Source: Hericium rajendrae
Taxonomy: Eukaryota; Basidiomycota; Agaricomycetes; Russulales; Hericiaceae
NCBI GenBank assembly: GCA_033439255.1
Contig: CM065880.1
Span: forward strand, 2,914,001-2,978,000
Reading direction: 5' to 3'
Length of the DNA stretch: 64,000 bases
Shown: positions 1 through 64,000 of the stretch, in pieces
Layout: each line of letters starts with the position of its first letter
Numbering within the stretch: position 1 is the first letter of the stretch
Made by a program: the position numbers and the translations under genes
The notes under the pieces: generated by a model
Told to the model about the DNA's origin: nothing
The model's database searches: none
What the model saw: only the letters and a program-made list of their open reading frames with translations

Positions 1-1489
1 CGACAGAGCATAAGTATGGGAGGTGAAAGGAACGACTCGGTGTCGGAACCGGGAACCCCACATCGTCGTGATATCAAGGATAAACAAACGCTTCGAACAC
101 TTTGTATAAATTATAGCCCAGCTTTTGTGCCGCCGGATCCGGCGATATCCAATCTTTTTAAACTTAATTGACATTTCGGTCGACTGTCGACCGCACTCGC
201 ATCAAGCCGCATGGTGGGTCCTCCCATGTGCATTCTGTCACACACTGTGGAGAACGAGCATGCTGCTATCGACTGCAACCATGCCGCTGGTCTGAAACAC
301 GGCTGGATGAAATGCCGAAGCCGTCCACTACGGCATACTGGGCGGAGCATTCGCGGAACAGATAGAGGAAGCGACACGGTCACTGCTTCTAGTGCCATGG
401 AGTGGAAGCAAGGCATAGAGATATCTCTGACGCGGTTGCGCGTCGGTCGCGGTATTCCGAGCAACGACGATAGCCGAAGTAAAAGGAGTATCTGAGCTCG
501 ATATCTGGGAATTCAGGGAATGAGCCACCAATAAGAGCGATCACCGCCTATTTCTTGAAGTATAATCTCGGATGCTCTTGAGGCCGGCGTGCGAGACTAG
601 TATCCAGACATCAGAGCCAGACGGCATCTGCCCCCTCGCGACATGGCGATGCATTGATGGAGCTGATGCGGCCAAGCAGGAGGATTGCAAGTAGATGCAG
701 TGTAAGGGCTCAAGTGTGGTCTTTACCCATCATTGAGCCACCATACGTTCCCGTGATGACTGAGGCTGGCCCGGATGCGACAAAGACGGCATCGACAGAT
801 AGAACAACAAAAATCCTGCCACATTATGCGCGAAGCTGTTCGGCATGGCATGATGGCTGTCGTCTCGAGGCAGCTAGGCGGATGACCTTGGCCCAACTCG
901 TAGCATTGAGAGTCAGCGATGCGATGCGATCATCGGTGATGAAAGTGGCTACTCATCTCTGGAGATTCCTGAGCGTCTGGTCGCGTTCGCGTCGCCGCTT
1001 CGCAAGGTGCTGCTCTAGTACATGGACGTGAGCCAGGTAGCTGTACATGGTATAATGCGACAGTAGCTTACAAAGATCCTGAAGCCGAAGACGGTCAAAG
1101 TCGAGTGGTCGCGAATTTAGATACCACAGACCTTAGTCTTGACTGCTGTCGCAGTGCCGACAAAGATCATTACCTATACACGCGCCGAGACTTCCCATGA
1201 TAGGGCAATGATCGGCCAAACCTGAGGTTCTAGAATAAGAACAGGCACTCGGTTGGTCTGGCGCACTTCATTGACGGTTGAAATCGCTAGAAGGCGATGA
1301 AGCCTACGGTCAGCAAGCGGAGAAGGTAGAGTTTCCAGACGAGACAGAAAAACGATTGCCTTCTTCCAGGCGAGGCAGCTGAAAAGACTTGATGTTATAG
1401 AAATTGCTATGTTAAGAGGTCACGTACCACCAAAGTAAGAGAATAACGAAGAGGTAAGAACCCATGTCAACGTCGCGGACGACATCGAC
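1..1489. other. Stretch without a recognised gene
   Basis: Open frames here are short (125 codons at most), overlap on both strands and show no family motif. I found no convincing exon chain, RNA gene or transposon end. The sequence could be decayed coding or repeat DNA. Its right edge is where similarity to the second inverted-repeat arm fades. Confidence 0.3.
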
Positions 1490-1569
1490 GACTCATCGAC
1501 GTCGTTTGGAAGAAATCAAGTTGAGCGAATCCGGCGGGCCGAGCGGATACTGAGCGGACCGGCCTTGAT

Positions 1570-2015
1570 CTTACAGCGTCTGCTGTCGGTTGCAGCTCCG
1601 AGTTTTTCAGCACCTTGTTCCCTTCCTGCAAAATGTGACATCGATATTAGCTTCGATGCCCCATCCATTCGTTAACTTCCCGTTGCTATGGTGATCTTGC
1701 GCTTCGCAACTTGCAATCGAAGTAAGTAAGTATTCCATGATATTTTCTAGACCCCCACTCGAGTTTTCAGCACGATCGACGGTCACGCACGAAGGTTGAA
1801 ATCGCCAGCTTTCGTGATACTGAATACAGTGTATGATTGTAGAAAGGAAAGAGATCGCGGTCAATGCTCCAGACCAGTGTCCGACCACGCTTCGATGCTT
1901 TGTCCCCGAATCGGGAAGCCTATCTGAGAGCGTGCGTACCCACTTTGTACCCTTTCAAGTAAGTTCAAAGCTCGGGCATGGAGGCAACAGTGATCCAATG
2001 CTCTTCATCTTCGTA
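1570..2015 (+). other. Possible C-like exons upstream of A1 (unrecognised)
   Basis: This segment lies just upstream of A1 on the same strand and matches the longer open frame at 21274-21729 in the other arm. A stretch reading RCFVPESGSLSESV followed by a GTAAGT donor is kept in both arms. A weaker counterpart (LVLDKGRALSMKAHY) lies at the same position upstream of A4, and a similar one upstream of A3. This hints at a small spliced gene preceding each A gene. No function can be given, and it may instead be a conserved 5' flank carried along by duplication. Confidence 0.25.
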
Positions 2016-2101
2016 TAGCGACTTTGTGGCCTTTTTGAAAAGGATGTCTCTGAAAGGCAAGTCCCTTCTACTACTTACTGCACAGTGATGTTCGCGACCC
2101 G

Positions 2102-2107
2102 TATAAA
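2102..2107 (+). promoter_or_regulatory. TATA box of A1
   Basis: TATAAA lies about 150 bp upstream of the A1 ATG and is mirrored by the same motif at 21185-21190 before A2. It is followed by an untranslated leader with an intron at 2162-2215 (donor after AGCAAG, acceptor TTTCTAG). A5 has the same leader layout. Confidence 0.5.
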
Positions 2108-2252
2108 GCGTCAGCTCGCGCTTTGATCGAGACCACGCGCTTTAAGCTCCTGGAGAGCAAGGTAGGTTCGCTTTGATCGGTCTCACGCGTCCCTTAACTG
2201 ATCTCTTATTTCTAGGATTCACATCGTTCCCGCACCTACATTCATTTCCAGC

Positions 2253-2970
2253 ATGCCTCATCAACCCCCTGCCCCGCCTAGCCCCGGGCTACCCCGGACG
2301 CTGTACTCCGGCATGTCCTCCCTTCAGATTCACCAGCCTGGCGCTGGCCATAACATGCGAGCGCCTTCATTATTATCACCGGCGTCGGGGACGCATCCTC
2401 CGAAAGCGATGTTCAAATCGTCCAAAGCCGAGCATGCGCATCGACCGAGCAGGAGAGACCATCGATCTTCCACCGTTCTCGGGAAGGACCATCACCAGCT
2501 AGCCGCCACCGCGGGACGCAAACGCATCATGGGCGACGATGCGGAGTTTCTGGCCTCGCAATATTTCTGGAGGCCATTTCCTCGCGAGATGCGTGCCGAA
2601 AGTCAACGGGAGACGGTCCATTTCTTGGGGGCCTGTAAGTCGTCATTCACACCGTCGATCTTGATATGGCCTGACATTTCGTTCAGTGGTCAACGCATTT
2701 GAAAAGCAGAAGAGGAATGAGGAAACCGTGTTAGACGGGCCAAATCGACAACTTGCTGCGCTTCAGGCAAAAGACGCAGACACTGCGCGAGCCATTCAGC
2801 GTCTCAAGGAAGATTCATTGACAGTACGCAATGAGCAAGAGGACCTTATCCTGGACTTACTTCAATTGTCACCAAACGAAGAATTCCGGCAGATTTTTCA
2901 GCGCCATCTTGATTCTCACTATGCAACCCGGAGGAGCATGGATGAGATGTGGAGGCAAGCAAGTCAGTGA
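2253..2970 (+). CDS. A1: proline-rich protein with helical/coiled-coil tail, A family
   Basis: The product is 221 residues from two exons, 2253-2634 and 2687-2970, joined in phase 1. The N-terminus is proline-rich and carries the family motif LYSGMSSLQI. Residues about 85-130 contain a basic patch (GRKRI), a predicted helix, a turn with WRPFP, and a second predicted helix in which the intron falls. The second exon is charged, heptad-like helix ending in LLQLSPNEEFRQ, a motif echoed in every paralogue. The start is the first ATG after an untranslated leader intron and is shared with A2. The gene converges on B1, with stop codons 111 bp apart. I do not recognise a named domain. The layout resembles a helix-loop-helix protein without a proper basic region; that is inference. 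Confidence 0.75.
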
Positions 2971-3172
2971 TTCCAGAATAGAGAAAGATTAAGATTTGCT
3001 TCTATGTATGCCTTGCGCTAACAATTAAATAAGTATTCATCACATGTCCGTATGGAGTTCAGATACTTTCATGCAAATCCTCTATCGTTTAAGATAGCTT
3101 CGTAACATTGCCACTGATTCACGCAGCTGGGCTATCTCCAGCTTAAACGCTGCGTTCTCAGCAGCCAGAATG

Positions 3173-3313
3173 TGTTAGATTCGGTAATTACGGCAGCCAT
3201 CGGGCTTTGCCGAAGTCCTTAAACCTTATCTACGAGTACTTACCGGTGTCATCAACGTCCCAATTTAGTCGTGTCGTTTTATTCCGTTGTCGCTGCGCTT
3301 GCCGTTTTCAACA
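3173..3313 (+). repeat. 5' LTR (141 bp)
   Basis: It starts TGTTAGATTCGG and ends TTTTCAACA, and is identical to the 3' LTR when read base by base. The upstream target-site copy is GAATG. Confidence 0.92.
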
Positions 3314-3541
3314 GGTTATGGGCCCTGCCCGTTCCTAACTCTCGTCATTCTTGCTCGTATTCTGCGGTCTACATCAGGCTTGTTTTGACACCTGCTCCAT
3401 TCCTTGTGCTTCATCCTCGAACCAATCGCTTGCAACGACCGGTAATCACGCATCAACCGTGTTCGGCCTGATCACTCGTCATTCAGCAGTCCTTCTCTCT
3501 ATCCCCTATCCTTTCTAGTCATTCTTTTCGACATCACCATC

Positions 3542-4348
3542 ATGCAGTCCACCGAACGTGTTGACAAGCTGAAGGAGGGCAACTATGTGCAGTGGAGGAC
3601 GGTCATGGAGGCACTTCTCATTGCAGCAGATCTGTGGGAGGTTGTTGGGCCAGAGGTGTCAGGGCTGGTACCCAGAGGTGTGAAGGCAGTTCAGGCGAGG
3701 GAGAAGAAGAGGCAGCAGGCACGCTCGAAGATCACGCTGAGTATTGAGTCCTCTCAGATGCCTTTCATTGTGGGTTTGGAGGATCCAAGGCTTATGTGGA
3801 AGACTTTGGAGGATATTCATCGCTCTGGGTCTGTCAATCACATCCTCTCCCTTCGACGTCGCTTCTTCAGCATGACCAAGCTCGAGTCTGAGTCCACCAT
3901 GGATTGGACTAGTCGTGTCCGTTCCACAGCCCTTGAGCTATCCCATTCCCCTGTTCCTATCCAGGACATCGACATCATCCTCGTCATCACCGATGGTCTC
4001 CCTGAGGAGTATCAGTCGATCGTCACTGCCCTCGATGGAATCCCTTTTTCCGATCTCACTCTCAGCAGTGTCATGTCACGTATCTCTGGCCTGGAGTCTC
4101 AGCTCAGCCGTTCCCAGGACAGGCGCTCAGTATCCGACCAAGCCCTGATTGCCAGGCAGACCCGGTTCACAGGGTCATCCAGCAAGGACGTTACCTGCTA
4201 TACATGTGGTGGGAAAGGTCATATGGCAAGGGTCTGTCCATCCAGTCAGTCTCATGTCAGGTTTGCAGAGGCAGATTTTGTGGAGAGCAATGGTGAGGAG
4301 TCTGCTCAATCTGCACAAGTTGATGAACCTTTCCTTCGCCTCTTTTAA
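3542..4348 (+). CDS. gag: Copia-type gag (UBN2-like) with CCHC zinc knuckle
   Basis: This is a single frame of 268 residues inside the LTR element. The N-terminal two thirds have the layout of Copia gag: KLKEGNYVQWRTVMEALL near the start, the region around LMWKTLEDIH, and the later LRRRFFSMTKL and DGLPEEYQSIV segments. A zinc knuckle C-x2-C-x4-H-x4-C (CYTCGGKGHMARVCP) lies near residue 220-235. The frame ends in an acidic tail before the 3' LTR. Gag proteins of this family assemble the particle and bind element RNA. No pol follows, so this product alone could only serve packaging. Confidence 0.85.
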   Translation: MQSTERVDKLKEGNYVQWRTVMEALLIAADLWEVVGPEVSGLVPRGVKAVQAREKKRQQARSKITLSIESSQMPFIVGLEDPRLMWKTLEDIHRSGSVNHILSLRRRFFSMTKLESESTMDWTSRVRSTALELSHSPVPIQDIDIILVITDGLPEEYQSIVTALDGIPFSDLTLSSVMSRISGLESQLSRSQDRRSVSDQALIARQTRFTGSSSKDVTCYTCGGKGHMARVCPSSQSHVRFAEADFVESNGEESAQSAQVDEPFLRLF

Positions 4349-4387
4349 TTGTTACTTTCTGCCGATGGTTGCCTCATTATGTAGGAG

Positions 4388-4528
4388 TGTTAGATTCGGT
4401 AATTACGGCAGCCATCGGGCTTTGCCGAAGTCCTTAAACCTTATCTACGAGTACTTACCGGTGTCATCAACGTCCCAATTTAGTCGTGTCGTTTTATTCC
4501 GTTGTCGCTGCGCTTGCCGTTTTCAACA
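4388..4528 (+). repeat. 3' LTR (141 bp)
   Basis: It is identical to the LTR at 3173-3313 and is followed directly by the second target-site copy GAATG at 4529-4533. Confidence 0.92.
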
Positions 4529-5764
4529 GAATGTTTACCTGGGTCCTGAGCATGTCGCCGATTTCATCACGCTCTCTGATTGCCGCCTGGAACTGAGCTT
4601 CCTTCGCTTGCCAGACAGCATTGCGTACCGAGTCCCCGACCCATTCTATGGCTGCACAGAGATTGTCAAGCTGCGATCATCAAGTTTCGAATCATACCCA
4701 ACGTACCTCTTTCCAAACACTGCGCTTCTGTATGCGGCAGCCCTTTCTTGTCATTGACGTCAGGTAAGGGTACGTCGGGCCAGAAAAGTTGGTGAAGCTG
4801 CCGTATCAGGCCTCTGATCTGACCCCGGTGTCTCGTACCCCTTTGCCTGTCCATCTCTCGCCTCATTCCCTTCGCCGATGGCTCGACGTTCCTCATGCTG
4901 CCGCCATCGTCCATTCCGTCATGATCCATGCCATCGTCATCGCTCTCAATGTCGTCTGCGTCTCTGTAAGCGCCAGACGTGAATACGCTGCCCGACTTGG
5001 TCTTCAGACTACTCATGATGCGGGGGATGGGGTTGAGCCTGTACTTTTGCATGTACCCAGAAGATGGGCCCTTCTTCGAGTCCTTCGCAGACTTTCGAGG
5101 CTTGAGAGTCGCCTTCGCACGCAGGTTGCTCGTAGACGGGCCGGCGGGTTGCAGAGAACTCGGGCCGGATGCTCCCGCCTGCGACACTTGAGGGTATGGG
5201 AGGGAAGGTACGGCGGGAGGTGGTGGTGGAGCGTGGGGGCGAGGGGTCGCATGCCGTGATGGCAGTGGCGGTCGTTGGGGAGATGGGCCTGGCAGCTGAA
5301 GATTCCACGACGAAGAAGAACTCGAAACAGCTGGCCAGCGAGGTGCATGTGCGAGAGATTGAGGAGTGGGCGCGCTGATTTCAGGCATCCTGCCGGAAGA
5401 AGTCCCTTGTGCTGATGGGTACCGGCCATTGTCTACAAACATGTTGGAGGGATTGTTGGAACTTGTCGCAGGCATGAAGAATGGTGCATAGGTTTGAGGT
5501 GGAGGTAGACGCCAATTTGTACCGCCCACTGTGTCGAATGCATGTGGGTCCTCCACTGGATTATACGGCGATGACGCTCGAGGCGTCCTTGAGGTCGACC
5601 TGTTCGGGATGTCCGTCGAGTGGGATGAACTATGTCAATCAGACACAAATGAGCAGGCACCTCAACAGCAGTATTATATGGACTTACGAGGCATGGGCAT
5701 TGGTACTTTGATTATGTGAAGTATGCCTGTGTGTGGGCTGTTGTGGAGTACGTCGCGATGTCAT

Positions 5765-6886
5765 GCTGAGCTTTTGGCCGAGGAGGCGTTTCTGATCGTC
5801 TAGATCGTTGCAGTCGTAAGATAGAAAATTAGGGTATCAGTAGTGTAACCGTAGAATAGAGGCGTCCGGCGCCGGAGATACGTGGTAGAATAGACCAGAG
5901 ACGAGATGCTGGTGGAATGGAGCCTCAGGCTTGGATCTGCTCGTTTAATACCCAGCATTCCGTCGCTAGCGTCCTGCGCATACAATACCAAGTCGCGTTG
6001 AGTGCCATGCAATGAACAGACGGAGACGGAGAGGGACTCACAATTGTGGTCATTGTATTCTGCAATGACAAGACGACGGGTACGTTGCTCCTGATGGATC
6101 GTTATACAAAATAAAGAGCATACAACAACATTAGCATCCCATTTGAGGTATCATCCATCGAAGATTACGCTTATTGTGATACAGTTGCGAACGAAAACCT
6201 GTGTCTTCACATAGCCTGACGTGAGATCTGCGTCCGCTGTGTGTCCGACTACTTATTGTGAGGTGTGAAGAAGTCGGATTGTCGTACCTTGGTGGAATGA
6301 CGCCAGAGATCGTGGTATCTTCGGACCTCGAAGACTTGGCATTACTCGTCGTCACGTTGAAGCAGTGGTAAACGCAATGCAAGGGCGCTTAAAAGAGCGG
6401 GAATCCACAACAATAAGTCGGGGATTGAGAATGCTTGTCATTGGTCGGTCGACATCGATAACGACAATCCTAGGGAAATCGGTCAGATTTGGGAAACGAC
6501 AGGAGGAGGTACATGCGAGGGCTGCCCATGAAGCAATATTGTAATTAGATATTGACTGTATGTCTGGCGTTCAATATTCTCCAATATTCTGTCGTGCAGC
6601 AATACACTGCCGCGTTATACAAATGGAATCCAGCGTTCAAACGTGTCCTGCCTTGTCTTGGAACGGACCTGCCGCTGTAGCTCGCCTAGCTGAGAGTCTT
6701 GATACAAACGTTTGGACTTGCGCCCAATCTCGGGACCGTCTGACATGCATATGATATGCTGCAGGACGAAATGGACGTTGCGCGGGCAATGGTGAGGTAT
6801 GATCTGAATACGCCCTCCTCGACCTCACCGTCCTTGTGGTCTGACAGGGCATAAGATATCAGCTATTCCAGCGCTCATGGGAAGAA
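5765..6886 (-). promoter_or_regulatory. 5' flank and promoter of B1, TATTAAA at 5943-5949
   Basis: This 1.1 kb stretch is mirrored at 17750-18841 upstream of B2. It contains TATTAAA about 180 bp before the ATG; the same heptamer precedes B2, B3, B4 and B5. Short frames here are interrupted and differ between the arms, so I see no confident gene, although a decayed upstream gene cannot be excluded. Confidence 0.45.
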
Positions 6887-8287
6887 GTCCAAGAGTAGAT
6901 ACAAAACCGGACCCTGAACATCTGACGGTCCCGATCGCACAAGTGACCCTTTACTTCTCGCCGAATCTTCATAGAACTTCTAAGCCATCACTCACCATCA
7001 TCTCCATTGAATTCGAACCCGCTCTGTGCACGCATGAGAGCGTACTTTAGCAAATAGATCCGTATTCCCAAACTGTAGCGGGATGCTGAGCTGAACGGCG
7101 GAAAACGTGTAAACACGATCCACGTGGCAATTACAGGTGTCTCTCGACATCACCGCACTGCTTATCATCCAGTAGAGTTCTTCTGGAGTCAGCAGTATTA
7201 ACTTCCTTCCTGGACGTCCCTAGAGCCAAGGTCCGGGAGCGGCGTAGATGAAGCCTGCCGACTTTCAGCGCCTCAGCGAGGATGCGAGATGTAGAAGTCA
7301 ATAATCATGTCTCTCGACGGATATAAGCAAACGGGCACCTTGGAAGTAACGCGCTGCATTCTTCACTAGATAAACCCCACTGCCGACCCCAGACAAATAG
7401 CAAGATAGTTGCCATACATCGTCGTTTTCTGATTCATGGAGAACTTGCGGACGGAAAACACGTCCTTCTGAGCGTATGAAACCTAGAAGTTCAAGGTGCA
7501 CGGGCCATTCATTAGGGGATCGAAACGTACGCGTGGCGCTCAGAAGCAGACACGAGCTCCGCCAAATTTCACGTGTCCTGCACCTCTACCTCATGCGATG
7601 CTATGTCAGAAGTGACTCACAAAAGAATAACGTGGGACAGTCGAGTCGATGGCGCACTTGGATCGCAACGTGAGGCTTACTCTAGACTGGTGACCAGTCT
7701 CTGGCACACAACGAGGGGGGGAGGGGTTGTGTATACTCGCATTCCATTACCATTATCATGCGCACGCACAAGCACTGAGATCTATCCTGTAACACGGCAT
7801 ATGAGGTCAAACAGGACCTTATTGGAAGATAAACTTACTATAGCTAACGATCCGTTTCAGAAAATGTCAGTACAGCTGGCGGTCGTCTGAGAGAGATTGA
7901 ACGTGAATTGAGAACTGGCAGCGGCGCCATCGAGCGCGGCTCGCTCGTTGTTTGCGCCTGTTAGGATCGATGGAGGCGATTGTCTTCCTTTGTCTTCCTG
8001 AGATTCCTGGCCTCCGAGTTCCGCAGAGTTCAAAGTTCCAACTTTGTTCAACGTACGCTGTCACCATCAACCATATCCCATTTGCAGCTCTTGAAGTGGA
8101 TGGAATGCTCATTTGCACTACTATATGAGGTACATTGATTTTTATTGCACCCTTGCTACCGAACAAGACAACAAAGACGAGAAGAACCAACAAAAAGAAT
8201 GCAGTACGATCAACGACTGGACAGCAACGCCCTCGGGCAAAGCCTCAAAGCGGACCAAGAAACTAACAAACTAACAAAGACGACTCC
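6887..8287. other. Intergenic, no gene seen
   Basis: It runs from the end of the inverted-repeat arm to the stop of the secreted repeat gene. No open frame with recognisable motifs or credible exon chain was found. The part near 8040-8287 is probably 3' untranslated sequence of the minus-strand secreted gene. Confidence 0.3.
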
Positions 8288-10626
8288 TCACGACTGCGCG
8301 TTGATCGCGGCGTTCTGCGCCGAGAAAGTGGTCGAGACGACGGGACAGCCCTTACCAGGGCCATTCAGGTTCTGCAGCGTAATGGACGCGGCGGTGAGGC
8401 GCGCAAGCTGCGACTGCTTTGAGTTGTCGAGCGGGTACGAGACCTGGACGCTCGGGTTGTTGATCGCGTGCCCAGCGTTCGCGTTAGCGGTCATTTGCTA
8501 GAACACGATGTGAGCTGCCATGTCATGCGTTAGCGGTGCGTGGATGCGCACCTGGATGTACTCGTCCTCAGAGGGCGGACAGGCGCAAGGGATCTTGATG
8601 GGCTTGCCGTCCGCGCCATTGACGGCGCCGTCACAGTCGCCGGTGCCGGTGGGGTTCACGCCGGACTGGAAGCCCAGAGGCGGCGCGACGGCGGAGACCT
8701 GCGCCTCGCTCAAGGCGCCGGTGCTCGGCGTCGCGTTGTTCGTGCCAGACGGCGCGGCGGGGGCAGGTGCGGCAGCAGCAGAAGTCGATGCGGGAGGCAC
8801 GGCAGCGGAGGTCGATGCGGGGGGCGCGGGCGCGGCACTGGGCGGGAGCGGCTGGCCGTTCGAGATGGCCTGGTTCTGCGCGGAGAAGGTGGTTGAAGCG
8901 ACGGGGCAGCCTTTTCCGGGGCCATTTAGATTCTGGAGCGTGATCGAGGCGGCGGTGAGGCGGGTGAGCTGCGATTGCTTAGAATCGTCGAGAGGGTAGT
9001 CGACTTTGACTGTAGGATTGTTGATCGCGTGGCCGGCGTTGGCATTCGCAGTGAGTTGCTGCAGCAAGCGCATCAGACGTTTCTCTTTTCGTCGAGAAAA
9101 AGCATGGTAGCTTACCTGGATATACTCGTCTTGCGAAGGGGGGCACGCGCAGGGGATCTTGATGGGCTTGCCATCAGAACCCTTGACAGCACCGTCGCAG
9201 TCACCGGTACCTGCATGACCATCAGTACAACGTTCGAAGGCCGCTTTATACACGAGAGACTCACCAGTGGGGTTCACACCTGACTGGAAGCCAAGAGGAG
9301 GAGCGACAGCGGAAACCTGAGCCTCAGACAGCGCACCAGAGCCATCAGAAGCATCGGCATTGTTCGTGCCAGCCGGGGCGGATGGGGCTGGCGCGGGAGC
9401 AGTGGAAGACGGGGCAGGTGCGGGAGCAGCAGAAGACGGAGCAGGTACAGGAGCAGCAGAAGACGGGGCGGGCGCGGGTGCGGCGCTGGGCGGGAGCGGC
9501 TGGCCATTCTGGATCGCCTGGTTCTGGGCAGAGAACGTCGTTGATACAATGGGGCAGCCCTTGCCAGGCCCATTCAGATTCTGAAGCGTGATCGACGCAG
9601 CCGTAAGACGCGTCAACTGCGATTGCTTGGAGTTGTCGAGCGGGTAGTCAACTTTGACCGTGGGGTTGTTGATCGCCTGGCCCGCGTTCGCGTTCGCCGT
9701 CAGTTGCTAGAGTAGGGTGTCAGCGCACGCAGAGGGACGGACGCGGTGGCGCTCACCTGTATGTACTCGTCCTGAGATGGAGGACACGCGCAGGGAATCT
9801 TGATGGGTTTGCCATCAGATCCGTTGACAGCGCCATCACAGTCGCCAGTACCTGCGCAGGTGCACGTTAGTGAACGGAGCGTAGAATGTGAATGGTGGCT
9901 TACCTGTGGGGTTCACGCCAGACTGGAAACCGAGTGGGGGCGCAACGGCGGAAACCTGGGCCTCAGTAAGGGCGCCCGAAGCGGGCGCGGAAGGCGCGGG
10001 TGCCGGAGCAGGAGCTGCGCTGGAAGGCGCCGGGGCCGCAGCGGGCGCGCTGGAAGCCGGCACCGAGACCGAAGGAGGGAGAGCCTGGCCGGCCTGGATG
10101 GCCTTCTGCTGGGCAGAGAAGGTCGTAGACACGACGGGGCAGCCCTTGCCAGGGCCGTTCAAATTCTGCAGGGTCACAGCGGCGGTGTTAAGGCGCGCGA
10201 GTTGGGACGCCTGGGAGTTATCCGTGGGGAAAGACACCTCGACGGTCGGGTTGTTCACAGCGTGTCCGGCGGCCAGATTTGCGTTCAGATCCTACACGAT
10301 AAAAATTCGACTTCATAGAGCTGGTAGAATAACATGAGGAAGGACGTACGTCAATGAAGGTCTGGCGGTCTGGAGGGCATGCGCAAGGAATCTTGATGGG
10401 CTTGCCATCGGCGCCGTTTACCGCGCCATCGCAATCACCGGTACCTGCAGACGGTGTAAGAATTGCCTAGATGAACGTACGCACATCACTCACCGGTCGG
10501 GTTGATGCCTGATTGGAAGCCGAACTCAGGGATGAGGCTGGGGTCGACGTCGCGCCTGACGGGGCGTGCAGAGGTGACTCCGGCGAGGAACAACGCAATG
10601 GAAATCGTAGCGGTCGAAAGCTTCAT
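8288..10626 (-). CDS. Secreted four-module Cys-repeat protein
   Basis: Eight exons (10626-10494, 10444-10350, 10291-9904, 9851-9757, 9706-9265, 9210-9116, 9058-8552, 8497-8288) give about 654 residues. Residues 1-20 form a signal peptide (MKLSTATISIALFLAGVTSA), so the protein is probably exported. Four tandem modules of about 150 residues follow. Each has FQSG(V/I)NPTGTGDCDGAV, GKPIKIPCACPP, a segment like NANAGHAINNP, LQNLNGPGKGCP and STTFSAQ, giving four or so cysteines per module. Ala/Pro-rich linkers separate modules. Introns recur at the same two points in each module (after NPTG and after EYIQ), except that module 4 has lost the first, so the gene grew by duplication of exon pairs. I know similar modules from wood-decay fungal secretomes but no established function. 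Confidence 0.85.
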
Positions 10627-10813
10627 TTTTTTTTAACAGGGTCAAGGTCCAGCGATGAGAAGGAAAGTTTCCAAAGGATTGTAAGAAAGTGAGTGTACGC
10701 CAGGCAGACTTGAACTTGAGCAGGAAAAAAGTCAGCCGAGCTAGCCGGACCTGACGAGGAGAACAGGGAAGAAAGAGCGAGGGGATGGCCAACAATGGGC
10801 CTGTCATCGTTGC

Positions 10814-10819
10814 CTTTAT
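10814..10819 (-). promoter_or_regulatory. TATA box of the secreted repeat gene
   Basis: TATAAA on the minus strand lies about 190 bp upstream of the ATG at 10626, inside a GGCCGTATAAAGGC context. It is the only good TATA match nearby. Confidence 0.5.
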
Positions 10820-12189
10820 ACGGCCTGAGCACAAGGACGCGGGGTTCTTCAAGACTTCCGTGAAAGTCAGTAAGGAACACGCAATTATCGGAACCCTTAC
10901 ACACGGCTCTGCCTTGACAACCCAGCGATCCGGTATCTCGAGCATGATTGTGCCTCGCCGCGCTGGTCCAGATACTGGTCCGAAACGGCGAGAAAGAAAT
11001 AAGGAAAGCTGCTGGCAGTTCTCAAAGATCGCGCGCAGATGTTGATGTAGTTCTGGAGCGTGTGTCTTCAAGGTTGCCTGGAGCCCCGAGTCAAAGTCTG
11101 TCCAGAATGCCGCGTGGAAATATCGCATATGCCTGTCCAAACGACTTCTCAGTTCGACGACGGGATGGTAACTTTCCATTTACCACACGTTGTGAAGATG
11201 CCACGAGGAACGTTGTAGATCTTCAGATTCGCGCATCATGCTCGGTACCTGCTCCGCCGCATCTCGGCATCGAGTGACCGATTCAACAATTTTCCCCTTG
11301 GATACCATCGACAGCCGCCGGATATTGCGCCCAACAGCAAGTTTATCACACGTTGACATCTGAACCTCCACGACCATGTTAACTATTTGTCTACTGCATA
11401 CTCAAGGTTGGATCAAAGGTTGTCCACCATTTTCCGACACATCGCGGCTTGTTCCAGCGTCAGATGGATGTCTATGCGAGAGATTTGTTTTGAACGCAGA
11501 AAACACATCGGATTCGGTCTGCGCGCGTGCGCCCTCGCGACGATGCTACCACAACTGAGACTTGTGAAATCCGGGGACGCTAAGAAACCAGGGATGACAT
11601 TGCTTGACGGACGGCGATGGAAGCTGACGCGCAGAGGCCTTAGAAACGAATCCAGTGGATGACTTCAACGTGTTTACCGACATCGATCCACCAGACATAT
11701 GTGTTCTTTTAATAACTGAGTTCCTCCTGGCCGGATATGGTAAATTTCGAATCCACAATCTACTTTAGAAACAACACGAGATGAGAAGGAACAATACACA
11801 TGCCAACTTGCCATTGTCGTCGGGAAGACATGGAGCTGATAGGCTGCGGAAATGTCAAATCGAGACAAGGTCCGACAGGTTCCACGTAACTTGTGGAGGC
11901 TGTAAGGCGATAGTGGAACCGGGAGATCTAAATTTGCATGACACAAAGAATGGAGCCTGTCGCGGAAGACAGTTGCCGAAAACGTTATCTTTTGACCTGA
12001 AGGCAGTCGGACGTTCATTAGAGAAGATGGTTGGAACGCGTGCCAAAGACACAGCGCAAAGCGGGAATCATCCATCAGGAGCGCTTCAGCTATGCTCGTT
12101 CTCGAGAGTCGACAGCAGTGATCAGCGTCCGTCCGATCATGTTAGTTTCAATCACTCGGCCACAGATGTATTCATGGAAAGCCTTGTTG
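10820..12189. other. No confident gene
   Basis: Frames of up to about 140 codons occur on both strands but none extends into a credible gene. One plus-strand stretch near 11870-11960 has a C-x2-C ... H-x5-C spacing (VTCGGCKAIV...) like a lone fungal zinc finger, without supporting exons. The region may contain the decayed 3' half of the neighbouring oxygenase relic. Confidence 0.25.
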
Positions 12190-12832
12190 ACGCAGATCGC
12201 AGTATCTGACGTCGGATTGGCAGAACTGAACGTCCACTCTTGATCGTGGTGTCGAAGAATCGGCGCGCCGCCTTTGTGGGAAGCGGAAAAGACGAGGATG
12301 AGAACCAAACATACTATCGCTGTCAAACGTGTCTTTGTGGGCCTTGAAGAACGACCTCTTGCTTGGATATATAAGATGAACAACAATGCGTGGAGGCAAA
12401 AAAAAAAAGAAGGCTCACTGCAGACATTCAGCTTGTATAATTCGACCCTGATCGGTCGCGTCGACGCAGTCCTCTCCAGTAGATTCGAACAAATAGCGTC
12501 CGTGAGGGAGGCACACTCCGGAACAGTGGAGATAAAGAAGTGCGAGATGTCCATGTTGCCTGCCTTGTGGTATATCTCGTCTAGGACATCCTATGTTGTT
12601 CAAACCGAACGTGGCATAGTCACATGCGTCGGACAGACGCTATAGGATGGCACGCGCGACGTCGATGCGCCTGACGTATTGCAACAGTTGGTCAATATGG
12701 TATTCAGAACTAAGATGGGAAAACGAACCATTGCTCATCTATACCATAGCATATTAAAGCGATCCGCAACAGAGGGAGTGCCGCTTTCATACGGTGGCTT
12801 GCATGTCGACGATGGCATCGCGAAGAGGTCCT
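12190..12832 (-). pseudogene. 2OG-Fe(II) oxygenase relic, paralogue of 43.2-44.6 kb
   Basis: Minus-strand translation aligns piecewise with the intact oxygenase: the start region (FAMPSSTCKPPYESGT against RDAIIDQPPYASGT), the segment ending in DETYRKAGKMD, then RTASTRPIRVELYKLNVC, and finally HKGGAPILRHHDQEWTF. These pieces lie in different frames. The sequence corresponding to the catalytic HxD is degraded, and similarity fades after about 12190. It is the third copy of this family in the window and clearly the oldest. Its 5' end abuts the broken deaminase gene through a GC-rich junction at about 12833-12876. Confidence 0.7.
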
Positions 12833-12883
12833 CAAGCATGCGGCCGCTCGCCGGTCCGCTCGGCCCGCAGGACTTCATTCCAT
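12826..12883. repeat. GC-rich junction motif shared with the inverted-repeat boundary
   Basis: On the minus strand this reads AAGTCCTGCGGGCCGAGCGG, then ACCGG...CGGCCGC and CTTGAGGACCTCTTC. Nearly the same string stands at about 21733-21785 at the outer edge of the right inverted-repeat arm, and a looser form at 1535-1565 at the left arm edge. It lies exactly where the deaminase and oxygenase fragments meet. It could be the remnant of a short repeat element used in rearrangement. Confidence 0.45.
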
Positions 12884-13678
12884 GACGACGACGACGACCT
12901 CGCGCGCGTCGAGCACGGTGCCGACGCCGACGGTGAGCGCCATGCGCGGGACGGCGGCGACGTCGTTGTTGAAGAAGCGCGCGTTGGCGAGGATGGTGTC
13001 GTACGCGAGCGTCTTGATGCGTGTGCACGACACGAGCGAGCTGCCGGGCTCGTTGAACGCGATGTGCCCGTCCTCGCCGATGCCGCCGAGGAAGAGCTCG
13101 ATGCCACCAAGCCCTTTGATCTTTGCTTCGTATTTCTTGCGCTCGCCGATGAGGTTGTGCACGTCGCCGTCGAGGATATTCACGTTGTTGGGGTTGATGC
13201 CGACTGGTGCATGAAGGTGTGGTAGGATTCTGGGTGGTCTTTCGGCAGACCGACGTACTCATCCATGTTGAATGTCACGACATTCTTGAATCTGGGAAAG
13301 GAGTCAGTGCACGAGCACAGACACAGGTTCCGTGGACATACGAGAGCTTGCCCTCCTTGACAAGCTTGATCAGGGCCTTGTACGTCGGAATAGGCGGTGA
13401 ACCGGTGGGAAGGCCCAAAATGAAAGGTTTCTCTGGCGGAGGGTGGAAGGTGTTGATGCTGCGCGCCCCGTATCAGCATCGTCCAGACGAGATTCCGCGC
13501 AGCCGCAGCGCAGACTTACCGTTTGGCAATGTAGTTTGCAATATAGTCGCCCACGGCGGTCTTATCGTCACGAACAATAAGACCTAAGAACATGGAAAGG
13601 AATCAATCCACATCAGTCCCCAGATCGACCAAGTTAGTTCCCGTAAAGTCAGTACCATAGTACCTTGCACTCACGCAT
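12875..13678 (-). pseudogene. Glucosamine-6-phosphate deaminase, truncated
   Basis: Family motifs are clear: [68 protein letters not shown] and PRMALTVGVGTVLDAREVVV. The enzyme converts glucosamine-6-phosphate to fructose-6-phosphate and ammonia in amino-sugar catabolism. The first exon is only 4 nt (ATGC, 13678-13675), followed by an intron to 13584 and MRLIVRDDKTAV. Two defects are visible. After TFMHQ the expected short segment before [10 protein letters not shown] is missing and the frame changes. The protein also stops right after VVVVVME, lacking roughly the last 70 residues of the family. Downstream sequence belongs to the oxygenase relic. Function is therefore very unlikely. Confidence 0.85.
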
Positions 13679-14037
13679 CGAGTCTCAGCTGCTCGAGCTC
13701 AAGGACAACGGGGGCCAAAAAGACGACTAAAAAGACGATGCCTACGTGGCTGTTAGTAGAAGAAGACAGGGGTGAGAGCGATGCGTTTTGACTGTGTCCA
13801 TATGCTCTGCGAGCGATGCATATGGCTGCCGGAGAGAACAACCCGAGACTGCTTTGTGCCTGGCCCCGATTATCTTATCTGCCCCGCACGCGCTCGAGCC
13901 GGCGGCTTCTGAACCTATTTACGCAAGATATTTTATATTGGAAAACGTTCGAGGGCCGCAATGAAGAGAGCGTGTCGGTAACAAAAGTACAACAATAATT
14001 ACAATACATATCTACAGACTGCCGTCGTGCTTTTCGC
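13679..14037. other. Gap between deaminase relic and oxidase gene
   Basis: This 359 bp stretch holds the former promoter of the deaminase and the 3' untranslated part of the minus-strand oxidase gene. No gene seen. Confidence 0.4.
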
Positions 14038-15570
14038 TCAAAGAAGGCCTAGATCTACCTTGATCATGAAGTCCCCTTTCTTGTACCAGATCTCGTTGAG
14101 GTCCTTGTACCCGCTCAAGCCTAGCGAGATCTCGGTATCGGCGAGAAGCCCGCGCAGGACCTCCTCAACGCCCGTCTCGCCGTTGATCGCAAGACCGTAC
14201 AAGTATGGCCGGGCGACTGAAGCAGATGTATCAGCGCAAGCCGAGAAGAGACGGGGAGACACGCACCGAGGACAGCCTGCGCGCCGAGCGCGATGGCTTT
14301 CAGCACGTCGCTGCCCGTGCGGATCCCCGAGTCGAAGAGGACGGTGAACTTCCCGGCCCGCTGCGCGTCCTGCACGCGCTGGTCGGCGGTGATGTTCTCG
14401 AGCGCGGTGATAGACGGCAGCGCGCCGTCGACCTGCCGCCCGCCATGATTCGAGACGATAATGCCGCTGATGCCCACATCGATCGCCTTGATCGCGTCGT
14501 CGACGTGCTGGATGCCCTTGAGGATGATCGGTCCGTCCCAGTTGTCCTGCAGCAGCTTGAGCTGGTCCCAGGTCTTGAACTCACCCGAGTTCGTCTCCTG
14601 CAGGAGGAGCTTGCCGAGCGTCTGTGCCTCGGCGGCCTCCTTGTCGCCGCGCTCGATGCGGCTCTGGAGCACGCTCGGGTAGAAGGGGAAGGCGGGGTGG
14701 TCGTGGCGCGGCTCGAGGCCGGCGCGGGCCATGAAGACGGGGTCGGACGTGCCGACCTGGCTGCCGACGCCGTACAGGAAGGGGATGTAGCCGGCCTCGA
14801 TGTCGTGCGGGCGCCAGCCGAGAAGCGTGGCATCGAGGGTGACGACGAGCGCGGTGAAGCCGGCGGCCTTGGCGCGGCGTAGAAGCGAGAGCGTGACCTC
14901 GTCCGTGCGCGGCCTGCCGACGCGATGAACACACTGCTACGAAAAAGGGAATGGACGCACCAGTAAAGCTGGAACCACCGCTGCGAGTCGCCGTTCGCCT
15001 CGCCGACGTCCTCGATCGAGCGCGAGCTCGCGGTGCTCATGATGAGCGGCACGCCGGTCTTCGCTGCCGCACGCGCAGTCGCGAGCTCACCGTCGGCGTG
15101 CAAGACGCCCTGCACGCCGACGGGCGCGATGAACAGCGGGCAGGGATACTTGACGCCGAACAACGTCGTCTACGGCGCAGTCAGCAGGGCGACGGCGGGG
15201 GCGGGCGGGCCGCAGTGGGCTCACCTCGAGGGACCGGGCCGACGCGTCCCGGAGCATGCGGGGCACGATGCGCCATTGTTGCAGCGCACGGACGTTCGCC
15301 CGCGCCGTGTCGCACGACCCCGCGCTCCCAAATGTGTACATGTACGCATCTGGGTGTGGAAATAAGTGCGGCGGGGCGGGGACAGCGAGCGGACGCACCA
15401 TGGTACTCCTTGGTCTTTTCGCGCGCCTCCGCCTCAAGCCGCGAAAAGTCGAAGCTCTTGATGCTTGGCGGGATCCTGGTGCTGTACAGCTGGACCATGT
15501 AAGCGGACCATCGGTTCGTGTTCGTGTCGGTCTGCTGGGCGGCTTGGGCAGCCTCTGCGGACAGGGCCAT
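14038..15570 (-). CDS. FMN-dependent 2-hydroxy-acid oxidase, lactate 2-monooxygenase-like
   Basis: Five exons (15570-about 15399, 15349-15225, 15169-14961, 14913-14267, 14216-14038) give a TIM-barrel flavoprotein of about 440 residues. Hallmarks are FGVKYPCPLFIAPVGVQG, LIMSTASSRSIEDV, RWFQLYWPR, the lysine in IILKGIQHVDDA, the catalytic His/Arg signature SNHGGRQVDGALPS and the FMN phosphate-binding FDSGIRTGSDVLKA. Family members oxidise L-lactate or related 2-hydroxy acids with FMN. The DAYMYTFGSAGS opening and FGVKYP spacing are closer to lactate monooxygenases than to cytochrome b2. There is no signal peptide and no cytochrome domain, so a cytosolic or peroxisomal site is likely; the C-terminus DLGLL is not a PTS1. 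The start at 15570 follows a TATA box by 81 bp. Confidence 0.85.
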
Positions 15571-15650
15571 GGTGATCTGTGGAGGTGGCTGAAAGGGAGT
15601 GTTGTGATAGAGATGGCAGCGTTGATGATCTCGCACGGACAGAAGGCCGA

Positions 15651-15657
15651 TATATAT
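15651..15657 (-). promoter_or_regulatory. TATA box of the 2-hydroxy-acid oxidase gene
   Basis: An ATATATA run lies about 80 bp upstream of the ATG at 15570, a usual fungal spacing. Confidence 0.5.
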
Positions 15658-16089
15658 GCGGCATTCCTAACAGGATGAATTACATGGAAGTAGAGTCTAG
15701 ACAGATGGTGAACACAAATCATTCCCAAGATTAATATTGGGTCCGATACGGGGAGACAGGCCGGTGATCCTACGCAGTGGGAATTCAGCGAAGTACTGGG
15801 CGATAACTCGCAACGCTGGGGTCATCTGAGTGCCGGCATTCGAGATCATGAGGGGAAAGAAGGAGTTCTCTGAAATACTTACGCCGTGTTTAAAGCTGGC
15901 TTTACACCAGGCTAATCGACGACCTCATGTTTGCAAGTCTCGTTTGCCCAACCACGAGCTCGAGTTCGGTCGCAAGCGCTATTGCTGCCTCGTTCTCTAT
16001 GTTCTCATAGCTTGCGGAATCGAATTCGATGGAGACGAAGGTGAGCGATGGTTGAGAAGTTCTACGGAGATTCGAGGGTTACTTATGCG

Positions 16090-17167
16090 ATCGGGACAGT
16101 CTTTGACTTTCCGCCCCCAAGCCCAAATACTAAATAAGGCAACTTCGGAATCTGCCGTCCGGTGCGGCCGCCCACCGGCCGCGAGTCGGCCGCGGCGGCT
16201 TAAAGATACTTCTAAGTAAATAATAAGTAAACCCATTTGAAGCTCCGACAGACCACAAACCAAGAAATCAACGTCGGTGCTGCTCGTTCCGCCCGCCCAC
16301 GCTCGTTGCAGCGTTGCAGTTCGCTCCCTCACCGCTGACGCTACTTCACGACGGGTTTCCTTGATGTTCAGTGTCTGCTATCAAGCTCGCATCAAACTTG
16401 GTTGCCGGTAAGTGCAGATTCCGGTGCGTGTGGGATCAAACAGGTCTTTCCACCAACAGATGCCGCGCTTGATGCCATCACACGGGCAGCGGACCTGCGC
16501 TGCGCTTGTATGGCCGCATAAGGCATCTGTGCTCATGCTGGAAGGATGCCCGCGCAGCAGACATGCAGCGGCGGCACAGTGGACATGGATGCAGAGCACG
16601 CTGCTGCATGCAGTGTACGTGCCCACCACCCGCCGCCACTGACAGGTATCGCGCAACGTCCCACTTGGAACGCCGTGCGCCGATCGGCCCTTGTACTCGT
16701 GTGCAGGCACGGGCGGTTGGATCCGTGGCGCGGGACTCGCAGCGATGTTCTCGCTTGCAGGTAGCCGTGGGCGGGTGGGTAAGTGATAGACGGGCGGGCA
16801 AGCATGTTGGCGGGCAAGCAAGCGGGCGGGCAAGCAGGCGGGCGAGGTTACAAAATATGGCGGGCGAACGAGCCAGTGTGGATGATTTGTACATTGTGTG
16901 CTCCCTCCGCCTTCGTCGTAGCCAATAAATATGCTTTCCTGCTTTTTTAGTGCCTTGCAGCTCTGGCCATTTGAAGGTATATTTCATTGTGACCCTAAGA
17001 CAGGGCTATCAACATATAATACGTATTTTCGGGCCCCCTTAGCCTCGCCGGCCTCGAGCTTCGGGGACCGGACGGGGCGCGCCACAAATTGCCTTTTTGA
17101 GGTTATGGCTTGGGGGCGGAAAGAGGCCAACTGATCGGGACCGTCGGATATTCAAGATTCAGTTTGT
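16090..17167. mobile_element. Possible TIR-bounded DNA element (MITE-like)
   Basis: The ends are imperfect inverted repeats of about 100 bp. TTTCCGCCCCCAAGCC at about 16110, then AAGGCAA..TT and CCGTCCGGT, recur in order on the reverse strand between 17150 and 17050. Direct near-identical 13-mers, GATCGGGACAGTC and GATCGGGACCGTC, lie just outside the inverted parts and could be an old target duplication. The interior of about 850 bp has no transposase. Superfamily unknown. Confidence 0.4.
16770..16860. repeat. GCGGGCAAGCA minisatellite
   Basis: Several degenerate copies of GGCGGGCAAGC follow one another, giving a strongly G-skewed plus strand inside the possible TIR element. Confidence 0.6.
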
Positions 17168-18654
17168 GTACTCGAATAGCGCCGGGCCTGGCGGCATCCC
17201 GGCGCATCACCTCGCTCGAGTTTCATCTGAAGTAGTTTTCTGCAAGTACATTTTTTTAGTCATACATACATAGCCTAATCAGTGTGGTAGAACACATTGT
17301 CTAAGTATGGACAAGAGTTGAAGTTGAAGTACGCGGGCAAAAGCAAAAAGAAAATGAATAAGGGAAGATCATGTCTGTAAGGCAAAAAGACGTGGGTAGA
17401 AGGAAATTAAGGGTAATTAAGAGCTAAGCCAGGAATCAGGCAAGCATCAACAATGATATTTCGTAAATATGATAGAGAGAGGAGTGACGAGTCTTGAGAC
17501 CGAGAAGATGAAGATGCGCGCCGCGGCAGACCTTACCACGAAGAATATGAGTAATACAACTTGACTCATTGTTTACAAGAGACGTGGTCCATGACCAGGT
17601 GGACGTCCTCGCAAAGAATGTCAGAATTGAAGGGTCGGAATATACCTCGCTGTCGCTCGGTGATCGACTCTTGGACTTCTGTGTCTAACCGCACTGATGT
17701 TAAGTTCTTCTTGAAGACGACAAGCGAAGCCTATGTTCGTAGTTCAAAGTTCTTCTCACGAGGGCTGGAGCAGCTGATACTCTACGCCCTGCCAGACTAC
17801 AAGGACGGCGCCGTCGCGGAGGGCGTATGCAGGACATACCTCACCATTGCCCGTGCAACGTCTATATTTCGTCTGTAGCATCTCAACCCGAGATTGGGCG
17901 CAAGTCCAGACGTTTGTATCAGCGCTCTCAGCTAGGCAAGCTACAGCGATGAGTCCGTTCCAAGGCAAGGCAGGACACGTTTGAACGCTGGATTCCAATC
18001 GTTCTACGCCGCTGTGTATCGCTGCACGTGAGAATATTGAGCGCCAGACATACAGTCAATATCTAATTACTGTTCATGGACAGCTCTCGCATGTACTTCC
18101 TCCTGTCGTCTCCCAAATCTGACCGATTTTCCTAGCATTGTCGTTATCGATGTCGACCGACCAATGACAAGCATTCTCAATCGCCCACTTATTGTTGTGC
18201 ATTCCCACTCTTCTAAGCGCCCTTGTATTGTGTTGACCACTGCTCCAGTGTGACGACGGATAGTGCCAGCTCTTCGATGTCCGAAGATACCACGATTCCT
18301 GGCGTCATTCCACCAATATACGACAACCCGACTTGTTCACATCCCACAATAAGTAGTCGGACACACAGCGGACGCAGTTCGCACACCATGCTATGTGAAA
18401 ACACAGGTTTTCGTTCGCAACTGTATCACAATAACGGTAATCTTCGATGGATGATACCTCAAATGGGATGCTAATGCTGTTGTATGCTCTTCGTTTTGTA
18501 GAACAATCCATCAGGAGCAACGTACCCGTCGTCTTGTCATTGCAGGATACAATGACCACAATTGTGAGTCCCTCTCCGTCTCCGTCTGCTCATTGCATGG
18601 CACTCAATGCGACTTGGTATTGTATGCGCAGGACGCTAGCGACAGAATGCTAGG

Positions 18655-18661
18655 TATTAAA
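18655..18661 (+). promoter_or_regulatory. TATTAAA promoter motif of B2
   Basis: It lies 187 bp upstream of the B2 ATG and is the exact counterpart of the motif at 5943-5949 upstream of B1. Confidence 0.45.
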
Positions 18662-18841
18662 CGAGCAGATCCAAGCCTGAGGCTCCATTCCACCAGCATC
18701 TCGTCTCTGGTCTATTCTACCACGTATCTCTGGCGCCGGACGCCTCTATTCTACCATTACACTACTGATACTCTAATTCTTCTATCTTACGACTGCAACG
18801 ATCTAGACGATCAGAAACGCCTCCTCGGCCAAAAGCTCAGC

Positions 18842-20183
18842 ATGACATCGCGACGTACTCCACAACAGCCCACACACAGGCATACTTCACATAATCAAAG
18901 TACCAATGCCCATGCCTCGTAAGTCCATATAATACTGCTGTTGAGGTGCCTGCTCATTTGTGTCTGATTGACATAGTTCATCCCACTCGACGGACATCCC
19001 GAACAGGTCGACCTCAAGGACGCCTCGAGCGTCATCGCCATATAATCCAGTGGAGGACCCACATGCATTCGACACAGTGGGCAGTACAAATTGGCGTCTA
19101 CCGGCACCTCAACCCTATGCACCATTCTTCATGCCTGCGACAAGTTCCAACAATCCCTCCAACATGTTTGTAGACAATGGCCGGTACCCGTCAGCACAAG
19201 GGACTTCTTCCGGAAGGATGCCCGAAATCAGCGCGCCCGCTCCTCAATCTCTCGCACATGCACCTCGCTGGCCAGCTGTTTCGAGTTCGTCTTCGTCGTG
19301 GAATCTTCCGCTGCCAGGCCCATCTCCCCAACAACTGCCACTGCCATCGCGGCATGCGACACTTCGCCCCCACGCTCCACCACCTCCACCGTGCCCCCTC
19401 TCCCCTACCCTCAACACTCGCATGCGGGATTATCAGGGCCGAGCTCTCTGCAGTCTGCTGGTCCATCGACGAGTAACCTGCGTGCAAAAGAGACTTTCAA
19501 GCCTCGAAAGTCTACAAAGGACTCGAAGAAGGGCCCAGCTGCTGGGTACATGCATAAGTTCAAGCTCAACCCCATCCCCCGCATCATGGGTAGTTTGAAG
19601 ACCAAGTCGGGCAGCGTAGTAACATCTTCGCAGCCTCCGGTTGTCGTTCAAGATCCTCGGCACGGTGGGTATAGAGACACGGATAACATCCAGAACGATA
19701 ATGACGACGACAACGGCGGCGGCCTGTATGATGTCGACAATACGGTGAACATCGGACTGTCAGCAAAGGAAATGAAGCAAGCCAAGGATACCGAGAGGTC
19801 GTCGAGGCACCGAGCTCAGATCAAAGGCCTTAAAGACCGGCTTGACCAACTTCTGTGGCCTGAGAATGCCCTATCTAAGAACGAGCCGTCGCATACAAAT
19901 GCGCAATGTTTGGAAAGAGGTGCGTTGGGTATAATTTCAAACTTGTTGATCACAGTTTGACAATTTCTATGCAGCCATAGAATGGGTCGGAGACTCCGTA
20001 CGCAATGCTGTCTGGCAAGAGAAGGAAGCCGTACTGGAAGGAGAAATCAGGTACTTTCAGGAATTAGCCAGAAACGCTGAAAGACGGGCAGAAATTTCAG
20101 AAGCTCAGTCAGCGGCACGACAGTATCAGATCGAGCAGTTGCAGCAGATGGTGACTTTGCTGCAACAGCATCACGCGCGGTAG
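18842..20183 (+). pseudogene. B2: bHLH-like coiled-coil protein gene with a 1-nt frame offset
   Basis: Exons are 18842-18918, 18977-19919 and 19975-20183, with splice sites and first- and last-exon lengths (77 and 209 nt) identical to B1. Spliced helix 2 reads HTNAQCLERAIEWVGDSV after a basic segment RSSRHRAQIKGLKDRL and LLWP; the last exon is coiled coil. Within the middle exon, in the proline run near 19385-19400 (CCACCTCCACCGTG against B1's CCACCTCCCGCCGTA), one base is missing relative to B1. The N-terminal and bHLH halves are therefore in different frames. Either B2 is inactivated, an extra intron is removed there, translation starts downstream of the shift, or the assembly has an error in the C-rich run. 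Converges on A2 with stops 136 bp apart. Confidence 0.7.
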
Positions 20184-20319
20184 AACAATCTCGGTGCTTC
20201 GCTTCGAAGGAAGAACTTCACGGTCTCAGAGAAGCGAACACACTGGGAAAGCATTGGGCACTGTAAGTAGTTTATCAACACAAGTTCCCATATAATCCTA
20301 TTGTGCTAGTGTATAGCTC

Positions 20320-21039
20320 TTATTGCCTACGCATTTCGTCGAGCCTGCTCCGGGTTATATAGAGGTCCTTGAGTTGCTTCTCGCAGATTTGTGTAAATTC
20401 TTCGTCTGGCGACATGCGAAGCAGTTCAAGAAGGATTCTCTCTAGATCCGTATCTGCCTTTGCATCGCGTTGGTCGACTCGCTGCCAAATTTGAGAGGTC
20501 CTCGCATTGGTCGCATGGATGTCAGCGCACTCCCTCTCCAAGCCGTTCATTCTGCCCACCATTATTTCTTCGTTATTCTTCTGCTTTTCGAATGCGCTGA
20601 CCCCTGGGAAAAACATGAGGCCATATAAAGATTCATGATACAAGAATAACGACGTACATGCACCCAAAAAACGGACAGTCTCTCGTTGAGTTTCGGCGCG
20701 CATCTCGCGAGGAAATGGCCTCCAGAAATACTGTGAGGCCAAGAACTCCGCATCGTCGCCCATGATGCGCTTGCGTCCAGCCGCGACGGCGGCCTGGTGA
20801 TGGTCTCTCCCGAGAATGGTGGAAGAACGATTGTCTCTCCTGCTTGGACGATGCGCATGCTCGGCTTTGGACGACTTGAACATCGCTTTCGGAGGCTGCG
20901 GCGCTGGCGCCGGTGATAATAATGAAGGCGCTCGCATGTTATGGCCAGCGCCAGGCTGGTGAATCTGAAGGGAGGACATGCCGGAGTACAGCGTCCGGGG
21001 TAGCCCGGGGCTAGGCGGGGCAGGCGGTTGATGAGGCAT
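20320..21039 (-). CDS. A2: proline-rich protein with helical/coiled-coil tail, A family
   Basis: Exons 21039-20658 and 20603-20320 give 221 residues, the same exon lengths (382 and 284 nt) and phase-1 junction as A1. It carries LYSGMSSLQI, GRKRIMGDDAEF, the turn WRPFPREMR and the tail motif LLRMSPDEEF. The first exon is nearly identical to A1 while the second has diverged strongly, which suggests relaxed or diversifying selection on the coiled coil. The untranslated leader contains an intron ending just before the ATG region, and TATAAA lies at 21185-21190. It looks intact. Function unknown. Confidence 0.8.
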   Translation of the reverse strand: MPHQPPAPPSPGLPRTLYSGMSSLQIHQPGAGHNMRAPSLLSPAPAPQPPKAMFKSSKAEHAHRPSRRDNRSSTILGRDHHQAAVAAGRKRIMGDDAEFLASQYFWRPFPREMRAETQRETVRFLGACTSLFLYHESLYGLMFFPGVSAFEKQKNNEEIMVGRMNGLERECADIHATNARTSQIWQRVDQRDAKADTDLERILLELLRMSPDEEFTQICEKQLKDLYITRSRLDEMRRQ

Positions 21040-21273
21040 GACGGAAATGAATGTAGGTGCAGGGACGATGTGAATCCTAGAAATAAGATATCAGTTAAGG
21101 GACGCGTGAGATCGATCAAAGCGAACCTACCTTGCTCTCCAGGAGCTTAAAGCGCGTGGTTTCAATCAAAGCGCGAGCTGACGCTTTATACGGGTCGCGA
21201 ACATCGCCGTGCAGTAAGTAGTAGAAGGGACTTGCCTTTCAGAGACATCCCTTTCAAAAAGGCCACAAAGTCG

Positions 21274-21729
21274 CTATATGAAGATGAAGAGCATTGGATC
21301 ACTGTTGCCTCCATGCACGAGCGTTGAACTTACTTGAAAGGGTACAAAGTGGGTACGCACGCTCTCAGATAGGCTTCCCGATTCGGGGACAAAGCATCGA
21401 AACGTGGCCGGACACTGCTCTGCAGCATTGGACGCGATCTCTTTGCTTTCTACAATCATATACCTGTGTTCAGTATCGCGAAAGCTGGCGGTTTCAACCT
21501 TCGTGCGCGACCGTCGATCGTACTGAAAACTCGAGTGGGGGTTTAGAAAATATTGTGAAATAGTACTTACTTGCTTCGATTGCAAGTTGCGAAGCCCAAG
21601 ATCATCATAGCAACAGGAATTGAATGGGGCATCGAAGCTGATATCGATGTCACATTTTACATGAAGGGAACAAGGTGCTGAAAAATCCGGAGCTCCAACC
21701 GACAGCCTGAGGCTTGAGCGACAAATCAA
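21274..21729 (-). other. Possible C-like gene upstream of A2
   Basis: A 151-codon frame on the A2 strand contains CDIDISFDAPFNSCCYDDL followed by a GTAAGT donor (21570), then further candidate exons YDRRSRTKVETASF and QCPATFRCFVPESGSLSE. Arm 1 matches it with changes. Upstream of A4 a related exon series ends in AVTQLAIDLPE before GTAAGT. Read-through of the introns is open here by chance or because they are short. No known family. Confidence 0.3.
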
Positions 21730-21790
21730 GAGAAGAGGTCCTCAAGCGGCCGGTCCGCTCGGTCCGCTGGACTTGGACTTCCAACGACTT

Positions 21791-22677
21791 TTTTTTTTCC
21801 TCCTTCAACGTTTCGACCGTGAGTTCGTTCGCAAGCAGCAAAACCGCTAGCTCTTTCTCTATAGTCTCACTTTGTGTCTCGATAAGTCGCTGCATTTGAC
21901 ATAACCATTCAGGTCCAGCGAGATAGTAAACCTTCTAAGAAAGCGGTCGACATGAGCCTGGGCCTGCACGCTCGGATTAGCTCTGAGTTTTTGGATTCAA
22001 ACACCACGCCCGGGCTCATCGACATCCTGTCTTCACCACTCGACATGCAGTATTCGCATGTCCGAGTCATCTTCTTGATAGGGACGTGCGTAGGACTGCT
22101 TGCTTCGCTACGTCATCAACTCATCTTTTCCACTTGCGCACGTATGCGGCCGGAGACGACCTAACTTCTAATCAGACCGCGTGCGAGGACGCTTCGACAC
22201 CCTCGACCACCTCGATCGTATATGACTTTTAGATGAACACCTTCGAAGCCTACAATCTGACGTTCGATCGCTTCTTCAAGTCTCACTGCCTCGTAGCTAG
22301 GACCTTATTGTTGGCATGCTGATTCTGGCGCCCAAGCTGTGCCCAATTCTGGTCAACTCGATGCGAACGTACCCATGCTTCTCTGGCGCCGATCAAAGCA
22401 ATTGTTGGCGTTCAGGCCGGCTTCCCTTCAGGGTTTGTGGTACGAAGTCACTTCCCATCACGACCGCAATTGTTGAGGTACGGCAATGTCGCAACGGCTC
22501 CGGGACAAAGCGCTGCGCGGCGTGCGTACGGGATCGGTACGTACTCATCACCGTCGTTCCGAGCCTACCATATCCATAAATGGGAGTTTCTCACTGCCGC
22601 CTCCTGCTGATGATGTTAGGACCTACAGGGTGCTGCTCGGTATTGTCTAGCCAGGACGTTCACAGCAGAATGTTGGC
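21791..22677. other. Intergenic, no confident gene
   Basis: It lies between the inverted-repeat arm and the B4 promoter. Part of it (about 22370-22450) shares short strings such as GATCAAAGCAA and GGTTTGTGGTACGAA with the flanks upstream of B5 and with 29660-29900, so it is a decayed copy of the B 5' flank. Confidence 0.35.
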
Positions 22678-22684
22678 TATTAAA
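22678..22684 (+). promoter_or_regulatory. TATTAAA promoter motif of B4
   Basis: This heptamer lies 80 bp upstream of the B4 ATG and matches the B1, B2, B3 and B5 promoters. Confidence 0.45.
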
Positions 22685-22757
22685 GGCGACGGCTCAAACT
22701 CGATGTTCCCTAACCCTACACACCTTTTTCCCTTCTGTTTTTTCCACAGCACATAAC

Positions 22758-24108
22758 ATGAGATCGTCAGCCAGCCCGGTTAGTCCGCACTCCGCGATCC
22801 ACACTCCTCCCGCTTCGTATCCTGCAGCGCGCTCACCCTCATCGTGGTCAACTCCACCGCCGACGAGTCCCCCTCGACACCAAACAAGCTCCAGGCACGC
22901 GACCCCATCCGAGGCTCATCCCTCTATTACAGGCTCTCCTCTGCTGCCTGCCCAACACGAATGGCGCGAACCATCGTCGCGAGCTGGGTCAGCTGCGCCG
23001 GCCTCTCCTTTACAGCATGCAAGCTCCAGGCACGCGACCCCACACGGAACTCGTCCCTCTACTGCGAGCCCTCCCCGGCTGCCTACTCAACATGAATGGC
23101 GCGAACCATCGTCGCGAATCGACTCGACTCCGCCCAGCTCCCCTTCACAGCATGCAGGCTCCAGGCACGCGACCCCGTCCAGAACGCAACCCCCCGTTCC
23201 CATCCCGTCCTATCCGCCGCTTCGGGATGAACAACGTCATCCATCGTTGCACCCCGGGTCTTGGTCCACTCCGCCAACGGGTCCTCCACAGCAGGCCGAC
23301 TCCAGGCATGCGACGTACGGGCCACCCAGCGCCTACCCATCCCTTCCGCCCCGTCTGCCCAGCCGTGAGGAATGGCGCCAGATATCCTCGCAGCCCGGGT
23401 ATCCGTCCCCATCGCGTGAGGCGACGCGCTTGGATACGCCGGCATACGAGCCGTATGGCCAGGAGCAGCAGAAGGCGCGGAAGCCCGTGAGGACGCCGAA
23501 GCTGGAGGGGATTCCCAAGGACCAGCTGCAACGATTTCGAGTTGTGGACCTCGGGGCGGCGCCGAGCTCGTCTGGGATGAAGAGAACAAGATCGCCAGAC
23601 GATGAGTTCCAACCTGGTGCGAAGTTCATGGCTACCACTTCCAGCGATTCAGCTGGTGCGAAGAAGGGTAAGGATAAAGTCAAGCTGTCGCTTGCGGAGG
23701 AGGTGAAGCAGGCGGATAAGAGAAGAAGCAAGGAGGCGAATCGGCAGCAGTCTTATCGGAACGAGATTGATAACGCCTTCGACGAGCTCTTGATGGTGAT
23801 GTATGGCGATGAGGAGAAGGCCAAGTTTGCGCGGGCGGCGCACGGAAAGAAGGGGTGTATAAGGAAGGGTGAGTTCTGCATTGCGCACGAGTTTTATGAA
23901 TTGACTGATGAGCTTTGCAGCCATAGAGATGATTAGGAACGGCGTACAGGAGAGGTGCACATTTCAAGAAAAAGTTCAAGACCTTAAAGGAAGGGATGAG
24001 GAAGTGACCCGCATGAGCAATGAGCTGGTAGAGTACCGTGAACAAGTCGCCCAGTTACGCGAGAAACTCGCTCAGCTGCAAAAGCATCAACTGGCGGATA
24101 AGGATTAA
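22758..24108 (+). CDS. B4: bHLH-leucine-zipper-like protein with repeat N-terminus
   Basis: Exons 22758-23868 and 23921-24108 join in phase 1 and give 432 residues. Residues about 35-210 hold four degenerate repeats of roughly 39 residues around SRHATP and QHEWREPSS. The B3-B5 motif LEGIPKDQLQRFRVVDL follows, then a lysine-rich stretch and a bHLH-like unit: EANRQQSYRNEIDNAFDELL (basic region with E-x-x-R, helix 1), a loop, and helix 2 KKGCIRKAIEMIRNGV created by splicing. The second exon continues as heptad coiled coil (VAQLREKLAQLQKH). The first small exon seen in B1-B3 and B6 is absent. No A gene follows, so it is an orphan. Likely a nuclear DNA-binding dimer; the target is unknown. Confidence 0.75.
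22880..23400 (+). repeat. Coding minisatellite in B4, about 117 bp units
   Basis: Four diverged units each contain CCAGGCACGCGACCCC-like sequence (AGCTCCAGGCACGCGACC) and an ATGGCGCGAACCATCGTCGC-like block. They keep the reading frame and code for the SRHATP/EWREPSS repeats. Confidence 0.75.
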
Positions 24109-25169
24109 AACATAAGGTCGTACTCTTCCTTTCTCAGATACTTAGTGTACCGGCAGTAGCGGTGGTCGATGATTCCGGGTTTGGGGGGAGGGGTTGTAGG
24201 ATTCATCGGAGACGGGTCGGCAACGAGATAACCTTTAATGAGCATAACAAAATATAATCATGATTCGTATCAGTAGAATGAAATACTTTGTTTTCAGCAA
24301 GCTGGACGAGAAGTGGCCACTGTCAAAGCAGATAGCCTCGCTTCCCGTCTAGGTCCTGTTGACATCAGTTAAAAGTTGTATCGCTACGTGCGATGCTAGC
24401 GTTCAGAGACAAAGCTCTTGAGAAATCGACGTCTCGTCGAGTACGTTTGTCCAAAGGCTTTGACTCCCTTGCATCGACAGAATGCCCGCCTTCCGTCTCG
24501 TACTTACTGTACAAGGGCAGGTTACCACTCTATTCGACTCCAACCTTCCAGATTGATGTGCAAGGAAAGATGAGAATTTTGGGCACATATTGGCGAAACG
24601 AAGCCAAACGCTTCACACGTTGAACTAAATAACAAGAAGTATTGTTATTCTTCCCGACGTCGAGTGCTGGTCGAACAATGGTCGAACGAGCATTACGGCG
24701 GCCCGGCTCCGGACCGAGGACGGTATTCCCGAGCCAGCCCGAGTCTCGATGTTGGATCACCGCGACGTTCAAGCGTTCCCAGCTCGACATGCACGACGTT
24801 GAGAGCGATCATTATTTCCTTCATTCTTTTACCAATGCGACTCCATTCAAGGGTCCCTTAAAGTCCCGCAGTCGGCGCATCAAGGCTCAAACGAAAGGCA
24901 ACGCGGACTTCGGAGTCAAATACACAAAATCCAACCTCAATTCTTCATCTTAGAGGTGTTCAGACTTACGCGCATATTTCTCGAGCTCACGGTTCTCGAT
25001 AGGGCTTTCAAACAACTTCTCGGAACATCAGAGTCGTGCCTACTTCTATAGGTCTGTATTCGAGGCCCTAATACACGTAACATGGTCCTTGCCCGTCATC
25101 CATAGTTGATTCTGCAGCTGAGCACGTCCGATGTCCACGTTTCGATAATCCAGGCATTTGTTCTGCTTC
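24109..25169. other. Intergenic, no gene seen
   Basis: No credible coding sequence follows B4, and no A partner is present at the position where one would be expected. Frames up to about 100 codons lack motifs. Confidence 0.35.
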
Positions 25170-25400
25170 GACCCCATCAGTCCCTCGTTTCAGATGTCTC
25201 ACTGCTATGTCAATAGGCTGCAGCTTAAGCTACGCCCAACCCATCTCGACGGTCCAGTCCACCGTGTTGCTTCTGACGTTGATCAAAGCGACAGTTTCAT
25301 CGCAATCGAATTGCAGACATACCCTGCCTCGTTCCAGTCCTGCAGTTATCGGGTTTCATCCGACTTCCGTGTAATGAGTTTGCTACACGGAGGGAAATTC
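25170..25400 (+). repeat. B 5'-flank repeat, copy 1
   Basis: It matches 29660-29885 over about 220 bp with many changes: ATGTCT(C/T)A(C/T)TGCTATG, CTACGCCCAACCCA, GACGGTCCA.TCCACC, AAATTGCAGACATAC-like and TCCTGCAGTT strings occur in the same order. Here it precedes B5. It shows that long upstream flanks were duplicated with the B genes. Confidence 0.6.
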
Positions 25401-25724
25401 GATTAATATCACAATTCGCCAAGTATGGTATCGTGGAAGATTCCTAGCCAAACCATTCGTGCTTTGGCCTTCCGTGAGTACGTACTTGTCGCTTGGTTAC
25501 ACCATGGCCATTATGGCCAAAATAGTCCGTGTTGTCCTTTGACGTATGATGCTGAAAGGTCAAAGCTGATTGCTGTCTCTAGTCAGGATCATCCCGCGGG
25601 GTATTAAATGGCAAAGTCAAACGCCGTGATCCCACGGCAATCCTACACTCCCTTTATTCCCTTCCCGTGTATCGCACAGCCGTCTTCATAGCTCACGTCT
25701 TTGGCGCCCCCATTCCACGCTGCG

Positions 25725-26261
25725 ATGCAGGCACCCTCAGCCGAGGCCCGTGGCCGGAACCAACATAAACCCCACAGAAGCTCGACACTGGATGGGATTC
25801 CCGAAAACCAGATGCAGAAATTTAAGCTCAGTACTCTTGCTCAAATGGATAGGATCCCCAGAGAGCATGCGCGAGAAGTTCAACCCAAGTCTAACTTCAC
25901 TGCTCGTAAGGAGGCAAATGGTGCGAGCGAGTCCAGAAGCAAAGTAAAAATCCTGTCGCCCGAGAAAAAGGAGTCGGAACGGGACCGCCAGCGGTATCAT
26001 CGCGACAACTTCGGTGCTGCATTTTCTGAACTTCGTGCGGAGACGTACTCGCACGAAGAGGAGTACCGGCAATCTGAACATACAAAGCCGGAATGTGCAC
26101 AGGATGGTGAGTTTGTCATCCCGCAGAGCTTTCCGCGTGGCTCAAATCCTTACCATTCAGCTGCCCGACAACTCAGGGCTTTGAAGAGGGAGAATGCTGC
26201 GCTCCAGGAGGCGGTGAGGCGCCTCGGACAGAGGAAAGTCTGGCGCCCTTGGGAAATCTAG
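25725..26261 (+). CDS. B5: short bHLH-like protein, B family
   Basis: Exons 25725-26106 and 26161-26261 join in phase 1 for 160 residues. It has the family motif LDGIPENQMQKFKL, a basic/helix-1 stretch ESERDRQRYHRDNFGAAFSEL, and a spliced helix 2 with AARQLRALKRENAALQE, after which the zipper ends early at KVWRPWEI. It lacks the proline-rich N-terminus and the long coiled coil of B3, to which it is closest, and has no A partner. I chose the first in-frame ATG (25725). A TATTAAA motif at 25602-25608 lies 117 bp upstream, so a 5' exon could also have been lost. It may be a decaying copy or a functional short form. Confidence 0.6.
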   Translation: MQAPSAEARGRNQHKPHRSSTLDGIPENQMQKFKLSTLAQMDRIPREHAREVQPKSNFTARKEANGASESRSKVKILSPEKKESERDRQRYHRDNFGAAFSELRAETYSHEEEYRQSEHTKPECAQDGEFVIPQSFPRGSNPYHSAARQLRALKRENAALQEAVRRLGQRKVWRPWEI

Positions 26262-26702
26262 TCATAGTCCTGCATAGAGTTTACATGGCACCTTTAAAGT
26301 CATGAATCGCCCTCTTCCGGTCGTGAAGCTACGTTATCGTCCTGAGGGCGAAGACTCGTGCGGTTTGATATGATTTTTGATCTTTACAGTTACAATTGCA
26401 GAAGTCACGTGAAGACATCTTCTCCCTTGGGCGGCAGTGCGTGTTGTCTTGCACATCGCATTCCTACGCTTCAATTGTTGTATCGATAAATCTTATTGTG
26501 TAAGTTTCCCGGTATCTGACTGATGAGTTGAACAAGAGCCAGCTGTCGTCAGCTACGTACCCATCGTCTGGCGAATACAATACTTGACTTTAATTGTAAG
26601 TGAATTATGGCTGGACCCTCCGTCGTTTCTACTAGCCCATCAAAATAATAGCAGCTATTGTATTGCTGAGCCATTGGTAAGGTATTGTTCCGACGCCATG
26701 TC

Positions 26703-26709
26703 TATTAAA
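26703..26709 (+). promoter_or_regulatory. TATTAAA promoter motif of B3
   Basis: It lies about 163 bp upstream of the B3 ATG, in a context (CACACCGAAGGCTCC) similar to that of B1 and B2. Confidence 0.45.
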
Positions 26710-26871
26710 CACCAAGTTCCACACCGAAGGCTCCTTCATCACGACAGGATCGGCTTCACCGTTTCTCATATCCTACGAACCTCTGGCGCTGGTACGCCTA
26801 CGACTACACGAGTTCAACATCTCGATCTAGACTACTCTATTCTGTTACGCATAATCTCTAACGATACTGAC

Positions 26872-28023
26872 ATGTCATACCCTCAAGCTTCATCTGCATA
26901 TAATAATGGCCATTATTCGTGAGTTGCCTCGATTCACTTGATAGCCATTAATATTGACGAAAAATATTCGATTAGCTATATACCATCTAATGCACCTACG
27001 ACGAGCAGATATATTACCCAACAAGGAATCGAGTTGATACCAAAGACTCAACGAAGACCTTCGCCATATGACCCGCTCAACGATCCGGACCCCTTCGCCA
27101 GTATGAGCCTCTACGTCGTACCTCCAACGCAGCAAACCGCGAATTATTCGACGGCGGGACTTCCTGCCCATAACTCTCCCTATAGAGATGCACACGCGAG
27201 TCAGCACAATGTGTCTTCCGCGCCATATTATTCTCTTCCTCCCAGCACCAGCTACCTGACGCAGCAAGAACCAGGAACCTCCACCTCTGCGTCGCGCTAT
27301 TCGCCGGCGCGCGAGGCCGTCGGCTTGACGTTCGAGGACTACGGTGCTGATACTCGGAGGCCGCAACCTGCTGCCCAGTACGGGGTTCCTTCAACGAGTA
27401 CGCATGACAAGGAACATCGCCGACATCAAAAGTCATCCAGGAGTTCAAGACTGGACGGGATTCCGAAAGATCAGATGCAAAGATTTCGACTCCAAGACCT
27501 TGGGTCGGGCTCGTCTGCGAGGTCAAAATCACGGCTGTCAGGTAGCGCTACCCAGCCTGATGCGAATGGCGGGAAGAAGGGCAAGGGCAAGGCTGAGCCT
27601 TCGCTCGAGGAGAAGCAAATAGCAGCGAAGAGGAAGAGGGAGGCAGATCGACAACAGGCATATCGGGACGGGGTGGGAAGTGCCTTTGATGAACTTCATG
27701 CGGAGACGTATCCAGACGAAGAGAAGTCCACGTTGGCGCGATCTGACCATGTAAAGCAGCAATGCATGCTGGATGGTGAGTCACTCATCACGCACAATAT
27801 GGCTTTATGCATGCTTATCTCTTGCTCCCTAGCCGCTCGCCAACTTAGGGCCTTAAGGACGGAGAATTCTGTGCTCCAAGAAAAGATGACCGGTATTTCC
27901 GACAGACACAGGGAGAAGATAGATTCTTTGATCGCTGAAAATCAGGCACATCGGCAGACTATTTCCCAGCTGCGCCAATTGGTGGTTCATTTGAGGGAGC
28001 AGATAACCAACAACCACTCGTAA
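26872..28023 (+). CDS. B3: bHLH-leucine-zipper-like protein, B family
   Basis: Three exons (26872-26918, 26976-27775, 27833-28023) give 345 residues. The 47 nt first exon ends in phase 2, as in B1, B2 and B6. The middle exon is Ser/Tyr/Gln/Pro-rich, then has LDGIPKDQMQRFRLQDL and a basic/helix-1 unit KRKREADRQQAYRDGVGSAF with E-x-x-R. The phase-1 intron interrupts helix 2, which splices to KQQCMLDAARQLRAL. Leucine-zipper heptads follow to the end (ISQLRQLVVHLREQI). It is the most complete zipper in the family. Converges on A3 with stop codons only 43 bp apart. Probable dimerising DNA-binding protein; target and partner unknown. Confidence 0.78.
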
Positions 28024-28066
28024 CTTAACGTATTCATAATGCTAAATCGAGTTTTACATATTACTA

Positions 28067-28814
28067 TTAGTGATGTCTTGGGGGATAAGCGAGATCTGTT
28101 TTCCTCAACATATTATCGACTTTCTTGCAATGATGATAATGAGCATCCAGCCCCTTCTGGCATTCCCTGCGAAAATTGTCATTCGGTGCCATCTCAAGCA
28201 GTTGTAGCAAGACGTCTTCTCTCTCCCGGCGTCCATCCCCAAACGTCTGAATTATACTGTCTAGCTTTCGCTCGTTGTCCAATTCCTGTTCATAGGCAGC
28301 GAGAAGCTCTTGCTTTTTGCCTTTTTCTTCTCTAAGGCAATCCTTGACTAGATCATAGATGAATGAGAATGCATTCCGTGCCATGATGTAAAGTCGATGA
28401 CTCACAAGTGCGGAGCATCTCCTCGGTCTCCCTACGAGAAGAAGATCGAGCGTCGGGAGGGAAAACACTCCAATAAGGGCTCATTTGCCTAGCTATTGCC
28501 TCGTCCTTAACGATGCGCCTGGTCACTATCTCGTCCTTGATGATGTGCCTGTGCCCCGCAGAGGTGGCTGCCGCCTGGCGGGGATCCTTCCATGGGGTAG
28601 AGGAGCCTAGGTGCTCGCTCTTCCTGGGGTGCTGCGCGTGCTCGGCCTTCGGCGCTTTCAGAAGGGCTTTGTGAGGTTGAGATGCAGTCGGGTGTAATGA
28701 TTGTTGTAGACCGCCGTATCCAGTATCGGGTTGGCCAATTTGAAGAGACGACATGCCCGAGTAGAGGGTCGGAGGCAACCCGGGGCTTCCGGCAGGAGGT
28801 GGACGATACGACAT
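28067..28814 (-). CDS. A3: proline-rich protein with helical/coiled-coil tail, A family
   Basis: Exons 28814-28406 and 28347-28067 join in phase 1 for 229 residues. It begins MSYRPPPAGSPGLPP and carries LYSGMSSLQIGQP. Residues 90-140 have a basic patch, a short KDE repeat (IVKDE twice, probably a small internal duplication), the turn YWSVFPPDARSS and a helix crossing the intron. The second exon is coiled coil with LLEMAPNDNFRRECQKGL. The first exon aligns well with A4, the tail much less. The untranslated leader also contains an intron (donor after CTCTCCAGGAGG on the minus strand, near 28915). Partner of B3 by position. No named domain. Confidence 0.78.
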
Positions 28815-29049
28815 GATGGAAGTAGATCGGCGGCAAGGTAAGCTAATTTTTGACAAGAATATATCAGTAATGCGACTACTCATGAGGATCGAACAGAACC
28901 AGCTTACCTTCCTCTCCAGGAGGGACGTGAATGGCCTCCACCAAAACGGATATCAAAGCTTTAAGTAGCGTCGGTAACAAACATCGCCGAACAATAAATG
29001 GAACAAGGTCTACAAAGACAGAGTGGCTGTCATTGATGAGGAGTGTTGC

Positions 29050-29540
29050 TGAGCCTTCGGCGTGGGGTGCTAATGTTCCTTCATAGACAAAGTACGTCCC
29101 TTATCGAGGACAAGGAGCCGGAGTGCCGCGGTGATGCTCGTCCAATTGGTCGGGTTGCGGGTTTGTTGTACAGAGAACAAGCAAGCATCGAGTCTGTACT
29201 TGCGAAAAGTACAAAGTAATTGCAATTGTTCCTGAAAGGTTTCGACTGTACAGTGCATCGCGCGCACGGCCTGGCACAGCACGGCGTGACATACGCACTT
29301 TGGCCCTCTTCAAATTCAATAGAACATGATCTGCTGAGACCCGTTGACGCAAGTTGAGATTCACTTACTCAGGCAGATCTATAGCTATCTGAGCGACGGC
29401 TGAGTAGGGAACCGAGGCGTAGATGGACGCTGAAACGTTCAAGTTCAAGGCCGTTTTGGCTGAACGCTACACGGCCCGCAACGGCCCGAACAGAAGAGTC
29501 CCTTTAAGAAACTACTCGTGAGCTGATCATCCAGGATACC
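29050..29540 (-). other. C-like exons upstream of A3, probably decayed
   Basis: On the minus strand VSASIYASVPYSAVAQIAIDLPE ends at a GTAAGT donor, and a later stretch reads ITAALRLLVLDKGRTLSMKEH before a stop. Both align with the C4 exons upstream of A4 (AVTQLAIDLPE, RLRLLVLDKGRALSMKAH). Frame continuity between pieces is poor. Probably a pseudogene copy if C is a gene at all. Confidence 0.3.
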
Positions 29541-29659
29541 GACAGTGGCATGGTCCAACACCCTCGCCTGCATCCTACATCGCTAATCTGCAGCCGGGTA
29601 CATATGAGGTCCACACTTTAATGGTCCAATCAATTTTTTTTTGCTCTCACCTCTTCAAC

Positions 29660-29900
29660 AGCTCGTTCTAGATGTCTTATTGCTATGCCACAGCACCGTC
29701 CGAGCTGCGCCCAACCCAACTGACGGTCCAATCCACCAAGGCGAATGTACATTGCCTTCTGGCGTGAATTAAAGCAACAATCTTTTCACCATCAAATTGC
29801 AGACATACAGTACCCTATCTCGTCCGGTTCCTGCAGTTGTCTGGTTTCGCTCGACGTCCTGTGGTGGGTTTGTGGCACGAAAGCAGAGGCGTCTACAATA
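29660..29900 (+). repeat. B 5'-flank repeat, copy 2 (flank without its B gene)
   Basis: It matches 25170-25400 in order and orientation and ends with GGTTTGTGGCACGAAAGC, echoing the B4 flank. It points toward A4's 3' end but no B coding sequence follows before A4. The simplest reading is that A4's former B partner was deleted, leaving only its upstream flank. Confidence 0.55.
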
Positions 29901-29982
29901 ATGCGCAGGGTGCTCTCTTTCTTTTTTAATGTAATACTTGCAATGATAAGTAATCAAAATGTACAATGTTAACTTGTTAACC

Positions 29983-30726
29983 CTAAGAAGAGCCTCCGGC
30001 TTCATTGGCGTGTCCCTGTGAATACCCACGATATGCCCTCTTGTACGCTTCATCCAGCTCCCTCTTATTGCTGTAGTGGGAATCTAGGAAGCCCTGACAC
30101 ATTTGCCGAAGTTCCTCGTCCGGCGACATCTGAAGTACCTCTAGCATTGTAGATTCCCAGTCACGCCGCACCTCTCCTATAGCCTGTTTGGCACGGTCTT
30201 TCATTCGGAGGTCGTCTAGAAGCACCTCTTTAAGGACAAAGTGGTTTCGCTTCGCTTCATGCGACTCTTCGACGAGGCAGGCCCCATCTACAGCGGCGAG
30301 AGATTATGATTATCGTCCAAAACGCGAGATGGGAGAACTCAATGACTTACACTCACGGAGCATGATCTCGGTGACTTTGCGAGAGGACGGGCGAGCGTCT
30401 GGAGGGAAGGAAGTCCAGAGAGGCTGCGTTTGCCTAAGGAAAGCGTCTTCCTTCAAAACATGCTTGCGCCCGGCTGAAGCCGCTGCCATCTGACGCGGAT
30501 CCTTCCAAGGGCCAGAGGAGCCCGAGTGCTCGCTCCTCCTATGGCGCGGTGCGTGATCCACCTTGGGTGCTTTGAGTAACGCCTTCTGGGGGTGAGATGC
30601 AGTCGAATGCATCATTGGTTGTGTACCATGACCGGTGTCGGACTGGCCAATTTGAAGAGATGACATGCCCGAGTAGAGGATCGGAGGCAATCCAGGGCTT
30701 CCGGGAGCAGGTGGGCGATACGACAT
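29983..30726 (-). CDS. A4: proline-rich protein with helical/coiled-coil tail, A family
   Basis: Exons 30726-30351 and 30287-29983 join in phase 1 for 226 residues. It begins MSYRPPAPGSPGLPP and carries LYSGMSSLQIGQ. The middle part has RKHVLKEDAFLRQTQPLW, the turn TSFPPDARPSS and a helix KVTEIMLRE spliced to YGACLVEESHEAKRN. The tail contains VLQMSPDEELRQMCQGFLDSHYSNK, the best match to the A1 tail. It is closest to A3 in exon 1 and in its promoter (GGATATCAAAGCTTTAAGTAGCG shared). It looks intact but has lost its convergent B neighbour. Confidence 0.78.
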
Positions 30727-30979
30727 GATAAAAGTGGATCGGCAGCAAGGTAACCTAATTTCTGACGAGAATATATCAGTGATGCGATTATTCATGAGGG
30801 TCAAACAGAGCCAGCTTACCTTCCTCTCCAGGAGGGACGTGAATGGCCTCCACTAACACGGATATCAAAGCTTTAAGTAGCGGCGATGGCAAACATCACC
30901 GAACAATAAATGGAACAAAGTCCACAAGGACGGAGTGATTGGCCTGCTCTTCATCTGGGATCCTGTTCGTTGACATAGA

Positions 30980-31600
30980 GCATTATTGAGCCTTCGGCGC
31001 GGAGTGGTAATGTGCCTTCATAGACAAAGCCCGTCCCTTATCGAGTACAAGGAGTCGGAGCCTTGCACAAGTGCCGCGGCGGTTCTCGTGCAGCTGAAGT
31101 CGGATTGAGAGATTGCTGTACAGAGAACAAGCAAGCATGAAATTTACTGGCGAAAAGTATAAGGCATTGCACTTGTTCCTGAAAGGTTTGGACCGTACAT
31201 GGTGCGGCCTGGCATAGGAGCGTGCGACATACGCACTTTGGCCGGCGCTCTTCAATAGGATATGATCCGCTGAGACCTGTTGATACAAGTTAATATCACT
31301 TACTCGGGCAGATCTATGGCTAATTGAGTGACAGCTTGAATTAACAGCACTCGAGCTAGAGGCGTAGATGAACGCTGAAATTGGAACGTCGAGTCCAAGT
31401 TCAAGACCGTTTTGGTTGAATGCTCCACGGCCCGCAAAGGCCCGACTCGCAAAACATTCCCATTTTCCACTGGCAGTCTAGCAGATTCGACGAGATATTT
31501 TCCGTATACCTTGTTGAAGTACTGACCCTCGTTGCTGATGTCCCGGCCAGCCAATTGCCAATGGAATGCTATATTATTTAATCCACTCCAATACCTCACT
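30980..31600 (-). other. C4: possible small spliced gene upstream of A4
   Basis: A frame from about 31599 contains YFNKVYGKYLVESARLPVEN, VLNLDSTFQFQRSS and AVTQLAIDLPE, then a GTAAGT donor (about 31303). Further candidate exons (VSADHILLKSAGQSA and HENRRGTCARLRLLVLDKG) follow on the same strand. It is the longest version of the C sequence. Similarity to the segments upstream of A1-A3 at exon edges supports coding, but I recognise no family and the exon chain is not secure. Confidence 0.35.
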
Positions 31601-31662
31601 GATCGTACAAGACCACGCTTTTATGAAAGTGCAAAGAGTCCAAAAATGTTCAAGCATAGAAA

Positions 31663-34600
31663 TCATTGTCCGCCTGGCATAGTCCCTTCGAAGTAAGGTG
31701 GTGGTTCCAGCCCCTGCCGCATTAGCTGTATCTCCCTTCTCAACTCCTCCACATCCTCGCGCACAAGATGCGCGTCATGATCTCTGACTGCAGAAAGCAC
31801 TGGGACTCCCGCGTCGTGAGAGCTTGAGCTCTGCGGTGACTCTGCCGTGTTCGTATCAGTCGCTAGCCCCGCAGAGGCTGCAGATGATGACGATGCAGCA
31901 GCGTTCATGGCTCGCAATCGTGCAAGATCCTTCGATGTCAGTGGCCTCGTGACAGTCTCCTCGTCAGGACTCCGCATACTTGAAGCCTGCGAGCCTGATG
32001 CCCCGTTAACCGGGGATGCTTCTAAATCAGCTCTGTACTGCGCAAGTACTTTGCCTGAGAGATTCATAAAGGACGCGTCGGGAATTGGGAAAGTGGTGAT
32101 GGTCGCCAAGCTACCAAATGGTCTCGGTGTCGTTGCATGATCAGAAGACTGTCCGGGGCTTGACCAACTGCTGCCATACTCATTCGGGCGATATTGGGCT
32201 GTGTCGACGCCGTCGAATGGGTTGACTGTGGTTGGCGAATCGCCCCATTCTATGTTAGCTGATTTGTCGTGATCTCGATTTCGGCGACGCCGGATGAAGA
32301 GCATCCCAAGAGTTGACAGGATACCAGACACGGCGACACCTCCCACGACACCTCCCACGACGGGACCTACTATGTGAGATTTATGGCCACCATCATGCGA
32401 ATCTTGCAGAGTCACAGAAATGGGAGTCGCGGCCACGCTGACAGAAAAAAATCAACTTCAAAGGAACCGCGAGTGATTCCTTGTAGCTCACCTGAGAGCC
32501 AAAGGTGCGTACATTGCACCTTGCCCAGGACTGTCCGACCAGATCGATCACTAAGCTGCACGACGAGCAAATCAAGAGGACACTTACCTCGCTTGCCCGG
32601 AGACGGTGGTCCCATCGGCAGTATTGTATAATAGAGGAAAGACACCCGCGCTTTGATTGGACGAAGCACGGGCCCGCACCGTTGAAATCAACCTATTGCG
32701 CACCGAATCATTGGTGGCGATGGCGGCAGCAAATAGGTTCCACGCTATTCACAATTGGCAATGATCAATACACTTAAGTGACCAGGAGAGGGCCGACAAA
32801 CCTGCATTAGCATGCGCTAAATCCTGACTGTCTATTGGAAGACCGGGGGATGCCCGCCCCGAGGCGACTTCGCCAGCATAGAAAGCAGTCTGCATGTCGT
32901 AGACCTGGAAAACAGAGTTTCTTCGTTATAGATGGAGAACATGACAAGAGAAACAAAGAAAACTCACACTCTGATCGACGAGATTGGTACCGAGCCATCG
33001 ATCCGCAAACAGATTACAACCTAGAGTCCAAGAGTCGGCGTCGCCATACGCAGCCAATAACTGCGAGTGATTTGACGAGAGGGCTTGCGACGTCCACTGT
33101 TGGACAAGTTGGGATGCATTGGCCTGCATAAAAGATAGTCTGACACCGGCTAAAATGAGGGCGTAAGCCATAACACTGGTCGACTCACTGAATACTGCCG
33201 TGCATCGTCCGCCCGTCCAAAGTCCGAGGCCAGATTGGACATCGCCTTCACTGCGATGATCCCCTTGATAGCTAGATTTGTTTGATTCGACAGAATGTCA
33301 CTATTGTCAATTGACTGCCTGCGCTTCCATAAGACCTTAAAGTTGGCTTAAAGCATTGGCCGAAAACAACATACTGGTTCGTAGGGTATAGCGTATTCTC
33401 GACAAGGAAGTTCGCCCATTTCGAAAGTAAGTCGTACTATAGCACAGGTAGGCAGCACGTGAGCTTCGAACGAAAAGGACTTTGCACGACGTACATATTT
33501 ATATGCCAAATTTCCATCTCCTGTGGCCCGAGCATGCGCGTAGACCATGATCAACATATTAGCCGACTCTATATCAGATATTAAAATTCACGAAGTTGGA
33601 TCAGCTGTAAAACGAAGAAAAGGAGGTACATACGCTCAACGCCTTGCTTATGCGTGGCATTGCTTCCTTGCGCGATTGGGTACGATGATCCTGAACGACT
33701 GTAAGACGGGGCTAATAAACAAATCCAAAGCATACATACCTACATCTGTAGCAGCATATGGGTTGTTGTAACTCGCGGAGTCCTGGAAACGCAAGAGTGG
33801 CTCCAAGAGTGGCGCTCCAAGCTTCGCATCCAGGTACATGAAGAGAGGGAACGACTGGTACAGTACTTCCACTGCATTCACACGTCTAAACAACAATTAT
33901 TCAGACATATGCATGATAGACTGTGTGCACAAAAAGCATGAACGTACTTCTCAGCAGCGCCTCCAATGTTTTTCATGAACATCATGACATCCAAGTTATT
34001 CCAAGAGCCATCCGCGTTCTTCGAAACTGTAAGTTCAGTCATGCCGTACACCTGCCGTACCACATATGACACCAGATCGGCATAGTCGCTCGAAATCGCT
34101 CTGGCGTCTGACAGGATCTTAGCATCAAGTTGATCTGCGCGCTGTCTTGCATTGGGAAAATCGTCAAGGAACTCAGCGACCTGGCAGTTCATCAAGCATC
34201 CATCAAGACATGTCCAGAAAAGCCATAGGAAAAATCCCACCAGAGAATTGTCATCGGTGTAGTTTTGTTGATAATACAGACTCCGGTTCTGCTGGATCCC
34301 GCCCAGGTCGACGTAGCTTAATGCCGGGTCTCGCGTAAGGCCAATTGCCCAAACCACCGGACGTTGTGTCGAGCAGATCGTGCCGAGGTCAGCCGCAATT
34401 GCGAAGACAGTATAGGGACTAAACAGGAAACTCGTCCGTCAGTGCCTAAGAGGAGACGTAACATTGACTACAAACTCTGAGATAGGTCGAAAATCAGGAT
34501 CGACTGCCAAATCCAGCTGACCGAGGTTCACGAATTGATCACGACAGTCCTTATCCAGACCGATTTTGTAGGTCACTCCAGGATTCTGAGACGTCGTCAG

Positions 34601-35451
34601 TTCATGTCCGATGCAAAGAGAGATTCCTTATTACTATTTTCATGGCGTAGTACACTGTTCCCCATTGAGCTTGTTGCTGAATCTCTTCAAAGTAGGTTTC
34701 GTTGATCAGATTTGCTTGATGATACATAATGTCTGAGTTCGCAACAGTCTTCCATTGCATCTTCAGGCTTTGATCTCCGGATAGCCACTCTAGAAGATCA
34801 TCGTCAGGTCTAGCTGTCTCATCAACGGGTTCAGATCGCTCACCCCCATCGGCATCAGAATACACCTGCACATTGTGAGTGTTCCCGTCAAGGGAGGCAG
34901 CCTCGATGTACAAATACGAAAGTGGCATCGACTGCCGGACCCAATCCCCCGGCTGATCGCATTCAGCTCAGCGTCAATGCACAATCGCAGACGGAAGCAG
35001 CTCACTTCAATGGGACTGAACCAGGTAATATTGAACTTCATGGGGCCCGCCGGCATCGTCCAGATCGTCCGAGTGGGCGTGACCACAGTCTGCGTGATAT
35101 TCATATGGATATCGTCGTTGTCGTAGGCCCCAAGCCACGAGTATGTCACGCCGTCCACTTTGAGAAAGCCCTTCCATCCGAACCCGTGCACCTAAGATAT
35201 CGAAAAGCGCGTAAGCATGGCTTCGAGATAACATGGAGTAGACGTACCCCGTCGACCTGCCACGTCCCAGGCCAGTCGATGGGCGGATGCGATTTGTTCG
35301 TTGTGCTTTCCCAGCTGTTCAGATACGGCGTCCGCATCGCGAGCGGCACTGCCGCAGGGAAGAAAGTCTGTTGAGCCTGAACAGGACCTAGAAGGTATGA
35401 TAAAGTAAAAGCTGCTGCCAGAGCTGTGTTCCGTAGCGAGAAACGGGCCAT
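31663..35451 (-). CDS. gtaA: Glutaminase (GtaA type) with C-terminal membrane anchor and cytosolic tail
   Basis: This multi-exon gene encodes an extracellular glutaminase that releases ammonia from L-glutamine. Residues 1-26 form a signal peptide (MARFSLRNTALAAAF...). Family landmarks follow: AVPLAMRTPYLNSWES, DVDGVTYSWLGAYDND, EPGDWVRQSMPLSYLYIEA, GTVYYAMK, RSLYYQQNYTDDNSL, DGSWNNLDVMMFMKNIGG, AYGDADSWTLGCNLFADRWLGTNL and the near-terminal SPGQGAMYAPLAL. Instead of ending there, the frame splices into VAATPISVTLQDSHDGG and a single transmembrane segment (HIVGPVVGGVVGGVAVSGILSTLGMLFI) before an RRRR stop-transfer. A tail of about 180 residues follows, with a C-terminal EDVEELRREIQLMRQGLEPPPY. 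The enzyme is thus probably tethered to the plasma membrane with its domain outside. Confidence 0.85.
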
Positions 35452-36356
35452 CTCGTCTCCAGTACGAGGGCTAGCAACGAGCTGCAGGAATCGACAGGAG
35501 CAAGCGGTGAGAAGACGAACAGTACAAGAGGCACCCGTGGGGTGCTCCGCTGTGGTTATCTAGCATTCCTGGCATCTAGACGGATCACCGTAGATGCATC
35601 CTCAATAGTGATATTTGACAGTGCATCTGATATCCAGTTACGAACGAGACGACAGCCAGCGGAAGATCATCGTCCGTGATGCATTAATCCCTTAATGTCG
35701 ACTGAGTAACAACGCAATTATTGCCTACCTTTCGTCCAATGCAGTGCTCATCCCGACGATCAAGCTTCAAGTCGGAAGAGGAACGGCAAGCACTCCAGAA
35801 TCCAAGTAATTATGATCCTGAATGTAGATCCAGTCAGACATTAAGCGTGGGCATCCAGATTCAAAATTGCACTCACACGTCGTACTCACACACTATGCGC
35901 ATGGCGTAATGTACATGTACCGGACGACATTGATTGACCTGGGAAAGCTGGCGCCAGCAGTTGCGGCTGACGTACTACTTTCATTCGTACACGCACCATA
36001 ATTCTCGTACTGATGCCATGGGTCTATGACCGCAAGCCAAGCACATATCATCGTAGATATTTGCATAACACAATTAACTTTCATACAGCTATAATCGTAC
36101 GCGTAAAAATTCGTAAGTAAATGAGGAACATGTAGAAAGAAAAAAAGGAGTGGTGTCACTAGCAATGCAGGATCGACCGAAAGCTTGAAGAGAGAAAGTA
36201 GGCACCCATCTGTGGCATTGTGTCACGACAGGGTCAACCCTACGAAACAATCTGCAATCAATCACGTCAAAGTAAAAGGCATGCACACGAAATCAAAGAG
36301 AAAAGACACATTCCAGAATCCACGGACGATTATAGATGCTTGCTTTTCCGTTCCAT
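35452..36356. other. Intergenic between glutaminase and mitofusin
   Basis: It holds the glutaminase promoter (35460 onward) and the 3' untranslated part of the mitofusin gene. Frames are short and unconvincing. Confidence 0.4.
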
Positions 36357-39024
36357 CTACGCCGAATCAGCCAGCCCCGCCGTCGTGCGCACCACCTCTG
36401 TGCGCTCTACGACGCCGCGGAACCACTCCGCCGCCTTACCCGCCTTGACCTCCATCTCCTCTGCACCCCGCACCTCCTTTCCGCGCTCCTCCATCGCGGC
36501 CCGGAAACGCTCCTTCAGATCCCAGCTCGCCAACCGCAGTACCTTGCGCGTCTCACGCGACACCCGCGCTCCATGCGCATTGACGAACAACGCCTCCGGA
36601 TTGGCCTCCTGGCCCTCCGCAGGCTTCGTGAGCGACCGCTTGATGCGCCGCCCGACCGTGCGCGGAATGGTGCTCGGCAGCTCCAGAATGAAATATGCCG
36701 TAATACCCATGACCGCCGCGCCAATGACCGGCGCCGCCCACTTGCGCGACGTCTCATTGGAGAGCAGATCCGCGACGCGCACGATGCCCTCGATGAGACC
36801 GCGCGCACCGACAGCCTGCCCGCCAACCATAGTCAGCGCGCCGAGGCCCACCGAAACCACGCCCAGCGCGCTCGGCGCCTTCTCCTCCTCCTCCGCGCCG
36901 TCCGCCTGGTGGTCACCAAAGTGCAGCCAGAAGTGGTGCTGCACGTCGAACACGTCGAAGAAGGACGACTCGAGCATGTCCGCGCGCTGCGCGAGGCCGA
37001 TGCCGAGGCCGTACGTGCCGCCGGCGACGACGGCGCCGTTCGAGAAGCGGCGGCTGCGGCGGCGCGCGTCCTTGGCGCCCGCACGGACGGAGAACATCGC
37101 CTCGGGCATGAACACGCGGCGGGAGCGCTCGACGCCCTCGGGCAGGTGCTCCTCGCCGAGCTGCGATACACGCACGACGCCGGCGGAGGCGGTCAGTCGT
37201 GCCTCGTCTTCCGCGAGCTTCACGGCCATGTCGAGGCTGGAGAGCAGTGCGCGACGGACGTCGCGTGCGTAGTCCCAGACGCCGAGAACGCCGGGGTAGG
37301 TTGGCATGTGAATAAGCGGCTTGTCGACACCAAGCTGGCCCTGGCCGACCTTGTCGATGGCGTCTGTCAGGATCTGCTTGGTACGAGTGCTGGACTTTGT
37401 CGCTCCTTCTTCCTCGACGCTCTCAAGACTGTCCTCCAACACCTCGCGGTTGTCCTTCATCTTCTCAAGCACGGGGCGGGCGCGTTCAAGGTCCTCCTTG
37501 GCACGCTCGAGCTCAGCCTGAGCGACGATGGCGTTGGCGCCGGCAAGAAGGTCGACATCCGAAAGAAGGTGCGACAGGTACGTAGAGGCTGGATGGAGCT
37601 TCGACTTAGAGCGTTTCACGAGCACGAATGAACGCAGGGAGGACTCGAGAGTGTCGAACGACGGGCTGGCCGACGCCGATGCCGAAGGGCCGAATACCGA
37701 TGCCGAATCGACGAAGTGAACGAGGTCCTCTGCATCCTCGTATGTACGAGGACTGAGCTGCTTGATCTGCTCCAGCACGAGACGGCGGCACTTGTTCTTG
37801 TCCCGGATCTGCTCGTACTTGTTGACGACGATGAATATGTATGCCTTCTCGTTGCTCGCATTCCAAAGGAAGTCCTTGGCTGAAAGCGTGAAGTGGTTCT
37901 CCGCGGACACGACGAAGACGACCACGTCAATCTCCTCCTGACGCGCAAACAGGGCCGTGGTCTTCAGACTGTCTCGGTTCAGACCGGGGGCATCGATGAG
38001 CGAGATATCCGCGATGCCATTGTGCAACAAAGACTCGTTGGGAGACCGCGAATCGTTGAGGTAAAGCTTCAGGATCTGCTCTGAGTTCTCGTTCTCCGAG
38101 ATGATGTCCTCGAGGTCGGCAAGTTTCGCACGGGTGTATGTGCTCTCGTCGGTGATGTCATAGGTTGCGCCAAGCTTCGCCACATGGACCTCCTCCTTGC
38201 CATCATTATCCGCAGCATCATGCACCTCGCAAAAGGCAGTAGTGCACGGCTGCTGGTCGATGGGCATGACGTCCCGGCGAAGGAGTGCGTTGACGAATGT
38301 CGACTTGCCGGCGTTGAGATCGCCAGTGACAAGGACCTTGGAGGACGTGTCCTCAACACGCACGCGCAACTTGTCGATATGATTCAGGGAGGCGCCAATG
38401 CGCTCGTCCAGCAAGTTCGCAATCGAGGACTTCTCCAACTGCGAGACGAGGGATGCGGGGGAGTTTGACGTGCCATGGGCACCAAGCTTGAGGTCCAAGC
38501 GGAAAACATGGAAATCGGCGGCATCGGTAGGGGTGACCAGCCGTTCTGCCTCGTCTGTTGCTGTCTCCTCCTGTGTTTCCTCTAACGCATCGGCAATTGA
38601 CGCGAGAGTCAAGGATCGCGTAAGGCCCTTGGCGCTCGGAGTGACGACAACGTCGGTTTCGTGACTGGGGTCGTCCGCGAAGGAGAGTGATCGACGGAGC
38701 GACTTTCGACGTGGGCCCGACTTGGATCCTGCGTCGACCTCCTCAATCTTTTCACGGAGCTGGGGATATCTGACGACCCAGGCCTCTTTGTTGAAAATTC
38801 GGAGATCGCCCAGAATGGACTTCGCGGAATCAATTGCGTGCAGCAATCTGAACGCGTTGCAAGAAATCAGCAACGCCAGTCAAACGAAAGCCCATGTCCA
38901 CGCACCTATCTTTATGCTCGACGTATGCCTCCTGGACATCCTTGAGCTGCAGCTCGGAGCTGACCCCTGTGGAGACCTCCTCCACAGAAGTATGCTTCCT
39001 GGCAGCAAAATATGACTGCGACAT
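36357..39024 (-). CDS. fzo1: Mitofusin, mitochondrial outer-membrane fusion GTPase
   Basis: Two exons (39024-38906 and 38847-36357) give 869 residues, the usual fungal size. The P-loop GDLNAGKST lies at 215-223, followed by a threonine switch region (QQPCTTAFCEV), the G3 motif LIDAPG and the G4 motif VVNKYE. Heptad-repeat coiled coil follows. Two hydrophobic stretches near residues 700-760 (around LGVVSVGLGALTMVGG and APVIGAAVMGITAYFIL) are the membrane hairpin, so both ends face the cytosol. The last 100 residues form the second coiled coil. Fzo1 tethers and fuses mitochondrial outer membranes by GTP hydrolysis. The start is the ATG of MSQSYFAARKHTS, in frame across a 58 nt intron. Large antisense frames here are shadows. 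Confidence 0.93.
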
Positions 39025-39885
39025 TTGGGGTTGTCACCGTAGTCGTCGCTGTCGCTATCGCTGAAGTCGTATGTCGTTGAAAGTCTAAGCCGAGGGCGGG
39101 TCCCACCGGTCTGCGCCACTCCGGTTGCTCATCCAAACAGTGCCAAATAAGTCCGGACTGTGCTAGATTTGGCCAGGTCCGCCCAGTCAACGTTCTTGTT
39201 CGGTTCTCGACGAACTTTTTGTTGTCTCGACGACGAGGTGGATGCTGCGTTGAACGACGAATATCGGCTGTTGGAATGATGGGTCCAAGAAAGAGAAGTA
39301 ACTCCTGACAAGTCCTTATTTTACGAGTTGCAGAAACCAGAGATCTTATCTACTGGTGTTGACGCGTTCGTAATTCTCCGACGACTCGGACGAGCTCCGA
39401 AGTGCCCGCGCTCTCCGAGTGCTCTCCGGCGCTCCCAAGTTGGTCGCCTTCAAATTCAAGGCTCAAACTGTCCTGATCATCGATGCGCATCCTGATGTGA
39501 GTACTATGGCAGCTTCAGTGAAGCTATATTCTCGACGGCAAAGCATCTCCATAGACATTTTCACCTATGTTACAGGTAAGCGGCTGCTATCATATAGGAA
39601 TGCCAGCATTATACCGTCTTGAGCCACCATTATACTTTACCATTTACGAAATGACCAGGATGACTTGAAGCTGAACTGAGGTCGTACTCCTTTTTCTCGA
39701 AACGTTGTCCACAGCTAAGTTGTCTGCCTCAATCGAGGGCCATCCTTGTATCGGTAAGTCTTCGTCCTCGGCCAGGCTAGGATAGCGACCTTGTACTTTG
39801 ATGTGGGCACACCCTCCTGCACTTTGTTCCCTAACTGCTCAAGCGATGGTCCAGATCTGGCCCTCGCATTGAGCACTTTCTTCCG
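39025..39885. other. Intergenic between mitofusin and A5
   Basis: The left part is the mitofusin promoter, the right part leads to A5. Nothing else recognisable. Confidence 0.4.
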
Positions 39886-39891
39886 TATAAA
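39886..39891 (+). promoter_or_regulatory. TATA box of A5
   Basis: TATAAA about 145 bp before the ATG at 40032 is followed by an untranslated leader with an intron at 39944-39996, whose donor context AGCAAG-GTAAG matches that of A1. Confidence 0.5.
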
Positions 39892-40031
39892 TACTATCTC
39901 TAGGTGTCAGTCAAGATAGTCACCTATTTTCCCGCAGAGCAAGGTAAGCTCCTCCTGCTTGAAGCCAAAGCATCCAAACGTAAACTTGTTTCTCAGGACT
40001 GTCTATTCTGCCGCCTGTCTTGCCGATAACC

Positions 40032-40406
40032 ATGAACCGCCAGGCATCACGTCATTCCGACATGAGGAAGGCATTGCTGAGGACACGAGTGGAGCAGCGT
40101 CATGCTAGAACGGTGATGGATGATCCCATTCAGCCCATGCTTGACAATGTCAGGGCAGGTATGCAAGCTTACTTGCAAGAGGATGACCGCCGGGACGTCG
40201 AAGCTCTCGAGAAAGAGGATGAACACAGGGCGTTGTTGCGCTCATTACTTCAAATGGCGGGGATAACCCCCGAGATGCGCAAAGATGCTGAAGCTGGAAT
40301 CCTGCATAGCGTGGCGGAGACCAAGAGACTGGAGAACGTGATACAAGAAAGGCGACAGAGAATGGATCCCTCGACGGGAAGCATGCACGGTGATAAAAGA
40401 TCGTAG
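40032..40406 (+). CDS. A5: short A-family-like coiled-coil protein
   Basis: A single frame of 124 residues. It lacks the proline-rich N-terminus and LYSGMSSLQI, but the helical tail (EHRALLRSLLQMAGITPEMRKDAEAGILHSVAETKRLENVI) aligns in pattern with A1-A4 tails (LLQLSPNEEFRQIFQRHL and so on). The leader intron and TATA arrangement also match the A family. It converges on B6 with stop codons only 32 bp apart, the same geometry as the other pairs. No intron interrupts the coding part. I regard it as a divergent or shortened A member; the assignment rests on geometry plus weak similarity. Confidence 0.6.
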   Translation: MNRQASRHSDMRKALLRTRVEQRHARTVMDDPIQPMLDNVRAGMQAYLQEDDRRDVEALEKEDEHRALLRSLLQMAGITPEMRKDAEAGILHSVAETKRLENVIQERRQRMDPSTGSMHGDKRS

Positions 40407-40438
40407 CATTACTAGCTATCCGAGCGTGTACAGTATCG

Positions 40439-41348
40439 TTACTGCCTTATACCCATCATCATTTCCCTGGCTACGATGATCCCTTGGCAGTGCTTCACCA
40501 TTCTCTGCAACACATCGATCTTCTGCTGATATTGCAATTCTCGGTTTGCGGTCTGGTATCGCTCTTGCTCTAACGTCTGCTGCATCTCGGCTATAGTAGC
40601 TTTCATACTCGCGATTTCATTAGCATGCGCTTGTTCCATCTTCAACGTGCCGTCCAGTCGAACAATCACTGAACAACAGCGACATGAGCCAAGAGAACGA
40701 CAGTATGAGACGACGACACGTACTTTCTTCCAAGCATTGCAGTTTCGTGTGGTCGGAGCGCACAACGCTCCTGTCTTCTTCAGGCCAGATCCTTTCACGA
40801 ATACCATCCAAGAGCTGAGCCTCTGTATTGCGGTGCTTCTTGGCCCGTCGCTGATTCTTCTCCCGGTCTGGCCCAGATGGATACGGCGCCGCGGAATTTC
40901 CACTATTACCAGCGAGCGAGCGGGAGCGATGGTGCTCGGGCGGGCTCGGGGAGCTGTCAGACTCCGGCGAGCTTGAAACCATCTTCGACTTGGCCGACTT
41001 GCGGCCTGTCTGTTTGGCTGCCAGGTCCGATTGCTGCGTATAGGCTCTAGGCTGCTCGTAGCCAATACCATGATGCTGGCCTGGATGCGAGGCTGGAGCT
41101 TGTGGGTACGAGCCTGCATAAGTATAGCCCGAAGCGGGCTGCGCGTTGAATGTGAGGTCGGGATAGGCATATTGACCGTCGTTCAACGACGGTGCGCCAT
41201 GACTGTGATTCCTGTTGAGACAGACATGAACGGTGGTTGAAACGAAGAGCCGATTCTACACTTACGAATGATGACTTCCTGAGGACTGCTGATGATGAGA
41301 GGAAGACTGAGTCCAGTACGCGGAGTTGGCGTTGTGCGTAGACGGCAT
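40439..41348 (-). CDS. B6: bHLH-like coiled-coil protein, B family
   Basis: Exons 41348-41266, 41211-40724 and 40668-40439 give 266 residues, with the family's phase-2 first intron and phase-1 second intron. The N-terminus is His/Ser/Tyr/Pro-rich. A Ser/Pro stretch precedes a basic region and helix 1 (KNQRRAKKHRNTEAQLLDGI), then RIWPEED. Helix 2 splices to HTKLQCLEEMIVRLDGTL. The last exon is a long coiled coil (MKATIAEMQQTLEQERYQT). The GIPxDQMQRFRL motif of B3-B5 is missing. A TATATAA at 41506-41512 lies about 160 bp upstream. Convergent partner of A5. Confidence 0.72.
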
Positions 41349-42020
41349 ATTAGAATCGCGGATGTGAGACGAGAGACAAGTTGTCGATGTCAAGTACAAA
41401 GAAATAGACAATTATGAGCGATGTGAGACGTGCCAGCGTCAGAGAGATCTGCAGTGAGTATACGAGCGCGGGGTAATGGAGAAGTCCCCGCACTTGAACC
41501 AGGCATTATATACACCTGGCGTTCAGGCATGGAAACGACCTCCACCAGGGTCCGGGAAAGACAATTAGTGAAGGAAAGGACTCACAATAGCGATTATTGT
41601 GTCTACGAAGACGATATCCCCGTTCCCTCTGATGTGTCGTCGCGAAGGCATATACCAGACAATTATCTCCGAACCGACATATCAAACGTGATATAGCGCC
41701 TGCACGGAGAAACTGACCAGTCGGTACAGCCACCATCCATAGCACTGCTGATGGAATGCCCGTTCCGCCAGATCACAATAAGGAACTGTGGAGATTGTCC
41801 TCAGTACTGTCGCTGAAGGTCGGGTTGCACGGCAAGCACCGGGGCGCTGGGTCTTCTGAGTGCACGTGTCCGGCGTCAGGAGCACACGGGCGTACATAGA
41901 CAATAAGAAACCATATGGTTGACCTCGGTATCTGCCTCATGTCAGCCCAAAATGATTGTACAAAAAGAACTTCATCAGGGTACGAAGACTGTGCGAACAG
42001 CAGGCTGCGCGACGCGCTCA

Positions 42021-42524
42021 TCAGCCGTCTAACGCTGCCTTCGCCCACCGATTATGCGCTCTGATCTGTTCTTTCAGCCCCTCGATTTCGTAGTCCTTGG
42101 AACGGAGCAGCTGCTTCCAGCTTTCGATCGCTCCCGCGAGGCGTTCTTCGCGGACTTGACTCGCATCCGCAGGCAATAGCTCCTCGAGGCTCTTAAGCAC
42201 TATGTCGGAAACATGAATGAATATCGTGCAGCTGCTTCGACTGGACACGAGGTCCACTGTACAGGACGTACCTGCCTCAAGATATTCTAACCTCGAGGTT
42301 TCGGGATCGGAACTTCGAGGCGCATTGGCTTCCTCTGGGAACAGTTCCTTCAAAAGGCGATCGACAAGTTCAACGTCGGGGTGTTGAAATTGCGGACGCT
42401 TGACCTTTTCCTAGGTAAGTTTGAGCTCGCTCGGACACTAGTGATTCTAACTTACCGGTACGATCGAAGACGTAGGCTCGCCACGCTGCTCAATGGTAGA
42501 CGTAGATTGCTGGTTGCTTTGCAT
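42021..42524 (-). CDS. HLH7: small helix-loop-helix-like protein without basic region
   Basis: Exons 42524-42456, 42410-42272 and 42199-42021 give 128 residues. Helix 1 is DVELVDRLLKELFPEEA, the loop is APRSSDPETS, and helix 2 (RLEYLEAVLKSLEELL) is interrupted by a phase-1 intron at the same place as in all B genes. A charged coiled coil ends the protein (LRSKDYEIEGLKEQIRAH). It has neither the proline-rich N-terminus nor a convincing basic region. By the logic of Id-type HLH proteins it could dimerise without binding DNA; that is inference. It sits about 0.7 kb upstream of B6 on the same strand. Confidence 0.65.
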
Positions 42525-43149
42525 GTCTGAATAGTCGACAGGGACTCGGAAATGGCAAGTAGCGAGAGCAGAGGAGAGCAAAATGTTATATGTTAGTCGT
42601 GAGTGTTGGTATGAGCGTTGAGAGTAGTCTTGAAAAGAGCATGGTGTGTTATATAGGCGAAATACAAGGACCCACTGCCTGGGCCACTTTCAGCGTTACG
42701 TTCACAAGGCACAGGAATAAGATCAGAAGGTCAATCGGGCGTCAACAGCAGCTGAGCCTCGGCCGTCGCCGGGATGAAGTGACTGACCCAAAGCAGGGCA
42801 CGAAAAGTTCGATGAGGACATGACCTGTTGTGTCGTTATACACTCGGAGAACAAGGAGTCATATTGACCGAACAGAGCGATTCAGTAGCGCGGTACGCAC
42901 CCAGAAGAAAGCGCAGCGTATGATTATGACTGTTCTTCGCTGGCGAATAAATGAAGACCTATGGAATTAAGTATTGGGAACCTGGGAGAGTTGTTAAACA
43001 TCGGGAAGGGGATATATACATCAGAGAATATTTCAAGGCCAAGATTTCTATTGAAAAGAAAAGATGAAATCAAGGCAACTACCGAACAAAGTCTTCTCAC
43101 CTACTTAGAGGAAACCAGTGGGTTCCTCTCCTTCCTCCTCTTCCTCTTC
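42525..43149. other. Intergenic, no gene seen
   Basis: HLH7 promoter on the left and 3' flank of the minus-strand oxygenase on the right. No frame worth calling. Confidence 0.4.
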
Positions 43150-44551
43150 CTATGACGCTTCAGGCTTTTTCAGTTCTTGCTTGACGGCATCAGACCTCGA
43201 CCCCGGTATACCCACCCGCACCACCATGCATACGTCTCCATACGCATACTCAAGCTCGGACTCGTTCCCATACGCCATGTACTCCGCCTTGACACGCGAC
43301 AGCTTCGTGAGCTTCGTCACATAATTTACCTGTTCATCCAGTCTAACAGTATACCCCGCGCCCATGATCACGATGCCCTTGTAGTGCTTTTGCAGCTCGT
43401 GGGCAAGACCTCCGGAGTCCTCGTTAACTTCCTTGACGTCGGGCACCTTGGGCACGAGTATACGGGTGGTCCCGTGCCACCTTCTTTTATTGGTGTATTG
43501 CAAGTAGAGCTTCGTGTTCAGGGACAGCTCATTCGACACACGCCAGACCATGGCGTCGCTGCCCTTGAGAAGTTTGGGGACGTGGCTGATCGTGTTCTTG
43601 ATTGGGTAGACGTGACGAAGGCCAAAGACGAGGGTACCGCCGTTCGGCAGGAACTCGGGGTTCTCCAAGAGGGCCTTGAATGCGTCTCTGAATGTTGTCT
43701 CGTTGGGCGGAACGATCGACGAGATGCTGGGTGGGAGCGGCAGAGCCGATGCCGCTCCCTCGACGTTGATGTCGGCGTAATAGAGATTGAAGGTCAGGGT
43801 GACGCGGTGGCCTTTGCGGACAGGCAACACCTCGTGCTCGACATCGCTGAAGAAAGTGATGAATCCGATGGAGGGACTGGCCTGTTCTGAGACGGCCTTT
43901 GCGGAGTCGAATGACCACTCTTCGTCTTCATGCCGAAGGATGAGCGCGCCGCCTTCGTGGGGAGTCGGAAAGACAAGGACGAGAGAGCCGAACATGCTCT
44001 CACTGCGAGGCGTGTCTTTGTGGGCCTTGAAGAATGAGCCCTCGCCTGGACATACACTTTAGTAAATAAAGCAAACACGAAAGAACGAATGAGACATACC
44101 ATACACGTTCAACTTGTACAACTCGACTTGGATGGGACGCGTCGAATCGACGCCTTCCAGCAGATTCGCACGAACAATGTCCAGGAGCCCATTGCGTTCC
44201 GGGACAATCGACGTAGAGAAGCACGATGTGTCCATCTTGCCGGCCTTGCGATAGGTCTCGTCCAGAACATCTTCATGATTCAAGCCAAATGTAGCGCGAT
44301 CGCACGCATCGGAGAGATGCTGTAGCTCATCGGGATCGGCGTGCGCAAGATCAATACGGCTGGCGACAGCAACTCATGTCAGAATATTGGAAGCCGAAAG
44401 TATGATGAACGGACCGCGACTCTCTGCTAAGGCCATAGTAAATCACGAAGCTCTCGGGGGGGAGAGGCAGGGTCCCGCTAGCATAGGGAGGCTGGTCAAT
44501 GATAGCATCGCGAAGAGGCTGCAGAGATTCGGAGGATGCGAGGTACGACAT
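43150..44551 (-). CDS. 2OG-Fe(II) oxygenase, prolyl-4-hydroxylase-like, intact copy
   Basis: Exons 44551-44415, 44359-44100 and 44045-43150 give 430 residues. The iron ligands fit the 2-oxoglutarate dioxygenase pattern: H141-x-D143 in FFKAHKD, the distal H203 in DVEHEVLP, and R213 ten residues later in KGHRVTLTF as 2OG anchor. The core strands FGSLVLVFPTPHEGGALILRH are typical. The long C-terminal part (YPIKNTISHVPKLLKGSD onward) is a family-specific extension of about 180 residues with no named domain. There is no signal peptide. Substrate unknown; relatives hydroxylate protein side chains. This copy forms an inverted pair with 48032-49577. Confidence 0.82.
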
Positions 44552-44830
44552 GTCGATGTCTGTAAGGGGTCTCGAAGATGGCGGGGACCTTTATAGTGCT
44601 AAGACACGGAGGCAAACAATCCGCATTGTTCATGATGTCCTGACATGAGCGCCATTGTGACTGAAAGAGAAGCCACAATCATAACTGCCAGTCGAGTCAT
44701 TCGGAAATATGAATATAGTCTGAAGTTGAATACAGACGATGCGGGCCCAATGCCTATGAGAAAAAGTAATCGAAAACGTGGCTGCCTAACCCTGTTAGTG
44801 GTCAGTTATGGTCAAATATAGCATATTGAA
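43150..44830. repeat. Left arm of the oxygenase inverted duplication
   Basis: Gene, promoter and upstream flank match 47780-49450 in reverse complement, for example GTGGCTGCCTA..CCCTGTT near 44780 against AACAGGGTAGGCAGCCA near 47800. Divergence is modest, lower than in the A/B inverted repeat. Confidence 0.8.
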
Positions 44831-45220
44831 CGCCTAATGAAAATACGGACGAGTCTAGTGATGAGTTTCGGCGATAGAAGAGTAATCAAGTTCTATAAAA
44901 TCCTCCACGGCCTCGGATACGTAGGTAGAAGTTGGTTATGCGTGTCGAGTGAGTGAGCGATTCGGGTTTTCGTGTCGTGGACGGTCCGCAACGGTCCGAG
45001 ATGCTGACAAAGCATACCCCAATAGAAAGCGTGGAAGTGAGGAGGCTTGAGTTTTGAATCATCGTTTGCCTTACACCGTCAGCTCAAACAACTTGCTCGA
45101 CATCTTTATAAGGTCGGTGTAAATGTTTTATATCGTTTGTAGTTACATTTAGAGCTGATTCAATCACGGATTTAGCTTCTTATTGCCCATACAGCACACA
45201 CAATACCCGACTAATGGAAG
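44831..45220. other. Intergenic before the lipase
   Basis: AT-richer spacer and lipase promoter; no gene recognised. Confidence 0.4.
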
Positions 45221-47284
45221 ATGCATACCGTCTGGTTCCCCATTCCCGTATTTTTACGCCGCGTCGTCAATGTGATCTCGACGCTTTCGATAACGCATCA
45301 CTATCTCCTGCCCAGGCGTAACCAGAGTGAAGGGGAGGATGGCGAGCGGTGGAAGACACTGAGGGAGCTTCGTTCCATCGACTGGTCTGCAGTCTTTCGC
45401 GATGAAAGCAGCTGGGTGCCCCAGTTTGCAGGATACCAAGCGACGAGACCAGCAATTCCAGAGCTCGAATCTACACGTCCATTCGTATTGAAAGGTGCGA
45501 ACACGCGCCCCTCTTATTAGATTCTCAATATCCATGTCCTTTCTCCACACAGCCACGGGCATCAGTATTACCTGGCCCCAGTGGCGTTGGCCCGCCCGCC
45601 TCACCCTTTCCGCCCGTGAAGTCAGCCAGAACGATGAGCACGATTTCGAGCCGTTCCAACCTATGCCGGCCAATCCCACTCCGATCTCTGATCCTGAGCG
45701 CCGCCCGACCAGAGATCGCGAGTCGGAGCGTGAACCGGCTTCGCCGCCAGATCTTCTCCACCAGCTTTTGCAATGTCCCGTCCTCTACGACCCCGTCAGA
45801 ACTCCAAGGTTTCCCATTGTTTTGTGTCATGGTGCGGTGCCTCCTTCGTCTTCTGTTTCCCCGGCTGAGAAACACCAGGACTCTATGGCTTCGACGTGCG
45901 CGGCCCATCTACATTCCCAAGTCTGAGAATGCACTACTGGTCGAGTATCCTCGGTATCCTGCGGAAGGTCGTCGGTGCGGACGTCATCGTCACAGCTGTC
46001 CCGGGGTATGTCATTTGGGCCCCTAGACGAAGATTGCGTTGTTTACAGTCAAAGCAGGACTGGCTCCATCGCTTCGCGCGCCTCTGAGCTCAACCGTTTC
46101 TTAGAGCGCAAAGCCAACGGCCGCGGAATTAATCTCATGGCACATTCCATGGGCGGGCTTGATTGTCGTCATCTCATCACGCATCTTAAACCGACTGAGT
46201 ATACCCCACTCTCGCTGACTACCATTGCGACGCCACACAGAGGGAGCCCCTTTATGGATTGGTGCACAGTACGTCGCGTCGCTTTGTGAAGAGCCCGGAG
46301 AGCTGATGCGCCTGGCTATAGGAATACCTCGGACTCGGCCGACAGAGGTCAGACACCGAACGCGCAGCTGCAGCTGAGATCATCGCCTCCGCCTCCGCCA
46401 GCGCGGCCCGGACATCCAAAGCGCATACATCCTCCACCAAATCCTCCGCCAAATCCTCCGCCAAATCCTCTCCGCTCTCGCTCTCCCTATCCGCGCTCCC
46501 ATCCTCCTTCACGACGCTCCTGCTCTCAATGTTCGACTCCCCAGCCTACGCAAACCTCACCACGCACTACCTCACCACCGTCTTCAACCCACACACGCCC
46601 GACGACCCGCGCGTGCGCTACTTCAGCGTCGCGGGGCGCGTCGGCGCGCGCGGGATCAACGTCTGGCACCCGCTGTGGCTCCCGAAGCTCGTGCTCGACG
46701 CCGCCGAGGAGCGCGAGCGGCGCGTCCATGGAAATAGGGCGCTGGCGGGCAACGACGGGCTCGTGACGGTCGAGAGCGCGCGGTGGGGCGATTTTCTCGG
46801 CGTCATGGAGGGGTGCGACCACTGGGACCTGCGCGGCGCGAGCGGGATCGAGTTTGGGCGGGACATGGACGCGCGCGGGGCGGGCGCGAGCGGGAGCGGG
46901 GGCGCGGAGGACCGCTGGGGGCTCGGCGACTGGGGCCGGTTTGTGCGCGCGCTGGGGCGGGCGGAGCGGCGGCAGGAGCGCGAGATCGAGCGCGGGATAA
47001 GGAAGGGCAGCCAGACGGAGGTGGAGAAGGAGGAGGTGAAGGAGAAGAAGATGGAGGAAAGGGAGCGGACGCGGGAGGACGTGCTCAAGGCGTCGACGGA
47101 GCGGCTGTCGGCTGTGTTTGATTGGCTTGTGGAGCAGGTCCCGACGGACGCGCTGGGGATTCGGGTTGGCGGGGACAAGGGTAAGAAACAGGAGAAAGAG
47201 AAGAAGAGCGATTTGGAGACGAGCAAGGATTTGGAGCGGTTTTATGTCGCGCTGTGCAGGAAGCTGTATGATGAGGGCCTGTGA
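45221..47284 (+). CDS. Triacylglycerol lipase, TGL2-like alpha/beta hydrolase
   Basis: This spliced gene opens with MHTVWFPIPVFLRRV and runs through TRPFVLK, then ATGISITWPQWRW after the first intron. The oxyanion-side strand is FPIVLCHG, followed after an intron by LYGFDVRGP and HYWSSILGILRKVVGADVIVTAVPG. The nucleophile elbow is AHSMGGLDCRHL, followed by TTIATPHRGSPF. The catalytic histidine is likely in GCDHWDLRG. A poorly conserved Lys/Glu-rich segment precedes the end at YDEGL. Members hydrolyse acylglycerols; yeast Tgl2 is mitochondrial. The first 25 residues could act as a targeting or anchor segment. The 3' end has a diverged copy at 49826-50285. Confidence 0.82.
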
Positions 47285-48031
47285 GCGATGTGATCGTGCA
47301 GATGCGCTTGAGGACAATTCGCTTCCGCGTTCGCAGGGCGCAATAGCATATACATCTTGCACTCCTCTTGGTACGTGCGTGGCACGTCTAGACAGATGGA
47401 GCTGAATGTATTTTCATATGTAGAATTGTAGATGAATTTGTGTTCGAACTTTTTCCCACTATGGGCTTGACTGTCATCGTTCGCACGGCGCATATGACTC
47501 CTCTGCGAATATGAGTCTCCACCTGGTCGAATGACGTAAATATTGACGAAAGGCTGACATGCGGCGAAGACGCTGTGACGGCTGTATGTCCTTGCCAACT
47601 GCATCGAAGGTCGTTGGCCTCTATCGATATCGTTAGGTAATCAGTTGTTCTTCCTTCTCTTCTTTCGTCACACATGGCCTGCAGGATGATAGACTCTAAA
47701 GTGCTTTGCTATCTCGGAAACCCATCACTAGAATCGTATGTATTTTCATTATGCATCCAATGTGCTCTCTTTTCTGACCGTGGCTGACCACGCCAACAGG
47801 GTAGGCAGCCATGTTTTCGATTACTTTTTCTCATAGGCATTGGGCCCGCATTGTCTTTCTTCAACTTCAGAAGACATCCATGAATGACTCGACTGGGAAC
47901 TATGATTGTGGCTTCTCTTTCAGTCACAATAGCGCTCATGTCAGGACGTCATGAACATGCTGATTATTAGCTTCCGTGACTTAGCACTATAAAGGTCCCC
48001 GCCATCTTCGAGGCCCCTTACAGACATCGAC
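47285..48031. other. Lipase 3' flank and oxygenase-2 promoter
   Basis: The first 280 bp (to about 47560) recur at 49935-50285. The second half is the right-arm counterpart of the oxygenase upstream flank. No gene. Confidence 0.45.
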
Positions 48032-49450
48032 ATGTCGTATCTCACATCCTCCGAATCGCTGCAGCCTCTTCGCGATGCTATCATTGACCGGCCGCCTTAT
48101 GCTAGCGGGACCCTGCCTCTCTCCTCCGAGAGCTTCGTGATATACTATGGCACTAGCAGAGAGTCACGGTCCGTTCATCGTACTTTCAGCTTCCAAAAAC
48201 ACGAATTTTTTGACATGAGTTGCTGTCGTCAGCCGTATTGACCTTGCGCATGCCGATCCCGATGAGCTGCAGCATCTCTCCGATGCGTGCGATCGTGCTA
48301 CATTTGGCTTGGACCATGAGAATGTCCTGGACGAGAGCTATCGCAAGGCCGGCAAGATGGATACATCGTGCTTCTCTACGTCGATTGTCTCGGAACGCAA
48401 TGGACTCCTGGATATCGTTCGTGCGAATCTGCTGGAAGGCGTTGATTCGACGCGTCCCATCCAGGTCGAGTTGTACAAGTTGAACGTATATAGTATGTCT
48501 CGTCCGTTTTTTCATCTCTGCTTTGTTCATTATAGCGAATGTCCAGGTGAGGGCTCATTTTTCAAGGCCCACAAAGACATGCCTCGCAGCGAGAGCATGT
48601 TCGGGTCTCTCGTCCTTGTCTTTCCTACTCCTCACGAGGGCGGCACGCTAGTCCTTCGCCATAAAGACGATGAGTGATCATTCGACTCCGCAAAGGCCGT
48701 CTCAGAACAGGCCCGTCCCTCCATCGGATTCATCACCTTCTTCAGCGATGTCGAGCACGAGGTCTTGCCTGTCCGCAAAGGCCATCGCGTCACCCTGACC
48801 TTCAATCTCTATTACGCCGATATCAACGTCGAGGGATCGGCGTCGGCTCTGCCGCTCCCAGCTAGCGTCTCGTCGATCGTTCCGCCCAACGAAACAATAT
48901 TCAGAGACGCGTTCAAGGCCCTCTTGGAGAACCCCGAGTTCCTGCCGAACGGCGGTACCCTCGTCTTCGGCCTCCGTCACGTCTACCCAATCAAGAAGAC
49001 GATCAGCCACGTCCCGAAGCTCCTCAAGGGCAGCGACGCCATGGTCTACCGCGTGTCGAACGACCTGTCCCTGGACACGAAGCTCTACTTGCAATACATC
49101 AATAAAAGAAGGTGGCACGGGACCGCCCATATACTCGTGCAAAAGGTGCCCGACGTCAAAGAAGTCACCGAGGACCGCGGAGGTCTCGCCCTTGAGCTGC
49201 AAAAGCACTACAAAGGCATCGTGATCATGGCCGGGGAATATGCGGCTAAACTGGATGAACAGGTGAATTACGTGACGAAGCTCACGGAGCTGTCTCGTGT
49301 TACGACGGAGTACATGGCATATGGGAACCAGTCCCAGCTTGAGTTTGCGTATGGGGACATATGCATGGTGGTGCGGGTGGGTAGACCGGGGTCGAGGTCT
49401 GACGTCGTCAAGCAGGAACTGGAAAAGTCTGAGTCGTCACCGGAAGAGGA
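47780..49450. repeat. Right arm of the oxygenase inverted duplication
   Basis: Reverse complement of 43150-44830. The arms enclose the lipase gene, with about 2.9 kb between them. Confidence 0.8.
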
Positions 49451-49577
49451 GGAGGAGGAGGGGGGGAGGGGGAGGAGGGAGAGAACAACACAGAGATTAA
49501 CCAGCCACTTGTATGATTACAATTCGACAAGCAAGGCTCGAGTGAGAGGACTTGGTTTGATGGTCGCCTTGGTCTGA
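48032..49577 (+). pseudogene. 2OG-Fe(II) oxygenase second copy, one nonsense codon
   Basis: Exons 48032-48168, 48233-48492 and 48547 onward match the intact copy in length and splice sites. In the third exon, the codon for the tryptophan in HEDEEW of the intact copy (residue 176) is TGA at 48675-48677. It falls after HxD but before the distal histidine and arginine, so the truncated protein could not form the full iron site. The rest of the frame stays open to 49577 with all motifs kept, so inactivation is recent, unless stop readthrough or an assembly error is involved. The C-terminus is longer and acidic/glycine-rich (EEEEEGGRG) compared with PEAS in the intact copy. Confidence 0.8.
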
Positions 49578-49825
49578 TCTCCTCTTCTCTATAGAGCCCT
49601 TGGCCTTGAACTATTCTCTGACATATATCGCCTTCCTGATGTTTGATTACTTGTTCCCTAGGTCTTCGATCAATTATATGCCAGCCAAGCAACAGCCATA
49701 ATCATACGCTGCCCTTCTTCAGGGTGCATACCGCGCTATTGAGTCGCCCTATCCGATCAATATGACCCCTCGTGCTCCGAGTTTATAACGATAAAACAGA
49801 CCGTGTCATCCTCGAACCTTGCAGG
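49578..49825. other. Short spacer
   Basis: Unique sequence between the oxygenase copy and the copied lipase tail. No gene. Confidence 0.4.
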
Positions 49826-50285
49826 ACAAGGCTAAGAAACAGGAGAAGGAGAAGAAGAGCGATCTGGAGACCAGCAAGGATCTGGAGCGGTTTTACGTCG
49901 CGCTGTGCAGGAAACTGTATGATGAGAGCCTGTGAGCGATGTGAGCGTGCAGATGCGCTTGATGGCGATTCGCATTCGCGCTCGCAGGGCGCAATTGTGT
50001 ATACCTCTTGACACTCCTCTGGGTGCGTGCGCACACGCCTTCGTAGACGGAGCTGAGTGTATCTGTAGAATTATAGAAATAATCTGTTGCGAATTTCCCT
50101 GATGTAGCTGTGCCTTCCGTCCCTGCAACTCGAGGCTCGACGTCAACTCCAGTGGCTTCGCTCTCGTTACATCCTTGCGACGCTTGTTGGTAATTGGCTT
50201 TACTATCATCAGTCGCATGGCATGGTTGACTCTTATGCGAATATGAGTTTCTACCTGGACAGATGTCACGTTTCGAAAACACTAT
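49826..50285 (+). pseudogene. Copied 3' end of the lipase gene
   Basis: Begins with KKQEKEKKSDLETSKDLERF-type sequence and ends the frame at YDESL, matching lipase codons from about 47180 to the stop. The 3' flank (GCAGATGCGCTTGA, CGCAGGGCGCAAT) then continues to about 50285 against 47560. Only the last 35 or so codons are present, with no promoter or catalytic part. It is in direct orientation to the lipase and lies just beyond the inverted oxygenase copy. Confidence 0.8.
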
Positions 50286-50499
50286 ATGACGTCTGTTTGT
50301 ACTTGTCTGATCCGAGTTGCCCGCAACTATACCGCAGGTAAAAGGCTAGAAATTGAAGGCATACATCGACCAGTGACTATGGACGCATCGACTACATAAA
50401 GGAGACAACAACGTGGAATAAAGACAAATTGTGGCCAGTTATTCGTGGCGGAAAGCTTGGCGGACATAGAGTGCAGCAGAGTGCACAGAACATTGGACT

Positions 50500-52486
50500 T
50501 CAGGTCGAGCCATCGTAGTCGCTTGTCTGAATGTAGGCGACTGCAAGACCCCACTGCGCCATGCATGTATTGTCAGTCACGACGTAAGGCGATACTAGTG
50601 CTCTCGCGTACTCACGTCCATTCCCCTGGAGCCTTCACTCTTCACGAGGATCTTGAATGCCTTCGTTCCTAATGGATTCTCAGGTGGGATGCACCAGAAC
50701 CCATCGGTCCCATCGCCCCAGCGGTCCTGGACCATGATACCGACCGCAACGCCATCGCACCCCGTAGAGCCTGGGTATACAACAGCACCAGACTGCTGCG
50801 CAAGAAAAGCGCCGCCCATCTTGCATCCCATGCCGTTGCTGTCGGTTGAGCCGATAATCTTGATCGCGTACTTCTTCGTGTCTTCGGGCGTGAACGTGAA
50901 CTTTCCAAAGACATACGAATGATGGCCGGAAGCTGACTTGACCCAGGTGCCATCCGCGTCCTGATGGTCGTAAGGGAACATTCTTGGGGTCTTTATGAGT
51001 AGAGGTCGCCGGATTCCGGAAGCATCACAACTTACTTGATGAGATCGGCATTGGTGAGCCCCGCCTGTTCCGCCACGAGATCCTGCCGTTCCAGCAGGAG
51101 CAGAAGCTTGTCGCGCAAGGCCGTCAAGGAGCTCAGGGAAGTCTTCAAGGCACCTGGGTTTTTGTCAAATGTGGACCTGGCGGTATGAATAGACTTAATG
51201 AGGTCGTTCAAGTTCTGGCGGCGCTGCATCCGCGTTGTGGCATTTCCCGGCGCCAGGCCATTCAGCAAAAGAAGATAGTTCGCCTGCGAGAATACCTCGC
51301 TGAGCGCGGTATACACAGAGGGCGGCATGTCGATAGTGGCAGGGATGTCCGTATCGACCTGGGAGTAGTGGCGCAGGAGCGCCGTGGCCGGAGCAGGCTG
51401 GCAGACCTTCTGGAAGTTCTTGAGCGTGTTGACAGGGTCGCCAGTGTCGAAGTTCGTCTTTCCGGCATTGCCGACAGTGCTGTATTTGACGTCGACCGAG
51501 ACGTTGTACTGCTTTGCCGCGGACTGCAGGGTCGTCTCGAATCCACCCGAGCCCTTGAGCTGGCTCTGGGCGGATACATTCGCATTGACAGAGGCGTGGA
51601 ATGCATTAATTTCCGACGACGAATTGGCCGTGCATTTCCTGTGCAGATATCAGACAAGATAACACCGATAGATGGAAGAGACGCACCAGACCGCAGTGAA
51701 CTTGGCCTTGTACGCGATGGAGTAAACGAAGTAATCTCCGTACTTGCTGCGGAAATTGTTGTACCCCTTTGCCAATTCTTGCTTTGCCTGGCTGCTGAGC
51801 TTGGCCGACGGACTGACGTTCTGTGCCTTCCCATTACGCTCCCATTCAAGGATGTATATGATGCTCTGACCAGACGTTGTGGTGTCGTTGGAGAAGTCGA
51901 TTCCTCCCGAGCCGCCCGCCGACAGGCCATCAGCCGAGAACGTGACCGAGCTGGTCAAGGCGAAAGTCGAGGCATTCTCGAGCTCGGTGTAGCTGTCGTA
52001 GGAATTGAATGAGAACGAGTCGCCTGTCTGCGACGAATTGGCTGTCTGCGGCTTCAGCGAGGTGACGTCGAGAGCAGTGCCCAGGATCTCGCCGGTCACG
52101 GCATCAATGGAGGCACCGAGTGTCATACCGTCTATGTACACTTCCGCAGGTGGAGAGCGATTGAGCGAAGTCGCATTGGGGTTATTTGGAACTGCCATAG
52201 CCAGCGACACTTTGGCTACAGCACGCTGGGCCTGATTGCCACCCTTGCCAAGCTTAGCACTTGTGTGGGTTTCCGCTCCATCGCTGGCGCCAGCGCCGGC
52301 GGGATGTTTGCCGCCCTTATGACCTTGCCCTGCAGCCTCATGCGGCTTGTCGACCTGGGCAGCGTCGGCAGTTGGGTCTCCGGTGGCCACAGAGTGGTCT
52401 GCCTTTGGGTGCTTGCCACCCTGATGCCTTGCACCTTCCTTGTGGGCCTTCGCGCTTGCATCATCTTGATGAGGTTTCGGAGGCAT
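50500..52486 (-). CDS. MACPF-like candidate protein with Lys/His/Gly-rich N-terminus
   Basis: Exons 52486-51687, 51638-51036, 50982-50616 and a last short one ending in TSDYDGST (stop at 50500) give about 598 residues. Residues 1-90 are hydrophilic (HKEGARHQGGKHPK and similar) with no signal peptide. Then come TLGASIDAVTGEILG, a Ser/Asn-rich beta region, and FRSKYGDYFVYSIAYKAKFTAVW, which resembles the YGDxF(V/I)xG...G signature of distant MACPF-like proteins; I base this on pattern only. A helical segment follows, then a C-terminal beta-type domain with DRWGDGTDGFWCIPPENPLG. An intron in the 5' leader ends just before the ATG. It looks intact. Role unknown; a membrane-active protein is one possibility. 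Confidence 0.45.
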
Positions 52487-55400
52487 AATTGTGCTGGAAT
52501 AAAAACATCAGCAAGGGCGGTGAATTGATTGAATGAAAGTACCAATGCAAATACTTGGATCTGACGAGGCCGAGCCGTGAACTTGGGCCTGAAACGGGAG
52601 AGATTGAGAGGCTTTATACCGTAGTAGGCGTCTATGTCGACGCATTGCTGCGTCCCATTGCTAACACGCGTCGGCATGATGGCACCCCTGCGAAGACGTA
52701 GCAACAAGGCTGGATGCGCGAATGGTGAATGGAAAACTAGACTTCAGTTCAATTCAGAGGCCTGCACGCGAAGAGGAGAATGTCAATCTCCGAGAACGTT
52801 TGAGCAGGCAATCGTATATGTATCATGGCATCCAAAACGAGCAGCTATAGAAATTTGGTCTCCATGAGTGCTGCACATCTTCCCAGCTTTCGAAGGACAG
52901 AGAGCATCGTATGATGAATTGAAGGGACCTGTCATGATCTTCGAGGTTGCCTGGAATTTATGGAAGAAATAGGGAAGAAACAGTGAGCACTTACTGGTAA
53001 ATTCACCGGAGCGCTGTATCACATGAGAGAGCTTGTGATACAATTTTTGTTGTTTGGAGATGTCTTTCACCACTTCTACGAAGTTTTGCTTTCCGTTGGA
53101 GGAGATCGTTTGGCATGTCGCAGCCCTGCGAATCCGTCCACCATGATGGTATCTGAGGATATCGATCTCCAAAACAGTATCAAAACCGAGAGCAAGACTC
53201 CACGCCGATCGAGCCGCCTACAGAAATCGTCATTCATTGGCAGCAAAGCGTCGTCATTGAATGATAAGACCGGACGCACAAGACATTCTGCGAATTCGTT
53301 CATTCAACGGAACGATGAAGGGGCCCAAGCATTCGGATGCCCAAAGCTCTACAACATAACGTTGGCTTCACTCTCCTTGCTCGCAAACACCAGAAATGGA
53401 GAGACGAAAAGCAAGGGCGGACTTTCCATCGGTGCATCATCCTGTGGCTGATGAGTGAACCGATAGAACGACACCACAGGCAACACTTACCGGCATGCCG
53501 TCATATCTATCATTGGTCGAACACCGAGGTACAGTCGATTCCTATCAAACTGCCGAATGGCGCAAGCAAGATGCGCACAGGCTGGTCCCACACTCGCCGC
53601 AGCAGCACGAATGGCCACGCGTGCTTGCATGTACACCAGTATGTGCATTTTGATGTGTTATATTGCTTGCCCTATGGATTGCATCAGAAAAATCAGATAA
53701 TTAAGGCAGGATAACAGTGAATCCGGCGACCATGCACATGCCTACCGCCGCGCAGGCCAGGGTCAACTCCATGCGGTCGCAAAGTCTACCCACACTCGAC
53801 TCCCACAAAGGGACACAGGCGCTGTGCCCTGCCAATCAGGCTTGCCATGTTCGCCGCGATTGCCGTTCGGTAGAAGATAGGAAAAGTTGATTCTGCGCTG
53901 TCAGTCACATTAGCTTCGGAAGACAGTGTATCGGAGGTGGAAGCCCTTTCGAGGGCTAATGTGGATCTGGGCTGGTCTGGTATCAAGATGCTGCGCGCAA
54001 TCTTGCTTTAAGTATGTAGAGCTTGAATCACCCTAGTGAAACTACGAGAGGAGATAGATAAGTTGCTGAGCATATCTGGATGCGCCAGCATCAGAAGTAA
54101 TATGTTCTTGATAATGATCAACACGCATCGACTTAGAAATCTAACGCTCACACCCTTGGATAATGCGACGCACCGATGCCCGCGAGTCTTCGTATAACGC
54201 GCTGGCAGACATGGCTTGCGATGCCCTTGTGTACTAGGTAGAAAGATAACAGTGCGCTATGGCCGATGCTTCGCAGGCGCACCGGATGTGTCTCCAAGTA
54301 TAGACGTCGGAAGGAGGAAAGCTCCCGCCTTCTCGCGGAAGGGCCAGAAGTCGCCGAAGCAGAACCACAAAGATCTTGGCCGCTGGAATCGCTCGCCACA
54401 GGGTCCCACCCCGATATCAAAGGAAGTCCGAAGCCCGGCCTTCATGCCTCGGGGAGATAGAAGGTTCTCGCCGGCCGCTGTCTTGCTATTCAGACCATTC
54501 TATCTGTTACCATCTGAGATATGGCCGCCCCGTGTCCGACGTTGCGCAAGTGATGGAAAGGTCTGGATGACAAAACAACAAAGTCGCAAGTCCTTTCTGC
54601 TGTCAAGATGGTATGGAACACGTTGCATCTGACGTTCATGCGCGCCACGGTGCAATGGAACGGAAGGCTCGGTTTGGTGCTGGAGACCAGATCCAGTAAG
54701 GACCGCGAAGTAAATGTCATGGTCCTCTGGCTGACACGTCGGGCCCGGTGGGTATGATGGTCAGATACTGGGATCCTTATGCGTATGCTACCGTGCGATG
54801 GATCAACAGCCGGTCAAAACTTCTGGAATGGATGATATCAGCTCAGAAGAGACAGAGAACATCACTGCATAATGAAGAAGCAGAAGACTCACAATTTCTA
54901 GCGAGTCATGGTGCCTTGTCCACAGTCCATTGATTTGCCGCCGAGTCAATGAACTCATACCCTTGCTAACGTGAGTTATGATGACTTCCGAGAGCTCATA
55001 TCCCCGAGGCAGCCAGAGCGGCGTAAAGCAATATTTCGGGAGTACCCGCAACGTCAAACGACCGGGTATAAGGCCCACCGGAGTCGACCGCTCATGAGGA
55101 CTTCGAGAATGCCAAGGTAGGGCGCTCTCTTCGTCATGGCTGCCTTTTCAGATAGAGATCATAAAGCTACATAGAGACGTCAGAGCAGATTTGAGTTGCA
55201 ACATTACGACGACAACGAACCTTCCATGATGCTCGGAACTCGCCGCCATCAGAAACAATATGAACTTGCTGGAGTGCGAGTTTCATGAACAGAGCGAGGT
55301 ACATGATTGCTGAGAATATCTGGGCACTGCGGGAGATGGAAACAGCGAGATATCAATGATGGAAGCTCACCAGCTTGCAACGGAACAGGACGAGCCAATA

Positions 55401-56548
55401 TTGCAAGCCGCCAGATCGCAAGTATCAATGAATGCAGCCCTATGCAGCCCGGAAACTCCTCTAAGTTAGACCGAAGATGTAAGCACCCGGGAGTGCGCTC
55501 TCGCCGATGCTCCGCATGTTTGAAGTAGCGCCAAGTTTAGGCTTCGAGTTTGGCAATTTCAGAGGCCGCATATTCACGCAAGGAGCAGAAGCAAAGAAAG
55601 AAGAATGGACGAAACGGGGGCCATTCATAGTATCGGTTGGAAGGCTTTCGACCGGTAGCCGCCACTTTGCACCGACAGGAAAGAAGGAGGCTGGCAGATC
55701 CGTGGCACGCCGAGATGGAGAACCCTGTTTGATGCATACGCGTTTCATGATGCGGTCCACGGGCTGCTCGTTTCGTGAGAGTAAGATGAGCAAGAACTGC
55801 ACGAAGAATCTTGTCTAATGGTTCGAGAGCTTCACGATGCGACATGGCAGGACGCTCGTTTCGTGGGAACGAGATTGAGGGGGCACAGCAGCGACACCCT
55901 CCCACACCACGAAACAGATCGCAAGAACATCATGTTTAACGCATCAGGCCAAGGCAACGGATTGATATCTTAGTCTAGAGCCCAAGTTTTAGAGTGCTTG
56001 ACAGTATATGAATTTGAAGAGGACTGACTTCGGAAAGAATGATAACCCCCTGCGGTATGAAGCCCTCCGTCCAGTATGATGCGCTAGTGACGCAAGTATC
56101 AATGCATAACGGTATCTGACGCACCACAATCATTGTAACAAACAAGGAATCCCTGAAGCCTGGATATGGTATCGAGGACTCAGACATGTACTGTAGTGCA
56201 GAGCAGCAATCTTGACGGCGAGGATTAGCGCGAGTTGTCCAGTCCGTAAAGTAATTCCTGCAGAAAAAATCACTTCAGAATTAGTCAGGTGTACGTTGAA
56301 TGCATTTTGTTAGCAAACAAGATACTGGTGGTCTGTGACGTTCTACATGCATGAAGCTTGAAGCTTGAAGTCAAGCTAGTCAAGTTCGAAGTCGAGACGA
56401 AAGCAAGGCGTTCTTGACGAAACGCAAGACCTCGGACACTGCTCAACACGTGAAATTCGGGGTCCTCCACTTCTCTCGCATCGGTTTTTTTGCAGACTGC
56501 AATCCACGAGCTCGCGGTCCCCGCCTCATCCCTCCCCATCCCCACACC
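52487..56548. other. Gene-poor 4 kb, no confident gene
   Basis: Frames reach about 140 codons (53023-53451 plus; 55537-55905 minus) but lack motifs, and no exon chain could be assembled with consistent phase. On the minus strand near 54.2 kb a start like MSASALYEDSRASVRR followed by hydrophobic fragments at 55.0 kb hints at a decayed multi-pass membrane gene. The 300 bp before 56549 form the promoter of the next gene. Confidence 0.3.
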
Positions 56549-58314
56549 ATGTCCAAAAACGAGCTCATCGACGAGCACGTCTCGCTGCAGCAATGCAAAC
56601 GCGCCGTCGACGCCCTACTCGAGCACGCGGCGAAGCACCAGCAGAAGCAGCAGGAGACCGAGCTGCTCCCGGGCAAAGAGCAGCACGTCTGGCTGCAGGT
56701 CGCCGTGAAGCGCATGCAGCCCGAGAAGAAGCTGAAGCCATTTAAAATGTGCGTGCCTCTCTGCTCTAAGTTGTGCGACGGGCGAGCTAAAATGTTGTGT
56801 GGTCGGGCAGTCCTATCAAATACCCGCTCGTGGACCCGCGTACGACGCCAGTGTGCCTCATCACGAAGGATCCGCAGCGCGAGTACAAGGACCTGCTCGA
56901 GTCGCATGGCATCAAGTTCATCAACCGCGTCGTGGGCATCACGAAGCTGAAGGGCAAGTTCAAGCCGTTCGAGGCGCGGAGATTGTTGTTGCAGGAGAAC
57001 GGGCTTTTCCTTGCGGATGAGCGCGTCGTGCCTTTATTGCCCGGGCTATTGGGCAAGGCCTTTTTCAAGGCGAAGAAGTACGTGCATCTATTAATTGGTT
57101 GAATCGTCGATATGAACGCGAGCATGGCAGGCAACCTATTCCCGTATGTCTGACGCGCAAAGACCTCAAGGGCGAGCTCGAGCGCGCCATCTCCTCTACC
57201 TACATGCACCAAAACCAAGGGACATGCACGTGCGTATCCTACACGCTATCACCCCTTCTTAGCCTCTCATGTTTTTATCTACTGGCAGGTCTGTCAAGAT
57301 TGGCACAATCTCACAAACCCCAGCCCAAGTTCTCGCAAACCTCAAGACCGCCCTTCCCGCTATAATAAAAACGCTGAAGAGCGAATGGGACAACGTGCAG
57401 AGCCTCGGAATCAAGACGAACTCGAGCGTGAACCTGCCGATCTGGTCCTGCGAGCTTGGTGGGGAGGAGGGCGGTCGGTGGGACGGTCTTGTGGCAGAAG
57501 ACAGCGAGGAAAGCGACGAAGGTGCGGAGGAGGGCTCCGACGAGGTAGATGAGGCGAAGGTCGCCGCCAAACCAGCACAAAAAGCCTCGGAGACGGCAAA
57601 GGGCAAGAAACGGTCCGCCGAGGAGCCTGAGCTAGGAAAGCCGAAGAAAAAGGTGAAAGCGGCCAAATCTGTCGATATCGACGAGTCTGCTCCCTCAAAA
57701 AAGGCTCCCACCCCTACCGCCGCTTCTCCATCTTCCAAAAAGGTTCGCTATATTTCCAGTGTCTTTGGCAACAATCCTGCTGACTCTATTTTCACCCTCA
57801 GGCCCCCGCCGCACCATCCCAACCTCAAGAGGCAGACGCATCACAAAAGAAGCGCCGAAAGGCTAAAAAGGAGGCCAGCATCCCGCCCGCTCCGCAAAGC
57901 GACGCAACGCCCGCGTCCACGTCCGTCGCGTCCTCTGACGAACAGAAGAAGAAACCGAAGGCCTCCAAGAAGCGCGCGGCCGCGCCCGAAGGCACACCCG
58001 CCGCGTCCGGCAGCGAGGCGGACGTCGAGTCTGCCGATCTCACTCTGTCGGCTCCCGCGCTGCGCAAGAAGGAGAAGCGGAAGAAGGCGAAGGCGGGCGA
58101 GGAACCTGTTGTGGAGGAGGCCCAGCCGGCGAAGAAGAGGAAGGCGAAGGATGTGCAGGAGGGTGGCGCGGCGCGGAGTGTGCCTGTTGAGGGCCTGAGC
58201 AGGGACGAGATGAAGCAGAAGCGCGGTGCGAATGGAGGGGAGAAGAAGAAGGATAAGGTCGTGAAGGGCAAGAAGGGGGCGGCGAAGGAGGGCGTTGTTG
58301 GTAAGAAGCTATGA
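56549..58314 (+). CDS. Ribosomal-L1-domain nucleolar protein (Utp30/Cic1/RSL1D1-like)
   Basis: Exons 56549-56748, 56811-57077, 57131-57229, 57289-57742 and 57802-58314 give 510 residues. Residues 1-260 form an L1-type domain: KRAVDALLEHAAKHQQ, LPGKEQHVWLQVAVKRM, PVCLITKDPQREYKDLL, LFLADERVVPLLPGLLGKAFF and KIGTISQTPAQVLANL followed by NSSVNLPIW. The remaining half is very rich in Lys, Ala and Glu with many KKK/KKR clusters (GKKRS, KPKKK, KKRAAA), typical of nucleolar proteins. Members act in ribosome assembly in the nucleolus. The start is the ATG of MSKNELIDEHVSLQ, conserved in sense with the family. I cannot separate Utp30 from Cic1 without alignment. Confidence 0.85.
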
Positions 58315-59013
58315 TCTGGGGTTTTGGGTTCATTTCCGTAGTCTACTCTTGCGGTTGGGCCTTGTTTTGCGCTGCCTATGCCTATGCCTATGCGCAGATT
58401 GCTAACTGCAGCTCACCATGCACTCGACTTTCATCGGAGGTATTTCTTCACAATATTGTCGCGCGCCAGGATATCGGCGCCCCCATGCGTGCGCGTTGCG
58501 GACATGTTAAAATATTGGTCTACACCCTCGATCAGATGCATGAAATTCAGAACTTGAACCTGCAGATTGAAATTGAGAGTATTGGACTGGAGGCTGGATC
58601 AACGAGAGAGGTATACTCGGCCATCCCAGCTTACGTACCACGATCCCGGGGACGCCTGCCGCTGACGCTCGGACAAACCAATTGAATCGTCGCTTGATCG
58701 TCGCTCTAGCTGCGCCCGTGCAGCATACAGCGATACGACTGCCCTGTATAGGGATTCGCGTCCAGTTTCGACCTCTTCTAGCAAACAACATGACAAAACG
58801 GCCGCCGTGGCAGTGTCTGTCCGACAAACTTGAATTGTCGCTCTAGCTGGCCCGTGCAGATACAGGCGATACGACTGCCCTGTATAGGGATTGGCGTCCA
58901 GTTTTGAACCTCTTCTATGATAGCAAACAACATGACAAAACGGCCGCCGTGGCAGCGTCTTTCCAGCTGCTTAACATTCATGGACTGACACGAACGGTTT
59001 TCCTACCGCCCCC
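58315..59013. other. Spacer with tandem repeat upstream of hydrolase
   Basis: About 700 bp between the L1-domain gene and the hydrolase; it contains the two-copy tandem repeat at 58670-58970. No gene. Confidence 0.45.
58670..58970. repeat. Two-copy tandem repeat, about 145 bp units
   Basis: Copies at about 58670-58828 and 58829-58970 share GTCGCTCTAGCTG, CGATACGACTGCCCTGTATA, GGGATT.GCGTCCAGTTT and AACATGACAAAACGGCCGCC in order, differing by small indels. It ends about 45 bp before the hydrolase ATG, so it covers the promoter. Confidence 0.85.
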
Positions 59014-60364
59014 ATGTTGACTCCCGCTCGAATTTCAACAAAGATATCCATCGCGCACCCACTGGAGACCGGTGCGGTCCTTGTAGGCGTTCTGGAGCAG
59101 CTCGAGCCAGACCAGCCGACGAAAGGCCGTAAGATCGCCCTGGTGCGTACTCTAAATCCATCTGGTATCTCATATAGAGATCCTGATCGCGGCCTGCAGA
59201 TCCTGCACGGAAACCACGGGTGCGGGCACACCTTGAGCCTGCGTCTCCGCCGGCACATTCTGATAAGTTACTACATATGCTGATGTGTGCCACAATCAGA
59301 CACAAAGACTACGTCTTCCAGAAAGACCTCGCGCAGCGTCTGCCGCTCGATTCATTTCGGTTTGATTTCAGGTACATACCTACGCCGTCCCGCAGGCTCG
59401 TCCACTGTTCTGACCCGCGCAATCCCGGGTACATCCCAGGGGGTGCTTCGAGTCATCAGGCAAATGGGTTGCCTGCGGCTTCGTGGAGGACACCCAAGAC
59501 ATCGAACTCGTCGCAGAGCATCTATGGACCACCTTCGGCTACGACGTCGCGCTGGTCGTCGCGCACTCGAGGGGCGCCGTGGCTGCGTTCACCTGGCTCT
59601 GCACGTCCGAGCGCGGGCGGCGCGTCCCGGCCTTCGTGAACGCGTCTGCGCGATACAGAATGGACGTAAGCTGCATGCACGCTCGCTCGCAGCCTATTGA
59701 CATCAGCATTGATGGAGCGTCCATTTCACAGATGCTATCTGGTGCGTGGTCGTATTCACGGCATGCTCGATCATCGCCCTGGGCGGTTCCTGAACGTGCG
59801 CCGCAGCGGTGGCGAAGGAGAAGTACAGCGCCGCCTTCGCGGAGAAGGGCTACTGCGATGAGGAGGTCGTGGTCGCGCGGCAGCGCGTCACCAAGCGTAT
59901 CTGGGGCGCCGACTTTGCGAAGGGCCCCGTGTGGGACACGGGCATCGTGCGCACGCGGTTCCCCGCGCACACCGACGTGCTCACCGTGCACGGCATGAAG
60001 GACCCCGCCTGCCCGCCGTGAGTACCTCCCGCTCTCACTTCTCTCCACTGCCCTCGCTTCTCGTCGCGGGGCTGCCCGCTGAAGCACACATGCGACAGGT
60101 ACGACGCGGTCATCTACGCGCAAATCCTGGGCGCGCGGGCGCCGGGCACGCACAATCTGTATCTTATTGAAGATGCAGATCATAACTTCAAGGGGGTAAG
60201 CTGCGTGCTTTTTCTCGCTCCATGCGGAGGCCGTCCTAAATCTTCGGGTGGCGCAGCATCGTGGTGAAGTCGTCGATGCCATTTTGCAGTGGTGGGAACT
60301 GCACAAGCAGCGGCGGCTGAAGACAGGCGTCTGGCGGACGGAGCCTGCGAGGGGCAAACTGTAG
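59014..60364 (+). CDS. Alpha/beta hydrolase (serine hydrolase)
   Basis: This multi-exon gene gives roughly 290 residues. It starts MLTPARISTKISIAHPLETG. The oxyanion strand is ALILHGNHGHKDYVFQKDLA after splicing, followed by FRFDFRGCFESSGKW. The nucleophile elbow is AHSRGAVAAF, and the acid/histidine parts are VLTVHGMKDPACP and YLIEDADHNFKG. The end is TEPARGKL. These are the Ser, Asp and His elements of a cytosolic hydrolase; no signal peptide is seen. Substrate unknown; similar fungal proteins are annotated as esterase or lipid hydrolase. Several introns use GTGCGT donors. The first exon is 59014-59142; the short coding piece MLS between two introns near 59735 is the least certain part. Confidence 0.78.
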
Positions 60365-61827
60365 ATCTACAGTGGGTGTGAGGGCCAGTGATGAATATTA
60401 ATTAGTAGTGGCCATGTGGGGGTGTGCTTTGTGAGCAGATTGTCATTCATGTTGGTGCATGCTGACTCCCCCCTGCGCAGATAGATTTTGATAAATGAGT
60501 TTCTGGCCAGACGCAGTGGACAAGCAGCACCATCGTGAGCACCCTAGCGGTCATCATGGTGAGATTCTCCGTATCACTCCGCGGCCCATGCACCCGACAC
60601 CATCCACTCCACATCGTGATGGTGCATCGTGCTATGTATCGTATCCTATACGCCAGCACGACGAACGAGGAACAAAAAATGCGGCAAGCCCAACCTCGAT
60701 CACGGATGGCTGTGGAGGACACGCCACCACGGCGCCATCAGCGGCGGAGATCGTCCACCGTGACGATCGCCTTTCCACCACTGAAACTACTTTCAGTTTG
60801 TGAAATTGAATGAACGTGGGCGGGCGGCCAACGAGGACAAATGGCTCGCCAACGTGCAGGCGAGCTCGATCGCGGGCCACGCGTTTGCTGCGGCTGCAGC
60901 ATGCACAGCTCCCGCCCGCCGCGCTGCTATGTCCAATACCACACCGTGATCCCGATTCCCTGGGCCCCGCCGCGACGCGCACGAGTGCAGTCACCCGCTG
61001 ATGCGGCAGGATTTAGTTGTCGGCAAGCCTTGCGATAAGCAGCACGGTGTGTCGTGTGCCCCGCGTTTTGCGAAGCGAGGATACCGCCCCCTCTCGATAC
61101 GGCGGTGATACTGCTGATTGCGTGCGGGGCGGCGGTGCTGCATGATAGACATTAGACACTAATAGGGCGCTTGTTGCCAGGCTGATAGTGATTAAGTACT
61201 CGCGATGTCGACAGCATCGTGGCTGCATGCTGATGTCATGCTTGGCTATACGACTGCAACACCATCAGCGCTGTAAGTAAGCTTACTTCACATCTTCACA
61301 GCGGGCAGTACAATGATTGGCGGTCATATGGCAGTAAGGTGGACGCGGATAGATAACGCAATATAATACTGATGTGGCGGTGGTGATAATGTAGCTACAG
61401 TAATAGACAACAGAAGCGGAAACGAAACAGCCAATCGTATTTGTGGCCCAGAGCGCGAGTAAGTACTGCGATGGTAAGTACAATAGCATGCCCTATGTAG
61501 TGTAACAGTATGCAAACAGAGTCCCAAGATCCGATGATGTCTATCGATGCGATGCGAGCCAAACGGCCGCTCGGAGTCTGCCTGCCTTCCTCGACGATCC
61601 CCGCGCGCGCCCTGCGCCATCTAGCATGCGCCGATCCTCTTCGGGCTCTCTCCTGCGCAGGCGCCAGGGTCACGCGCCGTTATTGTGGGTTGTATGTTGG
61701 CCAGCTGGCCTGACGAGTCGAATCGAGTCGTGCGATTAACCGCTGCTCAGCAGGGTGCGCGAGTCGTAGGGTAGGGTCCCGCGCGTGTGCGCATTAGGCG
61801 TGTGTAGACGGGCAACGCATGAGGGGA
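60365..61827. other. Intergenic, no gene seen
   Basis: Frames are short and overlapping on both strands; repeats of low complexity occur near 61360-61400. No exon chain or RNA gene recognised. Confidence 0.35.
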
Positions 61828-62022
61828 CTAGAAGAAAACGACGGGCACGCTGCTCGCGCTGGCGCGGATTGCGGCCTGGGACTGGGAGGACTGGGAGGGG
61901 CGGCTGCGGATGCCCATGGAGGAGAGGAGGCCGGTGGAGGAGACGGAGGGCTGCGAGGAGTGGGAAGAGTCCTTCGAGGAGGCGACGGCCTTGATGGCGC
62001 GGGTCTGTGTAGAGCCGAACAT
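61828..62022 (-). CDS. Small Ser-rich protein, 64 residues
   Basis: One exon: MFGSTQTRAIKAVASS at the start, serine-rich centre, and IRASASSVPVVFF at the end. The case for a real gene is its promoter: TATATAAA at 62158-62165, then a pyrimidine-rich leader of about 110 nt with no other ATG before the start. No signal peptide or transmembrane segment is evident. The hydrophobic VPVVFF end is unusual for a soluble peptide. Function unknown. Confidence 0.55.
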   Translation of the reverse strand: MFGSTQTRAIKAVASSKDSSHSSQPSVSSTGLLSSMGIRSRPSQSSQSQAAIRASASSVPVVFF

Positions 62023-62157
62023 GGTGTTTAGATGAGATGAGGGTGTGTGGGTGCGAGAAGAGATGGCTGAGGATGAATGTGAGAAGAGATAGAGTTGGAT
62101 GGGTGACTGTCAGAGTGCTCTGGGGTGATGCAGATGCTGGAATAGCAGACGGCAGGC

Positions 62158-62165
62158 TTTATATA
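62158..62165 (-). promoter_or_regulatory. TATA box of the small Ser-rich gene
   Basis: TATATAAA followed by a CT-rich leader (CTCTATCTCTTCTCACATTC, then CATCTCTTCTCGCACC) up to the ATG. Confidence 0.55.
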
Positions 62166-63520
62166 CATGGTGCAGAGCCGCGACGCTGCAAATAGAGATG
62201 AGATGCGCCGAGAAGCAGGCTGGCGACAAAGGAAATTCCCAGCGCTTGGAGCGCCGAAAGAGCGTGGGCGGTTGGCGTTGGGCGGCTGGGGTCAGGCACA
62301 GCCGTAAGTCCATGTTGTCCTCGTCGCTGGGAACACCCGGCCTCTGCGGATCTAGATGCAGCGGATACATCACCTCAAAATGAAAGTCGCCCGATACATC
62401 CCCGATCGAGGAGGCCCACGCTGCTGCCGCCGAGCCTGCGGTGTCGCCCACGGCGATTTTCCGCCCCGGCGTCTCTGCACCCCATCATCGAATCATCCAT
62501 CATCGCGCCCTGCCCACCGACATTGGCGAGAACGTCTGCGCACGCAATCACGTCGGCGGTCGCCGATCAATTGTTTTATCTGCATGTATCAATGACACAA
62601 TCCCAGTCATGGCCATTGACGCACGCACCAGGGATGGGCAATCCATATCCCCCAATCCATTGCAGGCGCGGACGCACCTCCAAATGAGGGAGAACACACA
62701 TCATTCAACGTCATGACAGGCCGCCAAAACGAAGCTGTGAACTGACAAGCGCACCCGGCAAAGAAGCGCATCTGACGCATGAGCCCAAGGTCCGACAACA
62801 CCTGTCCCCCGGTGGAGGCTGCAGTCGCCGTAGAAGCACCGTAGCACGACGCCGCGCGTCTGATCCAGCGCGCTCGCCCTCCGGCTGCAATCCTAGCCGA
62901 CTGGAGTGGCCAGAGAACTACCTTGCTCTTGGGGGCATTCGCATATCCTTCCTCTAGCTGGTGCATACGAGTCCAATCACGGGGCTGTACACCGGTGCAC
63001 ATCACACCATGCGGCAGCCAGCTCATCCGCTTCTTGGAAGGCTGGCGTGGCGCTTGGGCGGCGCTTGCCCGCCCCCTCTTGCGCCCCAGCGCCTGTGTAT
63101 CAAGACACCGCAGGTGTGTGAAACCGACACCTGTTAGCAAGAAAGCACCCGCAGCTTCCATGACTGCAGAACTCGCTGCGTATGGAAGAGAACTCACAGT
63201 GGCATGCATATCGGCCCGCATCGGGATCAAGAAGAACATCTTTTGGCTCCTGACGCCAGCGAAGGACGAAGACGAAGACGAGTCTTAGCCAGGCGCACGA
63301 CGTGGCTTCCGTGCAGCAGAGTGCGCGTGCGCTGAGCGCGGCATGTGTGGATTCCGCGGCTATCGTGTGAGCCTATCTGACCCCTCAATTTAATGTCGCG
63401 GGAGAAGTACAGGACACGCGATACGCACCGGGACGGATGCTACTCATTGGTGGATACAATGCGTCATACAAGCTCTGCGATACACGGAACTATACTTCTC
63501 TGACAGCAGGACATGAAAGG
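62166..63520. other. No confident gene
   Basis: A 210-codon minus frame (62607-63239) and a 121-codon plus frame (62923-63288) overlap each other; neither shows a domain or typical composition, so neither is called. The part next to 63520 is the 3' flank of the quinone oxidoreductase. Confidence 0.3.
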
Positions 63521-64000
63521 CTACTGCTCGTGGACCACTTCCACGACAATCTTGCCTCTGCCGAAAGCATCAGCCTCGAAAACATCCGGGGCTGTCGAAC
63601 TGGCGCACCTATTCTTGTTCTCTTCCATCTCACGCGTAGCGTCTTGAATTGCCGTCCACGGATAAACCTATGAACACCCAATCGTGAGTGCCAATGCTCC
63701 AGCGCACTTCGGCAGGAACACATGCGTCGCACCTTGTGGATATATGTCCGAATCTTTCCCTCGCCCTCGGCACCTGTGATGTGGTCCAGCACTTCATCCT
63801 TGAACCTGGCGCGCACCCAAATCCATCAGCCACCGTCCCTCTTCCGAAAAGCAGACAACGCCAACCGGCCAATGAGCTGCGCCTGGTACTCGAGCGTGCG
63901 CGAGCGCAGCGTCGACCCCTGGATGCGCAGGCGCTTGAACAGTATCGGGCCCAGATCGAACGCGGGCGCCTGCCGACCTGCACACGCACGGCGCAACGCC
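63521..64000 (-). CDS. Quinone oxidoreductase (zeta-crystallin type), 3' part only
   Basis: Four exons at the window edge encode the C-terminus of a medium-chain NADPH:quinone reductase: APAFDLGPILFKRLRIQGST, LRSRTLEYQAQLIGRFKDEV, GKIRTYIHKVYPWTAIQDAT and REMEENKNRGKIVVEVVHEQ (stop at 63523-63521). Members transfer electrons from NADPH to quinones. RLRIQGSTLRSR is the family's typical segment near the end of the Rossmann fold. Introns begin with GTTGGC, GTGCGA and GTGCGC. The gene continues beyond the right end of the window, so the start, GroES-like fold and NADPH-binding motif are not seen. Confidence 0.8.

Follow-up and report, generated by a model that had tools for sequence, protein, structure and literature searches.

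Within a 64-kb stretch of DNA, which we call the window, we find an array of paired genes spread over 41 kb, and each full unit of that array consists of one B gene, encoding a basic helix-loop-helix (bHLH)-like core and then a coil, and one A gene, the two lying tail to tail and 32–136 nt apart. What could such pairs be for? We put the chance at roughly two in five that these are duplicated units whose facing 3' halves encode matched surfaces, with A setting the activity of B in a pair-specific way. That is, the coil of B may pair with a helical hairpin in A, tight linkage would hold the two facing halves together, selection for partner choice would keep them diverse, and recombination would keep the outer parts of the units alike. 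A, by binding B pair-specifically, would then set whether B can dimerize and act on DNA, and the output could be self/non-self recognition, development, or self-promotion. The analysis covers one genome and its paralogues.

Layout and membership of the array

A first-pass annotation had counted at least six B genes, one B-like relative, and five A genes in 41 kb, with four pairs tail to tail, and the gene models agree with it on this: all 12 could be modeled, with intron phases common to the array genes, and the exons place the four pairs as described. A1 (2253-2634 and 2687-2970, plus strand; two coding exons, 221 aa; leader motif at 2154-2166) faces B1 (5764-5688, 5629-4707, and a last exon from 4651, minus strand; span 3082..5764), with 111 nt from stop to stop. 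A2 (21039-20658 and 20603-20320, minus; two exons, 221 aa) faces B2 (18842-18918, 18977-19919, and 19975-20183, plus) across 136 nt, A3 (28814-28406 and 28347-28067, minus; two exons, 229 aa) ends 43 nt from the stop of B3 (26872-26918, 26976-27775, and 27833-28023, plus; three exons, 345 aa; intact, with a long coil), and A5 (40032-40406, plus; one exon, 124 aa, with an A-type leader) lies 32 nt from B6 (41348-41266, 41211-40724, and 40668-40439, minus; three exons, 266 aa; intact). The A1/B1 unit is an inverted duplicate of the A2/B2 unit, so the independent pair types number three, not four. No partner gene adjoins A4 (30726-30351 and 30287-29983, minus; two exons, 226 aa), B4 (25725-26106 and 26161-26261, plus; a short bHLH-like protein of 160 aa with a short coil), or B5 (22758-23868 and 23921-24108, plus; bHLH-like, two exons, 432 aa). 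The relative, B7 (42524-42456, 42410-42272, and 42199-42021, minus; 128 aa), is helix-loop-helix-like without a basic region. A tRNA scan found none.

BLASTP among the window's ORFs groups A1–A4, B1 with B2, and B3 with B4 and B5, in most cases at strong E-values. By that measure, B6 is weak (E 5e-4 to 4e-3); it scores 31.7 bits against a hidden Markov model (HMM) of B1–B5, a value reached by 0 of 2000 shuffles of B6; the shuffle controls rule out chance likeness among the B proteins. The score of B7 against the B HMM is equaled by 2 of 2000 shuffles, and its phase-1 intron is kept at the same place as in the B genes. The protein of A5 does not reach significance by itself (its score is equaled by 83 of 2000 shuffles). 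That A and B are related to each other finds no support (HMM–HMM score 14.8 over 26 columns). What does emerge is that the two sets of groups, judged by identity rather than by a tree, agree with each other: A1/A2 go with B1/B2, A3/A4 with B3/B4/B5, and A5 with B6, which points to long co-inheritance. Single-protein scans found no relative of A4 or B2 in viral contigs and none of B3 in prokaryotic genome contigs, as expected for a fungus.

Some members are damaged, and here the earlier gene structure has to be corrected: a copia-type LTR element that carries only gag (3173-4528; TSD GAATG) interrupts B1 in its last exon. The direct repeats of the element (3172-3314 and 4387-4529) are 100% identical, and its gag matches Retrotran_gag_2 at 8.3e-23. 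Beyond the insert, the remainder of the B1 coil lies below 3171, on the minus strand, with its stop codon at 3084-3082. B2 is spread over two frames, a 4-nt indel relative to B1 near 19385, in a proline-rich stretch, having shifted the frame. Both genes look broken and B4 is short, which suggests that, in this genome, B is under no strong selection. A repeat at 29562-29879 adjoins A4, and its other copy lies upstream of B4. The idea that A and B are themselves parts of a transposon is not supported, the copia-type insert inside B1 being the sole element recognized.

A divergent core in B and a hairpin in A

The likeness of the B core to bHLH proteins, proposed in the first-pass annotation, survives HMM–HMM comparison: the core of B1–B6 scores 23.9 against a six-protein bHLH profile in hhalign, beating 600 of 600 controls (shuffled columns reach 16.2 at most and shuffled heptad blocks 15.8, with 300 controls of each kind), although hhalign's own probability for the match is only 23–44%. 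The register runs through basic stretch, helix 1, loop, and helix 2 over 55–60 columns. Pfam listed no HLH family when seven spliced B pieces were searched with an E limit of 10, in a search where few matches above about 0.1 get past the HMMER filters; the best matches, ANG-1 (4.5e-4) and FAM76 (9.3e-4), both to B3 and both below their cut-offs, we treat as matches to the coil, where the ANG-1 match does fall. In bHLH proteins, a glutamate reads the E-box. That residue is absent in all six B proteins (G, S, Q, Q, Q, and A in B1–B6), and of the usual arginine pair the first is H or Y and the second is R in six of six. Searched against the PDB, the full B profile finds coiled coils as its best matches and seven Max bHLH-zipper chains among 29 matches (E 0.10–0.17); the core alone matched no bHLH chain there. 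A model of an unspliced B3 piece, built as a single chain and including 19 intron-coded residues, has helices at 2–29, 37–47, and 52–132, with residues 11–50 at low confidence and one long helix as its C-terminal end; a fold search of this model against the PDB returned nothing better than E 7.7. Judged from sequence, the B proteins carry a divergent bHLH-like core, and we regard their binding of DNA as putative.

The A genes share a signature of their own. Across the 64 kb there are exactly five copies of the leader-intron motif AGAGSAAGGTARG, against 0.01 expected, one of them 96–101 nt upstream of the start codon of each A gene (5/5), A5 included. A weaker B leader element, at 91–114 nt, is present in four of four paired B genes and in none of the three unpaired ones, and no words common to the A and B upstream regions rise above random windows. 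(A promoter/terminator scan of the A3/B3 gap used bacterial rules and is uninformative for a fungal gap.) In A1–A4, a proline-rich N-terminus precedes a C-terminal half that is modeled as a helical hairpin (pLDDT 83.4) turning at an SP-DEE motif; A5 is shorter. The A proteins matched no family, the best PDB match of the A profile stands at E 1.2, and a fold search of the A model gave E 0.53 at best; that A is itself a bHLH protein is ruled out by a score of 8.0 against the bHLH profile.

Facing ends that look old in duplicated units, and what could explain them

It had been stated earlier that the N-termini diverge fast, and in the closest duplicates we see the opposite: the N-terminal halves are conserved and the 3' halves are divergent. 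Between the A1/B1 and A2/B2 units, identity is 84–100% in the promoter-proximal and 5' parts. On the A1 side, the conserved arm (1582..2725, plus; from the promoter through the leader and exon 1 into the beginning of exon 2) is 90% identical to 21706-20565; on the B1 side (4597..6886, minus; from the promoter through the first two exons into the beginning of exon 3), mean identity to 20029-17750 is 85.5%, with a peak of 100% at exon 1/intron 1 and a low of 65% at 4797-4996. Identity also drops outward, to 80–85% at the far upstream ends. For A1/A2, dS is 0.27 in exon 1 against a synonymously saturated pS of 0.77 in exon 2 (p = 8e-11); for A3/A4, the figures are 0.78 and 0.81 (p 1e-4); and for B1/B2, dS is 0.067 at the N-terminus against 1.1 over the linker, basic stretch, and helix 1 (p 5e-13). 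B1 and B2 become alike again across intron 2 and the first part of exon 3 (84–95%), so the old B segment is not one clean block. Where the parts are alike, dN/dS values of 0.17, 0.30, and 0.34 indicate protein constraint, and where the B1/B2 coil begins, an excess of amino acid change of the kind that positive selection might leave is not significant (p 0.32). An inverted duplicate of a 2OG oxygenase nearby has dS of 0.13–0.34 in five 50-codon windows, with no significant break (p 0.14).

In this one genome, the mosaic is consistent with specificity segments that are old and linked and lie amid recombining sequence, and facing ends that appear oddly old and varied hint at matched A/B partners. 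One result leans toward a recognition or selfish reading: at silent sites, divergence is far greater in the 3' halves that face each other than in the 5' halves. That reading, like the suggested dimerization of A with B, is plausible. The specific proposal that this is a recognition locus of a new kind, built of convergent pairs whose 3' ends would be matched bHLH-like and hairpin surfaces carried in old, linked cassettes between recombining flanks, as a mirror of HD1/HD2, we consider unlikely.

Could it all be more ordinary than that? A regulator and its neighbor may simply have been co-duplicated as a lineage-specific family, with gene conversion keeping promoters and 5' halves alike, in which case A and B need not bind, no recognition role is called for, and the gaps are short because the genome is compact. 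We take this to be only slightly less likely than our preferred reading: there are other duplicates in the window, so the region duplicates readily; unpaired A4, B4, and B5 exist; and old paralogues that converted each other's 5' halves would end up with the same mosaic. Yet the same facing layout with small gaps recurs in three pair types, the neighboring oxygenase duplicate has no comparable break, and the agreement of the A and B groups argues for long co-inheritance. The array might also be in decay, a remnant of some older regulator family that duplication alone has preserved, as the retroelement in B1, the apparent frameshift in B2, the short B4, and the unpaired A4 would have it. We find this improbable, given that the reading frames of B3, B5, B6, and A1–A5 are fully open (any introns being GT-AG), that dN/dS is 0.17–0.34 in comparable parts, and that the leader motif is kept in all five A genes.

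A poison–antidote or other selfish unit, in which B (or A) would be toxic to any cell or spore where the linked partner does not neutralize it, would account for the tight linkage, the copies, and the turnover. Damage does fall more on B (of six B genes, B1 and B2 look broken and a third, B4, is short, against none of four full-length A genes), but the counts are too small for a test; and A4 stands alone beside the repeat shared with the upstream of B4, as if its B had been lost, but B4 and B5 likewise stand without an adjoining A. Such a unit seems to us improbable too, slightly more so than decay. If, as in our preferred reading, the facing halves are matched specificity segments, then this would be a recognition-type regulator locus outside the two known mushroom mating loci, and its genes would be candidates for those behind somatic incompatibility in basidiomycetes, which one abstract calls poorly understood there (PMC8229728).

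Comparison with known systems

Among the top matches listed in open-access full-text literature, a body that leaves subscription papers mostly outside, there is no description of such convergent A/B pairs. Like the bHLH-zipper factors Max, Pho4, and USF, the B proteins have a core in register and then, in the B3 model, a long coil; helix 2 of B1/B2, AQCLERAIEWV, resembles AQILDKATEYI of Max. Unlike those factors, B lacks both a Pfam HLH match and the E-box glutamate, and each full unit pairs B with a convergent A gene, a kind of partner that is, to our knowledge, unknown in bHLH biology. Recognized bHLH genes number 9–12 in each of the mushroom species that a passage of PMC11855202 lists. Even on a modest reading, the array would represent a hidden bHLH-like family, missed by the standard Pfam model and clustered in 41 kb.

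The wtf and Spok genes are toxin–antidote meiotic drivers of fungi, multi-copy and fast in turnover, with broken members. The A/B locus resembles them in all three respects (known spore killers were compared through Pfam searches only), and it differs in having two tail-to-tail genes and a DNA-binding-like core; it is not known to kill.

As for mating loci, narrow string searches of the window give no sign of a homeodomain locus: the homeodomain string W[FY]xNx[RK][RKQ] is absent from ORFs of at least 25 aa, as is FHEFGH, the MIP active-site string, from the window, and Pfam finds no homeodomain in the A and B pieces. In the HD1/HD2 mating genes, the 5' specificity ends are adjacent. HD1/HD2 genes are divergent, with their diverged part on the 5' side, whereas A and B are convergent, with theirs on the 3' side; the A/B layout is a mirror image of the mating genes. 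HD1/HD2 loci are described, in passages from PMC13108863 and PMC8970355, as linked, unlike regulators with duplicated or missing members and strong allelic divergence, and the A/B array likewise joins unlike regulators in linked pairs, has some members duplicated and others missing, and is strongly diverged, as seen here among paralogues.

Convergent genes and their damage

The first-pass annotation had proposed an array of convergent A/B gene pairs within 41 kb, B having a bHLH-like core, as a candidate for a two-component system not described before. The spliced models bear out the array, with five A genes, which encode proteins outside known families, six B genes and one B-like relative, B7 (42021-42524). 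All four pairs are tail to tail, with stop codons separated by 111 nt in A1/B1 (2253-2970 and 3082-5764), 136 nt in A2/B2 (20320-21039 and 18842-20183), 43 nt in A3/B3 (28067-28814 and 26872-28023) and 32 nt in A5/B6 (40032-40406 and 40439-41348). A1/B1 and A2/B2 are a single unit in inverted duplication, so the pair types number three. A4 (29983-30726), B4 (25725-26261) and B5 (22758-24108) have no adjoining partner; a direct repeat of 67% identity upstream of B4 (25087-25389) and downstream of A4 (29562-29879) may be the trace of a B gene that formerly stood beside A4 and has been lost.

Introns in the window's gene models run from 45 to 72 nt, a size that, with the gene content given below, probably points to a basidiomycete. 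One phase-1 intron is common to B1-B7 at the same position of the core, which would be putative helix 2; one phase-1 coding intron is common to A1-A4, and A5 has no coding intron. The last introns of B3 (27776-27832, 57 nt), B4 (26107-26160, 54 nt) and B7 (42200-42271, 72 nt) are divisible by three and free of in-frame stops, so the unspliced frame stays open, as it does not in B1, B2, B5 and B6 (55, 55, 52 and 55 nt).

Damage falls on the B side. The last exon of B1 holds a copia-type LTR element (3173-4528) in which gag is the one frame recognised; its two LTRs do not differ, a target duplication of 5 nt flanks it, and it is probably non-autonomous and young. A 4-nt indel relative to B1, possibly an assembly error, shifts the frame of B2, and B4 is a short member. 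The four full-length A genes are all unbroken. More loss of B than of A leans towards what a poison-antidote system predicts, on numbers too small to carry it.

How secure are the outlying members? Scored with an HMM built from B1-B5, B6 reaches 31.7 bits, which none of 2000 shuffles matches, and its membership is safe; B7, equalled by 2 of 2000, is a probable member. The A5 protein alone has no significant similarity to the A family (83 of 2000 shuffles reach its score), and we count it as an A member because AGAGSAAGGTARG lies upstream of its start codon too. This element has five sites in 64 kb, one per A gene at 96-101 nt upstream of the start codon, against 0.01 expected, a chance figure that is generous because the pattern was written after inspecting these upstream regions; allowing one mismatch adds one site, at 62917-62929 (6 versus 0.21 expected). 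We read it as the putative end of a 5' leader exon together with a leader-intron donor. The four paired B genes each have, 91-114 nt upstream, a weaker element, CTCTGRCGCYGG. With up to one mismatch it has 7 sites in the window versus 1.9 expected, the remaining three being one 377 nt upstream of B5 and others elsewhere; none stands at the usual distance from B4, B5 or B7.

The window also encodes a Dynamin_N GTPase (taken for a mitofusin), an FMN-dependent dehydrogenase, a DUF5127 protein, a copia-type gag and a 2OG-Fe(II) oxygenase, the last as an inverted duplicate (42804-44877 and 47709-49820, 85% identical overall) with a more diverged partial copy (12228-12676, 66-68%). The stretch 8303-10449 consists of a coding sequence repeated four times in tandem, each copy some 560-650 nt long and the copies 63-80% alike, with spacers rich in alanine, proline and serine; one ORF of these units had no match in Pfam. 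A repeat of about 136 nt at 58693-58964 has two tandem copies, 89% alike, to which no gene is assigned.

A bHLH-like core in B and a modelled helical hairpin in A

The claim of a bHLH-like core in B (basic stretch, helix 1, loop, helix 2, with a coil after it) holds at the level of the family. In hhalign, the B1-B6 core and a profile built from six known bHLH proteins aligned in register and scored 23.9, versus maxima of 16.2 in 300 column shuffles and 15.8 in 300 heptad-block shuffles and 9.1 for the reversed alignment, although hhalign's own probability was a modest 23-44%. Single B proteins had no Pfam family above cut-off, and HLH was not listed. Against the PDB, the full B profile gave 29 matches, seven of them Max bHLH-zipper chains (E 0.10-0.17), the top matches and many others being designed or natural coiled coils; the core alone found no bHLH chain there. 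For comparison, a genuine bHLH protein, Pho4, searched as one sequence on its own, hits other bHLH chains with E-values from 0.0024 to 1.6. In the alignments all six B proteins lack the E-box-reading glutamate, and B7 lacks a basic region. We therefore class B as a divergent bHLH-like family that may bind DNA.

A model of an unspliced piece of B3 has helices at residues 2-29 and 37-47 and a long helix at 52-132, with low confidence at 11-50, and had no useful match in the PDB. The A proteins gave no family match above cut-off in Pfam and no significant fold match in the PDB. In a model that joins A4's C-terminal half with the equivalent segments of A1, A2, A3 and A5 (pLDDT 83.4, pTM 0.53), the A4 segment forms two long helices with a short turn at an SP-DEE motif between them.

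Mosaic divergence of the duplicated units

The A1/B1 and A2/B2 units are 94-100% identical at 1890-2369, round the leader and start codon of A, and on the B side they match at 95-100% over 5297-6096. Identity drops towards the centre, to 36-61% in A exon 2 and beyond (80-nt windows) and as low as 65% in B exon 2 (4797-4996); it drops outward too, and the outermost upstream parts are down to 80-85%. Over 28721-29020 A3 and A4 are 87-89% identical, a figure that falls to about 50% within exon 2. Synonymous sites differ likewise, so the mosaic is more than protein change alone: exon 1 dS is 0.27 versus a saturated exon 2 pS of 0.77 in A1/A2 (p = 8e-11), 0.78 versus a pS of 0.81 in A3/A4 (p = 1e-4), and in B1/B2 the N-terminus has dS 0.067 versus 1.1 for the linker, basic stretch and helix 1 (p = 5e-13). 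The in-window control for even divergence, the inverted oxygenase duplicate, has 100-nt windows of 83-96% identity between 44700 and 43201. Across five windows of 50 codons its dS is 0.13-0.34, and no break is significant (p = 0.14). At the extreme end of the gene a single window (43200-43101) drops to 72%, with many gaps.

Two points count against a simple mosaic story: in B1/B2, identity recovers to 84-95% through intron 2 and the opening part of exon 3, and where the coil begins there is no significant excess of amino-acid change (p = 0.32). The pattern is compatible with two histories: either the 5' halves of old paralogues or alleles were recently converted, or selection keeps specificity segments inside recombining flanks. 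From the one genome on which the mosaic rests they are indistinguishable.

Possible partners or an ordinary family

For the mushroom species that it lists, PMC11855202 gives 9-12 recognised bHLH genes each. Convergent bHLH-like pairs were not found described in the open-access literature searched, including the accessible text of that paper and of PMC3998117, PMC5415576, PMC13108863 and PMC8970355; this is weak evidence, most subscription papers lying outside the search.

What, then, might the pairs do? We give a probability of about 0.4 to the reading that A and B are pair-specific partners, and the reading of A and B as an ordinary family, which we regard as a serious if somewhat doubtful contender, follows close behind. 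As pair-specific partners, the A hairpin would bind the coil of its own B and, once bound, control it; the pairing surfaces would lie at the adjoining 3' ends of the two genes, and tight linkage would hold matching halves together. The HD1/HD2 mating genes meet the same problem by adjoining at their 5' ends, whereas the A/B pairs adjoin at their 3' ends.
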